A stretch of 64,000 bases of DNA from Rhodocyclaceae bacterium (lineage in GTDB: Bacteria; Pseudomonadota; Gammaproteobacteria; Burkholderiales; Rhodocyclaceae). This document shows positions 1-64,000 of the stretch, in pieces. The number at the start of each line of letters is the position of its first letter. Positions within the stretch are counted from its first letter, which is position 1. A program made the translations under genes and the position numbers. The notes under the pieces were generated by a model. The model saw nothing but the letters and a program-made list of their open reading frames with translations. It was not told the origin of the DNA and did no database searches. The stretch spans positions 79,017 through 143,016 of the forward strand of contig JACFMQ010000005.1 of assembly GCA_019455325.1 (NCBI GenBank). Reading direction: 5' to 3'.

Positions 1-2127
1 GAGGTCGCCGACGGCGTTCATGCCGTCCATCAGCGGTCCTTCGATCACCGACAGCGGCGGCTTGCCGGCGGCGGCGAGCGCGGCGCGGCACTCCTCGGTG
101 TCGGCGACGACGAAGTCGGTGATGCCCTTGACCAGCGCGTGCGACAGCCGCTGTTCGACCGGCAGCTCGCGCCACGAGAGGTCGGGGCCGGTGTCCTTGG
201 CCTTGCCTTCCTTCACCGTCTGCGCGAACTCGACCAGCGCCTCGCCGGCGCCGGCGTGGCGGTTCAGCACGACCTCTTCCACCTTCTCGCGCAGCGCCGG
301 GTCGAGGTCGTCGTAGAGGCCGAGCATGCCGGCGTTGACGATGCCCATCGTCATGCCGGCCCGGATCGCGTGGTAGAGGAAGACGGTGTGGATGGCCTCG
401 CGCACCGGGTCGTTGCCGCGGAACGAGAAGGAGACGTTGGAGACGCCGCCGGAGATCTGCGCGTGCGGCAGCTTGGCGCGAATCCAGCGCGTCGCCTCGA
501 TGAAATCGACGGCGTAGTTGTCGTGCTCGGCGATGCCGGTGGCGATCGCAAAGATGTTCGGGTCGAAGACGATGTCTTCCGGCGGGAAACCGATGCCGAC
601 GAGCAGGTCGTAGGCGCGCTTGCAGATCTCCGTCTTGCGCGCGAAGGTGTCGGCTTGGCCGGTCTCGTCGAAGGCCATGACCACCACCGCCGCGCCGTAG
701 CGGCGGGCGAGCCGCGCTTCGGCGAGGAACTTGGCCTCGCCCTCCTTCATCGAGATCGAGTTGACGATGCCCTTGCCCTGGATGCATTTGAGGCCGGCCT
801 CGATCACCTCCCACTTCGAGGAGTCGATCATCACCGGCACGCGCGCGATGTCCGGCTCCGAGGCGATCAGCTTGAGGAAGCGGTCCATCGCCGCCTTGCC
901 GTCGAGCATGGCCTCGTCCATGTTGATGTCGATCACCTGCGCGCCGTTCTCGACCTGCTGCCGGGCGACGGCCAGCGCGTCGTCGAAGCGGCCTTCGAGG
1001 ATCATGCGCGCGAAGGCCTTCGAGCCGGTGACGTTGGTGCGCTCGCCGACGTTCACGAACAGCGACTCCGGGCCGACGTTGAACGCTTCCAGGCCGGAGA
1101 GGCGCAGCTTCTTCTCGATCTCCGGGATGGCGCGCGGCCTGACCCCGTCGACGTATCTGGCGATCGCGGCGATGTGTTCCGGCGAGGTGCCGCAGCAGCC
1201 GCCGACGATGTTCACGAAGCCGTGCGCGGCCCAGTCCCGGATTTCTTCCGCAAGCTCTTCCGGCGTCTCGTCGTAGCCGCCGAAGGCGTTCGGCAGGCCG
1301 GCGTTCGGGTGCGCCGAGACGAAGCAGTCGCAGACGCGCGAAAGCTCCTCGACGTACTGGCGCAGCTCCTTGGCGCCGAGCGCGCAGTTGAGGCCGAAGG
1401 AGAGCGGGCGAATGTGATTCAGCGAGTTCCAGAAGGCTTCCGCGGTCTGCCCGGAGAGCGTGCGGCCGGAAGCGTCGGTGATGGTGCCCGAGATCATCAC
1501 CGGCCAGCGCCGGCCGGCGGCGTCGAAGAAGGCTTCGATGGCGAACAATGCGGCCTTGGCGTTGAGCGTGTCGAACACCGTCTCGACCAGCAGCAGGTCG
1601 GCGCCGCCGTCGACCAGGCCGCGGATGGCCTCGGTATAGGTCTCGACCAGTTCGTCGAAGCTGACGTTGCGGTAGCCGGGGTCGTTCACGTCCGGCGAGA
1701 TCGAACCGGTGCGCGAGGTCGGCCCGAGCACGCCGGCGACGAAGCGCGGCTTCTGCGGGTTCTGCGCGGTGAATTCGTCGCAGACCTCGCGCGCGAGCTT
1801 CGCGCCGGCGACGTTCAGTTCGTAGACGATGGATTCGAGCCTGTAGTCGGCCTGCGAGATGGCCGTCGCGTTGAAGGTGTTCGTTTCGAGGATGTCGGCG
1901 CCGGCGGCGAGGTATTCGGCGTGGATGCCGCGGATCACCTCCGGCCGGGTCAGCAGCAGCAGGTCGTTGTTGCCCTTGAGGTCGTGCGGGTGGTCGGCGA
2001 AGCGTTCGCCGCGATAGTCCTTCTCGGAGAGCCCGTGGCGCTGGATCATCGTGCCCATGGCGCCGTCGAGGACGAGGATGCGCTGCTTCAGCAGGGTGGA
2101 GAGTTCGACGGTACGGTCGGGCTGCAT
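1..2127 (-). CDS. metH: Cobalamin-dependent methionine synthase (5' part, runs off the window)
   Basis: The minus strand reads as the first 709 codons of MetH, which methylates homocysteine from methyltetrahydrofolate using cobalamin. The start ATG is at 2127. The N-terminal homocysteine-binding barrel begins with [11 protein letters not shown] and contains the zinc-ligand segments NCALGA and GGCCGT (about residue 308). The pterin-binding domain follows, with [14 protein letters not shown] and [11 protein letters not shown]. The last visible codons enter the cobalamin-binding cap; the rest, including the AdoMet reactivation domain, lies left of position 1. A SAM-II riboswitch and a terminator precede the gene, so expression is probably repressed by S-adenosylmethionine. 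The long plus-strand reading frame over the same bases is a GC-rich shadow. Confidence 0.96.
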
Positions 2128-2144
2128 GTGGGTAACCTCAAAAG

Positions 2145-2179
2145 CAAAAAACCCGTTCAGCGTCGGGTGCGAACGGGTT
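2145..2179 (-). terminator. Riboswitch-coupled intrinsic terminator before metH
   Basis: On the minus strand a 9-bp stem (bases 2171-2179 pairing with 2150-2158) is followed by a run of U (plus-strand A run 2146-2151). It lies between the SAM-II aptamer and the metH start, the position expected of an expression platform that stops transcription when SAM is bound. Confidence 0.8.
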
Positions 2180-2185
2180 TCGGAG

Positions 2186-2241
2186 ACCCGCTTTAGCCGT
2201 ATTTGTTATGCGCCCGCAAGCTGAAGTTCAAATCGGCGCGA
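2186..2241 (-). promoter_or_regulatory. SAM-II riboswitch aptamer upstream of metH
   Basis: The minus-strand leader carries the conserved SAM-II (metA motif) blocks: GCGCCGATTTGAAC, then TTGCGGGCGC, then ACAAATACGGCTAAAG. The first and second blocks can form P1 (GCGCC with GGCGC) and the 3' block supplies the pseudoknot. A nearly identical element stands before metX at 60947-61005, so two methionine-synthesis genes share one control. I recognised the motif by eye; a covariance search with the Rfam SAM-II model would be decisive. Confidence 0.85.
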
Positions 2242-2297
2242 AGCGCGGATTCTAACGCCGGGAGGCCGATATCCCAAGGGTGTGCGTTTCCGGCCGA

Positions 2298-3431
2298 TCA
2301 GCCGGCCGTTCCCGGCGGCACCCCGGTGCCCTGCGCCTTCGCTCGCAGGCGCGCAGGCAGGAGGCGGCGCAGGAGGCGGCCGAGGACTTCGCGGAAGCCG
2401 GCATTGTGCAGGCAGACGGCACCGGCCAGGCCGACCACGCAGCCGAGTAGGGTGTCGATGAAGCGCGCCTGCATCACCGCGTCCGGCGCGCCGTGGCCGA
2501 GCGTCGCCGCTTCGGCAAAAAGGATGGTCAGCGGCGTGATGAAGACCGTCGCCAGCCCGTAGTGGCGCACCACCAGGGTTTCGATGACGAAGACCAGCGC
2601 CATCATCAGCAGGCCGATGCTCCACTTTTCGAGCGGCAGGACCAGCAGGCCCCAGCACAGCAGCAGGCCGACGCCGGTGCCGACGATGCGCTGCACGTGC
2701 CGCGTCCATGCCGCGCGCAGCGACGCGCCCTGGATCACCGCCAGGCAACTCACCGGCACCCAGTACGGGCGCTCCAGTTGCAGGGCCTGCGCGATCGCCA
2801 GCGCAGCGCCGACGCAGACGCCGATGATCACCGAATCGAGGATGACGAAATCGAAGGTCGCCGGCGGTCGCGGCGGAACCGGCGCGGGCGGTTTCCGCCG
2901 GAGTTCGGCGAGGCTGTGGAAGAAGGCGACGATGCACGCGAGCAGGGCGCCCAGCGCGACCAGGCCGGTCTGCTGCGGAAGCTGCGGCAGGGTCATCGGC
3001 GAATAGGCGCCGATGGCCGCCACCATGATGAAGAACAGGCTGCCCGGCGGCCCCACCCGGTAGTAGCGGCAGACCATCGTGACCAGGGTGGCGACGGCGG
3101 CGAGGGCCAGCACGGCCAGCGGCGGATGGATCCGGCTCATCGCGCCGAGCGCGAAGCTCGCCGTCATGCCGAAGGCGGCCGCCATCAGCAGCACCATGCG
3201 GTGGTGCAGCGGCGTGTTCGTCGTGTACAGGAAGACCAGCCCGCCGAACGACGCCACCAGCCCGAAGTCGAGCCGGTCGAGGCCGGCGCCGATCAGCAGT
3301 GGCAGGCCGGTGGCCAGCGCGGCGGCGAAGGGCATCCGCCAGTCGCGGTCGCTGCGGTTGATCGCCGTCAGGTGGCGCCATTCGGTGCGCAGCATCGACT
3401 GCAGGCGGGGCCATGACCAGCGCCGCCTCAT
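2298..3431 (-). CDS. FUSC-family inner-membrane protein
   Basis: A 377-residue membrane protein with about ten hydrophobic segments in two sets, separated by a charged proline-rich stretch (RRKPPAPVPPRPP). This is the layout of the FUSC (fusaric acid resistance/YccS-like) family, thought to export aromatic acids or other small organic anions. It is on the short side for the family and lacks the long cytoplasmic domain of YccS. I chose the ATG at 3431 because upstream extension would run through the neighbouring lipoprotein gene. The gene lies in the same direction as metH but is separated from it by the riboswitch. The substrate cannot be told from sequence. Confidence 0.8.
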   Translation of the reverse strand: MRRRWSWPRLQSMLRTEWRHLTAINRSDRDWRMPFAAALATGLPLLIGAGLDRLDFGLVASFGGLVFLYTTNTPLHHRMVLLMAAAFGMTASFALGAMSRIHPPLAVLALAAVATLVTMVCRYYRVGPPGSLFFIMVAAIGAYSPMTLPQLPQQTGLVALGALLACIVAFFHSLAELRRKPPAPVPPRPPATFDFVILDSVIIGVCVGAALAIAQALQLERPYWVPVSCLAVIQGASLRAAWTRHVQRIVGTGVGLLLCWGLLVLPLEKWSIGLLMMALVFVIETLVVRHYGLATVFITPLTILFAEAATLGHGAPDAVMQARFIDTLLGCVVGLAGAVCLHNAGFREVLGRLLRRLLPARLRAKAQGTGVPPGTAG

Positions 3432-3484
3432 CGCCCGTTTTCCCGGCGCTGGCGGCGTTCGTGGCGGCGTCTCGCGGCGTGCAT

Positions 3485-3976
3485 TCAGCCGCCCCGTTGC
3501 AGCGCCATCTTCGTCGTCCGCACGAGCAGGCCGCTGTCGACGTCGAAATGCGCGTGGAAGCGCCATTCGTCGTTCGATGGATGGCCTTCGACGCGCCATT
3601 CCCAGACCTCCTCGCGCTGGCGCGGGAAGGTCGTGGTGCTGCCCGGCCGGCCGAGGATGCGCTGCACCGCTTCCTTGGTCATGCCGTTCGCCAGCTTCGC
3701 GTAGTTCTCGTCGGTCAGCGCCTGCTCGATGCGCAGCAGGATGCGGTCGGCGCCGAAGGTCAGCATGTGCGTATGCACGCCCTGCGGCTGGCGGTTGTAT
3801 TCCCAGGTGACGCTGCCGTCGGCGTTGGCGTACTCGGCGGCCGGCGCGCCCATGCGCTGGCGCACTTCGGCGGCGGTGCTGACGCCGGGCTCGAAGGTGT
3901 CGAGATGGACGGCGTCGCAGCCCGGCAGGACGGCAGCGGCGAGCGACACGAGACCGGCGGCGAACTGCTTGAACAT
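3485..3976 (-). CDS. SmpA/BamE-like small lipoprotein
   Basis: A 163-residue protein starting at the ATG at 3976, with a signal sequence ending in a lipobox (VLPGC), so it is predicted to be a lipid-anchored envelope protein. The N-terminal half of the mature part resembles the SmpA/OmlA (BamE-like) fold: FEPGVSTAAEVRQRMG, then a second similar block around GMTKEAVQRILGRPGS. Two such blocks in one protein suggest an internal duplication. A good Shine-Dalgarno (GGAAG) precedes the start. A direct role in outer-membrane assembly is not shown. It is divergent from the rhodanese gene, with 58 bp between the starts. Confidence 0.75.
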   Translation of the reverse strand: MFKQFAAGLVSLAAAVLPGCDAVHLDTFEPGVSTAAEVRQRMGAPAAEYANADGSVTWEYNRQPQGVHTHMLTFGADRILLRIEQALTDENYAKLANGMTKEAVQRILGRPGSTTTFPRQREEVWEWRVEGHPSNDEWRFHAHFDVDSGLLVRTTKMALQRGG

Positions 3977-4034
3977 GGAAGGCTTCCTTGTAGAATCGTT
4001 CGACCGATTTTCCGCAAACGACAAAGTATAGGCA

Positions 4035-4427
4035 ATGAAACACCTGACGCCGCGCGAAACGCACGCCTTCCTCGAACGGACGCCGCAGGCCCTGTTCATC
4101 GACTGCCGGAGCACCATCGAATACTACTTCGTCGGCCACCCGGTCGGCGCTATCCACGTCGCCTGGAACGACGGCGAGGACTGGGAGACCAACCCCGACT
4201 TCGTCGACGAGGTGACGCGGCTGGCCGACGGCGACCGCCGCCGGCCGGTGGCGCTGATCTGCCGCAGCGGCCGGCGCACGGTGGAGGCCGGCGAGGCGCT
4301 GGAGGCGGCCGGCTTCGCCGAGGTGATCAACGTGCTGCACGGCTTCGAGGGCGAGCGCGACGAGAACATGCACCGCAACACGCTCAACGGCTGGCGCGTC
4401 GACGGCCTGCCGTGGGAGCAGAGTTGA
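4035..4427 (+). CDS. Single-domain rhodanese
   Basis: A 130-residue rhodanese domain. The active-site loop CRSGRR supplies the catalytic cysteine that carries a persulfide; the upstream FIDCRSTIEY and the C-terminal NVLHGFEGERD are family hallmarks. It probably moves sulfane sulfur in the cytoplasm; no signal peptide is present. The stop codon overlaps the TTG start of the next gene, so the two are likely translated together. What links a sulfurtransferase to the following MFS carrier is not evident. Confidence 0.9.
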   Translation: MKHLTPRETHAFLERTPQALFIDCRSTIEYYFVGHPVGAIHVAWNDGEDWETNPDFVDEVTRLADGDRRRPVALICRSGRRTVEAGEALEAAGFAEVINVLHGFEGERDENMHRNTLNGWRVDGLPWEQS

Positions 4428-5710
4428 GCGAGAGCCGGCGCCACCCGCCGGCGGCGCTGGCCTGGAGCGTCTGGGGCCTGGGCGCCCTGCTCTACCTGAT
4501 CGGCTTCTACCAGCGCGTGGCGCCGGCGGTGATCACCGACCGGCTGATGACCGATTTCGCGCTCGGCGCCGCCGCGCTCGGCAACCTCTCCGCGTTCTAC
4601 TTCTATTCGTACGTGGCGATGCAGATCCCGACCGGCATCATCGCCGACCGCTGGGGGCCGCGCCGGCTGCTCGCCGCCGGCGCCGGCGTCGCCGCGCTCG
4701 GCACCTTCCTCTTCGCCTTCGCGCCGACCATCTTCTGGGCCAACGCCGGCCGGCTGCTGATCGGCGCCTCGGTGGCGGTGGCCTTCGTCTCGATGCTCAA
4801 GCTCGCCACGCGCTGGTTCCGGCCGAACCAGTTCGCGCTCGCCTCGGGCATCGCGCTGTTCTGCGGCGTCTGCGGCGGCGTCGTCGCCGGCGTGCCGCTG
4901 CGCCTGCTGGTCGAGTCCTTCGGCTGGCGGCCGGTGATGATGGTGACGGCGGCGCTCACCGCGCTCCTGTGCGTCGCCATCTGGCTGTTCGTGCGCGACG
5001 ACCCGAGCGAGCGCGGCTACCAGAGCCACGCGCCGGCGCCGGCCGCGGGCGGCCATCACCACGCCTCGGTCTGGCATGGGCTGATGCAGGTGCTCTCCTA
5101 CCGCAACAGTTGGATCCTGGTCATCGTGCCGATCGGCGTCGCCGGCTCGGTGCTGACCTTCGCCGGCCTGTGGGGCGTGCCCTACCTCCGGCAGGTGCAC
5201 GGGCTGGAGACGAAGACGGCGGCGGCGATCACCTCGGCGCTGCTGATCGCCTGGGCGCTCGGCGGGCCGATCCTCGGCGCGCTGTCCGAGCGCATGGGCC
5301 GAAGGAAGCCGCTCTACGTGATCACCACGGTCGTCGCGCTGATCGGCTGGGGCGTCGTCATCTACCTGCCGCTGCCGGTCTGGGCGCTGACCGGCGTGCT
5401 CGTCGTCAGCGGCTTTGCCTGCGGCAACCTGATCATCGGCTTCGCCTTCGCCAAGGAATCGGTGCCGGCGCGGCTGATGGGCACGGCCTCCGGCGTCTGC
5501 AACATGGGCCCGCTGATGGGCGGCATGTTCCTGCAGCCGGGCGTCGGCTGGATCCTCGACCGCCACTGGCTCGGCCACGCCGTCGACGGCGCCCGCGTGT
5601 ACGACGCCGCCGCTTACCAGGCGGGCTTCACGCTGATGTTCGCGGCCATTGCGCTGTCGCTCGCGCTGATCCTCTTCGCGCGCGAGACGCACTGCCGGCA
5701 GATGGCCTGA
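4424..5710 (+). CDS. MFS transporter, TTG start
   Basis: A 428-residue major facilitator with twelve predicted membrane segments. The loop between segments 2 and 3 carries the MFS signature (IADRWGPRRLL), and a related motif (SERMGRRKPL) follows segment 8. A histidine-containing linker (GGHHH) separates the two halves. No ATG fits: the first in-frame ATG lies well inside the first membrane region, while TTG at 4424 is preceded by GGGAG and overlaps the rhodanese stop as TTGA. The overall pattern (FYQRVAPAV near the N-terminus) resembles the anion/metabolite branch of the superfamily. The substrate is unknown. Confidence 0.85.
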   Translation: MSESRRHPPAALAWSVWGLGALLYLIGFYQRVAPAVITDRLMTDFALGAAALGNLSAFYFYSYVAMQIPTGIIADRWGPRRLLAAGAGVAALGTFLFAFAPTIFWANAGRLLIGASVAVAFVSMLKLATRWFRPNQFALASGIALFCGVCGGVVAGVPLRLLVESFGWRPVMMVTAALTALLCVAIWLFVRDDPSERGYQSHAPAPAAGGHHHASVWHGLMQVLSYRNSWILVIVPIGVAGSVLTFAGLWGVPYLRQVHGLETKTAAAITSALLIAWALGGPILGALSERMGRRKPLYVITTVVALIGWGVVIYLPLPVWALTGVLVVSGFACGNLIIGFAFAKESVPARLMGTASGVCNMGPLMGGMFLQPGVGWILDRHWLGHAVDGARVYDAAAYQAGFTLMFAAIALSLALILFARETHCRQMA

Positions 5711-6094
5711 CTAGTGTAGTGTCGGTGGTGTTTCGTTCTCGTCCTCGACGGTCTCCGCTAGCCTTTCCGCTACCTCGTTAATGTCTTGTTGGGCTTCACG
5801 GCCGGCTTCCATCATTTCGTCCGCCGTCAATGGCTTTTCGACTGGGCGCAGCTCGACACGATGGATGTTCGGGTGTCGGTCGACGGCGTCCTGCAGGGCG
5901 ACATCGATCTTACGTTGCGTTACCCCGGCGATGAGCCGTTGCGTGATGAAAAGCCGTATCACGATGATGTCGTGCGGGCCCTTCGCCATCTCCTGAATCC
6001 GGGCCGCTTCCTGGCGGAACCAGCCCCGGAATTTCAGGGGTGTGATTTCCGGCCCGGGGTTGATGATCGAATAGCGCAGTTGGCCGGAAATCAT
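5711..6094 (-). CDS. Unknown protein, last gene of a restriction-modification operon
   Basis: A 127-residue soluble protein that I do not recognise. Its start overlaps the stop of the probable restriction gene as ATGA (6091-6094), so it belongs to the same transcript. The N-terminal part (LRYSIINPGPEITPLKFRGWFRQEAARIQ shape) looks globular, and the C-terminal third is acidic and helical. Its position suggests a helper of the restriction system, for example a control or accessory subunit, but no helix-turn-helix is visible. The gene ends next to the stop of the MFS gene, which marks the left border of the less GC-rich insert. Confidence 0.7.
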   Translation of the reverse strand: MISGQLRYSIINPGPEITPLKFRGWFRQEAARIQEMAKGPHDIIVIRLFITQRLIAGVTQRKIDVALQDAVDRHPNIHRVELRPVEKPLTADEMMEAGREAQQDINEVAERLAETVEDENETPPTLH

Positions 6095-7125
6095 GCCTCG
6101 GTTCCCTTGATTGCCTCGTCTGCGGGCGGCTGCGGGTCTTCGAGTTGCGTCCTAAAGAAGTCCTCGATCCGGCCGGTAAGTGTCGAATTCTTCTCGACGT
6201 GACTGGCGTAATAGATCAGCGAGGCGACGGCCGTGCGCTGCTTGAGCGGGTCCCAAAGCTCAACGATGCGCAGCAGGTCATCGGTATCCAGCGGCTTTAC
6301 ACCAATGTTCTCGATCAGATCGCGCACCCCGTCACGGAAGCCCAGGGCGGCAACCAAGCCCAACGCACCGCGCCGGCCGATTTCATTGGCGAAGGCCTCC
6401 AGATCCGGGACGTCCTCTTCTTTTATCTCGAATTGCTTGACCTCGGCAGAGATAGCGAGCCGCGCCCCTTCCCAGCCGTCAATGTCGCCGACGCGCTGCA
6501 ATCGCTTCGAGCCGGTACGTACCTTGTCGATTTCGATTTGAAGGTGCGGGTTGTCCGCACGTAGAAAGCCGAAAACGATCCCCTGGAAAGCGGCGCCGGT
6601 CGGCTCCCCTTTCTGTGCGGTCATTTCAAAGCTTTCGAGCAGCCAACGGAACAACGGCGGTTCGGTTTTCACCGAGGCCGGATCAAACGCTTGGCTCTTG
6701 AGTTCTGCCAACACATAATCGGCTACCCGCTGGCGCAGTGCCGCCAGTTGCTCGGCATCGAAGGTCGCCAGTGCATCAAGCCACGGGATGTAATCCGCCC
6801 AGGCCTGCGTCGCATGCGGGGCGCAGCTCGGATAATCGAAACGCTTGTTCTCCGCCCGAAAGAAACGCTCGGCAGCGTTGTAGAACGGTCGGAGGCTAAG
6901 CGTCCTGCCATCCGGTCGAGCCACGATCAAGGTATTGGCTCGCTTACCGCCGTTGGTCGTCGTCTGGCGCGGGAACTGGTCAATGACGTCCTGGTAGTTC
7001 GCGGCGCCGGCGCTCGGAATGCCCAGCTCGGTATAGAGGTCGATGAAGGCCATCAGCAACCCGGCTGAGAACTTCCGGGCCGGGAATCCCGAGGTGAATT
7101 CCTCAAACAGATTATCAGGTGTCAT
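6091..7125 (-). CDS. Probable type II restriction endonuclease
   Basis: A 344-residue protein encoded immediately after a DNA methyltransferase, with an ATGA overlap at 7122-7125. A possible PD-(D/E)XK nuclease core is visible at GDIDGWEG followed ten residues later by AEVK, where the Asp and the Glu-x-Lys would bind the metal. The preceding FQGIVFGFLRAD could be the core alpha helix. The layout recalls the SacI-like restriction enzymes, but I cannot confirm that family by eye. Function rests mainly on the operon position and this motif. The specificity is unknown. Confidence 0.6.
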   Translation of the reverse strand: MTPDNLFEEFTSGFPARKFSAGLLMAFIDLYTELGIPSAGAANYQDVIDQFPRQTTTNGGKRANTLIVARPDGRTLSLRPFYNAAERFFRAENKRFDYPSCAPHATQAWADYIPWLDALATFDAEQLAALRQRVADYVLAELKSQAFDPASVKTEPPLFRWLLESFEMTAQKGEPTGAAFQGIVFGFLRADNPHLQIEIDKVRTGSKRLQRVGDIDGWEGARLAISAEVKQFEIKEEDVPDLEAFANEIGRRGALGLVAALGFRDGVRDLIENIGVKPLDTDDLLRIVELWDPLKQRTAVASLIYYASHVEKNSTLTGRIEDFFRTQLEDPQPPADEAIKGTEA

Positions 7126-8129
7126 CGCTCACCTACCGGCAACGTAGAGAGCGGTCCGAAGGCCTCGCGAGCAAGTCCGAAATAGCCCATATCGCGATCC
7201 GTGCCGATAGCGTGATAGCCAACAGCCTCGGCAGCGGCCAGCGTCGAGCCACTGCCGGCGAACGGGTCGAACACGATACCGATACCAAGCGGCAGCGCCC
7301 CGCGCACGACCTGGCGCATGAAGCGCTGCGGCTTGAGCGAGGGATGCGGTGCGATCTCCTTTTCGCGGCCACGGGTCGGCGAGCAGGTAATCACGTCTTT
7401 GAACGGCTCATCATCCGAAATGCGACGCAGCCCGCCGGTTCCCCAGCGGCGAAGGTTCTCGGCAGCGGTCCCCTCGAAGGGCTTGCGGAAAATGCCCCAC
7501 GGCTCCCAGCATGAACGAGCCATCACGGAAACGTCGGAAAACTCTTTCTCGGCCCCCTTCGGGCGATCCCCGCCGCGCAAGGTCTGAACGAGGCGAATCA
7601 ACTCGCCGCGCTTCTCAAGGCCGGCACGCTGGAAGGCGTGGAAAGTCATCGTCGAGAGCAGCGGATTCGAGGCGATGAAAATGTGCCCACCAGGCACCAA
7701 GGCACGCTGTAGCCCATAGGCCAGGGCACCAAAGAAGTTGTAAAGGCCGGCAATTTCATCCTGGGAGAGAACGGTAAAGCGCGGCAACGGCTTACGATTG
7801 GCGCCGTCGAACGATGGCGGAATCCGCCACACGCCGCCCTTGCCCTTCTTCAGCTTGTCATGGTCCTTGTCCTCGTACTCGATCAAGCCATAGGGTGGAT
7901 CAGTCACGACGGCATGGATCGAGTTCGGCGGCAGCTCGGCAAGCCACTGGATAGCATCGCCCAGGATGTACGTAGCACGCTCCGAAAGGTTGGTGCGTTG
8001 TTGCTCGCCAACTTCCCGCACCTGCTCCCATAGTTCAGCTTGGCGTTCAACAAGCGTCTCGCGCCAGCTCGGGCCGCGCTGCTTGGTGCGGCGCATAGGC
8101 GTAGAGGCCGAACGTTCAAGTCGTGACAT
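7122..8129 (-). CDS. Site-specific DNA methyltransferase (beta class)
   Basis: A 335-residue methyltransferase of the N6-adenine/N4-cytosine kind. The catalytic motif TDPPYG (about residue 79) comes before the AdoMet-binding motif FDPFAGSGST near the C-terminus, the order of the beta class. The segment between (target recognition) is rich in charged residues. A strong Shine-Dalgarno (GAGGAG) precedes the ATG at 8129. It presumably protects host DNA against the nuclease encoded next to it. Which base it modifies cannot be decided from the motif alone. Confidence 0.9.
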   Translation of the reverse strand: MSRLERSASTPMRRTKQRGPSWRETLVERQAELWEQVREVGEQQRTNLSERATYILGDAIQWLAELPPNSIHAVVTDPPYGLIEYEDKDHDKLKKGKGGVWRIPPSFDGANRKPLPRFTVLSQDEIAGLYNFFGALAYGLQRALVPGGHIFIASNPLLSTMTFHAFQRAGLEKRGELIRLVQTLRGGDRPKGAEKEFSDVSVMARSCWEPWGIFRKPFEGTAAENLRRWGTGGLRRISDDEPFKDVITCSPTRGREKEIAPHPSLKPQRFMRQVVRGALPLGIGIVFDPFAGSGSTLAAAEAVGYHAIGTDRDMGYFGLAREAFGPLSTLPVGER

Positions 8130-8149
8130 GGTTTCTCCTCGTGTATGCG

Positions 8150-8488
8150 TCAGATCAATTGTTCTTGCTTCGGGCGGGTCCTGGTCTTACGCAAGGCTTC
8201 CGCGCGATCCGGGCGGGGCTTACGCAACCGCCCTGGTTCATATCCAGTAGCGTCAACCTCGAAGCGACCCAGCCCAAGCTGTTTGAGATAGGGCACGGCG
8301 GTATCGAGGGAGGCGAACAGGCGGACTTGGCCGCGCGTGCTCGACAAAGCACGCTCGACAACGCCATAACGGACGACAACGCCGAAGCCGCCACGCTGCC
8401 CGACCAGGCACGCACCGCGCACACTGCCGGCTTTCGCAAGCTCCTTGAGTGTCTGATGGCTAATGGTTTCCAGCGCTGGCCCCGTCAT
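8150..8488 (-). CDS. ParC-like plasmid partition-associated protein
   Basis: A 112-residue basic protein whose sequence (LKELAKAGSVRGACLVGQRGGFGVVVRYG, then RLFASLDTAVPYLKQLG) matches my memory of the small ParC/partition-associated proteins of plasmids and integrative elements. The C-terminal 30 residues are rich in Arg and Lys. It is the first gene of the minus-strand operon that continues with the methyltransferase. A partition-type gene in front of a restriction-modification pair suggests the cassette came from a plasmid or integrative element. Its own function is not established. Confidence 0.6.
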   Translation of the reverse strand: MTGPALETISHQTLKELAKAGSVRGACLVGQRGGFGVVVRYGVVERALSSTRGQVRLFASLDTAVPYLKQLGLGRFEVDATGYEPGRLRKPRPDRAEALRKTRTRPKQEQLI

Positions 8489-8729
8489 CGCAAATTGCTA
8501 TCGTTCAAATTGGGTGAATGATAGACACAAATAACATAAATCGCCACGGCAATTGTTGTTAAACGATATAACGAACGTCATAGGAAGCCACGCGGAATCG
8601 GATTCCCTCCCCTTTGCAGACAATTTCCCCTGTTGAGCAATAAGCCGGACGCCGAAGGCGCGCCGTAAATGGCTGCAAGCCCGTAGAGCGCCGCAGACAG
8701 GCTTTACGGCGACTTGGCCCGCTTGCGGC
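8489..8729. other. AT-richer intergenic region, right border of the insert
   Basis: Between the ParC-like start and the next gene the sequence is visibly more AT-rich than its surroundings (for example around 8515-8580) and then returns to GC-rich DNA. It must hold the promoter of the minus-strand operon. I see no convincing direct repeats, tRNA end or integrase that would define an attachment site. Confidence 0.5.
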
Positions 8730-9920
8730 TTAGCCGCGCCGGCTGCGCAGATAGAGCGCGGTGGCGCCGGCGCCGAGCAGCACGAAGCCGGCCATGCCCC
8801 AGGCCAGCGTCGTCGTCGACGCCCACAGGAGCGGCGCCACCAGTCCGGCGGCGAGGCCATTGACGCCGGACTGCAGGAAGGTCTGGCACGACGCGGCCAG
8901 CCCGCGCTCGTCGGCAAAGGGGTCGAGCGCCAGGAGCGTCAGCGCCGGCATGGCCAGCGACATCCCCACCGTATAGACGAACAGCGGCGCCACGCTCCAC
9001 GGCACGGCCGGCGGCAGCGCGTGGCTGACCGCCAGGTTGAGGAGCGTCGCCAGCGCCATCACGGCGTAGCCGCGGCCGATGCACTGCAGCGGCGTGAGCT
9101 TCCCCGCCAGCCGGCCGGACAGCCAACTGCCGAGCACCAGCCCGCACATCGCCGGCCCGAACAGCCAGAGGAAGGCACGCTCGGAGACGCCGAGGTGCGT
9201 CATCAGGAAGATCGGCGCCGACAGCACGTAGATGAAGAAGCCGCAGAAGTTGAGCGACAGCGCGGCGGTGACGGCGAGGAAGCTCGGCCGCGTCAGCACC
9301 TTCCAGTAGGTGCGGCCGAGATAGACCGGGTGCAGCGAGCGCCGCTTCTCGACCGGCAGCGTCTCCGGCAGCCAGCGCCAACTGACCAGCCACAGCGCGG
9401 CGGCGAACAGCGCCATGAAGACGAACACCGAGCGCCAGCCGAACCACGAGTGCAGCCAGCCGCCGATCACCGGCGCGATCGCCGGCGCCAGCGCGAAGGT
9501 GATGGTCACGTGCGACATCAGCCGCTGCGCCGCTGCGCCGTCGTAGAGGTCGCGCACGATGGCGCGGCCGATGACGACGCCGGCGCCGGCGCTGATCCCC
9601 TGCGCCGCGCGCAGCAGCCAGAGGTGCTCGATCTTCGTGGCGAAGACGCAGCCGGCCGAGGCGATGCCGAACAGCGCCAGCGCCCAGAGGATCACCTGGC
9701 GGCGGCCGAGCGCGTCGGCGATGGCGCCGTGCCATAGCGCCATGACGGCGAACGGGATGAGGTAGGCGGAGAGCGTCTGCTGCACCTCGATCGGCGACGC
9801 GGCGAGCGTTTCGCCGATCTCCGGGAAGGACGGCAGATAGGTGTCGATCGAGAACGGACCGAGCGCCGAGAGCGTGGCGAGCAGCAGCGCGAAGCTGCGG
9901 TCGGAGAGGCGGCGGGTCAT
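8730..9920 (-). CDS. Bcr/CflA-type multidrug MFS exporter
   Basis: A 396-residue transporter with twelve predicted membrane segments. The start (ALLLATLSALGPFSIDTYLPSFPEI) is the Bcr/CflA signature, followed by ALGRRQVILWALALFGIAS (loop 2-3) and the antiporter motif region APAIAPVIGGWL in segment 5. Members export drugs such as bicyclomycin, or metabolites, in exchange for protons. It lies downstream of the EamA-type transporter on the same strand, but a 92-bp inverted repeat sits between them, so they may be separate transcripts. Confidence 0.88.
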   Translation of the reverse strand: MTRRLSDRSFALLLATLSALGPFSIDTYLPSFPEIGETLAASPIEVQQTLSAYLIPFAVMALWHGAIADALGRRQVILWALALFGIASAGCVFATKIEHLWLLRAAQGISAGAGVVIGRAIVRDLYDGAAAQRLMSHVTITFALAPAIAPVIGGWLHSWFGWRSVFVFMALFAAALWLVSWRWLPETLPVEKRRSLHPVYLGRTYWKVLTRPSFLAVTAALSLNFCGFFIYVLSAPIFLMTHLGVSERAFLWLFGPAMCGLVLGSWLSGRLAGKLTPLQCIGRGYAVMALATLLNLAVSHALPPAVPWSVAPLFVYTVGMSLAMPALTLLALDPFADERGLAASCQTFLQSGVNGLAAGLVAPLLWASTTTLAWGMAGFVLLGAGATALYLRSRRG

Positions 9921-9932
9921 GGATGAACACCT

Positions 9933-10024
9933 ACCGCAGAGGCGCAGAGGCGCAGAGGTAACGCAGAGAAATGCCTTGCCTCGGTTTTCCTCTGCGAATC
10001 TCTGCGTCTCTGCGCCTCTGCGGT
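9933..10024. repeat. Long inverted repeat between two transporter genes
   Basis: Bases 9933-9957 and 10000-10024 are inverted copies of each other with one mismatch in 25. Each arm is built from repeats of the unit GGCGCAGA/TCTGCGCC. A 42-bp centre contains further short matching pieces. It could fold into a very stable hairpin in RNA or act as a cruciform, and it looks like an interspersed palindromic element rather than a gene-specific signal. No second copy was found in this window. Confidence 0.8.
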
Positions 10025-10038
10025 GGACGTTAGTCTTC

Positions 10039-10992
10039 TCACACCACCCCCCGCCGGCACGCGCGCACGCCGATGACGACGCCGACGACGAGCAGCGCGA
10101 TGCCGCCGGCGCTCGCCGTGTCCGGCCATTCGCCGCGCAGCGCGTAGGCGAAGGCCAGTCCGAACAGCGTCTCGAAGACGATCATCTGGCCGGTGAGCGT
10201 CGGCGGCAGCTCGCGGCTGGCGACGTTCCAGAACAGCGTGCCGAGCCACGAGGCGACCAGCCCGAGCGCCGCCATCAGCGCCACGTAGCGCAGCGGATCG
10301 GCGCCGAGCGGCCAGTCGTGGCCCGGCAGCCAGGCCAGCGCGATAAACGCGGCGAGCGCCGGCGGCAGCGTCGCCAGCCCCTGCGCGGTCGCCCAGGCGG
10401 TCATCGACAGGCCGGGGCGGCGGGCGATCCAGGCGGCGTTGCGCAGCGGATACCAGGTCCAGCAGAAGAGCGCGAAGAGCGCGCCGGCGATGCCCAGCAG
10501 GTAGTCGCCGCCGGCCGCGTCGCCGGCGGCGCGGCCGAACTCGCGGCCGTGGATCAGCGCCAGCCCGCCGGCGATGACGACGAGCGGCAGCGCCAGCCGC
10601 CGCCAGCGCACCTGCTTGTCGATGAGGTTGCCGCTGACGGCGATGACCACCGGCAGCGTGCCGATGATCGCCGCCGTCATCGGCGCCCCGGCGTGCTGCG
10701 CGGCGAAGGCGATGCCGCAGTAGTAGAGCAGGTTGCCGACCAACGCCAGTTCCAGCGCCTTCTTCCAGTCGGCGGCGGCGAGCGCGGCCAGCCGGCGGCG
10801 GTCGAGCCAGGCCGGCAGCAGCACGATCAGGCCGAAGGCGAGGTAGCGGCCGGCGGAGAGCGCCAGCGGCGAGTACGCGGGCAGCAGCGTCGGCACCGAG
10901 AAGATCATGCCCCAGCACAGGCCGGCGGCCATGGCGCCGGCGACGCCGACGGACAGGCGGGGCGCGCGCCCCGCGGCGGCAAGCGCGGTCAT
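10039..10992 (-). CDS. EamA/DMT-family transporter
   Basis: A 317-residue protein with ten predicted membrane segments in two EamA repeats (drug/metabolite transporter superfamily). The first repeat ends around GGLALIHGREFG and the second around VVGVVIGVRACRRG. Such proteins usually export amino acids, nucleotides or drugs. The ATG at 10992 lies only 5 bp downstream of the comM stop, so it is probably co-transcribed with comM. Nothing in the sequence points to a specific substrate. Confidence 0.82.
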   Translation of the reverse strand: MTALAAAGRAPRLSVGVAGAMAAGLCWGMIFSVPTLLPAYSPLALSAGRYLAFGLIVLLPAWLDRRRLAALAAADWKKALELALVGNLLYYCGIAFAAQHAGAPMTAAIIGTLPVVIAVSGNLIDKQVRWRRLALPLVVIAGGLALIHGREFGRAAGDAAGGDYLLGIAGALFALFCWTWYPLRNAAWIARRPGLSMTAWATAQGLATLPPALAAFIALAWLPGHDWPLGADPLRYVALMAALGLVASWLGTLFWNVASRELPPTLTGQMIVFETLFGLAFAYALRGEWPDTASAGGIALLVVGVVIGVRACRRGVV

Positions 10993-10997
10993 CGGGC

Positions 10998-12497
10998 TTA
11001 CTCCGGCGCCGCCTGCCGGCGCAACTGCACGGCCTCGGCGACGTGCGCGGCGGCGATGCGCTCGGCGCCGGCGAGGTCGGCGATCGTTCGCGCCACCTTC
11101 TGCACGCGGTGGAAGGCGCGGGCGGAAAGGCCGAGCCGGGTCGCCGCCTGCTGCAAGAGCGCGGCGCCGGCGTCGTCGGGCCGGCAGTGCGCGTCGACGT
11201 CGCGCGGCGTCAGGCGGGCGTTCGGCCGGCTCTGGCGCGCGTACTGGCGGGCGAGCGCGGCGGCGACGCGGGCGCGCACGGTCGCCGAGGTTTCGCCGGC
11301 GGGCGCCTGTTGCAGGGCCTCCGCCGGCACGGCCGGTACCTCGACGCAGAGGTCGATGCGGTCGAGCAGCGGGCCGGAGAGCCTGCCGCGGTAGCGCGCC
11401 ACCTGCTCCGGCGTGCACCGGCAGCGGCCGGACGGCGCGCCGCGGTGGCCGCAGGGGCACGGGTTCATCGCCGCGACGAGCTGGAAGCGCGCCGGGAACT
11501 CGGCCTGCCGCGCCGCGCGCGAGATGTGGATGCGGCCGCTTTCCAGCGGCTCGCGCAGCGATTCGAGCACGCGCCGGTCGAACTCCGGCAGCTCGTCGAG
11601 GAAGAGCACGCCGTGGTGGGCGAGCGAGATCTCGCCGGGGCGCGGCGTGCCGCCGCCGCCGACCAGCGCCGCCGCCGACGCGGTGTGGTGCGGGCTGCGG
11701 AAGCTGCGGCGGCCGAAGGCGGCCGGGCGGAACTGGCCGGCCAGCGAGAGCACGGCCGCCGAGGCCAGCGCCTCGTCGTCGGCGAGCGGCGGCAGCAGGC
11801 CGGGCAGGCGCGCCGCCAGCATCGACTTGCCGCTGCCCGGCGGCCCGGACATCAGCAGCGAATGGCCGCCGGCCGCGGCGATCTCCAGCGCGCGCTTGGC
11901 CTGCGCCTGGCCGCGCACCTCGGCGAGGTCGGGGTGGCTCGCCGCGTCGTCGGCGGGCGGCACGGCGACGGCCGGCGGCAGCGGCGCCTCGCCGCGCAGG
12001 TGGGCGCAGACGGCGAGCAGGCTGCCGGCGGCGAAGACGCCGTCCGGACGCGCCAGCGCCGCCTCGGCCGCGCTCTCGTCGGGGAGCACGAAGCTGCGCG
12101 CCGCGCCGTCGGCGGCGAGCACCATGGCCAGCGCGCCGCGCACCGGGCGCAGCTCGCCGGAGAGCGACAGTTCGCCGGCGAATTCGTGCGCGTCGAGCCG
12201 GTCGGCGGGAAGCTGGCCGGCGGCGGCGAGGATGCCGAGCGCGATCGGCAGGTCGAAGCGGCCGGATTCCTTGGGCAGGTCGGCCGGCGCCAGGTTGATG
12301 GTGATGCGGCGGGCGGGGAATTCGAAGCCGGAATTGATCAGCGCGGCGCGTACGCGGTCGCGCGCTTCCTTGACCTCGGTGTCGGGCAGGCCGACCAGCG
12401 TCACCGACGGCAGGCCGCCGGCGAGATGCACCTCGACCGCCACCGCCGGCGCGGCGAGGCCGTCGAGACCCCGGCTGCGGACGATGGCCAGCGGCAT
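10998..12497 (-). CDS. comM: ComM/YifB AAA+ helicase-like ATPase
   Basis: A 499-residue magnesium-chelatase-like ATPase. The N-terminal domain (VEVHLAGGLPSVTLVGLPDTEVKEARDRV) is a Lon-protease-like fold typical of YifB/ComM. The AAA+ core has Walker A SGPPGSGKSM and Walker B VLFLDELPEF. A CPCGHRG...CRC zinc-binding segment and the C-terminal ARAFHRVQKVARTIADL helix complete the family pattern. ComM drives branch migration during natural transformation, so this gene suggests at least ancestral competence. Confidence 0.93.
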   Translation of the reverse strand: MPLAIVRSRGLDGLAAPAVAVEVHLAGGLPSVTLVGLPDTEVKEARDRVRAALINSGFEFPARRITINLAPADLPKESGRFDLPIALGILAAAGQLPADRLDAHEFAGELSLSGELRPVRGALAMVLAADGAARSFVLPDESAAEAALARPDGVFAAGSLLAVCAHLRGEAPLPPAVAVPPADDAASHPDLAEVRGQAQAKRALEIAAAGGHSLLMSGPPGSGKSMLAARLPGLLPPLADDEALASAAVLSLAGQFRPAAFGRRSFRSPHHTASAAALVGGGGTPRPGEISLAHHGVLFLDELPEFDRRVLESLREPLESGRIHISRAARQAEFPARFQLVAAMNPCPCGHRGAPSGRCRCTPEQVARYRGRLSGPLLDRIDLCVEVPAVPAEALQQAPAGETSATVRARVAAALARQYARQSRPNARLTPRDVDAHCRPDDAGAALLQQAATRLGLSARAFHRVQKVARTIADLAGAERIAAAHVAEAVQLRRQAAPE

Positions 12498-12504
12498 GCG
12501 GCGC

Positions 12505-12756
12505 TTACTTCGGCTGCGCGGCCTTCTGTGCGGCTTCCAGCTCGGCGACGCGCGCCTCCAGCGCAGTGAGCTTCTCGCGCGTGCGGGCGAGAAGCTGCGC
12601 CTGCACCTCGAATTCCTCGCGCGTGACCAGATCCATTTTCTCGAAGAGGCCGCCGAGCAGGGCCTTGACGTTCTTCTCGATGTCCCGCGCCGGGCTGGCG
12701 GCGATCAGCGCCGACAGGCGGGCGTTCAGTTCCTCGAAGAGCTTCGGGTCGAGCAT
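12505..12756 (-). CDS. ubiK: UbiK-type ubiquinone biosynthesis accessory factor
   Basis: An 83-residue protein with an N-terminal helix of the BMFP/UbiK family (PKLFEELNARLSALIAASPARDIEKNVKALL) and a C-terminal coiled coil (FEVQAQLLARTREKLTALEARVAELEAAQK). UbiK helps assemble the aerobic ubiquinone biosynthesis complex and binds lipids. It lies 7 bp upstream of comM, as in many proteobacteria. Confidence 0.85.
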   Translation of the reverse strand: MLDPKLFEELNARLSALIAASPARDIEKNVKALLGGLFEKMDLVTREEFEVQAQLLARTREKLTALEARVAELEAAQKAAQPK

Positions 12757-12857
12757 CGTGTTTTCCCCCGTCGGAGAGGCGTTGGCAAGCGGCCGAGTTT
12801 AGCACGGCCGGGTGGCCGGGCCGGCCCGCACCGCGCTGGCGCGCGGCCGCCCGGACG

Positions 12858-12874
12858 CGCACCGCGCCGGTGCG
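12858..12874. promoter_or_regulatory. Possible NtrC site upstream of the porin-glnK-amtB operon
   Basis: The dyad CGCACC-N5-GGTGCG matches 10 of 12 arms of the NtrC consensus TGCACC-N5-GGTGCA. It lies about 60-80 bp upstream of a -24/-12 promoter at 12936. A weaker copy (CGCACC-N5-GGCGCG) is at 12827-12843. Position and content suggest nitrogen control of the downstream operon. Confidence 0.5.
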
Positions 12875-12935
12875 GCGTTTTTCCGTCCGTCGTGGTGCGC
12901 TGCGGCAAGTGATTGATTGATCGGAGAAAAAAATC

Positions 12936-12950
12936 TGGCACGGCTGATGC
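12936..12950 (+). promoter_or_regulatory. Sigma-54 promoter of the porin-glnK-amtB operon
   Basis: TGGCAC-N5-ATGC fits the -24/-12 consensus (TGGCAC-N5-TTGC) with one mismatch, keeping the essential GG and GC. It ends 57 bp before the porin start. Together with the dyad at 12858 it is what is expected of a nitrogen-starvation promoter for glnK-amtB. Confidence 0.75.
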
Positions 12951-13007
12951 TAAGAACGGATGCAAGGCTTTTGTCCGAACCCGATTCAACCAAGAAGGAG
13001 TCACCCC

Positions 13008-13889
13008 ATGAAGAAGCTGCTCACCGCCACCGTCCTGGCCTCGGCCGTCTCGGCCCTCTCGGCCTTCTCCGTGCCCGCCTTCGCGCAGTCGGCGCCGGCC
13101 GCCGAAGCCGCGCCGGCCAGCCCGCACGAACTGTCGGCGAACCTCGCCCTGGTTTCCAGCTATCGCTTCCGCGGCATCGACCAGACCTTCGGCCGGCCGG
13201 CGCTGCAGGGCGGCTTCGACTACGCGCACGAGAGCGGCTTCTACGCCGGCAACTGGAACTCGAACGTCAGCTCCGGCGCCGGCTTCCCCGACGGCAACCT
13301 GGAAATGGACCTCTACGGCGGCTGGAAGAAGACCTGGGGCGACTTCGGCCTCGACCTCGGCGCCATCCTCTACTACTACCCCGGCTCCCAGGGGCGCGGC
13401 CTCGGCCTCGGCGCCGACAGCGGCGCGGTGACCAACAAGGAAGTCTACGTCGGCGCTTCGTGGCAGTTCCTGTCGCTGAAGTATTCGCACTCGGTCGACG
13501 ACTACTTCTCGCTGCGCGGCTGGGACGCCACCGGCGCCTCCACCGGCAAGAGCACGCGCGGCACGCACTACCTCGAACTGGCGGCGAGCTACGACCTGGG
13601 CGACGGCTGGGGCATCGACGCCCACGTCGGCCGCCTGTCGGCGAAGCACATGAAGAACGGCAGCTACACCGACTGGAAGATCGGCGTCAGCAAGGACGTC
13701 AACGGCTGGCTGGTCGGCCTCGCCTACGTCGACACCAACGCCAAGGGCAGTTGCTCCGGCTCCGGCAGCTTCCAGCCGTACTGCTTCGCCAAGTCGCTGC
13801 AGGACGACGCCGGCGCGCTCGACGCGAGCAGCAGCACCAAGGACGCCGGCCGCGGCATCGCCGTGCTGTCGGTCTCGCGCAGCTTCTGA
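13008..13889 (+). CDS. TorF-family putative porin
   Basis: A 293-residue outer-membrane protein with a signal peptide ending about AFA-QS. The mature part begins with ANLALVSSYRFRGIDQT, the signature of the putative porin family once called gcw_chp (TorF-like), and ends in phenylalanine (SVSRSF), as beta-barrels do. I chose the ATG at 13008 because AAGGAG precedes it and the signal peptide starts there. The gene is first in a unit with glnK and amtB. In related bacteria this porin often accompanies ammonium transport, so it may ease ammonium or small-solute entry under nitrogen limitation. Confidence 0.88.
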   Translation: MKKLLTATVLASAVSALSAFSVPAFAQSAPAAEAAPASPHELSANLALVSSYRFRGIDQTFGRPALQGGFDYAHESGFYAGNWNSNVSSGAGFPDGNLEMDLYGGWKKTWGDFGLDLGAILYYYPGSQGRGLGLGADSGAVTNKEVYVGASWQFLSLKYSHSVDDYFSLRGWDATGASTGKSTRGTHYLELAASYDLGDGWGIDAHVGRLSAKHMKNGSYTDWKIGVSKDVNGWLVGLAYVDTNAKGSCSGSGSFQPYCFAKSLQDDAGALDASSSTKDAGRGIAVLSVSRSF

Positions 13890-14252
<363 letters not shown>

Positions 14253-14266
14253 CAGGAGCGCACATC

Positions 14267-15637
14267 ATGAAACGCCTATTTGCAATGCTGGCCCTGACCG
14301 CCGCCGTCCTCGTCGGCGCCCCGGCCTGGGCCGAGGAGGCACCGGCGGCGGCAGCGGTAGCCGCCGCCGCTGCTGCCGAGGCGCCGGCCGCGGCCGAGGC
14401 ACCGGCCGCCGCGCCCGCGCTGGACAGCGGCGACACGGCCTGGATGCTGACCTCGACGATGCTCGTCATCCTCATGACCATCCCCGGCCTCGCCCTGTTC
14501 TACGGGGGCCTCGCGCGCAGCAAGAACATGCTCTCGGTGCTCATGCAGGTGTTCACCATCTTCTCGCTGATCACCGTGCTCTGGGCCGTCTACGGCTTCA
14601 GCCTGGCCTTCGGCGGCGAGGGCACGTTCTACGGCGGCTTCGACAAGCTCTTCCTGGCGGGCATCACGGCCGACACGCTGTCGGGCGCGCTGCCGACCAT
14701 CCCGGAGTTCGTCTTCGTCGCCTTCCAGTCCACCTTCGCCGCCATCACCACGGCGCTGATCGTCGGCTCCTTCGCCGAGCGCATCAAGTTCTCGGCGGTG
14801 ATGCTGTTCTCGGTGCTGTGGTTCACCTTCAGCTACATCCCGCTCGCCCACATGGTCTGGGGCGGCGGTCTGCTCGCCCAGGACGGCGCGCTCGACTTCG
14901 CCGGCGGCACCGTGGTGCACATCAACGCCGGCGTCGCCGGTCTGGTCGGCGCCTACCTGCTCGGCAAGCGCGTCGGCTACGGCCGGGAGGCGATGACGCC
15001 GCACTCGCTGACGCTGACCATGGTCGGTGCCTCGCTGCTGTGGGTCGGCTGGTTCGGCTTCAACGCCGGCTCCGCCGGCGCGGCCAACGGCACGGCCGGG
15101 CTTGCCTTCATCAACACCATCCTCGCCACCGGCGCCGCCGTGCTCGCCTGGGCCATCGGCGAGGCCGTGTTCAAGGGCGGCAAGGCGTCGATGCTCGGCG
15201 CCGCCTCCGGCGCGGTCGCCGGTCTGGTCGCGGTGACGCCGGCGGCCGGCTTCATCGGCCCGATGGGCTCGATCATTCTCGGCCTGGTCGCCGGCTTCGT
15301 CTGCCTGTGGGGGGTGAACGGCCTGAAGAAGCTGCTCGGCGCGGACGACGCCTTCGACGTCTTCGGCGTCCATGGCCTCGGCGGCATCGTCGGCGCGATC
15401 CTCACCGGCGTGCTCGGCGCGCCGTGGTTCGGCGGCACCGGCGCGGCGGACTTCTCCATCGCCGGCCAGGTCCTGGTCCAGGTCAAGAGCGTCGGCCTGA
15501 CCATCGTCTGGTCCGGCGTGGTCGCCTTCGTCGCCTACAAGCTGGTGGACCTCGCCGTCGGCCTGCGCGTGTCGGAAGAAGAAGAGCGCGAAGGCCTGGA
15601 CATCGTGTCCCACGGCGAATCGGCCTACCACCACTGA
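14267..15637 (+). CDS. amtB: Ammonium transporter
   Basis: A 456-residue Amt protein with a cleavable signal peptide, an unusually Ala/Glu/Pro-rich spacer of about 30 residues, then eleven predicted membrane segments beginning near AWMLTSTMLVILMTIPGLALFYGG. The pore histidines are in GGTVVHINAG and FGVHGLGGIVG. The C-terminal tail (ERE-GLDIVSHGESAYHH) is the region that binds GlnK. It imports ammonium in the inner membrane and is likely expressed from the sigma-54 promoter at 12936. Confidence 0.96.
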   Translation: MKRLFAMLALTAAVLVGAPAWAEEAPAAAAVAAAAAAEAPAAAEAPAAAPALDSGDTAWMLTSTMLVILMTIPGLALFYGGLARSKNMLSVLMQVFTIFSLITVLWAVYGFSLAFGGEGTFYGGFDKLFLAGITADTLSGALPTIPEFVFVAFQSTFAAITTALIVGSFAERIKFSAVMLFSVLWFTFSYIPLAHMVWGGGLLAQDGALDFAGGTVVHINAGVAGLVGAYLLGKRVGYGREAMTPHSLTLTMVGASLLWVGWFGFNAGSAGAANGTAGLAFINTILATGAAVLAWAIGEAVFKGGKASMLGAASGAVAGLVAVTPAAGFIGPMGSIILGLVAGFVCLWGVNGLKKLLGADDAFDVFGVHGLGGIVGAILTGVLGAPWFGGTGAADFSIAGQVLVQVKSVGLTIVWSGVVAFVAYKLVDLAVGLRVSEEEEREGLDIVSHGESAYHH

Positions 15638-15668
15638 TCCTTTCCCTCTCGCGGCAAGCTCCGCTTTC

Positions 15669-15694
15669 GGGCGCCTCCGGGCGCCCGTTTCTTT
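15669..15694 (+). terminator. Terminator after amtB
   Basis: A 7-bp stem (GGGCGCC with GGCGCCC, loop TCCG) is followed by GTTTCTTT. It lies 31 bp after the amtB stop and should end the porin-glnK-amtB transcript. Confidence 0.75.
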
Positions 15695-15829
15695 GCCATA
15701 ATCGACCTCCCGGAACCGGCGCCGCGCGCCGACAGCAGCGAAGGAAGATCTCTTGGCGTCGTACCTCTCCCCCGAACGACGATTCCTGCCCGCCGCCGGC
15801 GCGCGGGCGACACGGCGGCGGCGTCGGCC

Positions 15830-16621
15830 GTGACGCGCATCGTCCAGCTCAGCGACCTGCACCTGCGCGCGCCGGGCAGGCGGCTCTATGGCCGGGTCGA
15901 TACCGCCGGCGCGCTCGTCCGCGCCATCGCGCGCATCGACGCGCTGACGCCGCGGCCGGACCTCGTCGTCCTCTCCGGCGACCTCACCGACGCCGGCGCC
16001 GCCGACGAATACGCCCACCTGCGCGAGCGGCTGGCGGCGCTGGCCGTGCCGTACGCGACGATGCCCGGCAACCACGACGACCGCGCCGCGCTGCGCGCGG
16101 CCTTTCCCGATCAGCCGTGGGCGGCCGGCGAACTGGCGCAGCAGCGGCGCGAGTGCGACGCCGGCGACCTGCTGCTCGTCGACACGCTCGTTCCCGGCGA
16201 GGAAGGCGGCGCCGTCGGCGCGGCGCAGCTTGCCTGGCTGGACGCCAACGCGCGCGCCGACCGCGACGCCCTGCTCTTCCTGCACCATCCGCCGGTGCGC
16301 ACCGGCATCGCCGGCATGGACGCGATCGGGCTGGCCGGCGCCGATGCGCTGGCCGCCTGGCTGACGCGGCATCCGCGCGTGCGCGCCGTGTTCTGCGGCC
16401 ACGTGCACCGCGCCATCTTCACCGCCTTCGCCGGCCGGCCGCTGGCGATCGCGCCGTCGCCGGCGCATCAGATGGCGCTCGATCTCTCGGGCGACGCGAG
16501 CGCGCTGGCGTGGACCATGGAACCCGGCGGCATGCTGCTGATCGACTGGCCGGCCGGCGGCGAGCCGGTCGCGCATCTGCTGCCGGTCGCCGCCGCGGCG
16601 GTGCACCGCTGCGCCGGCTGA
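15830..16621 (+). CDS. Calcineurin-like cyclic-nucleotide/phosphodiester phosphodiesterase
   Basis: A 263-residue metallophosphoesterase of class III cyclic-nucleotide phosphodiesterases. The metal ligands are visible in order: QLSDLHL, VLSGDLTD, MPGNHDD, LFLHHPP and FCGHVHR. It may hydrolyse cAMP (CpdA-like) or glycerophosphodiesters (GpdQ-like); the motifs do not decide. The start is GTG at 15830 with a weak ribosome-binding site. It stands alone after the amtB terminator and converges with the hydrolase gene on the other strand. Confidence 0.83.
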   Translation: MTRIVQLSDLHLRAPGRRLYGRVDTAGALVRAIARIDALTPRPDLVVLSGDLTDAGAADEYAHLRERLAALAVPYATMPGNHDDRAALRAAFPDQPWAAGELAQQRRECDAGDLLLVDTLVPGEEGGAVGAAQLAWLDANARADRDALLFLHHPPVRTGIAGMDAIGLAGADALAAWLTRHPRVRAVFCGHVHRAIFTAFAGRPLAIAPSPAHQMALDLSGDASALAWTMEPGGMLLIDWPAGGEPVAHLLPVAAAAVHRCAG

Positions 16622-16640
16622 AGGCGGGCGGCGGCGCCCG

Positions 16641-17183
16641 CTACTTGATGAGCGGCAGCAGCGCGCGGAAGTCGTCGGTGCCGGCGCGCTCCAGCCACTC
16701 GAAGAGAACCATCTCGGTGGTGACGATGTGGGCGCCGGCGGCGCGCGCGCGGGCGATGGCCGCGGCGCGGTTCTCCGGCGCGCGCGAGGAAGCGGCGTCC
16801 TCGATCAGGAAGACGGCGTAGCCGGCGTCGATCAGGCCGAGCACCGTCTGCAGCACGCAGACGTGCGTCTCCATGCCGGTGACGAGGATCTGCCGGCGGC
16901 CTGCCTGCGCCAGCCGCGCCAGGAAGCCGGGCTCGCGCGTGCACGAGAAGTGCGTCTTGTCGAAGCGCCAGGCGTCGGCCGGCAGCGGCTGCAGTTCCGG
17001 CACCGTCGGCCCGAGGCCGCGCACGTACTGTTCGGAGACGAAGACGGGAACGCCGAGGCGCTCGGCGGCGGCGAGCAGCCGGCCGTTGTTGGCGATGGCC
17101 GCCGCGCCCTCGTGGATCGCCGGCGCCAGCCGTTCCTGGACGTCGACGATGAGCAGCAGCGACTGGTTGCGGTCGATCAGCAT
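16641..17183 (-). CDS. Isochorismatase-family cysteine hydrolase
   Basis: A 180-residue hydrolase with the catalytic triad of the isochorismatase superfamily: Asp in LIVDVQERL, Lys in FDKTHFS, and Cys in GMETHVCVLQT. The length and the central SEQYVRGLGPTVPEL resemble the YcaC/hydrolase subgroup of unknown substrate. It lies 48 bp downstream of purU on the same strand. Confidence 0.85.
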   Translation of the reverse strand: MLIDRNQSLLLIVDVQERLAPAIHEGAAAIANNGRLLAAAERLGVPVFVSEQYVRGLGPTVPELQPLPADAWRFDKTHFSCTREPGFLARLAQAGRRQILVTGMETHVCVLQTVLGLIDAGYAVFLIEDAASSRAPENRAAAIARARAAGAHIVTTEMVLFEWLERAGTDDFRALLPLIK

Positions 17184-17231
17184 GTGCGGCCTCCTTCGTT
17201 GAAAGCGGGCGCCCTGCCCGCCGCCCCGCGC

Positions 17232-18095
17232 CTAGCGGAAGACGACGGTCTTGTTGCCATGCACCAGCACCCGGTCTTCCAGATGGTAGCGCAGGCCGCG
17301 CGCCAGCACGGTCTTCTCGATGTCTTTGCCGTAGCGGACCATGTCCTCGATCGAATCGGAATGGTCGATGCGGATCACGTCCTGCTCGATGATCGGACCC
17401 TGGTCGAGCTCCTCGGTGACGTAGTGGCAGGTCGCGCCGATCAGCTTGACGCCGCGCTCGTAGGCCTGATGGTACGGCCTGGCGCCGACGAACGAGGGCA
17501 GGAACGAATGGTGGATGTTGATGATGCGCCCCGGATAGGCGGCGCACAGCTCGGGCGACAGGATCTGCATGTAGCGCGCCAGCACCATGCAGTCGCCGCG
17601 CACGTCCTCGAAGATGCGCCGCACCTCGGCGTAGGCCGCCGGCTTGTTGTCGGCCGCCACCGGCACGTGGTGGAACGGGATGCCGTGCCACTCGACGAAG
17701 CCGCGGAAGGTGTCGTGGTTCGAGATCACGCACGGAATCTCGATGTCCAGCTCCTTCGCCTGCCAGCGCGCGAGCAGGTCGTAGAGGCAGTGCTCCTGCT
17801 TCGAGACGAGCACGACCAGGCGCTTCTTGACCGCGCTGTCGGCGATCCGCCAGTCCATCGCCAGCGGCTCGCCGACCTCGCGCCGGAAGCGTTCGCGGAA
17901 TTCGGCGAGCAGGAAGGGCAGCGAGTCGGCCTTGATCTCGATGCGCATGAAGTAGCGGCCGGTGAGGTCGTCGGCGTGGAAGCTCGATTCGAGGATCCAG
18001 CCGCCGTGCCCGGCGATGAAGCCGGACACGCGGGCGATGATGCCGACCTGGTCCGGACAGGAGGCGGTCAGCGTGTAGAAGCGGGTCTTGTGCAT
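17232..18095 (-). CDS. purU: Formyltetrahydrofolate deformylase
   Basis: A 287-residue PurU. The N-terminal ACT domain starts LTASCPDQVGIIARVSGFI, and the formyl-transferase domain holds the catalytic Asn-His-Asp set in INIHHSFLPSF and downstream LDQGPIIEQD. It hydrolyses 10-formyl-THF to THF and formate, balancing one-carbon units with glycine/methionine supply. It shares its strand with thrH upstream; a hairpin separates them. Confidence 0.95.
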   Translation of the reverse strand: MHKTRFYTLTASCPDQVGIIARVSGFIAGHGGWILESSFHADDLTGRYFMRIEIKADSLPFLLAEFRERFRREVGEPLAMDWRIADSAVKKRLVVLVSKQEHCLYDLLARWQAKELDIEIPCVISNHDTFRGFVEWHGIPFHHVPVAADNKPAAYAEVRRIFEDVRGDCMVLARYMQILSPELCAAYPGRIINIHHSFLPSFVGARPYHQAYERGVKLIGATCHYVTEELDQGPIIEQDVIRIDHSDSIEDMVRYGKDIEKTVLARGLRYHLEDRVLVHGNKTVVFR

Positions 18096-18114
18096 GTGAG
18101 GAGTGATGAGTTAT

Positions 18115-18156
18115 GAGTGAGGAGCGGAGAGCCGGCAGCGGGTTTACTCCTCACTC
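18115..18156. repeat. Inverted repeat between purU and thrH
   Basis: GAGTGAGGAG (18115-18124) and CTCCTCACTC (18147-18156) are perfect inverted copies 22 bp apart. On the minus strand the hairpin would follow thrH without a U tract. Similar purine-rich pieces (GAGGAGTGATGAG) continue to the left, so this may be an imperfect tandem/inverted repeat of unknown role. Confidence 0.6.
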
Positions 18157-18171
18157 CTCTCTCCTTCCTCC

Positions 18172-18780
18172 TCACTGCCGCGCGAACGCGCGGTCGATTT
18201 CCGCGCGCAGCGCGCCGTAGTCGCGCACCACCGGGAACTGCGGGAACTCGCGGACGACGTTCTCCGGCGGGTGGAAGAGGATGCCGCCGTGCGCCTCGCC
18301 GAGCATCGCCGTGTCGTTGTACGAATCGCCGGCGGCGACGGTCGTGAACTTCAGTTCCTTGAAGCGCCGCACCGCCTCCTGCTTCTGGTTCGGCATGCGC
18401 AGGTGGTAGTTCACCAGCATGCCGCCGGCGTCGGCTTCCAGCGAATGGCAGAACAGCGTCGGCCAGCCGAGCTGGCGCATCAGCGGGTGCGCGAACTCGT
18501 AGAAGGTGTCGGAGAGGATCACCACCTGGTAGGCCTCGCGCAGCGCGTCGAGGAATTCGCGGGCGCCGGCCATCGGGCCCATCTCGGCGATCACCTTCTG
18601 GATGTCCGGCAGGCCCAGCCCGTGCCGGCGCAGGATGTCCAGCCGGTAGCTCATCAGCTTGTCGTAGTCCGGCTCGTCGCGCGTCGTGCGCTTCAGTTCG
18701 GGAATGCCGGTGCGCTCGGCAAACTCGATCCAGATTTCGGGAACGAGGACACCCTCGAGGTCAAGACAGACGATTCTCAC
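18172..18780 (-). CDS. thrH: ThrH phosphoserine phosphatase / homoserine phosphotransferase
   Basis: A 202-residue HAD enzyme. The nucleophile motif is CLDLEGVLVPEIW, with Glu where most HAD enzymes have the second Asp, which is typical of ThrH. ILSDTFYEFAHPLMRQLG and AAGDSYNDTAMLGEA are the later HAD motifs. ThrH makes serine from phosphoserine and can move the phosphate to homoserine. Length and motifs agree over the whole protein with Pseudomonas ThrH as I remember it. Confidence 0.92.
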   Translation of the reverse strand: MRIVCLDLEGVLVPEIWIEFAERTGIPELKRTTRDEPDYDKLMSYRLDILRRHGLGLPDIQKVIAEMGPMAGAREFLDALREAYQVVILSDTFYEFAHPLMRQLGWPTLFCHSLEADAGGMLVNYHLRMPNQKQEAVRRFKELKFTTVAAGDSYNDTAMLGEAHGGILFHPPENVVREFPQFPVVRDYGALRAEIDRAFARQ

Positions 18781-18853
18781 CGGAATTCTCCCTGTGTCGG
18801 TTCGCTCGCCGCGCGCGGCGAAAGGGCGGATTCTATCATCGCCGCCGGGCGGC

Positions 18854-20764
<1,911 letters not shown>

Positions 20765-20860
20765 GCGGCGGACGGGGCGGGTGGGGTCGGAGGCGGGCCG
20801 GCGGGCGGCGCGGGTGCGAGTAGAATCGGCATTTTACCGGCTTCGCGCCGCCAGACCGCC

Positions 20861-21502
20861 ATGCGCCCGACGATCGTTTCCGTCTTCCTGCTGCTGCTTC
20901 CCGTCGCCGCCTTCGCCCAGGCCGCCGCGCCGCCGTATACCGAGGCCGAGCGCGCCGAGCGGCTGGCGCGGGCGGCCGAGCTGAAGCACGAGGCCGAGCG
21001 CCTGCAGCAGGCGGCCGACGCGCGCCACAAGGCGGCCAGCGAAGCCTGCCAAAAGAAGTTCCTGATCAACGATTGCCTGGACGACGCGAAGCGCGCGCAT
21101 ACGCAGGAGACGCGCGCCGCCAAGCGCATGGAGCTGGAAGGCACGGAGATCGAGCGCGACGTGAAGCGCCGCGACGTCGCCGCCAGGGAAGCGCAGCGCG
21201 CCGCCGACGCGCCGCGCCGCGAGGCCGAGCAGAAGGCGCAGGGCGAGGCCTACCGCGCCGAGGAAGCGCAGCGCGCGGAGGAGCGCGCAGCGAAGATCGC
21301 CGACAAGGAGCGCAAGGCTGCCGAGAACCGGCAGAAGCTCGCCGAGGAGGAGGCGAAGCGGCAGAAGAAGCTGGAAGCGCAGAAGCAGAAGGAAGCGAAG
21401 GCCGCCGAAAAGCGGAAGAAGCGCGAGGCCAAGGAAGCCGAGCGCGCGGCGCGCAAGGCCGAGAAGGAAGCTGCCGCGGCCGCGGCGCCGGCTAGTCGTT
21501 GA
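20861..21502 (+). CDS. Secreted Lys/Glu/Ala-rich coiled-coil protein
   Basis: A 213-residue protein with a signal peptide (VFLLLLPVAAFAQA) and then almost entirely charged helix (heptads of Ala, Glu, Arg, Lys). Two cysteines (SEACQKKFLINDCLDD) near residue 70 could form a disulfide. I do not recognise a functional family; it resembles periplasmic coiled-coil proteins of betaproteobacteria with no known job. I chose the ATG at 20861 because the signal peptide starts there; the reading frame upstream is only the shadow of the ABC-F gene. Its end overlaps the acyltransferase gene by 11 bp. Confidence 0.75.
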   Translation: MRPTIVSVFLLLLPVAAFAQAAAPPYTEAERAERLARAAELKHEAERLQQAADARHKAASEACQKKFLINDCLDDAKRAHTQETRAAKRMELEGTEIERDVKRRDVAAREAQRAADAPRREAEQKAQGEAYRAEEAQRAEERAAKIADKERKAAENRQKLAEEEAKRQKKLEAQKQKEAKAAEKRKKREAKEAERAARKAEKEAAAAAAPASR

Positions 21503-22046
21503 AGCGGATGTCGCCGGCCTGCTGCGGCCGATAGCCGCGCTTGTCGGCGTAGAACGCGCGGATGCGTTCGAGGTCGGCCGCGCGTTCGCCCGAGAGCGTG
21601 ATCCAGTCGCCGATGCCGAGCGTCTTCGTGCCGTAGTCGAGGAAGCCGAGGCCGAGCGGCACGCCGGCGGCGAGGGTCAGCCGGTAGAAGCCGGATTTCC
21701 AGTGCGCCGTCTTGCGGCGCGTGCCCTCCGGCGCGATCACCAGGTGGAGGCGGTCGCGGCGGCGGAACTCCTCGCATATCTGGTCGATGAAGCCGCCGGG
21801 GTACGCGCGGTCGAGCGGCACGCCGCCCCAGCGCCGGAACAGCCCGCCGAGCGGGTTTTCGAACATCTCCTTCTTCGCCACCCAGTGGAACGGAAAGCCG
21901 GTGGCGAAGCGCCACAGCATGGCCAGCGGAAAATCCCAGTTCGAGGTGTGCGGGTAGCCGATGACCACCGTCTTCGCCGACGGCGGCGGCACGAGCACGA
22001 TGCGCCAGCCGAGCAGCCGGAGCAGCAGCGCGCAGAGGCGGGCCAT
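21492..22046 (-). CDS. PlsC-like lysophospholipid acyltransferase
   Basis: A 184-residue acyltransferase with the catalytic HxxxxD (HTSNWD, about residue 33) and the substrate-binding APEGTRR (about residue 105). An N-terminal hydrophobic helix would place it at the inner membrane. It is shorter than PlsC itself and resembles the short homologues of unknown acceptor. Eight base pairs separate it from the upstream ABC-F gene, so they are probably one transcript. Confidence 0.85.
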   Translation of the reverse strand: MARLCALLLRLLGWRIVLVPPPSAKTVVIGYPHTSNWDFPLAMLWRFATGFPFHWVAKKEMFENPLGGLFRRWGGVPLDRAYPGGFIDQICEEFRRRDRLHLVIAPEGTRRKTAHWKSGFYRLTLAAGVPLGLGFLDYGTKTLGIGDWITLSGERAADLERIRAFYADKRGYRPQQAGDIRFND

Positions 22047-22053
22047 GCCCGTG

Positions 22054-23664
<1,611 letters not shown>

Positions 23665-23750
23665 GGCGGAATCCTGAATGGGCGCTGGCCAGGGCGCAGC
23701 GGCGGTGAAACTGGACGGCGAAGAGAGCGGCTATGGCGGTGCCAGAAGCG

Positions 23751-23772
23751 ACAAGGGCGGCACGCGCCGCCC
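23751..23772 (-). terminator. Hairpin after the 54-residue basic protein gene
   Basis: On the minus strand a GGGCGGC/GCCGCCC stem (7 bp, 4-nt loop) is followed by TTGTCGCTT. It lies 26 bp after the small gene's stop and before ybiT, so the two are probably separate units. Confidence 0.5.
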
Positions 23773-23797
23773 TCGGAAGCCTCCGGTCTCGCCGGAA

Positions 23798-23962
23798 TTA
23801 CTTGCTGGCGCCCAGCTGCGGCTTGCCGCGCTGGTGGCACTCGGCGGCGTAGATCGCCTTGCGCACGCCCTTGGTGTTGTTGCGGTACAGACGCTTGGCG
23901 GCCTTCGAGAGGCAGCGGCGCTCGATGGCCGAGCGGCGGTCGCGGTTGGAAGTGGAAGCCAT
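23798..23962 (-). CDS. Small basic protein, 54 residues
   Basis: A short open frame with ATG at 23962 and TAA at 23798. The product (begins MASTSNRDRRSAIERRCLSK, ends QLGASK) has about one third Arg/Lys, resembling small ribosome- or nucleic-acid-binding proteins, but I cannot name a family; it is not ribosomal protein S20. CGGAG lies 9 bp upstream of the start, the region upstream is AT-rich as promoters are, and a hairpin follows the stop. These three signs make it more than a chance frame. Confidence 0.6.
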   Translation of the reverse strand: MASTSNRDRRSAIERRCLSKAAKRLYRNNTKGVRKAIYAAECHQRGKPQLGASK

Positions 23963-24089
23963 GTTCGAACTCCGGATTGTGTGGGTACTGCGGTTGATCG
24001 GCGGGGCGAAATTTGTTGAACCGTGAATTTTAACGGTTTTTCAGAGAATTTGCCGGAATTTTCGCCGACGGCGACGGCGGGCCGTTCCC

Positions 24090-24359
24090 CTATTCCTCCC
24101 GGCACAGGATTTCCGCTTCCCGCACCAGATCGCTGGCGTCGCACGCCAGGGGGCCGGCCAGCTTGAGCAGGGTGGTCAGGGTGGGCTGCCGCTGGCCGCG
24201 TTCGAGCAGGGAAATGTAGACCCGCTCGAGGCCGGCTTCCAGCGCCAGCTTCTCCTGGCTCAATCCGCTGGCGCTGCGCCGCTCCCGCAGTACCTTTCCG
24301 AATGCCTTGCTCGGCTCCACGCCCTCTCCCTGAAGAAGGGAGAAAGGTAGAGGCCGCAT
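24090..24359 (-). CDS. XRE-type transcriptional regulator
   Basis: An 89-residue protein that is little more than one helix-turn-helix (FGKVLRERRSASGLSQEKLALEAGLERVYISLLERGQRQPTLTTLLKLA). It should bind DNA as a dimer. A perfect 14-bp palindrome sits 14 bp upstream of its start, in the region shared with the divergent flgP-like gene, and is a natural operator. The true start may be a few codons further in (for example near VEPSKAFG). Confidence 0.8.
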   Translation of the reverse strand: MRPLPFSLLQGEGVEPSKAFGKVLRERRSASGLSQEKLALEAGLERVYISLLERGQRQPTLTTLLKLAGPLACDASDLVREAEILCREE

Positions 24360-24372
24360 CCGCGCCCGTCTT

Positions 24373-24386
24373 TATACTATAGTATA
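24373..24386. promoter_or_regulatory. Palindromic operator between an XRE regulator and flgP/flgT
   Basis: TATACTATAGTATA is a perfect 14-bp palindrome in an AT-rich island of otherwise GC-rich DNA. It also contains -10-like hexamers (TATACT, TATAGT). It is well placed for a dimeric XRE repressor to control itself and the divergent genes. Confidence 0.6.
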
Positions 24387-24455
24387 CAAATTCAAGGCCG
24401 CGCCGCCGTCATGAACCCACGCGTTTCCATCGTCCACCCTCGGAGAAAAACCAAC

Positions 24456-25082
24456 ATGGCGCTCAAGATCTCCCGCCTTCCCTTCGTCGTCGTCCTCCTG
24501 TCGCTGCTGGCCGGCTGCGCCACGCCATGCTGCGACGCGACCAGGACCGTGACGGTCACCACGACCACGGAGGAAGTGGCGGAGCAGTCCTGCGGCACAT
24601 CCCGCTGCAAGTCTTCCGCCGCCGTGGCCCCTGCGACCGCAGCGATGCCGAACGCCGACGCTCCGGCCGCGCAGACCGTCCGGCTGCTGGCCACCGGCTA
24701 CGGCGCCAGCGGCGCCTACAGCCGCTACACCCAGGGCCAGCGGGAGCTGATGGCCATACGGGCGGCGCAGGTGGACGCCTACCGCAACCTCGCCGAGCAG
24801 GTCTATGGGTTCCGCGTCTGGGGCAACACGGCCGTTTCCGCCTTCGCCACGCAGAACGACAGCGTGCGCACCTATGTCGATGCCTTCATCCGCGGCGCCC
24901 GGGTGGTCAATCTGACCACGCTCGAAAACGGCAACTACGAGGCCACGGTGGAGCTGGTCATCTCCAGCCAGTTCCTCGACTGCGTGCAGCGGCAGGGTCG
25001 CTGCACGGCGCCGGTCCCGGCGCCGGCCGCCTGCTTCTCGGCCGGCTGCACGGCGCCCGGCGTCACCTACGTCGGCCACTGA
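24456..25082 (+). CDS. FlgP/LPP20-like lipoprotein
   Basis: A 208-residue lipoprotein: signal sequence and lipobox LLAGC, a Cys/Thr-rich spacer, then an LPP20/FlgP domain (about residues 80-180; YTQGQRELMAIRAAQVDAYRNLAEQVYGFRV ... VRTYVDAFIRGARVV). FlgP proteins build a basal disk of the flagellar motor in Vibrio and Campylobacter. The next gene is flgT-like, so the pair fits a flagellar-accessory role. The ATG at 24456 has CGGAG before it; a start further upstream (24411) would lengthen the signal peptide. Confidence 0.78.
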   Translation: MALKISRLPFVVVLLSLLAGCATPCCDATRTVTVTTTTEEVAEQSCGTSRCKSSAAVAPATAAMPNADAPAAQTVRLLATGYGASGAYSRYTQGQRELMAIRAAQVDAYRNLAEQVYGFRVWGNTAVSAFATQNDSVRTYVDAFIRGARVVNLTTLENGNYEATVELVISSQFLDCVQRQGRCTAPVPAPAACFSAGCTAPGVTYVGH

Positions 25083-25090
25083 GCCCTGGC

Positions 25091-26251
25091 ATGGGTGCCC
25101 GCGGCGCCCTGGCCTGCGCGCTAGGCCTGCTGCTCGCGTCCTCCGCCTGGGCGGAGATGGTGGTCGAAGGCAGCGCCGAGATCGTCGCCGGGAACTTGGC
25201 CGAGGCCCGCGAACTGGCCACCCGCCGCGCCCTGGCGCGGGCCGCCGAATCCCGGGGGGCGACGGTGAGCGCCGCGTCCCTGCTGCAGCCGGATGCCGTG
25301 CTGGAATTCATCCAGGTCAGAAGCTCGGCCTGCGCGGACGTCGTCGAGCAAGTATCCGAACGGCAGGAGGGCGGGCGGTTGACCGTCGTACTCCGGGTCT
25401 CCGTCAGCGACGGCCCGGATTGCCAGCCGGCGTGCCGACGCGCCTACGTGAATCGCGTGCTCGTCCTCGGCTTCGCGCTCGAACATCCGGAGCAGAAGCG
25501 CAGCCGCGAACACACGCTGGTCAGCCGGATGACGGCCGTCGAGCTGGCCAAGAAGATACGGCAGCGCCCCATCCTGCTGTCGGATTTCAGCAGCGACGCC
25601 TTTCCCTACGCCTCCCCTGCCCGGGCGCCCATGCTCCACCATCCCGGCGACGGCGGCGAACCGCCGATCACGCTGCTGGCCAGGCAGCATCGCGCCCAGT
25701 ACGTGCTCTCCGGGATTTATCGCGATTTCGGACTGGAGGCTCCGGGCCTGGGCAAGCCGGGCGTGCGTCGCATCGCCATCGAAGCCTTCGTGCACGATGG
25801 CGTGAACGGCGGCGTGCTGGCCCAGAAACGCTTTGCCGCGACGGCCATGGGCCGCGTGCTGCTCGAAGGTGGGCCGAGCGTGGGGACGCCGCAGTTCTAT
25901 CAGGGCGATTTCGGGCGGGTCTGGGGCCGCCTGCTCGACGACATCGCGGCCTGGGCCGAGCGGAGCGCCGCCTGTCTGCCTTTCAGCGCCCGCATCCTGA
26001 GGGCGGAAGGCCGCCGGCTGCAGATCGATGCCGGCGCCGAGTCCGGTCTTTCGGCGGGCGACACCCTGCTCATCCACGGCTGGAAGGAACCGCCGGTCAC
26101 CGGCCTGAACGGCCAGATGCTGGGCGCGGAAAGAAAGATCCGGGCGAGCGCCGCCATCCGGGAGGTCTATCCGCGATTCTCCGTCATCGAAATCAGTGAC
26201 CCGCCGGATGGGCCGGCCATCAAGCCTGGGGACGTCATCTTTACCCTGTAA
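25091..26251 (+). CDS. FlgT-like flagellar assembly protein
   Basis: A 386-residue periplasmic protein with a signal peptide (LGLLLASSAWA). The N-terminal domain (VVEGSAEIVAGNLAEARELATRRALARAAESRGATVS) is FlgT-N; the middle domain contains VNRVLVLGF and QYVLSGIYRDFG; the C-terminal 80 residues form a small beta domain (LSAGDTLLIHGW ... IKPGDVIFTL). In Vibrio, FlgT forms the H-ring of the motor. The start at 25091 is 8 bp after the flgP-like stop, so they form an operon. Confidence 0.78.
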   Translation: MGARGALACALGLLLASSAWAEMVVEGSAEIVAGNLAEARELATRRALARAAESRGATVSAASLLQPDAVLEFIQVRSSACADVVEQVSERQEGGRLTVVLRVSVSDGPDCQPACRRAYVNRVLVLGFALEHPEQKRSREHTLVSRMTAVELAKKIRQRPILLSDFSSDAFPYASPARAPMLHHPGDGGEPPITLLARQHRAQYVLSGIYRDFGLEAPGLGKPGVRRIAIEAFVHDGVNGGVLAQKRFAATAMGRVLLEGGPSVGTPQFYQGDFGRVWGRLLDDIAAWAERSAACLPFSARILRAEGRRLQIDAGAESGLSAGDTLLIHGWKEPPVTGLNGQMLGAERKIRASAAIREVYPRFSVIEISDPPDGPAIKPGDVIFTL

Positions 26252-26271
26252 CGACGGAGGTAGGTCTGTTC

Positions 26272-26292
26272 TGCGGTTTCGGCCGCATTTTT
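26272..26292 (+). terminator. Terminator after flgT-like gene
   Basis: TGCGG-N6-CCGCA stem followed by TTTTT (26288-26292), 20 bp after the stop. It may also serve the convergent MliC-like gene. Confidence 0.7.
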
Positions 26293-26302
26293 CCGATGGC
26301 GT

Positions 26303-26608
26303 TCAGCGGCCTTTCGCCCTGCACTGGATGGGCACCATGCGGCCGATCTCGACCGTGAGTTCGTCACCCTTGCCGCGAATGGTGTTCGGGCCGTTGCTGT
26401 AGATGAAGCCGGAGCCGCTGGGCTGCTGCCGCAGTTCGATGGCTTCGCCGCTGCGCATCAGGACGGCGATCTCTTGCGCGGGAAAAAAGCGCACCGACAG
26501 CGACTGTCCGTCGGCGCACGCGAAGGCGACTTCGTGGGCGTTGGGCGGGGTGTTCGCGCAGGCAGCGGCGACGAGGCTTGCGAGCGCCGTGGCAATGAGC
26601 TGTTTCAT
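26303..26608 (-). CDS. MliC-like lysozyme-inhibitor lipoprotein
   Basis: A 101-residue lipoprotein with a short signal and lipobox (VAAAC). The mature part follows the MliC pattern: FACADGQSLSVRFF, a hydrophobic strand (EIAVLMRSGEAIELRQ), SGSGFIYSN, then GKGDELTVEIG and a final Cys pairing with the first. MliC proteins block c-type lysozyme at the cell surface. The ATG at 26608 is preceded by GGGAGGA. Confidence 0.78.
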   Translation of the reverse strand: MKQLIATALASLVAAACANTPPNAHEVAFACADGQSLSVRFFPAQEIAVLMRSGEAIELRQQPSGSGFIYSNGPNTIRGKGDELTVEIGRMVPIQCRAKGR

Positions 26609-26756
26609 GGATTCCTCCCTCACTTGGAGATTCGAGACGAGCGGCCGCCGGGTCACGCCGCGTTGCGCATCGGCATGGCCGACATCCGCTGCTCCGACGC
26701 ACGGAAGCCCCGGCCGGGAAAAAACGTCTTCTTCGTCTTCGCTGCGTATGCGCGCG

Positions 26757-27098
26757 TCAGGCAAACTCATCCACCTTGCTGCCGATCGTCGAATCCGATG
26801 CACCGGGCGAAGTCGCTGCGTTGGCCTTTGCCGTATCGCTTGTCGCTGCCAGTTCGTCATTCGCCTTTTTTTCCTCCTGGGCCTGCAAGCGGGCGAGGCG
26901 AACCTCAAGCGCCTGGATTTGCCGCTCGATCTGTTCAGCCTGTTTTTGGGAGTCCTCGGAATCGTCATCCTGCAACTTGGCCAACTGCTTTTCCAGCGAG
27001 GCGATCTGCTTTTCCAGCGCGGCAACCTGGGAACTGGTGCCGCTGCTGCCCGTATTGCCTATGCTGCCCGTAGTCGATGAAGCGATGTTCGATACCAT
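26757..27098 (-). CDS. FlxA-like coiled-coil protein
   Basis: A 113-residue protein with a Ser/Thr/Gly-rich start, a long coiled coil (SSQVAALEKQIASLEKQLAKLQDD ... QAEQIERQIQALEVRLARLQAQEEKK) and a disordered tail. This is the pattern of the FlxA-like family, genes often expressed with flagella. It sits near the flgP/flgT-like pair but is transcribed from the other strand. Its function is unknown. Confidence 0.7.
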   Translation of the reverse strand: MVSNIASSTTGSIGNTGSSGTSSQVAALEKQIASLEKQLAKLQDDDSEDSQKQAEQIERQIQALEVRLARLQAQEEKKANDELAATSDTAKANAATSPGASDSTIGSKVDEFA

Positions 27099-27232
27099 TT
27101 TCGTTCTCCTGGTCAGGTTGTGTCATCAAAACTGCCCTGTCCATTTTCTCGGTGGCCTGACGGAGAACTTGATCGTTGCGGGGGTAAAACGATGTAAAGC
27201 TGCGCTTGCGGAACGCTCCCTCAACCGCAATG

Positions 27233-27811
27233 TCAGGCCGATGGTTTGCCATAGCCGGTCGTATCAACCAGGATGGCCCATTGATTGCTGGTTTCCACCA
27301 AAGCCTCTCGCGTGCCGTGATGAGTGACTGTTTGATGGACGACCTTGCCCCAGGCATGGCTGGCGGCTTCCAGCGAGGAAACCCATATGTAGGGAATCGT
27401 TTGCCCCACGAGTGGCGCAATAATTTCTGCCGGGTAGTTGCCAGCCATGAAGGCGCGGGAGCACAGAAGGTGATAGCTGCTGCCTGCCACTACGCCTGTG
27501 CAGCCGGGGTCGTCGGTTTCAATCACGCCGAAACCCATTCGGCGAAATCGATCGAGGCTGGGCTCGATATCGGGCAGAATGGTCAGTGGAGTGATGCGTC
27601 GGACCGGGCCGATGGAGGCCGTGAGCGCGTCCACGGATAGGGCGAGCGTGGACGCTAGAGCCGCGAGCGAGGAAATGGTTGCCTTGCCGCCGCGTTCCAG
27701 GCGCTGCACTGTGCGCGTGCTTATCCCGCTTGCCGCCGCCAGATGATCCTGCGACCAGCCGCGCTTGCGACGTTCCGATTTGAGACGGGCTTGGTTGACG
27801 GCGATGGGCAT
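27233..27811 (-). CDS. XRE regulator with a C-terminal glyoxalase-like domain
   Basis: A 192-residue protein. Residues 8-62 form a helix-turn-helix (LKSERRKRGWSQDHLAAASGISTRTVQRLERGGKATISSLAALA). The C-terminal 110 residues (FRRMGFGVIETDDPGCTGVVAGSSYHLLCSRAFM ... AILVDTTGYGKPSA) look like one half of a glyoxalase/bleomycin-resistance fold and may bind a small ligand. The likely job is ligand-controlled regulation; the target is unknown. Confidence 0.8.
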   Translation of the reverse strand: MPIAVNQARLKSERRKRGWSQDHLAAASGISTRTVQRLERGGKATISSLAALASTLALSVDALTASIGPVRRITPLTILPDIEPSLDRFRRMGFGVIETDDPGCTGVVAGSSYHLLCSRAFMAGNYPAEIIAPLVGQTIPYIWVSSLEAASHAWGKVVHQTVTHHGTREALVETSNQWAILVDTTGYGKPSA

Positions 27812-28231
27812 GGCAGTGCTCCTTGGTGTGATTCAAACCGGAACCACGCTAGCACTGGAACGAACGCGTCGCCACGACGGGAACGCGTCACCGTGTGCGA
27901 TCACAGTGCTGCGGTGGCGGCCTTCGTCCTGCTGCGGCTGTTTTAGCACCCGACATCGGCCGTAGCGCATCCGAGGCCGCTGCACGGCCTGTGCGGGGTA
28001 TGGGACGGAATCGCCGTCGGCATTTTCGGCAGCAAAGCGCAGGGGGCGTCGGCGGTGTCACCTCCGGTCCGCAACTGGTCGGCGGCTTCGCGGTGTACGG
28101 CAGGCTCAAGCTACCGGTCGGTCTGCGTCTGGATACGGAAGAAGAAGGTGAAGGTGCGGACCTTTCCATCCCCCCAAAGTCTTGGCGACGGCGGAGCGTG
28201 AAACCGCTTGGCGAGGCGGGGCGCGCCCCGG
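27812..28231. other. Intergenic region without a convincing gene
   Basis: About 420 bp between the XRE regulator start and the chemoreceptor stop. Short frames on both strands encode Arg/Pro-rich, low-complexity products with no ribosome-binding site. A 12-bp palindrome GGGGCGCGCCCC lies at 28218-28229 just after the chemoreceptor stop. The upstream promoter of the XRE gene must lie here; I could not place it. Confidence 0.6.
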
Positions 28232-29551
28232 CTAAGGTTCCGCTGTCGCCATCTTCTCGATGTGCGCGGTGGTGTCGCGGGTGCGTTCCGCGAGCTTGCG
28301 GACCTCGTCGGCGACGACCGCGAATCCGCGCCCGCTCTCGCCCGCCCGGGCAGCTTCGATGGCGGCGTTGAGTGCGAGCAGATTGGTCTGGTCGGCGATC
28401 TCCTTGATCGTGCCCACGAGCTCGTTGATGCGGCGCAGCGTCGCTTCCAGCTTGCCCTGTTGCTGCTCCATCGCCTCGCGTTGCTCCTGCTCGCGCAGTT
28501 GAGTGTCGATGTCGGTCAGTGCACCGACGACGCGCAGCGGGCTGCCGTCCTGACTTCGGCGCGTCTGGGCCAGGGCACGGAACCAGCGGTATTCGCCGGT
28601 CTTGAGCGCGAGACGGTGCGGCCGGTCGTACGGGGTCTGGCCGCTGCGGTCGTCGACGTGGGCGAGAAAGGCCTTGAACACCTGGTCGCGATCGTCCGGG
28701 TGGATACGGCTGGCCCAGGCGTCGAGCGTGTTCGGAAAGTCACTCTCGTCGGTGTAGCCCAGCAGGCGCCGGAGTTGCTGCGACCACCACACGGTGTTGG
28801 CCGTGTCGAGGGCCTTGCCGGCGCGGATCTCGATGTCCCACAGCCCGTCGCTCAGCAGCTCGCGCACCAGCTCGAAGCGGTCCAGGCTGCGGTCGAGCAG
28901 CGCCTCGCGTTCCAGCCTCTCGTGGATGTCCAGCAGCGAGCCGGCAACCCGTAGCGGGTCGCCGCCCGGTCCCCGCAGCGTCGTGCCTATGGCCCTGAAC
29001 CAGCGGTATTCGCCGCTCTTGGTGGCGAGTCGATAGTCGATGTCATAGGGCGTATTCCCGCTGCTGTCGGCAAGGTGGGCGGCGAAGGCGGTGAGCACGC
29101 GTTTCGTATCCTCCGGGTGTATGCGACTGCGCCAGCTCTCCAGGCGGTTGGGGAAATCGGTTTCGTCCTCGAAACCGAGCAGCTGACGCAACTGGCGTGA
29201 CCACCACACCATACTTGCGGCGCTGGCCGGATCGCCGTCAGCGATACTGATGTCCCACAGGCCCTCGCCGCTGGCGCGGCTAATCAGGTCAAAGCGTTCG
29301 GCAAGGCGGTCGGCCTCGCTGCTGGCAGCGAACAGCGCGGTGCGCAGCTGTCCCGCCTCCATCTCCAGCGATTCGAGCGCGCGTCGTGTCGCCGCGTGAC
29401 GGTCGAGCAGCGCGCCGTAGGCTGCATCCAGACGCATGGACAGCCGTGCAAGCCGCTTCGGCCCGCTGAAGGTCGCGGTGAATGTGGCGCCGGTGTCGAG
29501 CGCGTCGGCGAAGTATTCGAGATGGCGCAGCCATTTACCGGTGGAAAACAC
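28232..29551 (-). CDS. PAS-PAS methyl-accepting chemotaxis protein (soluble, short)
   Basis: A 439-residue chemoreceptor without membrane segments. After a helical start come two closely related PAS domains (each with [24 protein letters not shown] and [22 protein letters not shown]) and an MCP signalling hairpin ([43 protein letters not shown]). The protein stops 20 residues after the tip, so the return helix and usual methylation sites are missing, as in BdlA-type receptors. The start is taken as GTG 29551, preceded by GGGAG. It lies 52 bp downstream of the cobW gene on the same strand and is probably transcribed with it from the sigma-54 promoter at 30922. Confidence 0.85.
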
Positions 29552-29603
29552 GATGGCTTGTCTCCCTTGAGGATTTGCGTTGAGAGATGCCGGTGGCCGT
29601 CGC

Positions 29604-30878
29604 TCAGGCGCGGCTGCCGGCGGCGCGGCGGGCGAAGCGCTTGGGCTGCACGAACCAGGCATCGAGCGCCATGCCGCCGCGCGGGGCAACCGGCATGCGC
29701 TGGCTCAGCCAGCAGCGGGTGGCGAGCATCGGCTGTGCGGCGCTGATGCGGGCGGCGGCGGCGTCGCCCGGGAGTTCGGCCAGCGCCTGGCGGATGGAAT
29801 CGATCGCCGCCGCATCGAGATCCTGCACGATGAACACCAGGCGTCCGCAGCGATCGGCAAAGCCACCGCCCTCGGGCCAGGCCGGCAGGCGGAGCGCGGG
29901 ATAGGCGGTGTGCTGCACGCACTGGATGACGTGCGGCAGGGGATCGCCGGCTACGTTCATCAGACCCTTCATCCGGAGGATCTTCGCGCCATGGACGGCG
30001 AGGATGCCGCCCACCGCCACGGCGAAGCCGAGCCATGCCACCGGCGCGTCGAAGCGGATGACGAAGGACGACACCGTGCCGTCATGGTGCCGGGCCGGCG
30101 GGCGGCGCAATGGCATGCGCGCCTTGGTCCATTGCGGCGTGGCCACCGCGGACATTGCAGCTTTCTGCGCCTGCTCGCGTTCGTCCGAGAGCCAGCGGAC
30201 CACGTCCGGCAGCTTGTCGCCGATCGAGTAGATGCCGCTGCCGAAGAGCTGGTCCGGCGCCACCTTGCCGTGTCGTACCTCGATCCGGAGGGCGCCCGGG
30301 TTGAGGAGGTCGAGCTGCGCTTCCAGTCGCGTCCGGGTGGCGGTGTTGGTCAGGTCCGTCTTGGTGATCAGCAGGCGGTCGGCCATCGCCACCTGCCGCA
30401 GCGCCTCGCGATGCCGGCCGAGCTGTTCGCAGCCGTGGCTGGCGTCGACCGCAGTGAGCACGCTGTCGCAGACGTAGCGCGCCGCGACGAAGCGTTCTTC
30501 CATCAGCGTCTGCACCACCGGCACCGGGTCGGCGAGGCCGGTGGTCTCGATGACCACCCGCGACAGCGCCGGAATTTCGCGGCGCGAGAAGCGTTGGTGG
30601 AGCTGCCTTAAGGCGCGCACGAGATCGCCCTGCACGCTGCAGCAGATGCAGCCGGAATCCAGTAGCAGGGTGCTGTCGTCCAGCGTGTCGACCAGGTAGT
30701 GGTCGATGCCGATTTCACCGAATTCGTTGATGAGCAGGGCGGTCCCTGCCATCGCCGGGTCCTTCATCAACCGGTTCAGCAGGGTCGTCTTGCCCGTACC
30801 CAGGAAGCCGGTGAGCAGGCTGACCGGGATGCGATCGATCGGGCGGCGGGTCGGCCGCGACGCAGCAGGGCTGGGCAT
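29604..30878 (-). CDS. CobW/COG0523-family GTPase, probable metallochaperone
   Basis: A 424-residue G3E GTPase. Visible are Walker [10 protein letters not shown] (about residue 23), switch region [10 protein letters not shown], the metal-binding SGCICCSV (CxCC), and the guanine motif ITKTD. The C-terminal CobW domain (about 260-380) is present. Such proteins deliver zinc, cobalt or iron to client enzymes. It is divergent from the thiolase gene of the ketone cluster. A sigma-54 promoter points at it, and the presumed enhancer palindrome between the two operons could serve both. A natural client would be the metal-dependent carboxylase encoded at 38612-46340; this is inference. Confidence 0.87.
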
Positions 30879-30921
30879 GTTTGTCTCCGGTATCGTTCTT
30901 GATGAAGCAGGCCGGAACGAT

Positions 30922-30936
30922 GCAAAGGCCATGCCA
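30922..30936 (-). promoter_or_regulatory. Sigma-54 promoter of cobW-chemoreceptor operon
   Basis: On the minus strand TGGCAT-N5-TTGC, one mismatch from the -24/-12 consensus, 44 bp before the cobW-type start. The palindrome at 31044-31060 lies about 115 bp upstream. Confidence 0.75.
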
Positions 30937-31043
30937 CCGCATAAAGGCGTCGGCAATCCCGTCGAGGCAGTGGCACCGCGGTACCCATGACGGCAGTCGC
31001 CGGCTGAATGCGTACTGGAATCGAACGCGAGGATCTGGGCGAG

Positions 31044-31060
31044 CGTCCGACAATCGGACG
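31044..31060. promoter_or_regulatory. Presumed enhancer palindrome shared by two divergent sigma-54 promoters
   Basis: CGTCCGACAATCGGACG is a 17-bp near-perfect dyad (8-bp arms with one mismatched pair around a central A). It matches the copies at 35609, 35633 and 46481. It lies 92 bp from the thiolase promoter and about 115 bp from the cobW promoter, the distances at which sigma-54 activators bind. Confidence 0.7.
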
Positions 31061-31143
31061 CCGGGGCGCCGCCGGCGTTCCGCCGGTGCCTCTTTGGCTT
31101 TGGAAAATCAGGGGTTTGCGAGCGTCATCCGAAGCCGCGCCTT

Positions 31144-31158
31144 TGGCATGGCCGATGC
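31144..31158 (+). promoter_or_regulatory. Sigma-54 promoter of the thiolase-ligase operon
   Basis: TGGCAT-N5-ATGC keeps the essential GG and GC of the -24/-12 elements with two mismatches elsewhere. It ends 41 bp before the thiolase ATG. Confidence 0.65.
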
Positions 31159-31199
31159 TAAATGACCCTGCGGATCATTTACTCACAAGGGGAAACAAC

Positions 31200-32366
31200 A
31201 TGGGCGTCAGCATTATCGGTTGGGCACATTCGTCGTTCGGACGGCTGGACATGGTCGACCTCGAGTCGCTCATCGTCGGCGTCAGCCGCGGCGCACTGCA
31301 GGATGCGGGAGTTCCGGCCGGGGATGTCGATGGCATCTGGCTGGGCCACCTGAACGGGGGCCTGGTGCCGGAGATCTTCTGTTCGTCGCTCGTCCTGCAG
31401 GCCGCTCCCGCCTTGCGCTGGTGCCCCGCGACCCGCGTCGAGAATGCCTGCGCGTCCGGCGCCGCGGCGGTCTATGCGGCCTGCGATGCGATCGAGGCCG
31501 GGCGGGCGCGCATCGCGCTGGTGGTCGGCGCCGAGAAGATGACGGCGGTGTCCGGCCCCGAGGTCACACAGGTGCTGGCGTCGGCCTCCTACGTTCCCGA
31601 AGAGGCGGCCAAGGGGCTGACCTTCCCGGGGTTGTTCGGCCAACTGGCCGAGCAGTACTTCGGCCGCTACGGCGACCACGCAGCGACACTGGCCCGCATC
31701 GCCGCGAAGAATCATGCCAACGGCACGCGCAATCCCTGGGCACACATGCGCCGGGATCTGGGTTTCGAGTTCTGCAACACCGAGTCGGAGCGCAATCCGC
31801 GGATTGCCGGCCCGCTGCGCAAGACCGACTGCTCCCTGGTGTCCGACGGTGCAGCCGCGCTCGTGCTGGCCGACGATGCGGTGGCCGCGGGTGCCCGCCG
31901 CGCGGTGCGCCTGCGCGCCCGCGCCCAGGTCAATGACTTCCTGCCGGTTTCCAGCCGCGACGTCCTCGGTTTTGAGGGCCCGCGGCGAGCCTGGCAGCGG
32001 GCGCTGGCCGATGCCCGATGCGCGGTGCACGACCTCTCGCTCGCCGAGGTGCACGACTGCTTCACCATCGCCGAACTGCTGACCTACGAGGCCATGGGGC
32101 TGGCCGCACCCGGCCACGGCGGAGACTGCCTTCTGGACGGCAGCGTCCATGCGGGCGGCAGGCTCCCGGTGAATCCGTCCGGCGGTCTCAAGGCCAAGGG
32201 GCATCCGATCGGCGCGACGGGGGTGTCCATGCACGTGATGGCGGCCATGCAACTGACCGGGGAGGCGCTCGACATGCAGGTCAAGGATGCGAGTCTGGCG
32301 GGTGTCTTCAACATGGGCGGCGCGGCGGTCGCCAACTACGTGAGTATCCTGGAGCGCACAAAATGA
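31200..32366 (+). CDS. Thiolase (SCP2-like acyl-CoA acetyltransferase)
   Basis: A 388-residue thiolase. The acyl-carrying cysteine is Cys84 in VENACASGAAAV; the catalytic histidine is in GGLKAKGHPIGATG near the C-terminus; the last motif reads NMGGAAVANY in place of the CGGG loop of classical thiolases, as in the SCP2-like branch. It would split a 3-oxoacyl-CoA into acetyl-CoA and a shortened acyl-CoA. AAGGGG precedes the ATG at 31200. The stop overlaps the start of the acyl-CoA ligase gene as ATGA, so the two enzymes are translated together. Confidence 0.88.
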   Translation: MGVSIIGWAHSSFGRLDMVDLESLIVGVSRGALQDAGVPAGDVDGIWLGHLNGGLVPEIFCSSLVLQAAPALRWCPATRVENACASGAAAVYAACDAIEAGRARIALVVGAEKMTAVSGPEVTQVLASASYVPEEAAKGLTFPGLFGQLAEQYFGRYGDHAATLARIAAKNHANGTRNPWAHMRRDLGFEFCNTESERNPRIAGPLRKTDCSLVSDGAAALVLADDAVAAGARRAVRLRARAQVNDFLPVSSRDVLGFEGPRRAWQRALADARCAVHDLSLAEVHDCFTIAELLTYEAMGLAAPGHGGDCLLDGSVHAGGRLPVNPSGGLKAKGHPIGATGVSMHVMAAMQLTGEALDMQVKDASLAGVFNMGGAAVANYVSILERTK

Positions 32367-33916
32367 ACCTCGCCCAACTGCTCGCGCGTTCGGCGCGGAC
32401 CTTTCCAGAGCGGCCCGCAGTCATGGCCGGCCCCCGCCTGCTGCATACCTATGCCGGGCTGGCCGCGCGCTCGGCCCGGCTGGCCGGCTTTCTGCGGCGC
32501 AACCTCAGGCTGGAGCCCGGGGAGCGGGTGGCCATCCACATGACGAACTGCCCCGAATACCTCGAATGCCTTTACGGGGTGCTGTGGGCGGGGCTGGTGG
32601 CGGTGCCGATCAATGCCAAGCTGCATCCGCGCGAGACGGCCTTCATCCTCGCCGATGCCGGCGCCCGCCTGGCGTGCGTGTCGCGCGATCTGGCGGAGGG
32701 ACTGGGCGCCTGCCTCGGCGGCAACGGCGGCGTGCTGCCGACGCTGGTGCCCGGCGACGCGCTGTACACCCGTGCGGTGTCCGCCCTGGCGATTCCGGTA
32801 CAGGAACGTCTGCCCGATGACCTGGCCTGGCTGTTCTACACCTCGGGTACGACCGGCAAGCCCAAAGGGGTGATGCTCAGCCACCGCAACCTGCTGACGA
32901 TGACGTCCTGCTTCTTCATGGACGTGGACCCGGTCGCCGAGGCCGATGTGGCGGTCTATGCGGCACCGTTGTCGCACGGCGCCGGCCTCTACAGCTTCCC
33001 CTACGTGCTGCGGGGCTGCCGCCACGTCGTCCCGGAGTCCGGAGGGTTCGATCCGGCCGAGCTGATCGCGCTTGCGGCCCGGGTTGGGCGGCTGGCCATG
33101 TTCGTCGCGCCGACCATGGTGAAGCGGCTCACCGACCGGGTGAAGCAGGCGGGCAGCGATCCGTCGGGTTTCCAGACCATCGTCTACGGCGGTGGTCCGA
33201 TGTACGCCGAGGACATCGCCGAGGCGCTCACGGTGATGGGGCCGCGCTTCGTGCAGATCTACGGCCAGGGCGAATCGCCGATGACCATCACCGCGCTGTC
33301 GCGCGCCATCCTGGCCGACCGCAGCGATCCTGCCTGGGCGTCGCGCATCGCCTCGGTCGGGGTCGCGCAGTCGCTCGTCGAAGTCCGCATCGTCGATGCC
33401 GAGGGTCGGCCGCTGGCGAACGACGAGGTTGGCGAGGTGGTGGTCCGCGGCGAGACGGTGATGGCGGGCTACTGGCAGCAGCCCGAGGCGAGCGCGGCTG
33501 CGCTGCGTGGCGGATGGCTGTGGACGGGCGACATAGGGGCGATGGATTCGCACGGCTTCGTCACGCTCAAGGATCGCTCCAAGGACGTGATCATCTCGGG
33601 CGGCGCCAACATCTACCCGCGCGAGGTGGAGGAGGTACTCGTCACCCATCCTGCGGTCAGGGAGGTGTCGGTGGTCGGCCGGCGCGACGAGGACTGGGGC
33701 GAGGTGGTGATTGCCTTCGTGGTGGTCGATCCGGAGGCCGGCGTCGCTGCCGAAGAACTGGACCGCCACTGCCTGGACCGCATCGCCCGCTTCAAGCGGC
33801 CCAAGGAATACCGCTTCGTCGCCGCCCTGCCGAAGAACAACTACGGCAAGGTGCTGAAGACGGCCCTGCGCGAAATGCTGGAAGACACGGCAGCGGCGCC
33901 GTCCTGCCGCGTTTGA
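32363..33916 (+). CDS. Acyl-CoA ligase (adenylate-forming)
   Basis: A 517-residue class I adenylate-forming enzyme. The phosphate loop is FYTSGTTGKPKGVML (about residue 155), the acyl-adenylate motif is IYGQGESPMT, the hinge is DRSKDVIISGGANIYPREVEEVL, and the catalytic lysine is in PKNNYGKVLKTALRE. It would activate an organic acid to its CoA thioester with ATP. Next to a 3-oxoacid-forming carboxylase and a thiolase, the likely substrate is the carboxylation product (a benzoylacetate-like or alkanoyl-acetate acid). In-frame codons upstream of 32363 are shadow of the thiolase gene. Confidence 0.88.
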   Translation: MNLAQLLARSARTFPERPAVMAGPRLLHTYAGLAARSARLAGFLRRNLRLEPGERVAIHMTNCPEYLECLYGVLWAGLVAVPINAKLHPRETAFILADAGARLACVSRDLAEGLGACLGGNGGVLPTLVPGDALYTRAVSALAIPVQERLPDDLAWLFYTSGTTGKPKGVMLSHRNLLTMTSCFFMDVDPVAEADVAVYAAPLSHGAGLYSFPYVLRGCRHVVPESGGFDPAELIALAARVGRLAMFVAPTMVKRLTDRVKQAGSDPSGFQTIVYGGGPMYAEDIAEALTVMGPRFVQIYGQGESPMTITALSRAILADRSDPAWASRIASVGVAQSLVEVRIVDAEGRPLANDEVGEVVVRGETVMAGYWQQPEASAAALRGGWLWTGDIGAMDSHGFVTLKDRSKDVIISGGANIYPREVEEVLVTHPAVREVSVVGRRDEDWGEVVIAFVVVDPEAGVAAEELDRHCLDRIARFKRPKEYRFVAALPKNNYGKVLKTALREMLEDTAAAPSCRV

Positions 33917-33960
33917 GTGATGCGATCCGCCCGGCGGCATCGAATGGTCCGTTCACTGCC

Positions 33961-33977
33961 CGCCTTGAATTCGAACG
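33961..33977. promoter_or_regulatory. Weak copy of the presumed enhancer palindrome
   Basis: CGCCTTGAATTCGAACG keeps the right half (TCGAACG) of the 17-bp palindrome but little of the left half (9 of 17 positions). Its centre is about 107 bp upstream of the sigma-54 promoter at 34076, the same spacing as the good copies. Confidence 0.35.
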
Positions 33978-34075
33978 AAGCCTGGTCGCGATCGACCGCA
34001 AACGAAACGACGACGCGGCTCGCCGGAATCCGGCTTCGGGTTCGTTCTTGTTTTGAATCAGGTGGTTGGCCGTTC

Positions 34076-34090
34076 TGGCACTGCCTTTGC
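34076..34090 (+). promoter_or_regulatory. Sigma-54 promoter of the CoA-transferase operon
   Basis: TGGCAC-N5-TTGC, a perfect -24/-12 match, followed by T. It ends 93 bp before the GTG start of the first CoA-transferase subunit. Confidence 0.85.
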
Positions 34091-34183
34091 TGTGCAAGTC
34101 ATGCGGGCGGAAATGCTCCGCGCGGGAATTCCGGCCAATGCGAATTCCGGGAAACGGCGCAACTCAAATCGAAGGAATGCAAA

Positions 34184-34906
34184 GTGTCTTCAAGAAAGCG
34201 ATATCCGACGGCAGCTTCGGCATTGAAAGACCTGCTGCACGATGACATGACGATCATGTCGGGCGGCTTCGGCCTGTGCGGCATTCCCGCCATTTTGATC
34301 GACGCGGTGCTCGAATCCGGGGTGAAGGGGCTGACCCTCATCTCGAACAATCCGGGCAGCGATGGCTTCGGTCTCGGCAAGCTTTTCGACACCCGCCAGG
34401 TGCGCAAGCTGATTTGCTCCTATGCGGGCGAGAATGCCCAGTTCGCGCGCCAGTACATGGCCGGTGAAGTGGAAGTGGAATTCAACCCGCAGGGCACCCT
34501 GGCCGAGCGCATCCGCGCCGGCGGTGCCGGCATTCCCGCCTTCTACACCCCTACCGGCATCGGCACGGTAATCGCCGAAGGCAAGCCGACGGCCGAATTC
34601 GACGGCAAGACCTATGTGCTCGAGCGGGGCCTGCGGGCGGATCTGGCTCTGGTGCACGCCTGGCAGGGCGATACCGAGGGCAATCTTGTCTATCGCATGA
34701 CGGCGCGCAACTTCAACCCCATGATGGCTACGGCTGCAGCCGCGACTGTGGCTGAGGTCGAGCAACTGGTCGAGCCGGGCGCAATGGCTCCGGACCATAT
34801 CGTCACGCCCGGCATCTATGTGGATCGCATCGTGCTCGTGGAGAGGGTCGACAAGCGGATCGAACAGCGGACGGTGCGCCGTCGCACGGCCTTGGCGGAG
34901 GAGTGA
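34184..34906 (+). CDS. 3-oxoacid CoA-transferase, subunit A
   Basis: A 240-residue subunit of a family I CoA-transferase. Family features are MSGGFGLCGIPAILIDAVLESGVKGLTLISNNPG and the later FNPQGTLAERIRAGGAGIPAFYTPTGIGT. I chose GTG 34184 because GAAGGA lies 7 bp upstream and the length then fits the family (about 235). With subunit B it would exchange CoA between a donor such as succinyl-CoA and a 3-oxoacid. The genes of A and B are 3 bp apart. Confidence 0.9.
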   Translation: MSSRKRYPTAASALKDLLHDDMTIMSGGFGLCGIPAILIDAVLESGVKGLTLISNNPGSDGFGLGKLFDTRQVRKLICSYAGENAQFARQYMAGEVEVEFNPQGTLAERIRAGGAGIPAFYTPTGIGTVIAEGKPTAEFDGKTYVLERGLRADLALVHAWQGDTEGNLVYRMTARNFNPMMATAAAATVAEVEQLVEPGAMAPDHIVTPGIYVDRIVLVERVDKRIEQRTVRRRTALAEE

Positions 34907-34909
34907 GAA

Positions 34910-35545
34910 ATGGCCTGGACAAGAGATCAAATGGCGGCACGTGCCGCCCGGGAATTGCGTGACGGCTATTACGTCAACCTGGGCATCGGCATTCCCACCC
35001 TGGTGGCGAATCACGTGCCGCCCGGCATGTCCATTCAGCTCCAGAGCGAGAACGGCATGCTCGGCATGGGCCCTTTCCCGTGGGAAGGCGAGGAGGATGC
35101 CGACCTGATTAACGCCGGCAAGCAGACCATCACCACGCTGCCGACCACCAGCTTTTTCGACAGCGCCACCTCCTTCGGCATGATCCGCGGCGGCCATATC
35201 CAGCTGTCCATGCTGGGGGCGCTGCAGGTGTCGGAGAAGGGCGACCTGGCGAACTGGGCCGTGCCGGGCAAGATGATCAAGGGCATAGGCGGCGCGATGG
35301 ATCTGGTGGCCGGGGTCGGCCGCGTCGTGGTGATCATGGAACACACCGCGCGCGGGGAGCCCAAGATCGTCCGCGAGTGCTCGCTGCCGCTGACCGGGAC
35401 GGGCGTGGTGGATCTCATCGTGACCGATCTCTGCGTATTCGAAGTGCGCGACGGCGGTCTGGCGCTGGTCGATCTCGCGCCGGATACCAGTGTGGACGAT
35501 GTGAGGGCCGCCACCGCCGTCGATTTCGTCGTCGCCCTGCAATAG
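34910..35545 (+). CDS. 3-oxoacid CoA-transferase, subunit B
   Basis: A 211-residue subunit carrying the catalytic glutamate of family I CoA-transferases in [11 protein letters not shown] (about residue 47). [15 protein letters not shown] and [22 protein letters not shown] are family hallmarks. The usual partners are acetoacetate-like acids. Its presence beside an ATP-dependent ligase gives the cluster two ways to activate a 3-oxoacid. Confidence 0.92.
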
Positions 35546-35608
35546 GCGTGCAGTCCGCCGCCTTGCAGGTGCGGGCATTTTCCCGCCACTGCACGCTTTT
35601 AGACAGGG

Positions 35609-35625
35609 CGTTCGATAATCGGACT
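35609..35625. promoter_or_regulatory. Enhancer-like palindrome, first copy before the activator gene
   Basis: CGTTCGATAATCGGACT, one base from the copy at 31044 in its right half. It is 24 bp (centre to centre) from the second copy, which puts the two near the same face of the helix. Confidence 0.7.
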
Positions 35626-35632
35626 ACACCAG

Positions 35633-35649
35633 CGTTCGATTATCGAACG
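35633..35649. promoter_or_regulatory. Enhancer-like palindrome, second copy before the activator gene
   Basis: CGTTCGATTATCGAACG is a perfect dyad of two 8-bp arms around one base, the best copy in the window. It lies 83 bp upstream of the sigma-54 promoter at 35724. Confidence 0.75.
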
Positions 35650-35723
35650 TCCCTCGTCACCTAGCCCCTCACCACGAAGCTGAAGGCGGGTGAATCCGCC
35701 TCCTTGTCAATCATTTGTCGGAT

Positions 35724-35738
35724 TGGCGCAGAATTTGC
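35724..35738 (+). promoter_or_regulatory. Sigma-54 promoter before the activator gene
   Basis: TGGCGC-N5-TTGC, one mismatch in the -24 element. It would start a transcript with a leader of about 270 nt ahead of the activator gene, suggesting self-activation. Confidence 0.65.
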
Positions 35739-35889
35739 TGGGTCCGAACATCGGTCTGCACGGCGCTTGATTTTTGCGCGGATCGAGACCAGTCTGACAA
35801 GCCATCCCGGTCTGTCAAGACGGGGCCGCGTGCCGAGACACACGCCGGTCCCGTTTGCGGGAACAACACGGGATCGAAGAAGCGGTCGT

Positions 35890-35921
35890 GTGCCGGTGCC
35901 TCGGCGGAGGCACTCCGGCAC
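35890..35921 (+). promoter_or_regulatory. Strong hairpin in the activator leader
   Basis: GTGCCGGTGCCT (35890-35901) pairs with AGGCACTCCGGCAC (35908-35921), leaving a 2-nt bulge and a 6-nt loop. No T run follows, so it is not a classical terminator. It could affect stability or translation of the long leader. Confidence 0.5.
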
Positions 35922-36022
35922 GGGGACACGGCCAGGAGACATGAGAGAACTGCACGCGGCGTACGGACCGGAGGTCCGCAGCCGACGACGCAGTCAGCGT
36001 ATCGGCACAAAGGAGGGTGGAC

Positions 36023-38038
36023 ATGCCTGCCACTATTTCAGGCCAGATGTTTTCCGTTCCGGAAAACGATGGCCGCATCATGGCCTCATGGGAGCACTTC
36101 GTTAATGGGGGTGAGGCCGGGTCGGACGCACTGCGCCGGCTGATAGACGATTCGTGGCGCCGCTGCTTTGGTGCCAGCGTGGATCCCGGGTGCTTTCAGG
36201 CGCCACCGCCGGTCGGCGACGACTCCCTGCACTACCTGTGCGACGAATCCTCCGATCTGCTGACCGCCAGCGCCCCGGTAATGGCCTCAGCGCGGGATTT
36301 TCTGTCCGAAACCGGGACGGTGATGGTTCTGACCAATCACAGCGGCACCATCCTCAGTCTTGAAGGCGACATGTTCACCCGCGGTGCCGCGGAGAGCGTG
36401 CATCTCCTGTCCGGTGCGAACTGGAGCGAACTGGCCTGCGGCACCAATGCCATCGGCACTGCGCTCGAGATCGGCCAGCCGGTGCAGATCCACTCGGCGG
36501 AGCACTACTGCGCCGGCATCAAGCGGTGGTCCTGTTCGGCAACGGTGATCCGCGATCCATATGATGAAACGATACTCGGCGTGGTCGACGTGTCCGGACT
36601 GTCGGCCTCCTACAGCCGCCACAGCTTGGCGCTGGTGGTGGCTACCGCGGGGCGGATCGAGAACCGGCTGGCGCGCATGGAGATGGCTGTGCGTTACCGG
36701 CTGCTCGAGACCTGCGTCGATCGTCTGTCGCCGTCGGCTCTGGACGGCGTGATCGTGTTCGACCGTCGCGGCCGCGCGATCAAGGCCAACCCGCGGGCGT
36801 CGACGGTCATGGCCGACCTCGCCGGATGCTCGTCTGCCGGCGCGTTGGACGCGCTGACGTTGAAGTGGAAGCAGACCGAAGGGGTAGCGGAGGGATTGCC
36901 CGATTGGATAGACCGGAACTGGCTGGAGCCGGTGATCATTGGCGGGGAGCTCCTCGGTACCGTCTTAACCCTGCCGAGCCGCCATCCCCAGGCCGGCAGC
37001 CTGTCCCGGTCGGTACCGCTGTACTTCGGCGAAGCCGTCGAAAAGGGCGCCTTCGAGAAGGTCGTGGGTGCGTCGTCGGCGCTGATGCAGGCCGTCGGCC
37101 GGGCGCAGCTGCTGGCAAAATCGCGCGTGCCCGTGCTGCTACTGGGTGAAACCGGCGTGGGCAAGGACGTTTTCGCGCGCTGCATTCACGAATCCGGTGC
37201 GACCAAGGGCGGCCCTTTCGTCGCCCTCAACTGTGGCGGGTTTTCGCGCGAGCTGCTGACCAGTGAACTGTTCGGCTACACCGAGGGCTCGTTCACCGGC
37301 GCGCGCCGTGGCGGCATGATTGGCAAGATCGAGGCCGCCAACGGCGGCACCCTGTTCCTGGACGAGATCGGCGAGATGCCGATCGACTTGCAGCCGCATT
37401 TCCTGCGTGTGCTGGAAGAAGGCGAGGTCTATCGCATCGGCGAGAACAAGCCGCGCAAGGTGAATTTCCGCCTCATCGCCGCGACCAACCGCGATCTACG
37501 CAGGGAAATCCAGGCCGGCAGTTTTCGCATGGACCTCTTCTACCGGGTGGCGGTGACGAGCATCAGCATTCCGTCGCTGCGCGATCGTCCCGGCGACATT
37601 CCCCTGCTCGGCGACCATTACCTGAAGGCGCTGGCGCAGCAGCACGGGCTGGGGCCGCGGACGCTGTCGGCCGGCGCGGCCGAACGCCTGGCGCAATACG
37701 GCTGGCCGGGGAACATCCGCGAGTTCCGCAACGTCATCGAAAGCATGCTGCTGACCTCGCAGGCGAGCGTCCTTACCGAAGCGGACCTGCCGCTCGACAT
37801 CCGGGCGGCGCTGGAGATCGCGCCGCAGGGTGACCCGGATGCGCCGTGCGATGCGCGCGACCTGACCTGCCTGGAAAGTGCGGAGCGCGAGGCCATCCTG
37901 CGTGCAATCAAGGCCTGCCGCGGCAACATGACGGCCGTTGCGCGCGAACTGGGCATCGCCAAAAGCACCGTCTACGCAAAGCTCAAGCGCTTCGGCCTGG
38001 AAGCCTATGTGGACGATCTGCGCAACTATCGCGTCTGA
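36023..38038 (+). CDS. AcoR-type sigma-54-dependent transcriptional activator
   Basis: A 671-residue enhancer-binding protein. The N-terminal half holds a GAF-type sensor (about 75-205; [17 protein letters not shown] is typical of AcoR-like proteins) and a PAS-like segment (about 225-330). The AAA+ domain has Walker A GETGVGKD (375-382), the sigma-54 contact loop as GSFTGA (422-427, usual form GAFTGA) and Walker [13 protein letters not shown] Fis-type helix-turn-helix ends the protein ([25 protein letters not shown]). The ATG at 36023 has AGGAGG at the right distance; the GTG 6 bp upstream does not. It very likely senses the ketone or its product and drives the promoters around it. Confidence 0.93.
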
Positions 38039-38071
38039 TATCGCTCCGGCGTCCTGATCGTCGCGCTGATC

Positions 38072-38102
38072 CATCCGCCCCTGCAGCCGTCGGGGGCGGA
38101 TG
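38072..38102 (+). terminator. Hairpin after the activator gene
   Basis: CATCCGCCCC and GGGGCGGATG form a 10-bp stem with an 11-nt loop, 33 bp after the stop. No T tract follows, so termination efficiency is uncertain. Confidence 0.5.
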
Positions 38103-38201
38103 AAATCCCCGGCGCCGCCGCATCCGAACGGCGCGTTCGCGCCCTTGCCGCGGCCCGGTAATTCCGGCCGGCCTGCCGGCAGTCTCATTCCATTCCGTTT
38201 C

Positions 38202-38238
38202 GCCCTTGCCCCGCGCCATTTGCCGCGGGCGCAAGGGC
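38202..38238. repeat. Long hairpin in the activator-carboxylase intergenic region
   Basis: GCCCTTGC-CCCGCG pairs with CGCGGG-C-GCAAGGGC (14 bp with one bulged base, 8-nt loop). It lies about 210-245 bp upstream of the carboxylase promoter, in a 573-bp region otherwise without a gene. It could be a second terminator for the activator transcript. Confidence 0.6.
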
Positions 38239-38325
38239 TATTCAATTGCCTCGCCGAACCTCCGTCGTCTGCCGGGCGTCGCGCCGATTGACCGATTCAA
38301 TTCCGGATATTGCGTCGCATCAATC

Positions 38326-38342
38326 AAACCGGAAATCGAACG
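38326..38342. promoter_or_regulatory. Partial copy of the presumed enhancer palindrome before the carboxylase operon
   Basis: AAACCGGAAATCGAACG keeps the right arm ATCGAACG exactly and part of the left arm (11 of 17). Its centre is about 110 bp upstream of the promoter at 38446, in line with the other copies. Confidence 0.45.
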
Positions 38343-38445
38343 CTTTATCTGGAGGAAAAACGCGTTTGATTTGAAGGCTATTCCCAATGAATTAAAAACT
38401 CATTGAAAACAATTGGTTGGTTGATCTGCTCCAGCTTTCGAAAAT

Positions 38446-38460
38446 TGGCACGGGGCTTGC
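38446..38460 (+). promoter_or_regulatory. Sigma-54 promoter of the ketone carboxylase operon
   Basis: TGGCAC-N5-TTGC, a perfect -24/-12 match, in an AT-rich stretch. It predicts a start near 38472 and a 140-nt leader before the first carboxylase gene. Confidence 0.88.
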
Positions 38461-38611
38461 GATAAGAGTTTTCGGAAGGTCCGGTTTCGTCGATTCAGTC
38501 CGTTGTGTCACGGCTGCGGCGACGAAATCTGGAATCCAGACGATCCGAGTACCAGGAACGGAAGTCGGAAGAATCTCAATCCACGAACGAGATGGCAGGA
38601 GGTAATGCAGC

Positions 38612-40549
38612 ATGGCATTGCAAATCAATATCGATAACGGTGGGACACTCACTGATATCTGCATCATGGCCGATGATGCGGTCAGGAAGACCAAGGTGCT
38701 GACCACGCCTTATGACCTGAGCAAGTGCTTTTTCGAAGGCCTGCAGAAGGCCTCCGGGGTGCTCTACGAGACCCCGGACGTCGGGCGCCTCCTCGAGGAA
38801 GTCGACCTGATCCGCTACTCGACGACGCAGGGCACCAACGCCATCTGCGAACGCAAGGGTCCGCGCCTGGGCCTGATCATCGATGCCGGCGCACGCGATC
38901 TACCGGTGCGGCTGGCCGAGCACGATCCAGAGGTGTACGAGGCGCTGGTCGGCGACCGTGTCGCCTTCCTCGATGCCGCGGTGGTTTGCGGCGACAGCGC
39001 GGACGTCGACGTGGTGAAGGCGATCAACCAGCTCACCGCCGCCGGTGCCAACCGGCTGGTGGTCAGCTTCGGCGGCAGCGCCTTCCGCGAGGTGGAAGAG
39101 CGATTCCGCAAGGTGGTGTTGCGCAAGTATCCGCGCCACCTGCTGGGCGCGGTGCCGGTGCTCTACGGCAGTGATCTGACCACGGACCGCGACGTCGTCC
39201 GCCGCACCTGGACGGCGTTGATCAACTCCTTCCTGCATCCGGCGATGGAAGCCTTCCTGTTCAACGCCGAGAACCGCCTGCGCGCCTATCGTACGAAGAA
39301 CCCGCTGCTCATCTTCCGCAACGATGGCGATGCTTCGCGGGTCGCCAAGACAGTGGCGATCAAGACCTACAGCTCCGGTCCGCGCGGCGGCATGGAGGGC
39401 ATGAAGTCCTTCGCCCGGCTCTACGGCATGTCCGACGTGGTCGCCATCGACGTCGGCGGCACCACCACCGACATCGGCCAGTGCCTGAACGGCAAGGTGG
39501 CCGAGGTGCAGCGCGGCCACGTCGAAGGCATCAGCGTGTCCTTCCCGCTGTGCGAAATCATGAGCGCCGGTGCGGGCGGCAGCTCCATCTGCAAGGTGGT
39601 CAACAACCGTATCGTGATCGGCCCCGAGAGCGTGGGCGCGGTGCCTGGGCCGGCGGCCTTCGGCCGCGGCGGCAAGGAAGCCACCATCACCGACACCAGC
39701 CTGCTGTGCGGCATCTTCGACCCGAAGTCCTACTTCGGCGGCGGCATGGCGCTCGACCTCGACCGCGCGGCGACAGCGGTGAGCCTCAACATCGCCCAGC
39801 CGCTCGGCGTTGGCCTGGACGACGCGCTGCTGCAGATGGAGCACGCCTACGAGGAGAAGATCGCAGTCGAGCTGCACCGCTTCACCAAGGTCTCCAAGGA
39901 CACCGTGATGCTCGCCTTCGGCGGAGCCGGCCCGCTCAATGCGTGCGGTGTCGCCGAGAAGGCCGGCATCGACCGGGTCGCGGTGCCCAAGCTGGCGGCC
40001 GTGTTCAGCGCCTTCGGCATCGGCTCCTGCGACATCTCCCAGCGCTACGCGGTCGCGCTCGACGACCGCAGCACCGCGGGCCTGGGTGAGGCACTCGCCG
40101 GCCTCAAGCTCAAGGCGGCGCGCGACATGTTCGCCGAGGGCTTTGCCGAAGGCCAGTACGACATCGAAGCCTGGCTCGCCGGTGAGATGGAGGATGGCAG
40201 CGAGCTGAGCTGCCCGCTCGCGGACGGTGCCGATTTCCCGCCGGAGTTGGCCCGCGCCAGCACGGTGGAACTTGGCCTGCGCGCGGTCAAGCCGCTGCGC
40301 GCCGACGCCGGCAAGGCCGCCCGCTTCGCGCCCGCCCAGGTGGCCACGGCAGCGGGGACGCGCAAGGTTCTGAGCCGCGGCAAGGGCCGCATCGACATCC
40401 CCGTCTATCGCCTTGCCGACCTCGCCACAGGCGACCACGCGAGCGGCCCGGCGATCGTCGAGGAAGACTTTTTCACGTGCCACGTGCTCGATGGCTGGAG
40501 CTTCGTCATCAGCGATGCGGGCGACATCATGCTGAACAGGAAGGCCTGA
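38612..40549 (+). CDS. apcA: Acetophenone-carboxylase-type subunit, HyuA-like (first)
   Basis: A 645-residue protein of the hydantoinase-A/oxoprolinase family, whose members bind ATP in an actin-like fold. The first phosphate loop reads NIDNGGTLTDICIM, with Asn-Gly in place of the usual Ile-Gly; the second is AIDVGGTTTDIG (about residue 275). A Gly-rich segment GAGGSSICK is also typical. It is one of two HyuA-like subunits in a five-gene unit, which separates this enzyme from three-subunit acetone carboxylases. It probably phosphorylates the ketone enol and/or bicarbonate. The letter follows gene order; the substrate is not proven. AGGAGG precedes the ATG. Confidence 0.75.
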   Translation: MALQINIDNGGTLTDICIMADDAVRKTKVLTTPYDLSKCFFEGLQKASGVLYETPDVGRLLEEVDLIRYSTTQGTNAICERKGPRLGLIIDAGARDLPVRLAEHDPEVYEALVGDRVAFLDAAVVCGDSADVDVVKAINQLTAAGANRLVVSFGGSAFREVEERFRKVVLRKYPRHLLGAVPVLYGSDLTTDRDVVRRTWTALINSFLHPAMEAFLFNAENRLRAYRTKNPLLIFRNDGDASRVAKTVAIKTYSSGPRGGMEGMKSFARLYGMSDVVAIDVGGTTTDIGQCLNGKVAEVQRGHVEGISVSFPLCEIMSAGAGGSSICKVVNNRIVIGPESVGAVPGPAAFGRGGKEATITDTSLLCGIFDPKSYFGGGMALDLDRAATAVSLNIAQPLGVGLDDALLQMEHAYEEKIAVELHRFTKVSKDTVMLAFGGAGPLNACGVAEKAGIDRVAVPKLAAVFSAFGIGSCDISQRYAVALDDRSTAGLGEALAGLKLKAARDMFAEGFAEGQYDIEAWLAGEMEDGSELSCPLADGADFPPELARASTVELGLRAVKPLRADAGKAARFAPAQVATAAGTRKVLSRGKGRIDIPVYRLADLATGDHASGPAIVEEDFFTCHVLDGWSFVISDAGDIMLNRKA

Positions 40550-40552
40550 CAA

Positions 40553-40951
40553 ATGAAAGTACCGATGACTGAATACCTGTGCGTCGACCTCGACTCCGAA
40601 AAGTGGGAGTGCCGCGTGTGCAACCACGAGATCGGTCCGGCGACCAAGGGCTACAAGGAAGGCATGCTGGTCTACGACCGCGACCCGCGCGAAATCCATC
40701 CACCCATCATTGATCCCGAGAAGTACCGCTTCACCTTCAGTCCCGATCCCGAGTGGGTGCGCATCCTCGAGTACTACTGCCCGCATTGCGGAACGATGGT
40801 CGAGACCGAGTACGCCGTCCCCGGCCATCCGCCGCTGCACGACATGCAGCCCGACCTGCCCGCGCTGCGCGCGCAGTGGGCCAAACGCGGCGAGGTCACG
40901 GTGCCGGTGGTCGGCCCCGCGGTGACGGCCGATCAGGGCCACAGCCACTAA
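40553..40951 (+). CDS. apcB: Small zinc-binding subunit of the ketone carboxylase
   Basis: A 132-residue protein with two CxxC pairs (Cys20/Cys23 in ECRVCNH and Cys76/Cys79 in YCPHCGTM), a probable zinc site. It resembles the gamma subunit of acetone/acetophenone carboxylases, which sits between the larger subunits. A His-containing tail (GHSH) ends the protein. It starts 3 bp after the preceding gene, so the two are coupled. Confidence 0.75.
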   Translation: MKVPMTEYLCVDLDSEKWECRVCNHEIGPATKGYKEGMLVYDRDPREIHPPIIDPEKYRFTFSPDPEWVRILEYYCPHCGTMVETEYAVPGHPPLHDMQPDLPALRAQWAKRGEVTVPVVGPAVTADQGHSH

Positions 40952-41026
40952 GCCCCATTCAAGCGCCGGACAGGAAGGCCGCCCGCGATCCGGGCGGCCC
41001 CGGCGGAACAGAATCAAGGAGATAGC

Positions 41027-43162
41027 ATGAGGCGCGTTTCAGTCGATATCGGTGGCACCTTCACCGATTGCTTTGTGGTGTGGGACGGCAAGTACATCGA
41101 AGCCAAGGCCCTGACCACCCATCACAACCTGGCACTGGGTTTCAACGAAGCCCTGAGCAAGGCCTATCACGATCTCGGCCTGGAGCTGGAGGAAATCCTC
41201 TCCCAGGTGGACTCGGTGCGCTATGCGACGACGCTGGGCACCAACGCCCTGATCGAGCACAAGGGGCCCAAGATCGGCATGCTGGTCACGGCCGGCTACG
41301 AGGCCACGGTGCCGCTGTCGCGTGCCCGCGGCTACGGCGAAGGGCTGGACAACCTCGGCCAGCAGGACATGCCGAACGCCCGGCGCCCCGATCCGCTGGT
41401 GCTGCCGCACATGATCCGCGGCGTGCGCGAGCGGGTGGACTTCCAGGGCGAGCTGGTGATGCCGCTCGACGAGGGCGACGTGCGCACCCAGATCCGCGAG
41501 CTGGTGGACCGCGGCGCCGAGATCATCGTCGTGGCGCTGGTCAATGCGGTGGTCAATCCGGCGCACGAGCAGCGCATCGAGGAGATTCTGCTCGAGGAAT
41601 ATCCGTCGCATCTGCTCGGCGCCATCCCGGTGATCCTGTCGCACCAGGTGGCGGGCCGCAAGGGCGAATACGTGCGGGCGACCTCGGCCATCGTCGACGG
41701 CTACCTGCACAACACCATGTACCACGCCCTGTCGGCGCTGGAGCAGAACCTGCGGGCGCACCGCTACGAGAAGCCGATGCTGGTCATCCACAACTCCGGC
41801 GGCATGGCCCAGCTCAACTCCACCGATGCCCTGCAGACCATCCACTCCGGCCCGGTGTCCGGCATCGGCGCCTCCGAGCACCTGGCGATGCAGTGCGACC
41901 TGGGCAATGTGGTCGCCACCGACATGGGCGGCACCAGCTACGACATCGGCATCGTGGTCGAAGGCGGCATCAAGCACTACGACTTCAACCCGGTGATCGA
42001 CCGCTGGCTGGTGTCGGTGCCGATGGTGCACCTGGTGACCCTGGGCGCGGGCGGCGGCTCCATCGCCAGCTATGACCGCATGTATAACACGGTGAAGTGC
42101 GGCCCCGAGTCCGCCGGTTCCGACCCCGGGCCAGCCTGCTACGACCGCGGCGGCATGCGGCCGACGGTGACCGACGCCGACCTGCTGCTCGGCTACCTCG
42201 ACCCGAAGAACTATGCCGGCGGCTCGATCCCGCTCAACCCGCGACGCGCGTCGGCGGCGATCGAGGACGCGCTGTGCGACGACCTCGACTGTTCGGTGAT
42301 CGAGGCAGCGTTGCTGATCCGCGAGAAGGTGGACGACAACATGGCCAACGGGCTATTCACCGAACTGCGCGCGCGCGGCTACGACCCCAAGGACTTCACC
42401 ATGCTCGCCTATGGCGGCAACGGGCCGCTGCACTGCTGCGGCATCGCCCAGAACCTGAACATCGACAGGATTCTGGCGCCTCCGCTCAGCTCGGTGTTCT
42501 CGGCCGTTGGCGCCGGCAACATGCACCAGCTCCACATCCACGAGGCCTCGCTTTACATGGTGCTGTACGACTCGAACACGCGCCACCTGTTCGATGACTA
42601 CGACCGTTTCAACACCATCGTCGCCGACCTCAAGGAGCAAGGCACCCAGGATCTGCTGCGTCAGGGCGTGGCGCGCGAGGACATCTGCCACAACCTGGAG
42701 CTGGATCTGCGCTACGGCAACCAGCTGGTGCAGACCACCGCGGTGATTCCGCGCCACGAGGTGCACGGTCCGGCCGATGTGCTGGCGATCATCGAGCAGT
42801 TCTCCAACGACTACGGCAAGCGCTTCGGCGAAGGCTCGCAGGCGCCGGAGGCCGGCATCCGCATCAACACCATCCGCGTGGCCGCCTTCGTGCGTCACGA
42901 GACGGTGAAGTTCGAGAACATCAAGCCGCTCCCGGCCGAGCAGCGCAAGTCGCCGCCGCCGCCGTCGGCCACCCGCAAGTGCCACTTCGTCGGCCACGAG
43001 GGTGCGTTCGAGACCCCGGTGTGGAGCCGCGCGGCGATCGAGCCCGGCGTGCAGATCGCCGGCCCCGCCATCGTCGCCTCCGAAGTGACCACCTTCCTGG
43101 TCAATCCCGGCTGGAACTTCGTCGCCGCCAAGCAGGGGGCCTCCTGGTTCCTGCGCGCCTGA
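41027..43162 (+). CDS. apcC: Acetophenone-carboxylase-type subunit, HyuA-like (second)
   Basis: A 711-residue hydantoinase-A/oxoprolinase protein with canonical phosphate loops SVDIGGTFTDCFVV at the start and ATDMGGTSYDIGIV at about residue 300. The adenine region contains TLGAGGGSIAS and SAGSDPGPACYDRGG. It is the more typical HyuA-like subunit of the complex and likely the main ATP-using one. AAGGAG stands before its ATG. It is followed by the HyuB-like subunit, as in all members of this enzyme class. Confidence 0.78.
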   Translation: MRRVSVDIGGTFTDCFVVWDGKYIEAKALTTHHNLALGFNEALSKAYHDLGLELEEILSQVDSVRYATTLGTNALIEHKGPKIGMLVTAGYEATVPLSRARGYGEGLDNLGQQDMPNARRPDPLVLPHMIRGVRERVDFQGELVMPLDEGDVRTQIRELVDRGAEIIVVALVNAVVNPAHEQRIEEILLEEYPSHLLGAIPVILSHQVAGRKGEYVRATSAIVDGYLHNTMYHALSALEQNLRAHRYEKPMLVIHNSGGMAQLNSTDALQTIHSGPVSGIGASEHLAMQCDLGNVVATDMGGTSYDIGIVVEGGIKHYDFNPVIDRWLVSVPMVHLVTLGAGGGSIASYDRMYNTVKCGPESAGSDPGPACYDRGGMRPTVTDADLLLGYLDPKNYAGGSIPLNPRRASAAIEDALCDDLDCSVIEAALLIREKVDDNMANGLFTELRARGYDPKDFTMLAYGGNGPLHCCGIAQNLNIDRILAPPLSSVFSAVGAGNMHQLHIHEASLYMVLYDSNTRHLFDDYDRFNTIVADLKEQGTQDLLRQGVAREDICHNLELDLRYGNQLVQTTAVIPRHEVHGPADVLAIIEQFSNDYGKRFGEGSQAPEAGIRINTIRVAAFVRHETVKFENIKPLPAEQRKSPPPPSATRKCHFVGHEGAFETPVWSRAAIEPGVQIAGPAIVASEVTTFLVNPGWNFVAAKQGASWFLRA

Positions 43163-43206
43163 GGGCTGCAGGACGACCATCGACCATCTTTCAGACAGGA
43201 TCGAAC

Positions 43207-45483
43207 ATGAACGACATCGCTACGCCTGTGAAGGCAAAGACGCCCAGCGCCGAGGAACTGGCGCTGATCAAGAAGTTCCTCAGCGACACCACGCTGTTCC
43301 TCGGGCCCGACCCGGAGATCATGCAGAACCATGACCTCATGCCGCGCACCGAGGCCGAAGACGAGGCCATCCGCAAGATGAGCGACGCCCACACCATCGC
43401 CAAGATCCGCGACCGCATCCAGGCCGGTTGCGACGAAGGCTACGAGATGGTCGAGCAGATGGGCGCGGCGCCCGGTGCCAAATGGGGCGACGTCATCACC
43501 GGGGTGTATTCGGCCTCGGGCGACCTCGCCATCGCCAGCGCCGGCGGCGTGCTGATCTTCTCCGCGCTGGTGCACCATCCGATCAAGTTCATCATCAAGA
43601 ACTGGATGAACGACCCGACGGTGGGCGTGCGCGAGGGCGACGGCTTCATCCACAACGACTCGCGCTACGGCAACGTGCACAACACCGACCAGTCGATGAT
43701 TCTGCCCATCTTTCACGAGGGGAAGCTGGTGTGTTGGGTGGCCTCGACGGTGCACGAGGGCGAGAACGGCGCGATCGAGCCGGGCGGCATGCCGTCGATG
43801 GCCGAAAGCCCGTGCGACGAAGGCCTCAAGATGAGCCCCTTCAAGGTCGCCGAGAACTACGAGATCAAGCGCGACATCCTCACCTTCCTGCAGAACTCGG
43901 TGCGCGAGCCCAAGCTGCAGTACGAGGACATGAAGGTCAAGCTGTTTGCCTGCCTGCGCATCAAGCAGCGCATCGAGGAAACGCTCAAGACCGATGGTCC
44001 CAGTGCCCTCGTCTCCACCCTGCGCCTGACCATGGAGAACGTGCGCGCCGAGGTGAAGCGCCGCATCAGCGAATGGCCGGACATGACGGTGCGCACCTAC
44101 ATCATCCAGGACTCGACCCTGCGCGAGAACTGCGTGGTGAAGATCAACTGCAAGCTCACCAAGACCGGCGACCGGTTGATCTTCGATTTCCGCGGCTCGG
44201 CGCCGGAATTCACCAACCGGCCGACCAACACCATCGTCGCCGGCCTCAAGGGCATGCTGGCGCAGGTCTTCCTGTGCTACGTGTGGCCGGATCTGCCGCG
44301 CGGCCAGGCCGCCTTCGCACCGATCGAGGTGATCACCGACCCGCACTCCATCGTCAATTGCTCCTACGACGCACCGAACTCGCAGAGCCTGATGTCGATC
44401 TTCACCGGCTTCACCGCCGGCCAGCACGCGGTGGCCAAGTTCCTCTACAGCTGCCCGGAGAAGTACACCAAGGTCCATGCCCCGACCTTCAACATGATCA
44501 ACACCTTCATCTGGGGTGGGGTCAGCCAGCACGGCGAGACCCTCGGCAACCTCTGCGCCGACCTCAACGGCATGGGCGCGGGCGCCACGGTGGACCGTGA
44601 CGGCGAGCATGCGCTGGCACCGATCTTCGCCACCATGGCCGACATCGGCGAACAGGAGCTCAACGAGGAGGACGTGCCCTTCCTGCAGCTCGTCTCCAAG
44701 AAGATGACGCGCGACGCCATCGCCCCGGGCAAGTACCGCGGCGGCCAGGGCTACACCATGATCGTGGCGACCAAGGACAGTGAGCAGTGGGGATTCATGA
44801 CCACCTGCCAGGGCGCCAAGATTCCGCCGCTGCAGGGCCTGTTCGGCGGCTACGCCTGCGGCGCCTATCCGCTCTCCAAGGTCAAGGGCGTGGATGTGTA
44901 CGACGTGCTGCTCGACACGCCGGAGAAGTTCAAGCACTCCATCGAGGAGATCATGAACGAGCAGCCTTTCGAGGGCGCGAGCTATACCACCCACCACATG
45001 GGCATGGGCTTCGAGATCTCCAAGCGCGGCGAACTCTTCATGATCTCGCAGGGTGCCGGTGCCGGTTACGGCGACCTGCTGGAGCGCGATCCGGCCGGCG
45101 TCATCCGCGACATCGAGCAAGGCCTGATCTCGCCGGCCGTGGCCGAGCGTCTGTACAAGGTCAAGTTCGATCCGGCGACGCTGGCGATCAACCACGACGC
45201 CACCGCCGCGGCGCGCGATGCCGAGCGCAAGGCGCGCGTGGCGCGCGGCGTGCCCTACGCCGAGTTCGTCAAGTCGTGGAACAAGCCGACGCCGCCGTCG
45301 CACCTGCAGTACTTCGGCTGCTGGGGCGACGACGTCGGCAAGCTCTACATGGGCGACGTGGGCAAGTACCGCGAAGCCGCCGCACCGCGACCCAACTACA
45401 TGCCCCACCCGAAAGACGTGCGCATCGCCGAACTGGAAGCGCGGCTCGCGGCACTCGGCGCACTGGGAGGTGAAAAGCAATGA
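43207..45483 (+). CDS. apcD: Acetophenone-carboxylase-type subunit, HyuB-like
   Basis: A 758-residue protein of the hydantoinase-B family. Conserved pieces are KWGDVITGVYSASGDLAIASAGGVLIFSALVHHPIK, EGDGFIHNDSRYGNVHNTDQ (metal-binding and active-site region) and FDFRGSAPEFTNRPTN. In acetone and acetophenone carboxylases this subunit forms the carboxylation site from the activated ketone and carboxyphosphate. Its stop overlaps the next start as ATGA. The ATG at 43207 was chosen because upstream codons are shadow of apcC. Confidence 0.8.
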   Translation: MNDIATPVKAKTPSAEELALIKKFLSDTTLFLGPDPEIMQNHDLMPRTEAEDEAIRKMSDAHTIAKIRDRIQAGCDEGYEMVEQMGAAPGAKWGDVITGVYSASGDLAIASAGGVLIFSALVHHPIKFIIKNWMNDPTVGVREGDGFIHNDSRYGNVHNTDQSMILPIFHEGKLVCWVASTVHEGENGAIEPGGMPSMAESPCDEGLKMSPFKVAENYEIKRDILTFLQNSVREPKLQYEDMKVKLFACLRIKQRIEETLKTDGPSALVSTLRLTMENVRAEVKRRISEWPDMTVRTYIIQDSTLRENCVVKINCKLTKTGDRLIFDFRGSAPEFTNRPTNTIVAGLKGMLAQVFLCYVWPDLPRGQAAFAPIEVITDPHSIVNCSYDAPNSQSLMSIFTGFTAGQHAVAKFLYSCPEKYTKVHAPTFNMINTFIWGGVSQHGETLGNLCADLNGMGAGATVDRDGEHALAPIFATMADIGEQELNEEDVPFLQLVSKKMTRDAIAPGKYRGGQGYTMIVATKDSEQWGFMTTCQGAKIPPLQGLFGGYACGAYPLSKVKGVDVYDVLLDTPEKFKHSIEEIMNEQPFEGASYTTHHMGMGFEISKRGELFMISQGAGAGYGDLLERDPAGVIRDIEQGLISPAVAERLYKVKFDPATLAINHDATAAARDAERKARVARGVPYAEFVKSWNKPTPPSHLQYFGCWGDDVGKLYMGDVGKYREAAAPRPNYMPHPKDVRIAELEARLAALGALGGEKQ

Positions 45484-46340
45484 GCCGGAGCCTCGCCGAC
45501 GATCTGCCCGGCGGCACGGGCAACGGGCGCCTGCGGGTGTGGCTCAAGTCTTCGGCCTACACCCGTCGGCTTCTCCTGGGCGCAGGGGGCGACCCCTGGG
45601 CCAGCGCGCCGCAGTACCTCGCCTACTTCAGTCAGGCCCAGGGCCTGCTGCGCCCCGATGTCGCCGTGGTCGAAGTTGGCGAGCTGTTCGACGCCTGGCT
45701 GGCTCGCCACCCGACGGTGGCGGTGGAGCTGGGCGCCAAGCGGCGCCTCTCGTATCCGCTGCGCAAGCTGCTCGAACAGGAGGCGCCGCGCCAGCTCCTC
45801 GCCGAGGTGGTCGAGGCCGTGATCGCCAACCTGCGGGGTCAGACCCCGCTGGTACTGGCGATGCCGTCGCCCAGGCATTGGTTGCACCATGCCAATGCGC
45901 TGGTGGGACGGGGCGACGCCGAACTGGACCCGGACGGCATCGAGGATGCCGCCATGTACATGGCCGATCTGCTGCGCTCGGTGTCGGCCTACGCGGTGGG
46001 CGGCGTGCTGCTGGAAGAACATCCAGCCGACATCGGCGTGGCCGACGTCGAGCGTTATCGCCCGCTCATCAATGTCGCCAAGCACTATCGCTGGTCGCTG
46101 GTGCTGCGGCCGCGCGGCGATGCAGAGCGGGTGTCGCTGCCGCCGGCCGATTTCGACGCGCTCATCTCGCCAATCGTCCGGGCCGCCGCGTCCATGTCCT
46201 CGGGCGTGGATGTCAGCGCCGCACTGTGGGCCGGAAGCGCCTTGCCGGTGCTGGGGCCGGGTCAGTTCTACTTCGTCGAGATCCCGGCCGAACAGCCCCC
46301 CGAACTGGTGCTGGAAAGCCTTGCCCGGTTACGAGCGTGA
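45480..46340 (+). CDS. apcE: Fifth (epsilon-like) subunit of the ketone carboxylase
   Basis: A 286-residue protein encoded as the last gene of the unit, overlapping apcD by 4 bp. It has no HyuA or HyuB motifs; alternating strands and helices (VLAMPSPRHWL ... AVGGVLLEEHP ... WSLVLRPRGD) suggest a barrel-like fold, perhaps related to the uroporphyrinogen-decarboxylase/MetE group. Acetophenone carboxylase has a fifth, loosely bound subunit of about this size, which is needed for activity. Naming rests on position and length. Confidence 0.65.
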   Translation: MSRSLADDLPGGTGNGRLRVWLKSSAYTRRLLLGAGGDPWASAPQYLAYFSQAQGLLRPDVAVVEVGELFDAWLARHPTVAVELGAKRRLSYPLRKLLEQEAPRQLLAEVVEAVIANLRGQTPLVLAMPSPRHWLHHANALVGRGDAELDPDGIEDAAMYMADLLRSVSAYAVGGVLLEEHPADIGVADVERYRPLINVAKHYRWSLVLRPRGDAERVSLPPADFDALISPIVRAAASMSSGVDVSAALWAGSALPVLGPGQFYFVEIPAEQPPELVLESLARLRA

Positions 46341-46480
46341 TCCATCGGGCGGGCGTCGTGGTGTTTTCATGATGCCGGCCTGATTCCCTTAGCGTCCCGA
46401 ACAGGACATTCCCACCGAGTCCAGGAGCAATGCGCCTCCGTGCGCAGGGGGACGGCTGCTCACCGCGTCGCAAGGCGACC

Positions 46481-46497
46481 CGTTCGATAACCGGGCG
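46481..46497. promoter_or_regulatory. Enhancer-like palindrome before the envelope module
   Basis: CGTTCGATAACCGGGCG matches the copy at 35609 in 14 of 17 positions. Its centre lies 126 bp upstream of the sigma-54 promoter at 46615. Confidence 0.65.
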
Positions 46498-46614
46498 GAG
46501 ATGCGGCGGATTACCGGACGGGCAATCCGGAATGTTGCTACGCCGCAATGGGATAGCCGGGCTGGTGTTTTTTTAACCAATTGATAATAAACATATAAAT
46601 ATGAAATTTCTGGC

Positions 46615-46629
46615 TGGCACCTAATTTGC
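46615..46629 (+). promoter_or_regulatory. Sigma-54 promoter of the envelope module
   Basis: TGGCAC-N5-TTGC followed by T, a perfect -24/-12 match, 270 bp before the first gene (46899). The AT-rich flank (46570-46610) would help bending. Confidence 0.88.
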
Positions 46630-46864
46630 TGACTGGATCGTGCGGCGGTTCGGAATGTGTTCCGGCCTGCTCCGCTGCGAAATCGGATGGCGTGGTGGAA
46701 GGCCGGATCGGGGGGGCAGGCGTTTTTCAATTGCCGCAGGAATGACAACCCTCGCCGGCGGCATTTCGACAATTTGGAAACACCTTGGAGCAGGTATGGA
46801 GACAATAAAAATCTGTCCGCGGCGCGGCCCGGCGACACCAATGGCTGCTGGCTTGAACGGCAGG

Positions 46865-46884
46865 TCTGCGGGCATATCCGCAGA
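46865..46884 (+). promoter_or_regulatory. Hairpin next to the ribosome-binding site of the YCF48 gene
   Basis: TCTGCGG-N6-CCGCAGA (7-bp stem) stands 5 bp before GGGAGG, the Shine-Dalgarno of the gene at 46899. It may tune translation of the module. Confidence 0.4.
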
Positions 46885-46898
46885 AGGCGGGAGGCAGC

Positions 46899-47915
46899 AT
46901 GCTTAAGGCCATCGGCAAATTTGGGCGTGGTGCGCAGCTGGTGTCCTCGGTAGGCACTTCGTTGTTGCCCGTGGTCATCATTGGCGGCCTGCTGTACGCA
47001 GCACTTTTCGTCAAGGCCGAGCCGGCCGTCGACAGTCTGGCGATCCATCCGATCGAGCGGCGGGATGTCTTCTACGGCCTGACGGCGCCCGGTGCCGGGA
47101 CGCTGTGGGCGGTGGGCTCCTACGGCAAGATCGTCCGCAGTGACGATGGCGGCCAGTCCTGGCGCATCCAGCCAACACCCGTAGTCAGCCACCTGCAGGC
47201 CATCGCCGCCTGGGACGGCGAGCGCGCGGTGGCGGTAGGCAACCGTGGCCTGGTGGTGATTACCGCCGACGGCGGCAAGACCTGGAAGGAAGCGCAGGCT
47301 CCGCGTTCGGAGGTGGCCAACAAGCTGATGCAGGTGCGGGCCTATCCCGGAGGGGTGGCCTGGGCCGTGGGGGAAGTCGGTGCGGTGCTCCGGAGCCTGG
47401 ACTACGGCACCACCTGGGAACGGGTGATGCCGGAGAAGGATCAGGCCTGGAACGACATCTTCTTTGACGGCCCGGCGGGCTGGATGGTCGGCGAGTTCGG
47501 CCAGATTCTGCGCACGACCGATGGCGGCGCGAACTGGGCGCCTGTCGAGAGTCCGGCCGGGAACAGCCTGATGTCGGTGCATTTCCGCGACGAGCGGCAC
47601 GGTGTCGCCGTGGGTTTGTCCGGTACGGCACTGGTGACTGCGGACGGAGGCCAGCACTGGCGCCAGGCTCCGCAGCTGACGCGGGAGCACCTCAACTGCG
47701 TGGTCTGGGACGGCCGCTCCTGGGTGGCCGTAGGAGACAAGGGGATACGCGTTACAGCCGATGCCGCAGGCAAGGACTGGAAGGCTGGCCGCATCGACGA
47801 GCGCGATCTGTCCTGGCACACGCAGATCGTCAGTACCGGCGATGCCCATGTGCTGGCCGGTGCAAACCTCTCGGTGCTGCGCGATGACGCATTGCACGTC
47901 TTTGGCCGCGACTGA
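46899..47915 (+). CDS. YCF48/BNR-repeat beta-propeller protein
   Basis: A 338-residue protein with one N-terminal membrane anchor (SLLPVVIIGGLLYAALFVKA) and then a propeller of YCF48-like repeats, each with a core such as GKIVRSDDGGQSW, GLVVITADGGKTW, GAVLRSLDYGTTW, GQILRTTDGGANW and GTALVTADGGQHW. Such proteins assist assembly of membrane complexes or bind partners in the periplasm. It is the first gene of a unit with an RND transporter and two outer-membrane/periplasmic proteins, and probably scaffolds them. Confidence 0.82.
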   Translation: MLKAIGKFGRGAQLVSSVGTSLLPVVIIGGLLYAALFVKAEPAVDSLAIHPIERRDVFYGLTAPGAGTLWAVGSYGKIVRSDDGGQSWRIQPTPVVSHLQAIAAWDGERAVAVGNRGLVVITADGGKTWKEAQAPRSEVANKLMQVRAYPGGVAWAVGEVGAVLRSLDYGTTWERVMPEKDQAWNDIFFDGPAGWMVGEFGQILRTTDGGANWAPVESPAGNSLMSVHFRDERHGVAVGLSGTALVTADGGQHWRQAPQLTREHLNCVVWDGRSWVAVGDKGIRVTADAAGKDWKAGRIDERDLSWHTQIVSTGDAHVLAGANLSVLRDDALHVFGRD

Positions 47916-47957
47916 CGGAATCCGCTCAGGCGGCATCACGAGAACAAGGAAACAGGA

Positions 47958-50363
47958 ATGAAAAACGCGACGTTCAAGGCGCTGACCAGGCTGATCGACA
48001 CGATCCTGCGGTATCGGGTCGCCGTGCTGGCAGTGATCATCGGCGTCACCGCGCTGATGGGCTATTTCGCCTCCCGGATCGAGGTGAAAACCGTTTTCAG
48101 CGACTTGCTGCCCCGCAATCACGCCTATGTGGAAGTCAATGACAGGTTCAAGCAGACCTTCGGCGGCTCCAACATGGTGAGCATCATGCTGGAGGTGGAA
48201 GAGGGTGACGTTTTCAACATGATGGTGTTGAAGAAGGTTCAATCGATCACCCAGGAACTACAGAAGGTCGAGGGGGTGGACACCTACCAGATCGTCTCGC
48301 TCGCCTCGAAGAAGATGAAGGAGGTGCGCGCTTCCACCGAGGGCATCGAGTCGCGCCCGCTGATGTGGCCCAACCTGCCGAGGGATGCCGCCGACATCGC
48401 GGTGCTGCGCGAGGCGGTGCTGAACAATCCGCTGGTCTATGGCCCCTATGTGTCGTTCGACATGCGGGCGACGCTGATCACCGCCGACTTCACCGACGGC
48501 ACGGTTGACTACCTCAAGGCCTATCGGCAGATCGCCGAGATCGCCGAGCGGGCGCGTGGCGACGGCGTGCTGGTGCGCCTGGTCGGGGAGCCCATTCTCT
48601 ACGGTCTGGTGAACCACTATCTGACCGAGACCTTCCAGATCTTCCTGGTGACGGTCGGCGCGCTGTTCCTGCTGCTGCTGCTCATCACTCGCACCTGGCA
48701 CGGCACCATGCTGCCGCTGGCGACGGGGGTGGTCAGCGCGATCTGGGCGCTGGGGGCGGCCAAACTGATGGGGTTTCACCTCGACCCGCTGGTGATCGTG
48801 GTGGCCTTTCTGATCACTGCGCAGGCGATTTCCAACTCGGTGCAGCTGATCTCGCGCTTCGACGACGAGGTTGCGGCTGGCGCCGATTCGGCCACCGCAG
48901 CGGCGCGCGCCAGCATCCTCAATCTGTTCAAGCCGGGCATGCTGGCCATCGTCGCCGATGCCGGCTGCGTGCTGGTGGTGGCGCTGACGCCCATCCCGAT
49001 GCTGGAGAAGATCTCCTACATCGGCACGGTCTGGATCCTCTCCATCATGTTCAGTGCGATGGTGCTGACGCCGGTGCTGCTGTCCTGGTGCGGTGTGCGC
49101 AAGCGCCTGGTGCATCCGTTCAACGTGATGCCTTTGTTGCAGAAGATTCTCGGCCTGTGCTCGGTCATCGTCACCTCGCGGCTGCGCCTCACCGTGGTGC
49201 TGGGAGCGGTGGTGGTGTTCGCGGTGTCGGGTATCTACGCCTTCAATCTGAAGGTGGGCGATGCCAATCCGGGCTCGCCCATCCTGTGGCCGGACTCGAC
49301 CTACAACCAGGATGCGGCCGCGATCAACCACAAGTTCCAGGGTTCGGACCGGATGTTCGTGGTGGTCGCCGGCAAGCACGAAGGTGCGCTCAAGGAACCG
49401 AGCGTGCTGGAGGGCATGGAGCGCTTCCAGAAGTACATGGAGGCCCAGCCGGAGGTCGGCGGCAGTATCTCGCTGGCCGATATCCTGCCGGCGGTAAAGC
49501 GCGTGGTGCGCGAAGGCAATGCGCGCTATCAGGAGCTGGGCAACAGTGCCGACGAGAACGGCGAGCTGGTGTACATGTTCGTCTCCGGTGCCGATCCCGG
49601 CGACATGGATCGCTACGCCGATCCACAGGGACTCAACGGCGCGGTGACGCTGTTCTTCCGGGATCACCAGGGCGAGACCATCCGTACCGCAATCGCACGA
49701 GTGAAGGAGTATGTCGCCGCCAATCCGCTGCAGGACGCCGAGTTCCTGCTCGCCGGCGGCCTGGTCGGCGTACTCGCGGCGGTCAACGAGGTGATCTTCG
49801 CCGGCCAGATCGAAGCCATCGCGTTCGCTCTGCTGGTGCTGGTGGTGTGCTGCATGGTGACCTACCGATCCACCGTGGCGGGCATGTTCTTCATGGTGCC
49901 GGTCTTGCTGTCCAACACGCTCACCTTCAGCTACATGGCGTGGAAGGGTATCGGCATGAACATCAACACCCTGCCGGTGGTTGCACTCGGCATCGGACTG
50001 GGCGTCGATTACAGCTTCTACATCGTCGACGGCATCCGTGAGGAGCTGCACCGCCACAAGGACGTGGGCCGCGCCATCATCAGGTCGATCGCGACCTCGG
50101 GTAAGGGCGTGCTCATCACCGCACTGACCCTGGTGACCAGTGTGGTGCTGTGGAGTTTCTCGTCGCTGCGACTGCAGGCCGACATGGGCATCCTCATCGC
50201 CATCTGGCTGTTCATCTCCGCCGCGTCCGCACTCTTCCTGATGCCGGCCATGGTCTATGTGTTCCGGCCGGAGTTCATCGTCGGTTCCAGGCGTCATCCC
50301 ATTGAACAGGCCGCCGAGTTCCAGCCCGCCGTGCTGCCTGTGATCCCGAGCAGTGCCCCTTGA
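47958..50363 (+). CDS. RND/MMPL-family transporter
   Basis: An 801-residue RND-superfamily protein with two six-helix bundles, each after a large periplasmic loop. Helix 1 is near residue 20; the second half repeats the pattern from about residue 400. The MMPL-type helix 4 region reads LVALGIGLGVDYSFYIVDGIREEL. Length and lack of a membrane-fusion partner nearby point to the hydrophobe-transporting MMPL/HpnN branch rather than a drug tripartite pump. Neighbours suggest it moves a hydrophobic ketone or related lipid across the envelope; the direction is unknown. Confidence 0.87.
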   Translation: MKNATFKALTRLIDTILRYRVAVLAVIIGVTALMGYFASRIEVKTVFSDLLPRNHAYVEVNDRFKQTFGGSNMVSIMLEVEEGDVFNMMVLKKVQSITQELQKVEGVDTYQIVSLASKKMKEVRASTEGIESRPLMWPNLPRDAADIAVLREAVLNNPLVYGPYVSFDMRATLITADFTDGTVDYLKAYRQIAEIAERARGDGVLVRLVGEPILYGLVNHYLTETFQIFLVTVGALFLLLLLITRTWHGTMLPLATGVVSAIWALGAAKLMGFHLDPLVIVVAFLITAQAISNSVQLISRFDDEVAAGADSATAAARASILNLFKPGMLAIVADAGCVLVVALTPIPMLEKISYIGTVWILSIMFSAMVLTPVLLSWCGVRKRLVHPFNVMPLLQKILGLCSVIVTSRLRLTVVLGAVVVFAVSGIYAFNLKVGDANPGSPILWPDSTYNQDAAAINHKFQGSDRMFVVVAGKHEGALKEPSVLEGMERFQKYMEAQPEVGGSISLADILPAVKRVVREGNARYQELGNSADENGELVYMFVSGADPGDMDRYADPQGLNGAVTLFFRDHQGETIRTAIARVKEYVAANPLQDAEFLLAGGLVGVLAAVNEVIFAGQIEAIAFALLVLVVCCMVTYRSTVAGMFFMVPVLLSNTLTFSYMAWKGIGMNINTLPVVALGIGLGVDYSFYIVDGIREELHRHKDVGRAIIRSIATSGKGVLITALTLVTSVVLWSFSSLRLQADMGILIAIWLFISAASALFLMPAMVYVFRPEFIVGSRRHPIEQAAEFQPAVLPVIPSSAP

Positions 50364-50366
50364 CAA

Positions 50367-50390
50367 CTCCCGGCGCCGTGGCGCCGGGAG
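50367..50390 (+). terminator. Hairpin between the RND and DUF1302 genes
   Basis: An 11-bp perfect stem (CTCCCGGCGCC with GGCGCCGGGAG, 2-nt loop) right after the RND stop, followed after 9 nt by seven T (50400-50406). It may act as a partial terminator that sets the DUF1302/DUF1329 level, or as a block to RNA decay. Confidence 0.6.
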
Positions 50391-50432
50391 ACAGGGAAGT
50401 TTTTTCCACAACAACAGAAATGGAGGCGAAAG

Positions 50433-51950
50433 ATGAGACTCGATAACAGGCGCGCGCTCGCCGCGAGCATGGCCGTAGGCTTGGGTATGTTGTGCAAGCC
50501 CGGCCTTGGGCTGGCCGCAGACGGCATTGATGACAACGGCAACTATTTCCGGCTGGGTGGCTACGTCCGGGGCTGGGCGGCCTTCAATCTGCAGGATCAG
50601 CCCGAAACCAGAGGCAATGATCGAGGCAAGCTGTCGATGTTGCGCGGTTCCATCCTCCTTGATGCCGATGCCCGCACCGGGCCGATCAAATGGAAGGCGG
50701 TCGGTCGTCTGGACCGCGAGGTCAAGACCTCCTACCTGGATGATCTGGAGTCTCTGCGCAAGACCAATGGCACCACCGGCGGCGATCACGGCAGCATCCT
50801 GAATAACTACAACAACGAGGATCTGCGCGAGTTCTGGGGCGAGTTCAAGGCCGGCGACCGGACCACCTTCCGTCTCGGCAAGCAGCAGATCGTGTGGGGC
50901 GAGTCGGATTTCTTCCATGCGATGGACGTGGTGCACGGCTACGATCTGAGCTGGCGGCTGTTCTTCGAGGGCGAGAACGAGGAGTGGCGCAAGCCGCTGT
51001 GGCTGGCGAGCGTCAAGGTGGACGTGCCCGAGGCCGACGGCCAGATCCATGCCTACCTGCGCCCTGGTCTGGATCGCTGCAAGGATATCGGCAACACCTA
51101 CGATGTCGGCGGCGGCCGCTGGTTCTTCCAGCCCTACCGCGGTTTCGACCTGACTGCGGTGACCAAGCTCGACTGCGATCACCCCGAGGCCGACCAGGAC
51201 GACTGGACTGGCGGCATCCGCTGGTCGGGCACGGCCGGATCGCTGGATTACTCGCTGGCTTACATCAGGGCCTTCGCCGCCGACCCGGTGGCGAACTCGG
51301 CGGCCGCACCTTACAAAAAGGCGCCGAAGGGTGCGCTGTTCGATCGGATCTACCCCCAGATCGACGTTTTCGGCGCCACCGTGAGCGGATACTCGGCGAC
51401 CTTCGACACGGTGTTCAGTGCCGAGATCGCCTACACCAAGGATCAGCCCTACAACGTCGGCACCGGCGCCCTGCTGGGCTTGGGCGGCATCAAGCTCAAG
51501 GACACGATCACGACGATGCTGCGCGCGGACAAGAACCTCAACCTGCAGAGCTTGCTCGGCACCAACCGGCCGTCCTTCTCGTCGGTTCAACTGTTCGACG
51601 TCTGGGTACGTGACTACGAGAAATCGGACGATCTCGCCCGCCTCTTCGCCTTCGGTGCCCCGCTGCCCGAGCACAACACCATCCTGACCGCCTTCACCGT
51701 CCTCAACTACGCCGGCGACACCATCAATCCGGGCCTCGCGGTCGGGGTCGACCTGACGAACGGCGGCGGCTTCGTGATCCCTAGCGTGGAGGTGGTGCTC
51801 GGCGACAAATGGCGGATGAAGGCCGAGGCCGATCTGTTCTGGAACAACGGCTCGGCGAAAACCCTGTTCGACCCCGATCGCTCGGTCCAGTTGTTCGGCT
51901 ATTTCGCCAAGAACAACCAATTCACCCTTCGTTTAACACGGCAGTTCTGA
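50433..51950 (+). CDS. DUF1302 outer-membrane protein
   Basis: A 505-residue protein with a signal peptide (GMLCKPGLGLAADG) and a sequence of alternating strands ending in RLTRQF, as outer-membrane beta-barrels do. The start of the mature part (FRLGGYVRGWAAFNLQDQPE) and EFWGEFKAGDRTTFRLGKQQIVWGESDFF match the DUF1302 family. In bacteria degrading terpenes, steroids or aromatics this family usually accompanies DUF1329 and RND proteins. It probably forms the outer-membrane channel of the module. GGAGGCG precedes the ATG. Confidence 0.83.
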   Translation: MRLDNRRALAASMAVGLGMLCKPGLGLAADGIDDNGNYFRLGGYVRGWAAFNLQDQPETRGNDRGKLSMLRGSILLDADARTGPIKWKAVGRLDREVKTSYLDDLESLRKTNGTTGGDHGSILNNYNNEDLREFWGEFKAGDRTTFRLGKQQIVWGESDFFHAMDVVHGYDLSWRLFFEGENEEWRKPLWLASVKVDVPEADGQIHAYLRPGLDRCKDIGNTYDVGGGRWFFQPYRGFDLTAVTKLDCDHPEADQDDWTGGIRWSGTAGSLDYSLAYIRAFAADPVANSAAAPYKKAPKGALFDRIYPQIDVFGATVSGYSATFDTVFSAEIAYTKDQPYNVGTGALLGLGGIKLKDTITTMLRADKNLNLQSLLGTNRPSFSSVQLFDVWVRDYEKSDDLARLFAFGAPLPEHNTILTAFTVLNYAGDTINPGLAVGVDLTNGGGFVIPSVEVVLGDKWRMKAEADLFWNNGSAKTLFDPDRSVQLFGYFAKNNQFTLRLTRQF

Positions 51951-51971
51951 TCCAAAAAAGGAGACACAAGC

Positions 51972-53282
51972 ATGGAAGCACTGAACAAAGCCACGCGGCC
52001 GACCGGCAGGCAGGTTCTACAGTCGCTGGCAATCTGCACCGGCCTTGCTCTCGCCGGCCAGCTTCACGCGGGCGAATTGCAGGCCGGCTTCGTCATCACC
52101 AAGGACAACTACGACAAGATCAAGGGCGAGACCTTCGAGGGCAAGACCATCGCCAGCATGGTCCCCGACAGGCTCGAAGCGATGATCAAGAATTTCGGCC
52201 TGACGATCAAACTTGCACATTCCAAGCCGATCGAGATGGATCCGAAGTACGTAGCGGCGACCAGGGAGTCCGCCAAGAGCGTCAAGTTCGATCCGGCCAC
52301 GCGCACGATGAGCAATTGGAAGGCGGGTATGCCCTTCCCGCCGGATACGATCAAGCTCGACGACCCCAATGCCGGGGACAAGGTCATCTGGAACCTGCGC
52401 GCGGCCACCTACGGCGCCACCATGGACCTGCGTGACATCTCCTTCGTGTTCATCAGCGGCGCCACCGGCGTCGAGCGGGTGCAGCGCTGGCAGTCGCGCC
52501 GTTACTACATGGAAGGTCGCCTGGATGGCGGGCCAGTGACCGAGGGTGGTGGTGACATCGCGCAGAAGACCTACCTCTTCGCCACCAGCCCGCAGGACAT
52601 CCGCGGCCTGGGCACCTTCTCCATCCGCTACAACGACCCGACCTCGGCCAAGCCGGACGACACCTGGGCCTACCTGAAGTCGGTGCGGCGTACCCGCCGG
52701 CTGTCCGGCGGCGCCTGGATGGACCCGATCGGCGGCACCGACCAGCTTTACGACGACTGGGACATCTGGGACGCCTTCCCGACCAAGTATCGGCAGAACA
52801 AGCTGGTCGGCAAGCGCTGGGTGCTGGCGGTGGCGCACAGCCCGCTGGTCAGCGTGGACAGCGGCAAGCGCGACACCCCGGCGGAGTTCCCGTCGGTCGG
52901 GTTGACCGAGGCGCCTTACTTCTTCCCGGCCAAGCACATCGAATGGGAGCCGCGCGAAGTGTACGTGGTGGAAGGCACGCCGCCGCCGGAGCACCCTTAC
53001 AGCAAGAAGGTCGTGTACATGGAGGTCGCCTTCCCGCGCCCCTACCTGGGCGAGATGTACGACCAGAAGGGTGAGTTCTGGAAATACATGATCTTCCAGA
53101 ACCGGCCGGACATTGGCGACGACGGCTACAAGGCGGTGATGCCGGTGGTCGGCCACGTCATCGACGTCAAGCGCAACCACTCCACCACCTGGTCGGCCAA
53201 CATGAAGGCCAATCCCAAGGGCGTGAAGGAAAGCGACGTGTCGCTCAGCAAGTTGGAGGAGGTGGCGACCGGCGGAAAATGA
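51972..53282 (+). CDS. DUF1329 periplasmic/outer-membrane-associated protein
   Basis: A 436-residue secreted protein (signal about residues 14-35, ending LHAGE). It belongs to the DUF1329 family, with a LolA/LolB-like fold that could hold a hydrophobic ligand: ISFVFISGATGVERVQRWQSRRYYMEGR, LKSVRRTRRLSGGAWMDPIGGTDQLYDDWDIWDAFP. It would shuttle or accept a hydrophobic substrate between the RND transporter and the DUF1302 barrel. It lies 21 bp after DUF1302, with AAAGGAGA before its ATG. Confidence 0.83.
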   Translation: MEALNKATRPTGRQVLQSLAICTGLALAGQLHAGELQAGFVITKDNYDKIKGETFEGKTIASMVPDRLEAMIKNFGLTIKLAHSKPIEMDPKYVAATRESAKSVKFDPATRTMSNWKAGMPFPPDTIKLDDPNAGDKVIWNLRAATYGATMDLRDISFVFISGATGVERVQRWQSRRYYMEGRLDGGPVTEGGGDIAQKTYLFATSPQDIRGLGTFSIRYNDPTSAKPDDTWAYLKSVRRTRRLSGGAWMDPIGGTDQLYDDWDIWDAFPTKYRQNKLVGKRWVLAVAHSPLVSVDSGKRDTPAEFPSVGLTEAPYFFPAKHIEWEPREVYVVEGTPPPEHPYSKKVVYMEVAFPRPYLGEMYDQKGEFWKYMIFQNRPDIGDDGYKAVMPVVGHVIDVKRNHSTTWSANMKANPKGVKESDVSLSKLEEVATGGK

Positions 53283-53296
53283 CGGACTGAGCCGAT

Positions 53297-53325
53297 ACGG
53301 GGAGCGGATCTTTCCGCATCCCCGT
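53297..53325 (+). terminator. Hairpin closing the catabolic block
   Basis: ACGGGGAGCGG pairs with CCGCATCCCCGT (one bulged A, 6-nt loop), 14 bp after the DUF1329 stop. No T tract, but it marks the end of the envelope module. Confidence 0.6.
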
Positions 53326-53454
53326 GAGGCGAACTCTGTCTCCATAAAGAATTGTTGGAAATGTCATTCTGCCGCTGTGCTGGAAGAGTCTGTCCGCCGA
53401 GGATTCTTGAAGGCAGCCGTGGCCTATTGCACCGTATTGAGGGGGACGCCAGAG

Positions 53455-53748
53455 GTGACTGAGAAAAGACCTCCGGCGTTCGATTTCGACGAGTTGAGCC
53501 TGCTTGCGCGGAACGACCCGGAAAGATTCGCAAAGACCCGCGATGCGCTGATTAAGACGTGCATGGCCAGGTTTGGCTCATTTCCAGGCCTGGATGGCCT
53601 CCAGAGCAAGCTCGATACCGACCGTTATTCGGTTGGCCCCGGGATGACGTCATGCAACCGCTATCTGGAGGCGATGGAGCATTCGATAGGCCGGCTGAAA
53701 CGTCTGGCGGAACAGCTGGAACGTGCAGTGCAGGATGTGCCAAATTGA
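53455..53748 (+). CDS. DUF3135-family protein
   Basis: A 97-residue soluble helical protein. The stretch PPAFDFDELSLLARNDPERFAKTRDALIKTCMA is the hallmark of DUF3135, a small proteobacterial family of unknown function. GTG 53455 gives the usual family length; a GTG at 53377 would add 26 residues not typical of the family. It stands alone between the catabolic block and a methyltransferase gene. Confidence 0.6.
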   Translation: MTEKRPPAFDFDELSLLARNDPERFAKTRDALIKTCMARFGSFPGLDGLQSKLDTDRYSVGPGMTSCNRYLEAMEHSIGRLKRLAEQLERAVQDVPN

Positions 53749-53947
53749 AGGCGGATGGCGGTTACTGTTCATCGAAGGTACTTCCTTTCCCGGTGGTTTT
53801 TTGCGCGGAGACGGTGCGCACGACGCCGATTGTATGGGCGCCGCTCGGCTTGGTAAGATTCGATGCCATCCCGGACACCGCATATTCGATGCGTATCCGC
53901 CCCGCGCTTCTGGCCTCCGCCCCGCTTCCCCTCTATCCTCCCGCCCC

Positions 53948-55129
53948 ATGCCACCTCCCGCCTCCCCGCCGCTCGACGTCGCCCGCCTCGGTCAGGTGTT
54001 CACGCCGGAACCGGTCGTGCGCCGCATGCTGGCGCTGGTGCGGAACCGCGGCCGCGTGCTCGAACCCTCATGCGGTGCCGGCGCCTTCTCGCACTGCCTA
54101 CCCGGCTGCACGGCGATCGAGATCGACCCCCGCCACTGCCCGCCGGGAGCGCTGAACCTCGACTTCTTCACCTACCCGGAAAGCGAGAAATTCGCCACGA
54201 TCGTCGGCAACCCGCCCTACGTGCGCTACCAGGACATCCCGCAAAAAACGCGCGCACGGCTCTCCGCCGAACATTTCGACGGCCGCTCCAACCTCTACCT
54301 GTTCTTCATCGAGAAATGCCTGCGCCACCTCGAACCGGGCGGCGAGCTGATCTTCATCACGCCGCGCGACTTCCTCAAGGCGACCTCGGCGGTACGCCTC
54401 AACCGGCTGCTCTTCGCCGCCGGCACGATCACCGACTTCGTCGAACTGGGCGACGCGCGCATCTTCGCCGGGGCGACGCCGAACTGTGCGATCTGGCGCT
54501 TCGAGAAGGGCGACTTCTCGCGGCGCACGCGCTACGAGGCCGGGAGCGGCGGCGCCGAGACGCGCCACTTCCTGCTCGCCGGCGGCCATCTCGCGTTCAC
54601 CCGCGTCGACTGCACGGTGCCGCTGTCGACCCTCTTCTCGGTCAAGGTCGGCGCGGTGTCCGGCGCCGACGCGATCTTCGCCAGCGAAAAACACGGCACG
54701 ATGGATTTCGTCTGCTCGCACACGGTGCGCGACGGCAAGACGCGGCGGATGATCTTCAACGCGCCGCACCCGGCGCTGAAACCCTTCAAGCAGCGCCTGC
54801 TCGCCCGCCGCATCCGCCGCTTCGACGAGAAGAGCTGGTGGCAGTGGGGCCGTCTGCATCCGATCACCGACCGGCCGCGCATCTACGTCAACTGCAAGAC
54901 GCGCGAACTGCGGCCCTTCTTCCTGCACCCGTGCAACAACTTCGACGGCGCCGTGCTCGCCCTCTTCCCGCACGATCCGGCGGCCGACCTCGCCGCGCTG
55001 TGCGATCGGCTGAACGCGGTGAACTGGGAGGAGCTCGGCTTCGTCTGCGACGGTCGCTACCTGTTCACGCAGCGTAGCCTGCAGGAGGCGCTGCTGCCGG
55101 CGTCCTTCTCCGCTGCCGCCGCGGTGTAA
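53948..55129 (+). CDS. Orphan adenine-specific DNA methyltransferase
   Basis: A 393-residue class I methyltransferase. The AdoMet motif is VLEPSCGAGAFSH and the catalytic motif is VGNPPYVRYQDI (about residue 88), as in gamma-class N6-adenine enzymes of the TaqI/Eco57I type. The N-terminal QVFTPEPVVRRML is also typical. No nuclease gene is adjacent, so it is either a solitary epigenetic enzyme or a remnant. The C-terminal recognition part appears complete. Confidence 0.82.
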   Translation: MPPPASPPLDVARLGQVFTPEPVVRRMLALVRNRGRVLEPSCGAGAFSHCLPGCTAIEIDPRHCPPGALNLDFFTYPESEKFATIVGNPPYVRYQDIPQKTRARLSAEHFDGRSNLYLFFIEKCLRHLEPGGELIFITPRDFLKATSAVRLNRLLFAAGTITDFVELGDARIFAGATPNCAIWRFEKGDFSRRTRYEAGSGGAETRHFLLAGGHLAFTRVDCTVPLSTLFSVKVGAVSGADAIFASEKHGTMDFVCSHTVRDGKTRRMIFNAPHPALKPFKQRLLARRIRRFDEKSWWQWGRLHPITDRPRIYVNCKTRELRPFFLHPCNNFDGAVLALFPHDPAADLAALCDRLNAVNWEELGFVCDGRYLFTQRSLQEALLPASFSAAAAV

Positions 55130-55185
55130 CATTCGCTCTCGACAACACGCCCCCGCCATCGACCGGGGCACGGAGACAGCCTCGC

Positions 55186-56475
55186 ATGGTGCCTAACCTG
55201 ACCACCGCCCTCACCGGGCCGCTGCTCGAACTCGAACGCCGCTTCCTCGACGCCTCGTCGCAGATCGAGCGCTGGCTGCGCGCGCAGTGGAACGAACACA
55301 CGCCGCCGTTCTACGCCTCGACCGACCTCCGGAACGCCGGCTTCAAGCTGGCGCCGGTCGACACCAATCTCTTCCCCGGCGGCTTCAACAACCTCAACCC
55401 GGCCTTCCATCCGCTCTGCGTGCAGGCGACGATGTCGGCGATCGAGAAATTCTGCCCGGAGGCCTGCGGCCTGCTGCTGATCCCGGAGAACCACACGCGT
55501 AACCTGTTCTATCTGCAGAACGTCGCGCGGCTCGCCGGCATCCTGCGCCAGACCGGGCTCGACGTGCGCATCGGTTCGCTGCTGCCGGAGATCGTCGCGC
55601 CGACGCCGATCGAACTGCCCGACGGTTCGACGCTGACGCTGGAACCCTTGAAGCGCACCGGCAACCGGCTCGGGCTGGACGGCTTCAACCCGTGCACGAT
55701 CCTGCTCAACAACGACCTCTCGGCCGGCGTGCCGGAGATGCTCAAGGGCCTCGACGAACAGTTCGTACTGCCGCCGCTGCACGCCGGCTGGGCGACGCGG
55801 CGCAAGTCCAACCACTTCGCCGCCTACGAAGAGGTGGCGACCGAGTTCGCGCAGATGCTGGGCATCGACCCGTGGCGCATCAACCCCTATTTCTCGGTCT
55901 GCCGCAGCGTCAACTTCCACGAGCGGCAGGGTGAGGAATGCCTCGCCGCCAACGTCGATGCGGTGCTCGGCATGATCCGCGAGAAGTACCGCGAGCACGG
56001 CATCGACGAGCAGCCCTTCGTTATCGTCAAGGCCGACGCCGGCACCTACGGCATGGGCGTGATGTCGGTGAAGGACGCGGCCGAGGTGGTCGGCCTCAAC
56101 CGCCGGCAGCGCAACAAGATGAGCGTGATCAAGGAGGGACTGGAAGTCTCCGAGGTGATCATCCAGGAGGGCGTGCACACCGTCGAGCGCGTCGGCGACG
56201 GCGTCGCCGAGCCGGTGGTGTACATGATCGACCGCTACGTGGTCGGCGGCTTCTACCGCGTGAACGCGGCGCGCGGCGTCGACGAGAACCTGAATGCGCC
56301 GGGCATGCACTTCGAGCCGCTGGCCTTCGAGACGAGCTGTCTGTGTCCGGACGCGCGCCAGAACCCGGACGCGGCGCCGAACCGCTTCTACGCCTACGGC
56401 GTCGTCGCGCGGCTGGCGGCGCTGGCCGCGGCGATCGAGATCGAGCGCAGCGAACCCGTGGCCGCGGAGGTTTGA
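55186..56475 (+). CDS. gshA: Glutamate-cysteine ligase (proteobacterial type)
   Basis: A 429-residue enzyme for the first step of glutathione synthesis. It matches the separate ATP-grasp-like family of beta- and gammaproteobacterial GshA rather than the E. coli type: KLAPVDTNLFPGGFNNLNPAF, FVIVKADAGTYGMGVMSVKDA and MIDRYVVGGFYRVN. It is followed 1 bp later by gshB, forming a glutathione operon. Confidence 0.9.
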   Translation: MVPNLTTALTGPLLELERRFLDASSQIERWLRAQWNEHTPPFYASTDLRNAGFKLAPVDTNLFPGGFNNLNPAFHPLCVQATMSAIEKFCPEACGLLLIPENHTRNLFYLQNVARLAGILRQTGLDVRIGSLLPEIVAPTPIELPDGSTLTLEPLKRTGNRLGLDGFNPCTILLNNDLSAGVPEMLKGLDEQFVLPPLHAGWATRRKSNHFAAYEEVATEFAQMLGIDPWRINPYFSVCRSVNFHERQGEECLAANVDAVLGMIREKYREHGIDEQPFVIVKADAGTYGMGVMSVKDAAEVVGLNRRQRNKMSVIKEGLEVSEVIIQEGVHTVERVGDGVAEPVVYMIDRYVVGGFYRVNAARGVDENLNAPGMHFEPLAFETSCLCPDARQNPDAAPNRFYAYGVVARLAALAAAIEIERSEPVAAEV

Positions 56476-56476
56476 C

Positions 56477-57415
56477 ATGCGCCTGCTGTTTGTCGCCGAC
56501 CCCCTGCCGACGCTGAAGGCGGCGAAGGATTCGAGCGTCGCCATGATGCGCGCGGCAGCGGTGCGCGGCCACGAGGTGTGGGCGACGACGGTCGACCGCC
56601 TGAGCTGGGAGACGGCCGCCGGCGTCACCGCCGAGGCGGCGCCGGTGGTCTTCGCCGACGACGAATGCCGCGCGGCGGCGGCGCAGACGCTGCGGCTGGC
56701 CGACTGCGACGCGGTGCTGATGCGCAAGGACCCGCCCTTCGACATCGAATACGTGGCCGCCACCTGGCTGCTCGAACAGGCCGAGCGCGAGGGCGCGCGC
56801 GTCTTCAACCGGCCGGACGCGCTGCGCGACCATTCGGAGAAGCTGGTGCTGGCCGAGTTCGCGCAATTCGCACCGCCCTCGCTGGCGACGCGCGACGCGG
56901 CGCGGCTGGCCGCCTTCATCGAGCGCGAGGGCGACGTCATCCTCAAGCCGCTCGACGGCATGGGCGGCCGCGGCATCTTCCGCGTCCGCCGCGACGATCC
57001 GAACCGCAACGCCATCATCGAGACGCTCTCCGCCGACGGCGCGCGCAGCGTCATGGCGCAGCGCTTCATCCCGCAGATCGCCGACGGCGACAAGCGCATC
57101 CTGCTGATCGGCGGCGCGGTCGTGCCCTATTGCCTGGCGCGCGTGCCCAAGCCCGGCGAGACGCGCGGCAACCTGGCTGCCGGCGGCATCGGCGAGGTGC
57201 GCCCGCTCACCGCGCGCGACCGCGAGATCGCCGAGGCGCTGGCGCCGGTGATGGCCGAACGCGGCCTGCTCTTCGTCGGCATCGACGTGATCGGCGACTG
57301 GCTGACCGAGATCAACGTCACCAGCCCGACCTGCATGGTCGAGATCGCCAAGGGCAGCGACGTCGACCCGGCGGTGCTGTTCGTCGAGGCGCTGGAGCGC
57401 GCGTGCGCTTCCTGA
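56477..57415 (+). CDS. gshB: Glutathione synthetase
   Basis: A 312-residue ATP-grasp enzyme that adds glycine to gamma-glutamylcysteine. Motifs are RKDPPFDIEYV, FNRPDALRDHSEKL, ILKPLDGMGGRGIFRV and EINVTSPTCMVEI. The ATG at 56477 follows the gshA stop directly. The apbE start lies inside its last codons. Confidence 0.96.
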   Translation: MRLLFVADPLPTLKAAKDSSVAMMRAAAVRGHEVWATTVDRLSWETAAGVTAEAAPVVFADDECRAAAAQTLRLADCDAVLMRKDPPFDIEYVAATWLLEQAEREGARVFNRPDALRDHSEKLVLAEFAQFAPPSLATRDAARLAAFIEREGDVILKPLDGMGGRGIFRVRRDDPNRNAIIETLSADGARSVMAQRFIPQIADGDKRILLIGGAVVPYCLARVPKPGETRGNLAAGGIGEVRPLTARDREIAEALAPVMAERGLLFVGIDVIGDWLTEINVTSPTCMVEIAKGSDVDPAVLFVEALERACAS

Positions 57416-58428
57416 TCCCGCTGCTGGCGGCGCTGTTCCTCGCCGCCTGCAGCAAGCCGCCGGTGCACCAGCGCGAAGCCTTCGTCTTCGGCACGCGCGT
57501 CGAGGTGCTGGTCGCCGACGCTGACGCGGCGCGCGCCGGCCGTGCCGCCGCCGCGGTGCTCGCCGAGTTCGACCGCCTGCACCGCGCCTACCACGCCTGG
57601 CAGCCCTCCGAGCTGACCGAACTCAACGCCGCGCTGGCCGACGGCAAGCCGCACGCGGTGGCGCCGGAGCTGGCCGCCTTCATCGCCGAGGCGCAGGCGG
57701 TGTCCGCCGCCGGCGCGCACCTGTTCGACCCCGGCATCGGCCGCTTGGTCGCGCTGTGGGGCTTCCAGTCCGACGAGTTCCGGCCGCAACTGCCCGACCC
57801 GGCGGCGCTGTCCGCCTGGCGCGAGGCGACGCCGTCGATCGCCGACCTGCGCATCGACGGCAACGCGGTGACGAGCGAAAAGCGCGAGGTGGCGCTCGAT
57901 TTCGGCGGCTACCTGAAGGGCGTCGCCCTCGACCGCGCCGCGGCGCTCTTGCGCGCGCAGGGCGTCGGCAACGCGCTGATCAACATCGGCGGCAACGTCA
58001 TGGCGCTCGGCGCCAAGCACGGCGAGCCGTGGCGCATCGGCATCCAGCATCCGCGCGGCGCCGGCCCGCTGGCGACGCTGACGCTGGCCGACGGCGAGGC
58101 CGTCGGCACCTCCGGCGACTATCAGCGCTTCTTCGAGCTCGACGGCCGCCGCTACTGCCATCTGCTCGACCCGCGCACGGCGGCGCCGGTCGCGCACACG
58201 CAGGCGCTGACCGTGCTCGTCGCGCCGGCGCCGGACGCCGGCATGCGCTCGGACGCGGCGTCGAAGCCGCTGTTCATCGCCGGCCGCGAAGCGTGGCGGC
58301 GCCTCGTCTCGCCGCTCGGCGTCGCCGGCGCGCTGCGCGTGGACGCCGACGGCCGCGTCGAGGTCACGCGCACGCTGGCGGCGCGGCTGAAGTTCGAACC
58401 GGGCATCGCGGCGACGGTCGTCGACTGA
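57403..58428 (+). CDS. apbE: FAD:protein FMN transferase
   Basis: A 341-residue lipoprotein (signal LLAALFLAAC, lipobox). ApbE motifs are FDPGIGRLVALWGF, LDFGGYLKGVALDRA, NIGGNVMALG and HLLDPRTAAPV. It attaches FMN to threonines of target proteins such as Nqr/Rnf subunits in the periplasm. The start is GTG 57403, overlapping the gshB end by 13 bp. Its link to glutathione genes is common in this bacterial group. Confidence 0.92.
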   Translation: MRFLIPLLAALFLAACSKPPVHQREAFVFGTRVEVLVADADAARAGRAAAAVLAEFDRLHRAYHAWQPSELTELNAALADGKPHAVAPELAAFIAEAQAVSAAGAHLFDPGIGRLVALWGFQSDEFRPQLPDPAALSAWREATPSIADLRIDGNAVTSEKREVALDFGGYLKGVALDRAAALLRAQGVGNALINIGGNVMALGAKHGEPWRIGIQHPRGAGPLATLTLADGEAVGTSGDYQRFFELDGRRYCHLLDPRTAAPVAHTQALTVLVAPAPDAGMRSDAASKPLFIAGREAWRRLVSPLGVAGALRVDADGRVEVTRTLAARLKFEPGIAATVVD

Positions 58429-58484
58429 CCGGCGGCGCTTGCCGCCTCTAGCCCGGAAACGCCGCCCCCACTAGAATGCACGCC

Positions 58485-58874
58485 ATGATCGGAATCCTGC
58501 TCATCACCCACGGCGCCTTCGGCGAGGCGCTCGTCCAGAACGTCTGTCACGTCCTCAACAAGCGGCCGCCGCTGATCGCCCAGCTCGGCGTCGCGGCCCA
58601 GGACGACCCGCTCGACATCCTGCCACTGGCCAAGCTGCTGCTCAACGAGGTCGACGGCGGCAAAGGCGTGCTGGTGATGACCGACATCTACGGCGCGACG
58701 CCGGCCAACCTGGCCATGAAGCTGCTCGAACCCGGCCGCGTCGAGGGCATCGCCGGCGTCAGCCTGCCGATGCTGCTGCGCGCCATCACCTACCGGGAAA
58801 AGGGCATGGAGACGATGATCACCAAGGCCGTCAGCGGCGGCCGGGACGGCATCCTGAACATGGGGGAGCATTGA
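58485..58874 (+). CDS. PTS EIIA component, mannose family
   Basis: A 129-residue EIIA(Man)-like protein; the phosphorylated histidine is His9 in LLITHGAFGEAL. An upstream ATG at 58476 would add three residues. No EIIB or EIIC gene follows, so it belongs to a regulatory PTS rather than a sugar importer. HPr starts on its last base. Confidence 0.9.
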   Translation: MIGILLITHGAFGEALVQNVCHVLNKRPPLIAQLGVAAQDDPLDILPLAKLLLNEVDGGKGVLVMTDIYGATPANLAMKLLEPGRVEGIAGVSLPMLLRAITYREKGMETMITKAVSGGRDGILNMGEH

Positions 58875-59143
58875 TGCTGCGCAGTGAAACCGAGATCGTG
58901 AACAAGCTGGGCCTGCACGCGCGGGCGTCGGCGAAGCTCACGCAGATCGCCGGCCGGTTCAAGAGCGAGGTGTGGATGGAAAAGGGCGCGCGGCGGATCA
59001 ACGCCAAGAGCATCATGGGCGTGATGATGCTCGCCGCCGGCAAGGGTTCGCAGGTCGTCGTCGAGACCGACGGCGACGACGAGCACGAGGCGATGGATGC
59101 GCTGCTGGCGCTGATCGCCGACCGCTTCGGCGAGGAGGAGTAG
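58874..59143 (+). CDS. ptsH: Phosphocarrier protein HPr
   Basis: An 89-residue HPr. The phosphoacceptor is His15 in NKLGLHARAS, and the regulatory serine (target of HPr kinase where present) is Ser46 in AKSIMGVMML. It overlaps the EIIA stop by one base and precedes ptsI by 3 bp. Confidence 0.94.
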   Translation: MLRSETEIVNKLGLHARASAKLTQIAGRFKSEVWMEKGARRINAKSIMGVMMLAAGKGSQVVVETDGDDEHEAMDALLALIADRFGEEE

Positions 59144-59146
59144 CGC

Positions 59147-60907
<1,761 letters not shown>

Positions 60908-60946
60908 ATTGACAATCGCCCCCGGCTGCGGTTAACTGCAGCCCTA

Positions 60947-61005
60947 TAGCGCCGATTTGAACCGATCAGCTTGCGGGCGCTCAACAAATGCGGCTAAAGC
61001 GAGGG
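60947..61005 (+). promoter_or_regulatory. SAM-II riboswitch aptamer upstream of metX
   Basis: The leader carries AGCGCCGATTTGAACC, TTGCGGGCGCT and ACAAATGCGGCTAAAG, the conserved SAM-II blocks, almost identical to the copy before metH (2186-2241). A terminator follows immediately. Confidence 0.87.
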
Positions 61006-61006
61006 C

Positions 61007-61037
61007 AACCCAGTCCGCGCCAGCCGACTGGGTTTTT
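61007..61037 (+). terminator. Riboswitch-coupled intrinsic terminator before metX
   Basis: AACCCAGTC pairs with GACTGGGTT (9 bp, 10-nt loop) and is followed by a T run (61033-61037). It lies between aptamer and metX start. Confidence 0.82.
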
Positions 61038-61078
61038 CGTTTTCCGAGGCAGAAAAGAACCGTGCAGGTGAGCAGCAG

Positions 61079-62197
61079 ATGAAATCCGTCGGCGTCGTGA
61101 CGCCGCAGCGCGCCTCCTTCGACGTGCCGATCGCGTTGAGCGGCGGGGCGACGCTGCCGGCCTTCGATCTGGTCTACGAGACCTACGGCGAACTCAACGC
61201 CGAGGGCAGCAACGCCGTTCTCGTCTGCCACGCGCTCTCCGGCAGCCACCACGTCGCCGGCGTCTACGCCGACCAGCCGAACAACGTCGGCTGGTGGGAC
61301 AACCTGGTCGGGCCTGGGAAGCCGCTCGACACCAACCGCTTCTTCGTCGTCGGCGTGAACAACCTCGGCGGCTGCTACGGCTCGACCGGGCCGATGAGCA
61401 CGAACCCGGCCACCGGCAAGCCCTACGGCGCCGACTTCCCGGTGGTTACGGTCGAGGACTGGGTCGCCGTCCAGGCGCGGCTCGCCGACCGCCTCGGCAT
61501 CGCCTGCTGGGCGGCGGTGCTCGGCGGCTCGGTCGGCGGCATGCAGGCCCTCGAATGGACGCTGCAGTATCCCGATCGCGTGCGGCACGCGCTGGTGATC
61601 GCCTCGACGCCGAAGCTCACGGCGCAGAACATCGCCTTCAACGAGGTGGCGCGGCAGGCCATCCTCGGCGACCCCGACTTCCACGGCGGCCACTACTACG
61701 AGCGCGATACGGTGCCGGTGCGCGGCCTCAGGCTCGCGCGCATGGTCGGCCACATCACCTACCTCTCGGATTCGCAGATGGCCGAGAAATTCGGCCGCGA
61801 GCTGAAGAACGGCCGGCTCTCCTACGGCTACGACACCGACTTCCAGATCGAGTCCTACCTGCGCTACCAGGGCGACAAGTTCACCGCCTACTTCGACGCC
61901 AACACCTACCTGATCACGACCAAGGCGCTCGACTACTTCGACCCGGCGCGCGACTACGGCGGCGACCTGCAGTCGGCGCTGGCGCGGGCGAAGGCGAGTT
62001 TCTTCGTCGCCAGCTTCTCGACCGACTGGCGCTTCTCGCCGGAAAGGAGCCGCGAGATCGTCTACGCGCTGATGCACAACGGCCGCGACGTCTCCTACGC
62101 CGAAATCGACTGCAGCGCCGGCCACGACTCCTTCCTGCTCGACGACGCGCACTACCATTCGGTCGTCGGTGCCTATTTCGACAGGATCGAGACATGA
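61079..62197 (+). CDS. metX: Homoserine O-acyltransferase
   Basis: A 372-residue alpha/beta-hydrolase-fold enzyme. The nucleophile serine is in [13 protein letters not shown]; the catalytic histidine is in [11 protein letters not shown]. It acylates homoserine (acetyl or succinyl; sequence alone does not decide in this lineage) as the first committed step to methionine. It is controlled by the SAM-II riboswitch just upstream and paired with metW. Confidence 0.95.
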
Positions 62198-62306
62198 CCG
62201 CCGCCCGCCGGGCCGCCCCAAGGGCGGCGCATTCAGCACATGGAGCCGCAGAGCGGCGAACCGTAATCGCCCCCTTCCGCGGGAAGGGGGATGGGGGGAA
62301 GGCCAA
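62198..62306. other. Spacer between metX and metW
   Basis: 109 bp of repeat-like DNA, with GGGCCGCCCCAAGGGCGGC and a CCCCCTTCC...GGAAGGGGG inverted pair. In most relatives metX and metW are adjacent or overlapping, so this may be an inserted palindromic element. Confidence 0.5.
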
Positions 62307-62900
62307 GTGACGGAAATTTTCGGCCGCTTCGACTTCGACGTCATCGCCCACTGGATCGTCCCCGGCGAGCGCGTGCTCGACCTCGGCTGCGGCGACGGCT
62401 CGCTGCTGAAGTTCCTCAAGGTCGAGAAGGGCATCCGCGGCTACGGCGTGGACAACGATCCGGACAACGTGCTGGCGGCGCTCAGGAACGGCGTGAACGT
62501 GCTGCAGTTCGACCTGGAAAAAGGGCTCGCCGGCGTCGATGACGACGCCTTCGACCACGTCATCATGTCGCTCTCCTTGCAGACCGTGCGCCACACCGTA
62601 CCGCTGGTGAAAGAGATGCTGCGCGTCGGCCACGAGGCCGTCGTCTCCTTCCCCAACTTCGGCCACCGCAGCCACCGCGAGGCCATCGCCCGCGGCCGCA
62701 TGCCGGTCTCCGAGTCGCTGCCCTACCAGTGGTACGACTCGCCGAACGTGCGCTTCTTCACCATCGCCGACTTCGAGGCGCTGTGCGCGGAGAACGGCAT
62801 CGAAGTGCGCGAGGGCCTGTTCTTCGACGAAGGCCGGGCAGTGACCGAAGACCCCAACCTCAACGCCGACGTCGCCCTGTACCGCCTCGGCCGCGGTTGA
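62307..62900 (+). CDS. metW: Methionine biosynthesis protein MetW
   Basis: A 197-residue methyltransferase-fold protein with motif I VLDLGCGDGSLLK and the MetW hallmarks IMSLSLQTVRH and SFPNFGHRSHREAIARGRMPVSESLPYQWYDSPN. It is needed with MetX for homoserine acylation. The start is GTG 62307, after a GGGGGGAAGG ribosome-binding region. Confidence 0.93.
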   Translation: MTEIFGRFDFDVIAHWIVPGERVLDLGCGDGSLLKFLKVEKGIRGYGVDNDPDNVLAALRNGVNVLQFDLEKGLAGVDDDAFDHVIMSLSLQTVRHTVPLVKEMLRVGHEAVVSFPNFGHRSHREAIARGRMPVSESLPYQWYDSPNVRFFTIADFEALCAENGIEVREGLFFDEGRAVTEDPNLNADVALYRLGRG

Positions 62901-62968
62901 CGGCCGCCGATGCCGGCAAGGCGGCGCCGGCACGGTAAGATGTCGCCTTTGCCAAGATCCCGCCCTTG

Positions 62969-64000
62969 ATGCCCGCCTGGCTCGCCCCCCTGCTCACCCG
63001 CCGCATGCTGATCTGCGTGTTCACGGGTTTTTCCTCCGGCCTGCCGCTGTTCCTGCTGCTCAACCTGCTGCCGGCCTGGCTGAAGACGGAAGGGATCGGC
63101 CTCAAGGAGATCGGCCTCTTCGCGCTGATCCAGTTTCCCTACACCTGGAAGTTCCTCTGGTCGCCGCTGATGGACCGCTACGCGCTGCCCTGGCTCGGCC
63201 GCCGGCGGAGCTGGATGGCGGCCTCGCACCTCACGCTGGTCGCCGCCATCGTCTGGCTCGGCTCGCTGTCGCCGAAGGAATCGCTCGCCACCATCGCCGC
63301 CATCGCCTGCGTCGTCGCCGTGCTCTCGGCGACGCTCGACATCGCGCTCGACGCCTTCCGCCGCGAACTGCTGGCCGACGAGGAACTGGGCCTCGGCAAC
63401 GCGGTGCACGTGAACGCCTACAAGGTCGCCGGCCTCGTGCCTGGCTCGCTCTCCCTGTGGCTCGCCGACCGCCTGCCGTGGTTCGAGGTGTTCGCCGTCA
63501 CCGCGCTGTTCATGCTGCCCGGCCTGATCATGACGCTGATGGTGAAAGAGCCGGGCCGCGCGCCGGCGCCGCGCACGCTGGCAGCGGCGGTGGTCGAGCC
63601 CTTCCGCGAGTTCATGGGCCGTTCCGGCCTCTCGGGCGCGCTGCTGGTGCTCGGCTTCATCTTCCTCTACAAGCTCGGCGACTCGCTGTGTACCGCGCTG
63701 GCCACGCCCTTCTACCTGGAGATGGGCTACACCAAGACCGAGATCGGGCTGGTGGCGAAGAACGCCGGGCTGTGGCCGTCGGTGTTCGGCGGCCTGGTCG
63801 GCGGGCTGTGGATGATCCGGCTCGGCATCAACCGCTCGCTGTGGGTCTTCGGCGTCGTGCAGATGTTCGCCATCCTCGGCTTCGTCTGGCTGGCCGGTGC
63901 CGGCCCGGCGCCGGCGACGCCGGAGCGGCTCGTCGCGCTGGCCTTGGTGATCGGCGTCGAGGCCTTCGGCGTCGGGCTCGGCACCGCTGCCTTCGTCGCC
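62969..64000 (+). CDS. ampG: AmpG muropeptide permease (5' part)
   Basis: The first 344 codons of an AmpG-family carrier that runs off the right edge. Family features: FTGFSSGLPLFLLLNLLPAWLK at the start, FPYTWKFLWSPLMDRY, and TLDIALDAFRRELL. AmpG brings cell-wall fragments (anhydro-muropeptides) into the cytoplasm for recycling. Confidence 0.9.
   Translation, partial: MPAWLAPLLTRRMLICVFTGFSSGLPLFLLLNLLPAWLKTEGIGLKEIGLFALIQFPYTWKFLWSPLMDRYALPWLGRRRSWMAASHLTLVAAIVWLGSLSPKESLATIAAIACVVAVLSATLDIALDAFRRELLADEELGLGNAVHVNAYKVAGLVPGSLSLWLADRLPWFEVFAVTALFMLPGLIMTLMVKEPGRAPAPRTLAAAVVEPFREFMGRSGLSGALLVLGFIFLYKLGDSLCTALATPFYLEMGYTKTEIGLVAKNAGLWPSVFGGLVGGLWMIRLGINRSLWVFGVVQMFAILGFVWLAGAGPAPATPERLVALALVIGVEAFGVGLGTAAFVA

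Follow-up and report, generated by a model that had tools for sequence, protein, structure and literature searches.

The window analysed here is a stretch of 64,000 nucleotides from a Rhodocyclaceae bacterium (GCA_019455325.1, contig JACFMQ010000005.1, positions 79,017–143,016 of the forward strand), and the block under study is the ~25 kb at 28232..53325, with 16 predicted genes. Five consecutive plus-strand genes encode a putative ketone carboxylase: an Apc alpha'-like Hydantoinase_A subunit (kcA, 38612..40549), a small Acetone_carb_G subunit (kcB, 40553..40951), an Apc alpha-like Hydantoinase_A subunit (kcC, 41027..43162), a Hydantoinase_B subunit (43207..45483; 758 aa from the ATG used, a putative start) and a fifth subunit with no family match in the Apc epsilon position (45480..46340). 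The order alpha', gamma, alpha, beta, epsilon, with epsilon assigned by place and size only, is that described for the acetophenone carboxylase cluster apcABCDE-bal of Aromatoleum aromaticum, where a CoA ligase is likewise next in the pathway (PMC5214803). The R/KERiDsxG fingerprint of Apc alpha is found as RERVDFQG at 134 of kcC and is missing from the alpha'-like kcA, the conserved cysteines of gamma appear as two CxxC pairs in kcB, and the alpha-like subunit has 5L9W as its top PDB match. Unlike the A. aromaticum enzyme, the subunits here score far below the NCBIfam equivalog cut-offs for ApcA, ApcB and ApcC (344/1250, 122/250 and 578/1500 bits). The five genes and the second Hydantoinase_A subunit also separate the enzyme from three-subunit acetone carboxylases.

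Upstream on the plus strand are genes for a thiolase (31200..32366; Thiolase_C_1 type, PRK07516), an AMP-forming acyl-CoA ligase (32363..33916; profile matches) and the two subunits of a 3-oxoacid CoA-transferase (subunit A, ctA, 34184..34906, TIGR02429; subunit B, 34910..35545, TIGR02428 and PDB relatives; both above cut-off). Database matches of these enzymes are generic and give no clear substrate clue, and none emerged from the flank genes in A. vinelandii or around distant activators. On the minus strand is a CobW/COG0523-type GTPase identified with Pfam, a putative metal chaperone (29604..30878). Because cobW occurs (at ≥80% coverage) in the flanks examined of 45 of the 79 related carboxylase loci, but in 0/11 of the other loci examined that carry a hydantoinase-type carboxylase, 7 of them acetone-carboxylase-type, the comparison suggests that the CobW protein serves this carboxylase clade. 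A chemoreceptor gene (28232..29551, minus strand; two PAS_3 domains and an MCP signal domain; GTG start with AAGGGAG upstream) begins 52 bp after the cobW stop and is probably in the same operon; a full-length relative was found in 0/79 related loci.

At the other end of the block, four plus-strand genes encode a YCF48/BNR-repeat protein (AmeC-like, 46899..47915), an MMPL/HAE3 RND transporter (AmeD-like, 47958..50363), a DUF1302 outer-membrane protein (AmeA-like, 50433..51950) and a DUF1329/LolA-like periplasmic protein (AmeB-like, 51972..53282). All four are Pfam assignments; for the transporter HAE3 is the best model, matched below its curated cut-off. The preliminary description spoke of an envelope transport module; in composition this module matches the HAE3 RND efflux cassettes of the Ame type, with a putative export function. 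The same four kinds of gene make up the AmeABCD monoterpene efflux system of Castellaniella defragrans (DUF1302 outer-membrane, DUF1329 and COG4447 proteins and an HAE3 RND pump; PMC6394551), a likeness of composition and not of direct sequence comparison. Unlike AmeABCD, the cassette here is linked to ketone carboxylation and to a sigma-54 enhancer.

Between the CoA-transferase and carboxylase genes is an AcoR/AcxR-type sigma-54 activator (36023..38038, plus strand). It has an N-terminal GAF domain (PF01590), an AAA+ sigma-54 interaction domain (PF00158, E 2.8e-62; GETGVGK, LFLDEIG and a GSFTGA loop) and a C-terminal Fis-type HTH (PF02954) with the recognition helix GIAKSTVY. Among 40 orthologues at ≥45%, including the one in the window, the loop reads GAFTGA in 28, GSFTGA in 11 and otherwise in 1. 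A Pfam search of all 16 genes agreed with the earlier reading that the activator is the only one in the block with a DNA-binding domain. The genome has one match to rpoN.

Six -24/-12 promoters had been proposed for the block, and all are where they were placed: upstream of the cobW operon (30921..30936, minus strand, TGGCATGGCCTTTGCA; originally given as 30922) and, on the plus strand, of the thiolase-ligase operon (31144..31159, TGGCATGGCCGATGCT), the CoA-transferase operon (34076..34091, TGGCACTGCCTTTGCT), the activator gene (35724..35739, TGGCGCAGAATTTGCT, a predicted autoregulatory promoter), the carboxylase operon (38446..38461, TGGCACGGGGCTTGCG) and the envelope operon (46615..46630, TGGCACCTAATTTGCT). 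With at most one mismatch, TGGCAC-N5-TTGCW occurs at 7 places in the window, against 1.57 expected and 0/100 shuffles reaching 7, and five of the seven are on this list (30921–30936 minus, 34076, 35724, 38446 and 46615). The promoters at 34076 and 46615 match the consensus perfectly; the third perfect match claimed earlier, 38446, depends on the consensus used, being perfect only with the last base left free. The weak promoter at 31144 has two mismatches to a longer consensus, which at that stringency does not exceed chance in the window (13 places, with 11.5 expected; 43/100 shuffles), so this promoter rests on its position and its orthologues. Among the related loci, a -24/-12 element with at most two mismatches is found upstream of ycf in 9/9, kcA in 41/73, cobW in 19/49 and reg in 15/41, compared with 4% of 2840 random stretches of 600 bp. 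Outside Xanthobacter, the search pattern matched no such element ahead of the activator gene in most of the alphaproteobacterial loci.

The sequence that links these promoters is a palindrome, refined here to CGTYCGA-N3-TCGRACG. Only two perfect copies exist in the 4.46-Mb genome scanned, and both are in the block. One (CGTCCGACAATCGGACG, 31044..31060) is common to the divergent cobW and thiolase promoters and is accompanied by a weak second copy at 31011..31027 (11/14, one half perfect). The other (CGTTCGATTATCGAACG, 35633..35649) precedes the activator gene, 24 bp from a 13/14 twin (CGTTCGATAATCGGACT, 35609..35625). A 12/14 copy upstream of the envelope operon (CGTTCGATAACCGGGCG, 46481..46497) is 23 bp from a weak 11/14 copy (CGGCGGATTACCGGACG, 46504..46520). 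These sites bear out the original count of four promoters with a good copy, with one copy common to two of them, and the half-matching copies described for the other two are the 10/14 sites at 33961..33977 (CGCCTTGAATTCGAACG, CoA-transferase) and 38326..38342 (AAACCGGAAATCGAACG, carboxylase), each with one perfect half. Scored against the form CGTTCGAT-N-ATCGAACG, the match is 16/16 at 35633, 14/16 at 35609, and 13/16 at both 46481 and 31044; genome-wide, at most two mismatches to this form are found at only 2 places, both in the block, and three mismatches at 23 places, 2 of them in the block. Looser counts of the refined motif (at most two mismatches) are unremarkable, with 6 copies in the window against 2.5 expected (7/100 shuffles, not significant) and no excess in the whole genome (77 against 110 for a reversed control). 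The significance of the palindrome comes from its position, its whole-genome rarity and its presence in other species, not from the window count alone.

Candidates for further regulon members in this genome were discarded. The other palindromes with at most one mismatch (C9:72644 and C31:295876) are both inside open reading frames, and no -24/-12 element with at most one mismatch lies within 4 kb around either. Combined half-site and promoter patterns matched 14 and 16 places genome-wide, compared with 1 and 9 for the reversed controls; only two of the matched places, both in the block, have a full palindrome scoring above 11/14.

The arrangement of palindromes and promoters is that of sigma-54 enhancers, with palindromic sites at looping distance from -24/-12 elements. 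Measured from palindrome centre to -24, the common site is 116 bp from the cobW promoter and 92 bp from the thiolase promoter; distances are 83 and 107 bp for the activator gene, 126 and 103 bp for the envelope operon, and 107 and 112 bp for the 10/14 copies at the CoA-transferase and carboxylase promoters. The resulting range of 83–126 bp agrees with the 80–130 bp first estimated. Across loci the distances are phased, with a best Rayleigh R of 0.54 at 11.1 bp and 0/2000 uniform nulls as high, a significance that these nulls overstate because the loci are related; phasing is weaker at 10.5 bp (R 0.35) and for kcA alone (R 0.16). An IHF consensus is found in 13 of 71 enhancer–promoter intervals, against 0.45 in shuffles. 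In the block, IHF-consensus matches are located between the enhancer and the thiolase-ligase promoter (AATCAGGGGTTTG, 31106..31118, plus strand) and upstream of the CoA-transferase (AATCAGGTGGTTG, 34056..34068, plus strand) and envelope promoters (TATCAATTGGTTA, 46574..46586, minus strand).

The scan of related genomes that the preliminary description had proposed shows the palindrome to recur widely. In the set of 79 carboxylase loci, with a threshold of at least 12/14 matches to the refined motif, 91 upstream regions carry a site, compared with a mean of 2.6 for 400 of the 1259 permuted half-sites (the largest count, 75, came from a one-swap neighbour) and with 3–20 regions for other gap lengths. 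The site precedes the activator gene in 32/41 cases, and there in several gene orders, cobW in 25/49, kcA in 27/73 and the envelope operon in 5/9, but ctA in only 1/16 and thl in only 1/10 orthologous regions. Of the 75 loci whose upstream region could be used, 42 carry it, spread over 25 labels that the analyst assigned from record titles. Over 86 distinct sites the spacer, which played no part in the selection, is 84% A+T, compared with 39%. Information content, computed for the three genes with at least 17 labels, is 0.2–0.3 bits in the flanks, 1.2–1.7 in the selected site columns and 0.7–1.05 in the unselected spacer.

The site also follows the activator. Over 51 loci, 26 have both the activator and a site upstream of kcA or cobW, 7 the activator only, 5 the site only and 13 neither (Fisher p 0.0007); four of the seven activator-only loci have an 11/14 copy. 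The helix G[IL]AKST[VL]Y is present in 31/31 activators with both a site and a readable HTH. A simple rule pairing a K-to-R change in the helix with a C-to-T change of the half-site's outer base was dropped, given that in L101 the K helix goes together with mixed bases.

Conservation in alpha-, beta- and gammaproteobacteria, the co-occurrence, the phasing and the recognition helix together support a reading in which the AcoR-type activator acts through the palindrome, its probable enhancer, on the sigma-54 promoters of the ketone carboxylation block. On this comparative evidence the 25-kb block very likely forms a single sigma-54 regulon. Its activator would sense a signal through its GAF region, and its dimers would bind the palindromes, often in tandem copies two or three helical turns apart. 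Helped by IHF-type bends, it would contact sigma-54 RNA polymerase on a preferred helix face at -24/-12 promoters 80–130 bp downstream. It would thereby turn on its own gene, the five-subunit, presumably ATP-dependent Apc-class carboxylase, the enzymes that may activate and cleave the 3-oxoacid (ligase, CoA-transferase and thiolase), the CobW-type metal chaperone and the Ame-type RND export cassette. Four of the promoters, those of cobW, thiolase, activator and envelope operon, can be assigned to this switch with high confidence. For the carboxylase and CoA-transferase promoters membership is probable. Confidence is lower for the chemoreceptor. The single switch originally proposed is supported in its activator–palindrome core; the chemoreceptor linkage, with its 0/79 count, is a weak point.

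The palindrome could instead be the operator of a different factor encoded elsewhere, with the sigma-54 activator using other sites. Some genomes do have sites without an activator gene in the flanks examined, but in four of five such genomes a 52–79% activator is encoded elsewhere; the activator gene and the carboxylase can evidently be apart. Some activators with the helix also lack a ≥12/14 site before their own gene (L055, L063, L101, L106 and L121, and the distant activators L205, L206 and L214), so that the helix is not sufficient; against this, distant IAKSTLY paralogues in L211, L212 and L213 do carry the motif ahead of their own genes. Other cases count against the main reading: in L078 and L107, a 59–60% activator is encoded elsewhere and the kcA sites are only 10/14, and in L162 (68% carboxylase, 34–35% activator) sigma-54 promoters are present and the palindrome was not found. 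Such an operator is hard to reconcile with sites that are phased at enhancer distances upstream of sigma-54 promoters, that precede the activator gene itself so often and that have related versions at 4/5 acetone-carboxylase-type loci with a related activator, in a block where no other gene has a DNA-binding Pfam domain. A second activator as the reader of the palindrome was rejected: 16 other bEBPs were counted in the genome (E ≤ 1e-30), and none has the IAKST helix. We regard the different-factor explanation as highly unlikely.

A partial regulon would limit the enhancer to the activator, cobW-thiolase and envelope promoters, leaving the carboxylase and CoA-transferase operons to another activator or to read-through. 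The 10/14 copies at 33961 and 38326 and the single ≥12/14 site among 16 ctA orthologues favour it. Both half-conserved copies are nevertheless at phased distances and both -24/-12 elements are good; of the five other ctA regions in which a promoter was recognised, four have an 11–12/14 copy at 105 bp, the A. vinelandii kcA orthologue has, among the matches listed, an 11/14 copy at 113 bp, and kcA sites are frequent across the loci. At the places of the half-matching copies, better ones are present in some orthologous operons. The partial regulon is unlikely. That promoters and palindromes are mere chance matches in a GC-rich genome is close to inconceivable. Loose forms of the two motifs do not rise above chance in the window, and neither does the loose refined palindrome genome-wide, but the good copies are unique in the genome, and a chance origin of the palindrome was rejected on the permuted half-sites, the other gap lengths and the A+T-rich spacer between poorly conserved flanks.

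The AcoR/AcxR-type activator, the Apc-type carboxylase and the Ame-type cassette are of known kinds. The composite regulon with its enhancer motif and the link to acetone-carboxylase activators are new to the extent that the literature was searched, and the portions covered described no enhancer sequence for this activator clade. It is reasonably probable from the comparisons that CGTYCGA-WWW-TCGRACG and the G[IL]AKST[VL]Y helix form a common enhancer code of ketone-carboxylase activators in alpha-, beta- and gammaproteobacteria. The code would cover Apc-type five-subunit and, slightly changed, three-subunit acetone carboxylases, in a regulon that would travel between genera together with its enhancers and include dedicated CobW metal delivery and product or solvent export. 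The outcome is a concrete enhancer sequence, open to testing, for a sigma-54 activator clade tied to ketone carboxylases, together with a regulon readable from sequence in dozens of genomes and a candidate sensor–promoter pair for ketones.

A close regulatory parallel is AcxR-acxABC of Xanthobacter and Cupriavidus metallidurans, where a sigma-54 activator adjoins a ketone carboxylase of the hydantoinase type that has a -24/-12 promoter (PMC2864759); similar palindromes are present at acetone-carboxylase-type loci, and the parts of the literature searched gave no enhancer motif for AcxR. Unlike the three-subunit Acx system, the block places a five-subunit Apc-type enzyme under several enhancer-linked promoters along with a ligase, thiolase, CoA-transferase, cobW and export cassette. 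It also differs from A. aromaticum apc, whose regulation is attributed to a predicted two-component system, adiRS (PMC4729919), in having a sigma-54 AcoR-type activator. In the same species EtpR, a predicted sigma-54 activator needed for the p-hydroxyacetophenone pathway, is encoded between catabolic and efflux clusters (PMC4630880); it serves a different pathway, the likeness is one of description and not of sequence, and the sections of that paper covered give no enhancer sequence. The gene order of the block has already been published as an annotation table, Table 1 for the metagenomic fosmid p90H6 in a paper about an amidase (PMC3676327). The genes for CobW, thiolase, ligase, CoA-transferase A/B, sigma-54 activator, carboxylase subunits and RND cassette are listed there in the same order, and the fosmid, unlike the block, also has a Zn/Fe permease.

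The block at 28232..53325 holds 16 genes in what appear to be six transcription units. These are a chemoreceptor with cobW (minus strand), a thiolase-ligase unit, CoA-transferase A-B, the activator gene alone (36023..38038, plus strand), five carboxylase genes, and a YCF48-MMPL-DUF1302-DUF1329 envelope operon. As far as sequence can show, this is a real, well-built sigma-54 regulon for ketone carboxylation, and the preliminary description that proposed it was correct in outline. The activator combines GAF, AAA+ and Fis-type HTH domains, and the genome contains one sigma-54 match. The activator loop reads GSFTGA; of 40 orthologues sharing 45% identity or more, counting the window's own, 28 have GAFTGA, 11 GSFTGA and one another form. 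Seven elements within one mismatch of TGGCAC-N5-TTGCW occur in the window against 1.6 expected. Five of the six -24/-12 promoters proposed for the block are among these seven; the sixth, at 31144, is weak. A longer consensus with two mismatches gave no excess over chance in the window. Just beyond the block edge, 24527-26251 encodes a FlgT-like three-domain protein.

Related loci came from one contig-database scan with the Apc-alpha-like subunit, in which 93 relatives gave 79 distinct loci, mainly from alpha-, beta- and gammaproteobacteria and including some MAGs with odd labels. Flanks reached at most 10 kb, or less where the contig ended, and within them, at 80% coverage or more, an activator homologue was found in 42 of the 79 loci, cobW in 45, a YCF48 gene in 9 and a full-length chemoreceptor relative in none. 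Upstream regions were taken where the match started within 60 residues of the gene start, passed the identity threshold and was preceded by 150 bases or more; 75 of the 79 loci yielded at least one. Elements of the -24/-12 type with at most two mismatches precede the YCF48 gene in 9/9 regions, the alpha'-like carboxylase gene in 41/73, cobW in 19/49, the activator in 15/41, thiolase in 5/10 and CoA-transferase A in 5/16, and are present in 4% of 2840 random 600-bp stretches.

The 17-bp palindrome first proposed as the enhancer occurs genome-wide at 25 places with up to three mismatches (reversed control, 1) and at only two places with up to two, both upstream of the activator. Refinement on the window together with the related loci gives the candidate site CGTYCGA-N3-TCGRACG, scored out of 14 bases. 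Across the whole genome it is perfect at two places, both inside the block, and has one mismatch at three, one of them inside. With two mismatches there are 77 places against 110 for the reversed control, so loose matches outside the block are not above chance. In the related loci, sites of at least 12/14 lie upstream of the activator (32/41), cobW (25/49), carboxylase (27/73) and YCF48 (5/9), rarely of thiolase (1/10) or CoA-transferase (1/16), and in no case of ligase (0/12). The total of 91 compares with a mean of 2.6 for permuted half-sites (400 of 1259 permutations), the best of which, with 75, is a one-swap neighbor of the real motif. The signal is confined to a 3-base gap, the runner-up being gap 7 with 20. 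With one locus per label, information in the activator, cobW and carboxylase regions is 1.2-1.7 bits in the site columns (the basis of the selection) and 0.2-0.3 bits in the flanks; YCF48 had four labels only. The spacer, ignored by the search, is 84% A+T across 86 distinct sites versus 39% for these regions.

Distances from the site center to the best -24 element peak near 51, 73, 83, 94, 105, 116, 126, 150 and 161 bp. For 75 pairs at 40-175 bp from 33 loci, including the window, phasing is best at 11.1 bp (R 0.54; 0.35 at 10.5 bp), a value reached by 0 of 2000 uniform nulls with kinship ignored. Sites of 11/14, analyzed separately, are phased similarly (R 0.50 at 10.95 bp, 42 pairs). The usual spacing between neighboring sites is 19-24 or 31-34 bp. 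A perfect IHF consensus lies in 13 of 71 enhancer-promoter intervals versus 0.45 in mononucleotide shuffles, and 11 of the 13 belong to the carboxylase, which has 26 intervals in all. In the window, the consensus is perfect at the thiolase, CoA-transferase and envelope promoters, has one mismatch at the activator and carboxylase promoters, and is absent from the cobW interval.

The half-matching copies described at two promoters are probably real, since some orthologues hold better copies at matching distances. The window has one perfect half-site upstream of CoA-transferase A at 107 bp, and four of the five other such regions with a recognized promoter (L048, L051, L052 and L101) hold 11-12/14 sites at 105; the fifth, L058, has none. 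Upstream of the window's carboxylase one perfect half lies at 112 bp, and the Azotobacter vinelandii orthologue has an 11/14 site at 113.

Site and activator are found together in several gene orders: the activator may precede the carboxylase, follow it on the opposite strand, or be oriented divergently to cobW. Of the 51 loci that span 19 kb or more and have a region upstream of the alpha'-like gene, 26 have both, 7 the activator only, 5 the site only and 13 neither (p 0.0007, kinship ignored). Four of the five site-only genomes have a 52-79% activator elsewhere; in the fifth, L108, the search turned up no activator at its threshold, and the one site there, a 12/14 match, is doubtful. Ten of the 13 genomes with neither were searched (all but L088, L098 and L100). 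L057 carries, away from the locus, an activator of 79% identity, together with a 12/14 site at the YCF48 gene; L078 and L107 have 59-60% activators elsewhere, four have best relatives of just 41-42%, and in L110, L112 and L123 none was found. The activator gene of the L078 genome (60%, L221) is surrounded by UbiD and thiolase genes and a further Hydantoinase_A gene, and an AbiV-type gene is nearby.

The recognition helix G[IL]AKST[VL]Y is present in all 31 activators with a site before the gene and a readable HTH (a 32nd, L125, was left out because a contig end cuts its HTH) and in 0 of 16 other sigma-54 activators found in the genome. Activators with helices GIARSTLY (L053) and GVSRATFY (Geobacter-labelled L088) have no site. 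The helix is not sufficient, because five activators that bear it (L055, L063, L101, L106 and L121) have no site of at least 12/14 before their own gene. Six distant activators with an IAKST helix lie elsewhere in these genomes; the motif precedes the gene in L211, L212 and L213, and not in L205, L206 or L214. Where such distant activators (54-55% identity, IAKSTLY) occur in the same genomes as L057 (Zoogloea), L122 (Aromatoleum diolicum) and L056, the motif stands before their genes, at L218 (7871), L219 (10306 and 10338) and L213. Because distant activators carry the same motif, two activators of one cell may share sites. L162, with a 68% carboxylase, the same RND cassette, sigma-54 promoters and a 34-35% activator with helix GMSRSTLY, has no such palindrome, possibly reflecting a changed enhancer code.

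Earlier papers already describe a ketone carboxylase under sigma-54 control through AcxR (PMC2864759), the Apc enzyme class (PMC5214803) and AmeABCD, whose composition the block's envelope cassette matches (PMC6394551), and one prints the gene order of the cluster as a fosmid annotation (PMC3676327). No enhancer for the block activator or AcxR was found in the literature searched; the original AcxR paper may contain one. What appears new is a defined candidate enhancer, together with more regulon members than were found in published accounts of ketone carboxylases.

Seven acetone-carboxylase-type loci, assigned by 28-30% identity and gene order, were fetched, five of them with a related activator. 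A related palindrome occurs at four of these five; at L158 it reads TGTCCGATGTTCGGACA and a perfect -24/-12 element follows 81 bp further on, and L160 has none. The alpha-like and Hydantoinase_B subunits (41027-45483) have a median identity of 88% in loci from alpha-, beta- and gammaproteobacteria, versus ~57-60% for the activator and fifth subunit, which suggests recent horizontal spread or strong constraint. Near the Apc-type clade (small subunit, 40553-40951), cobW (29604-30878) is found at those 45 of 79 loci versus 0 of 11 other hydantoinase-type carboxylase loci fetched, suggesting a metal need specific to this carboxylase clade.
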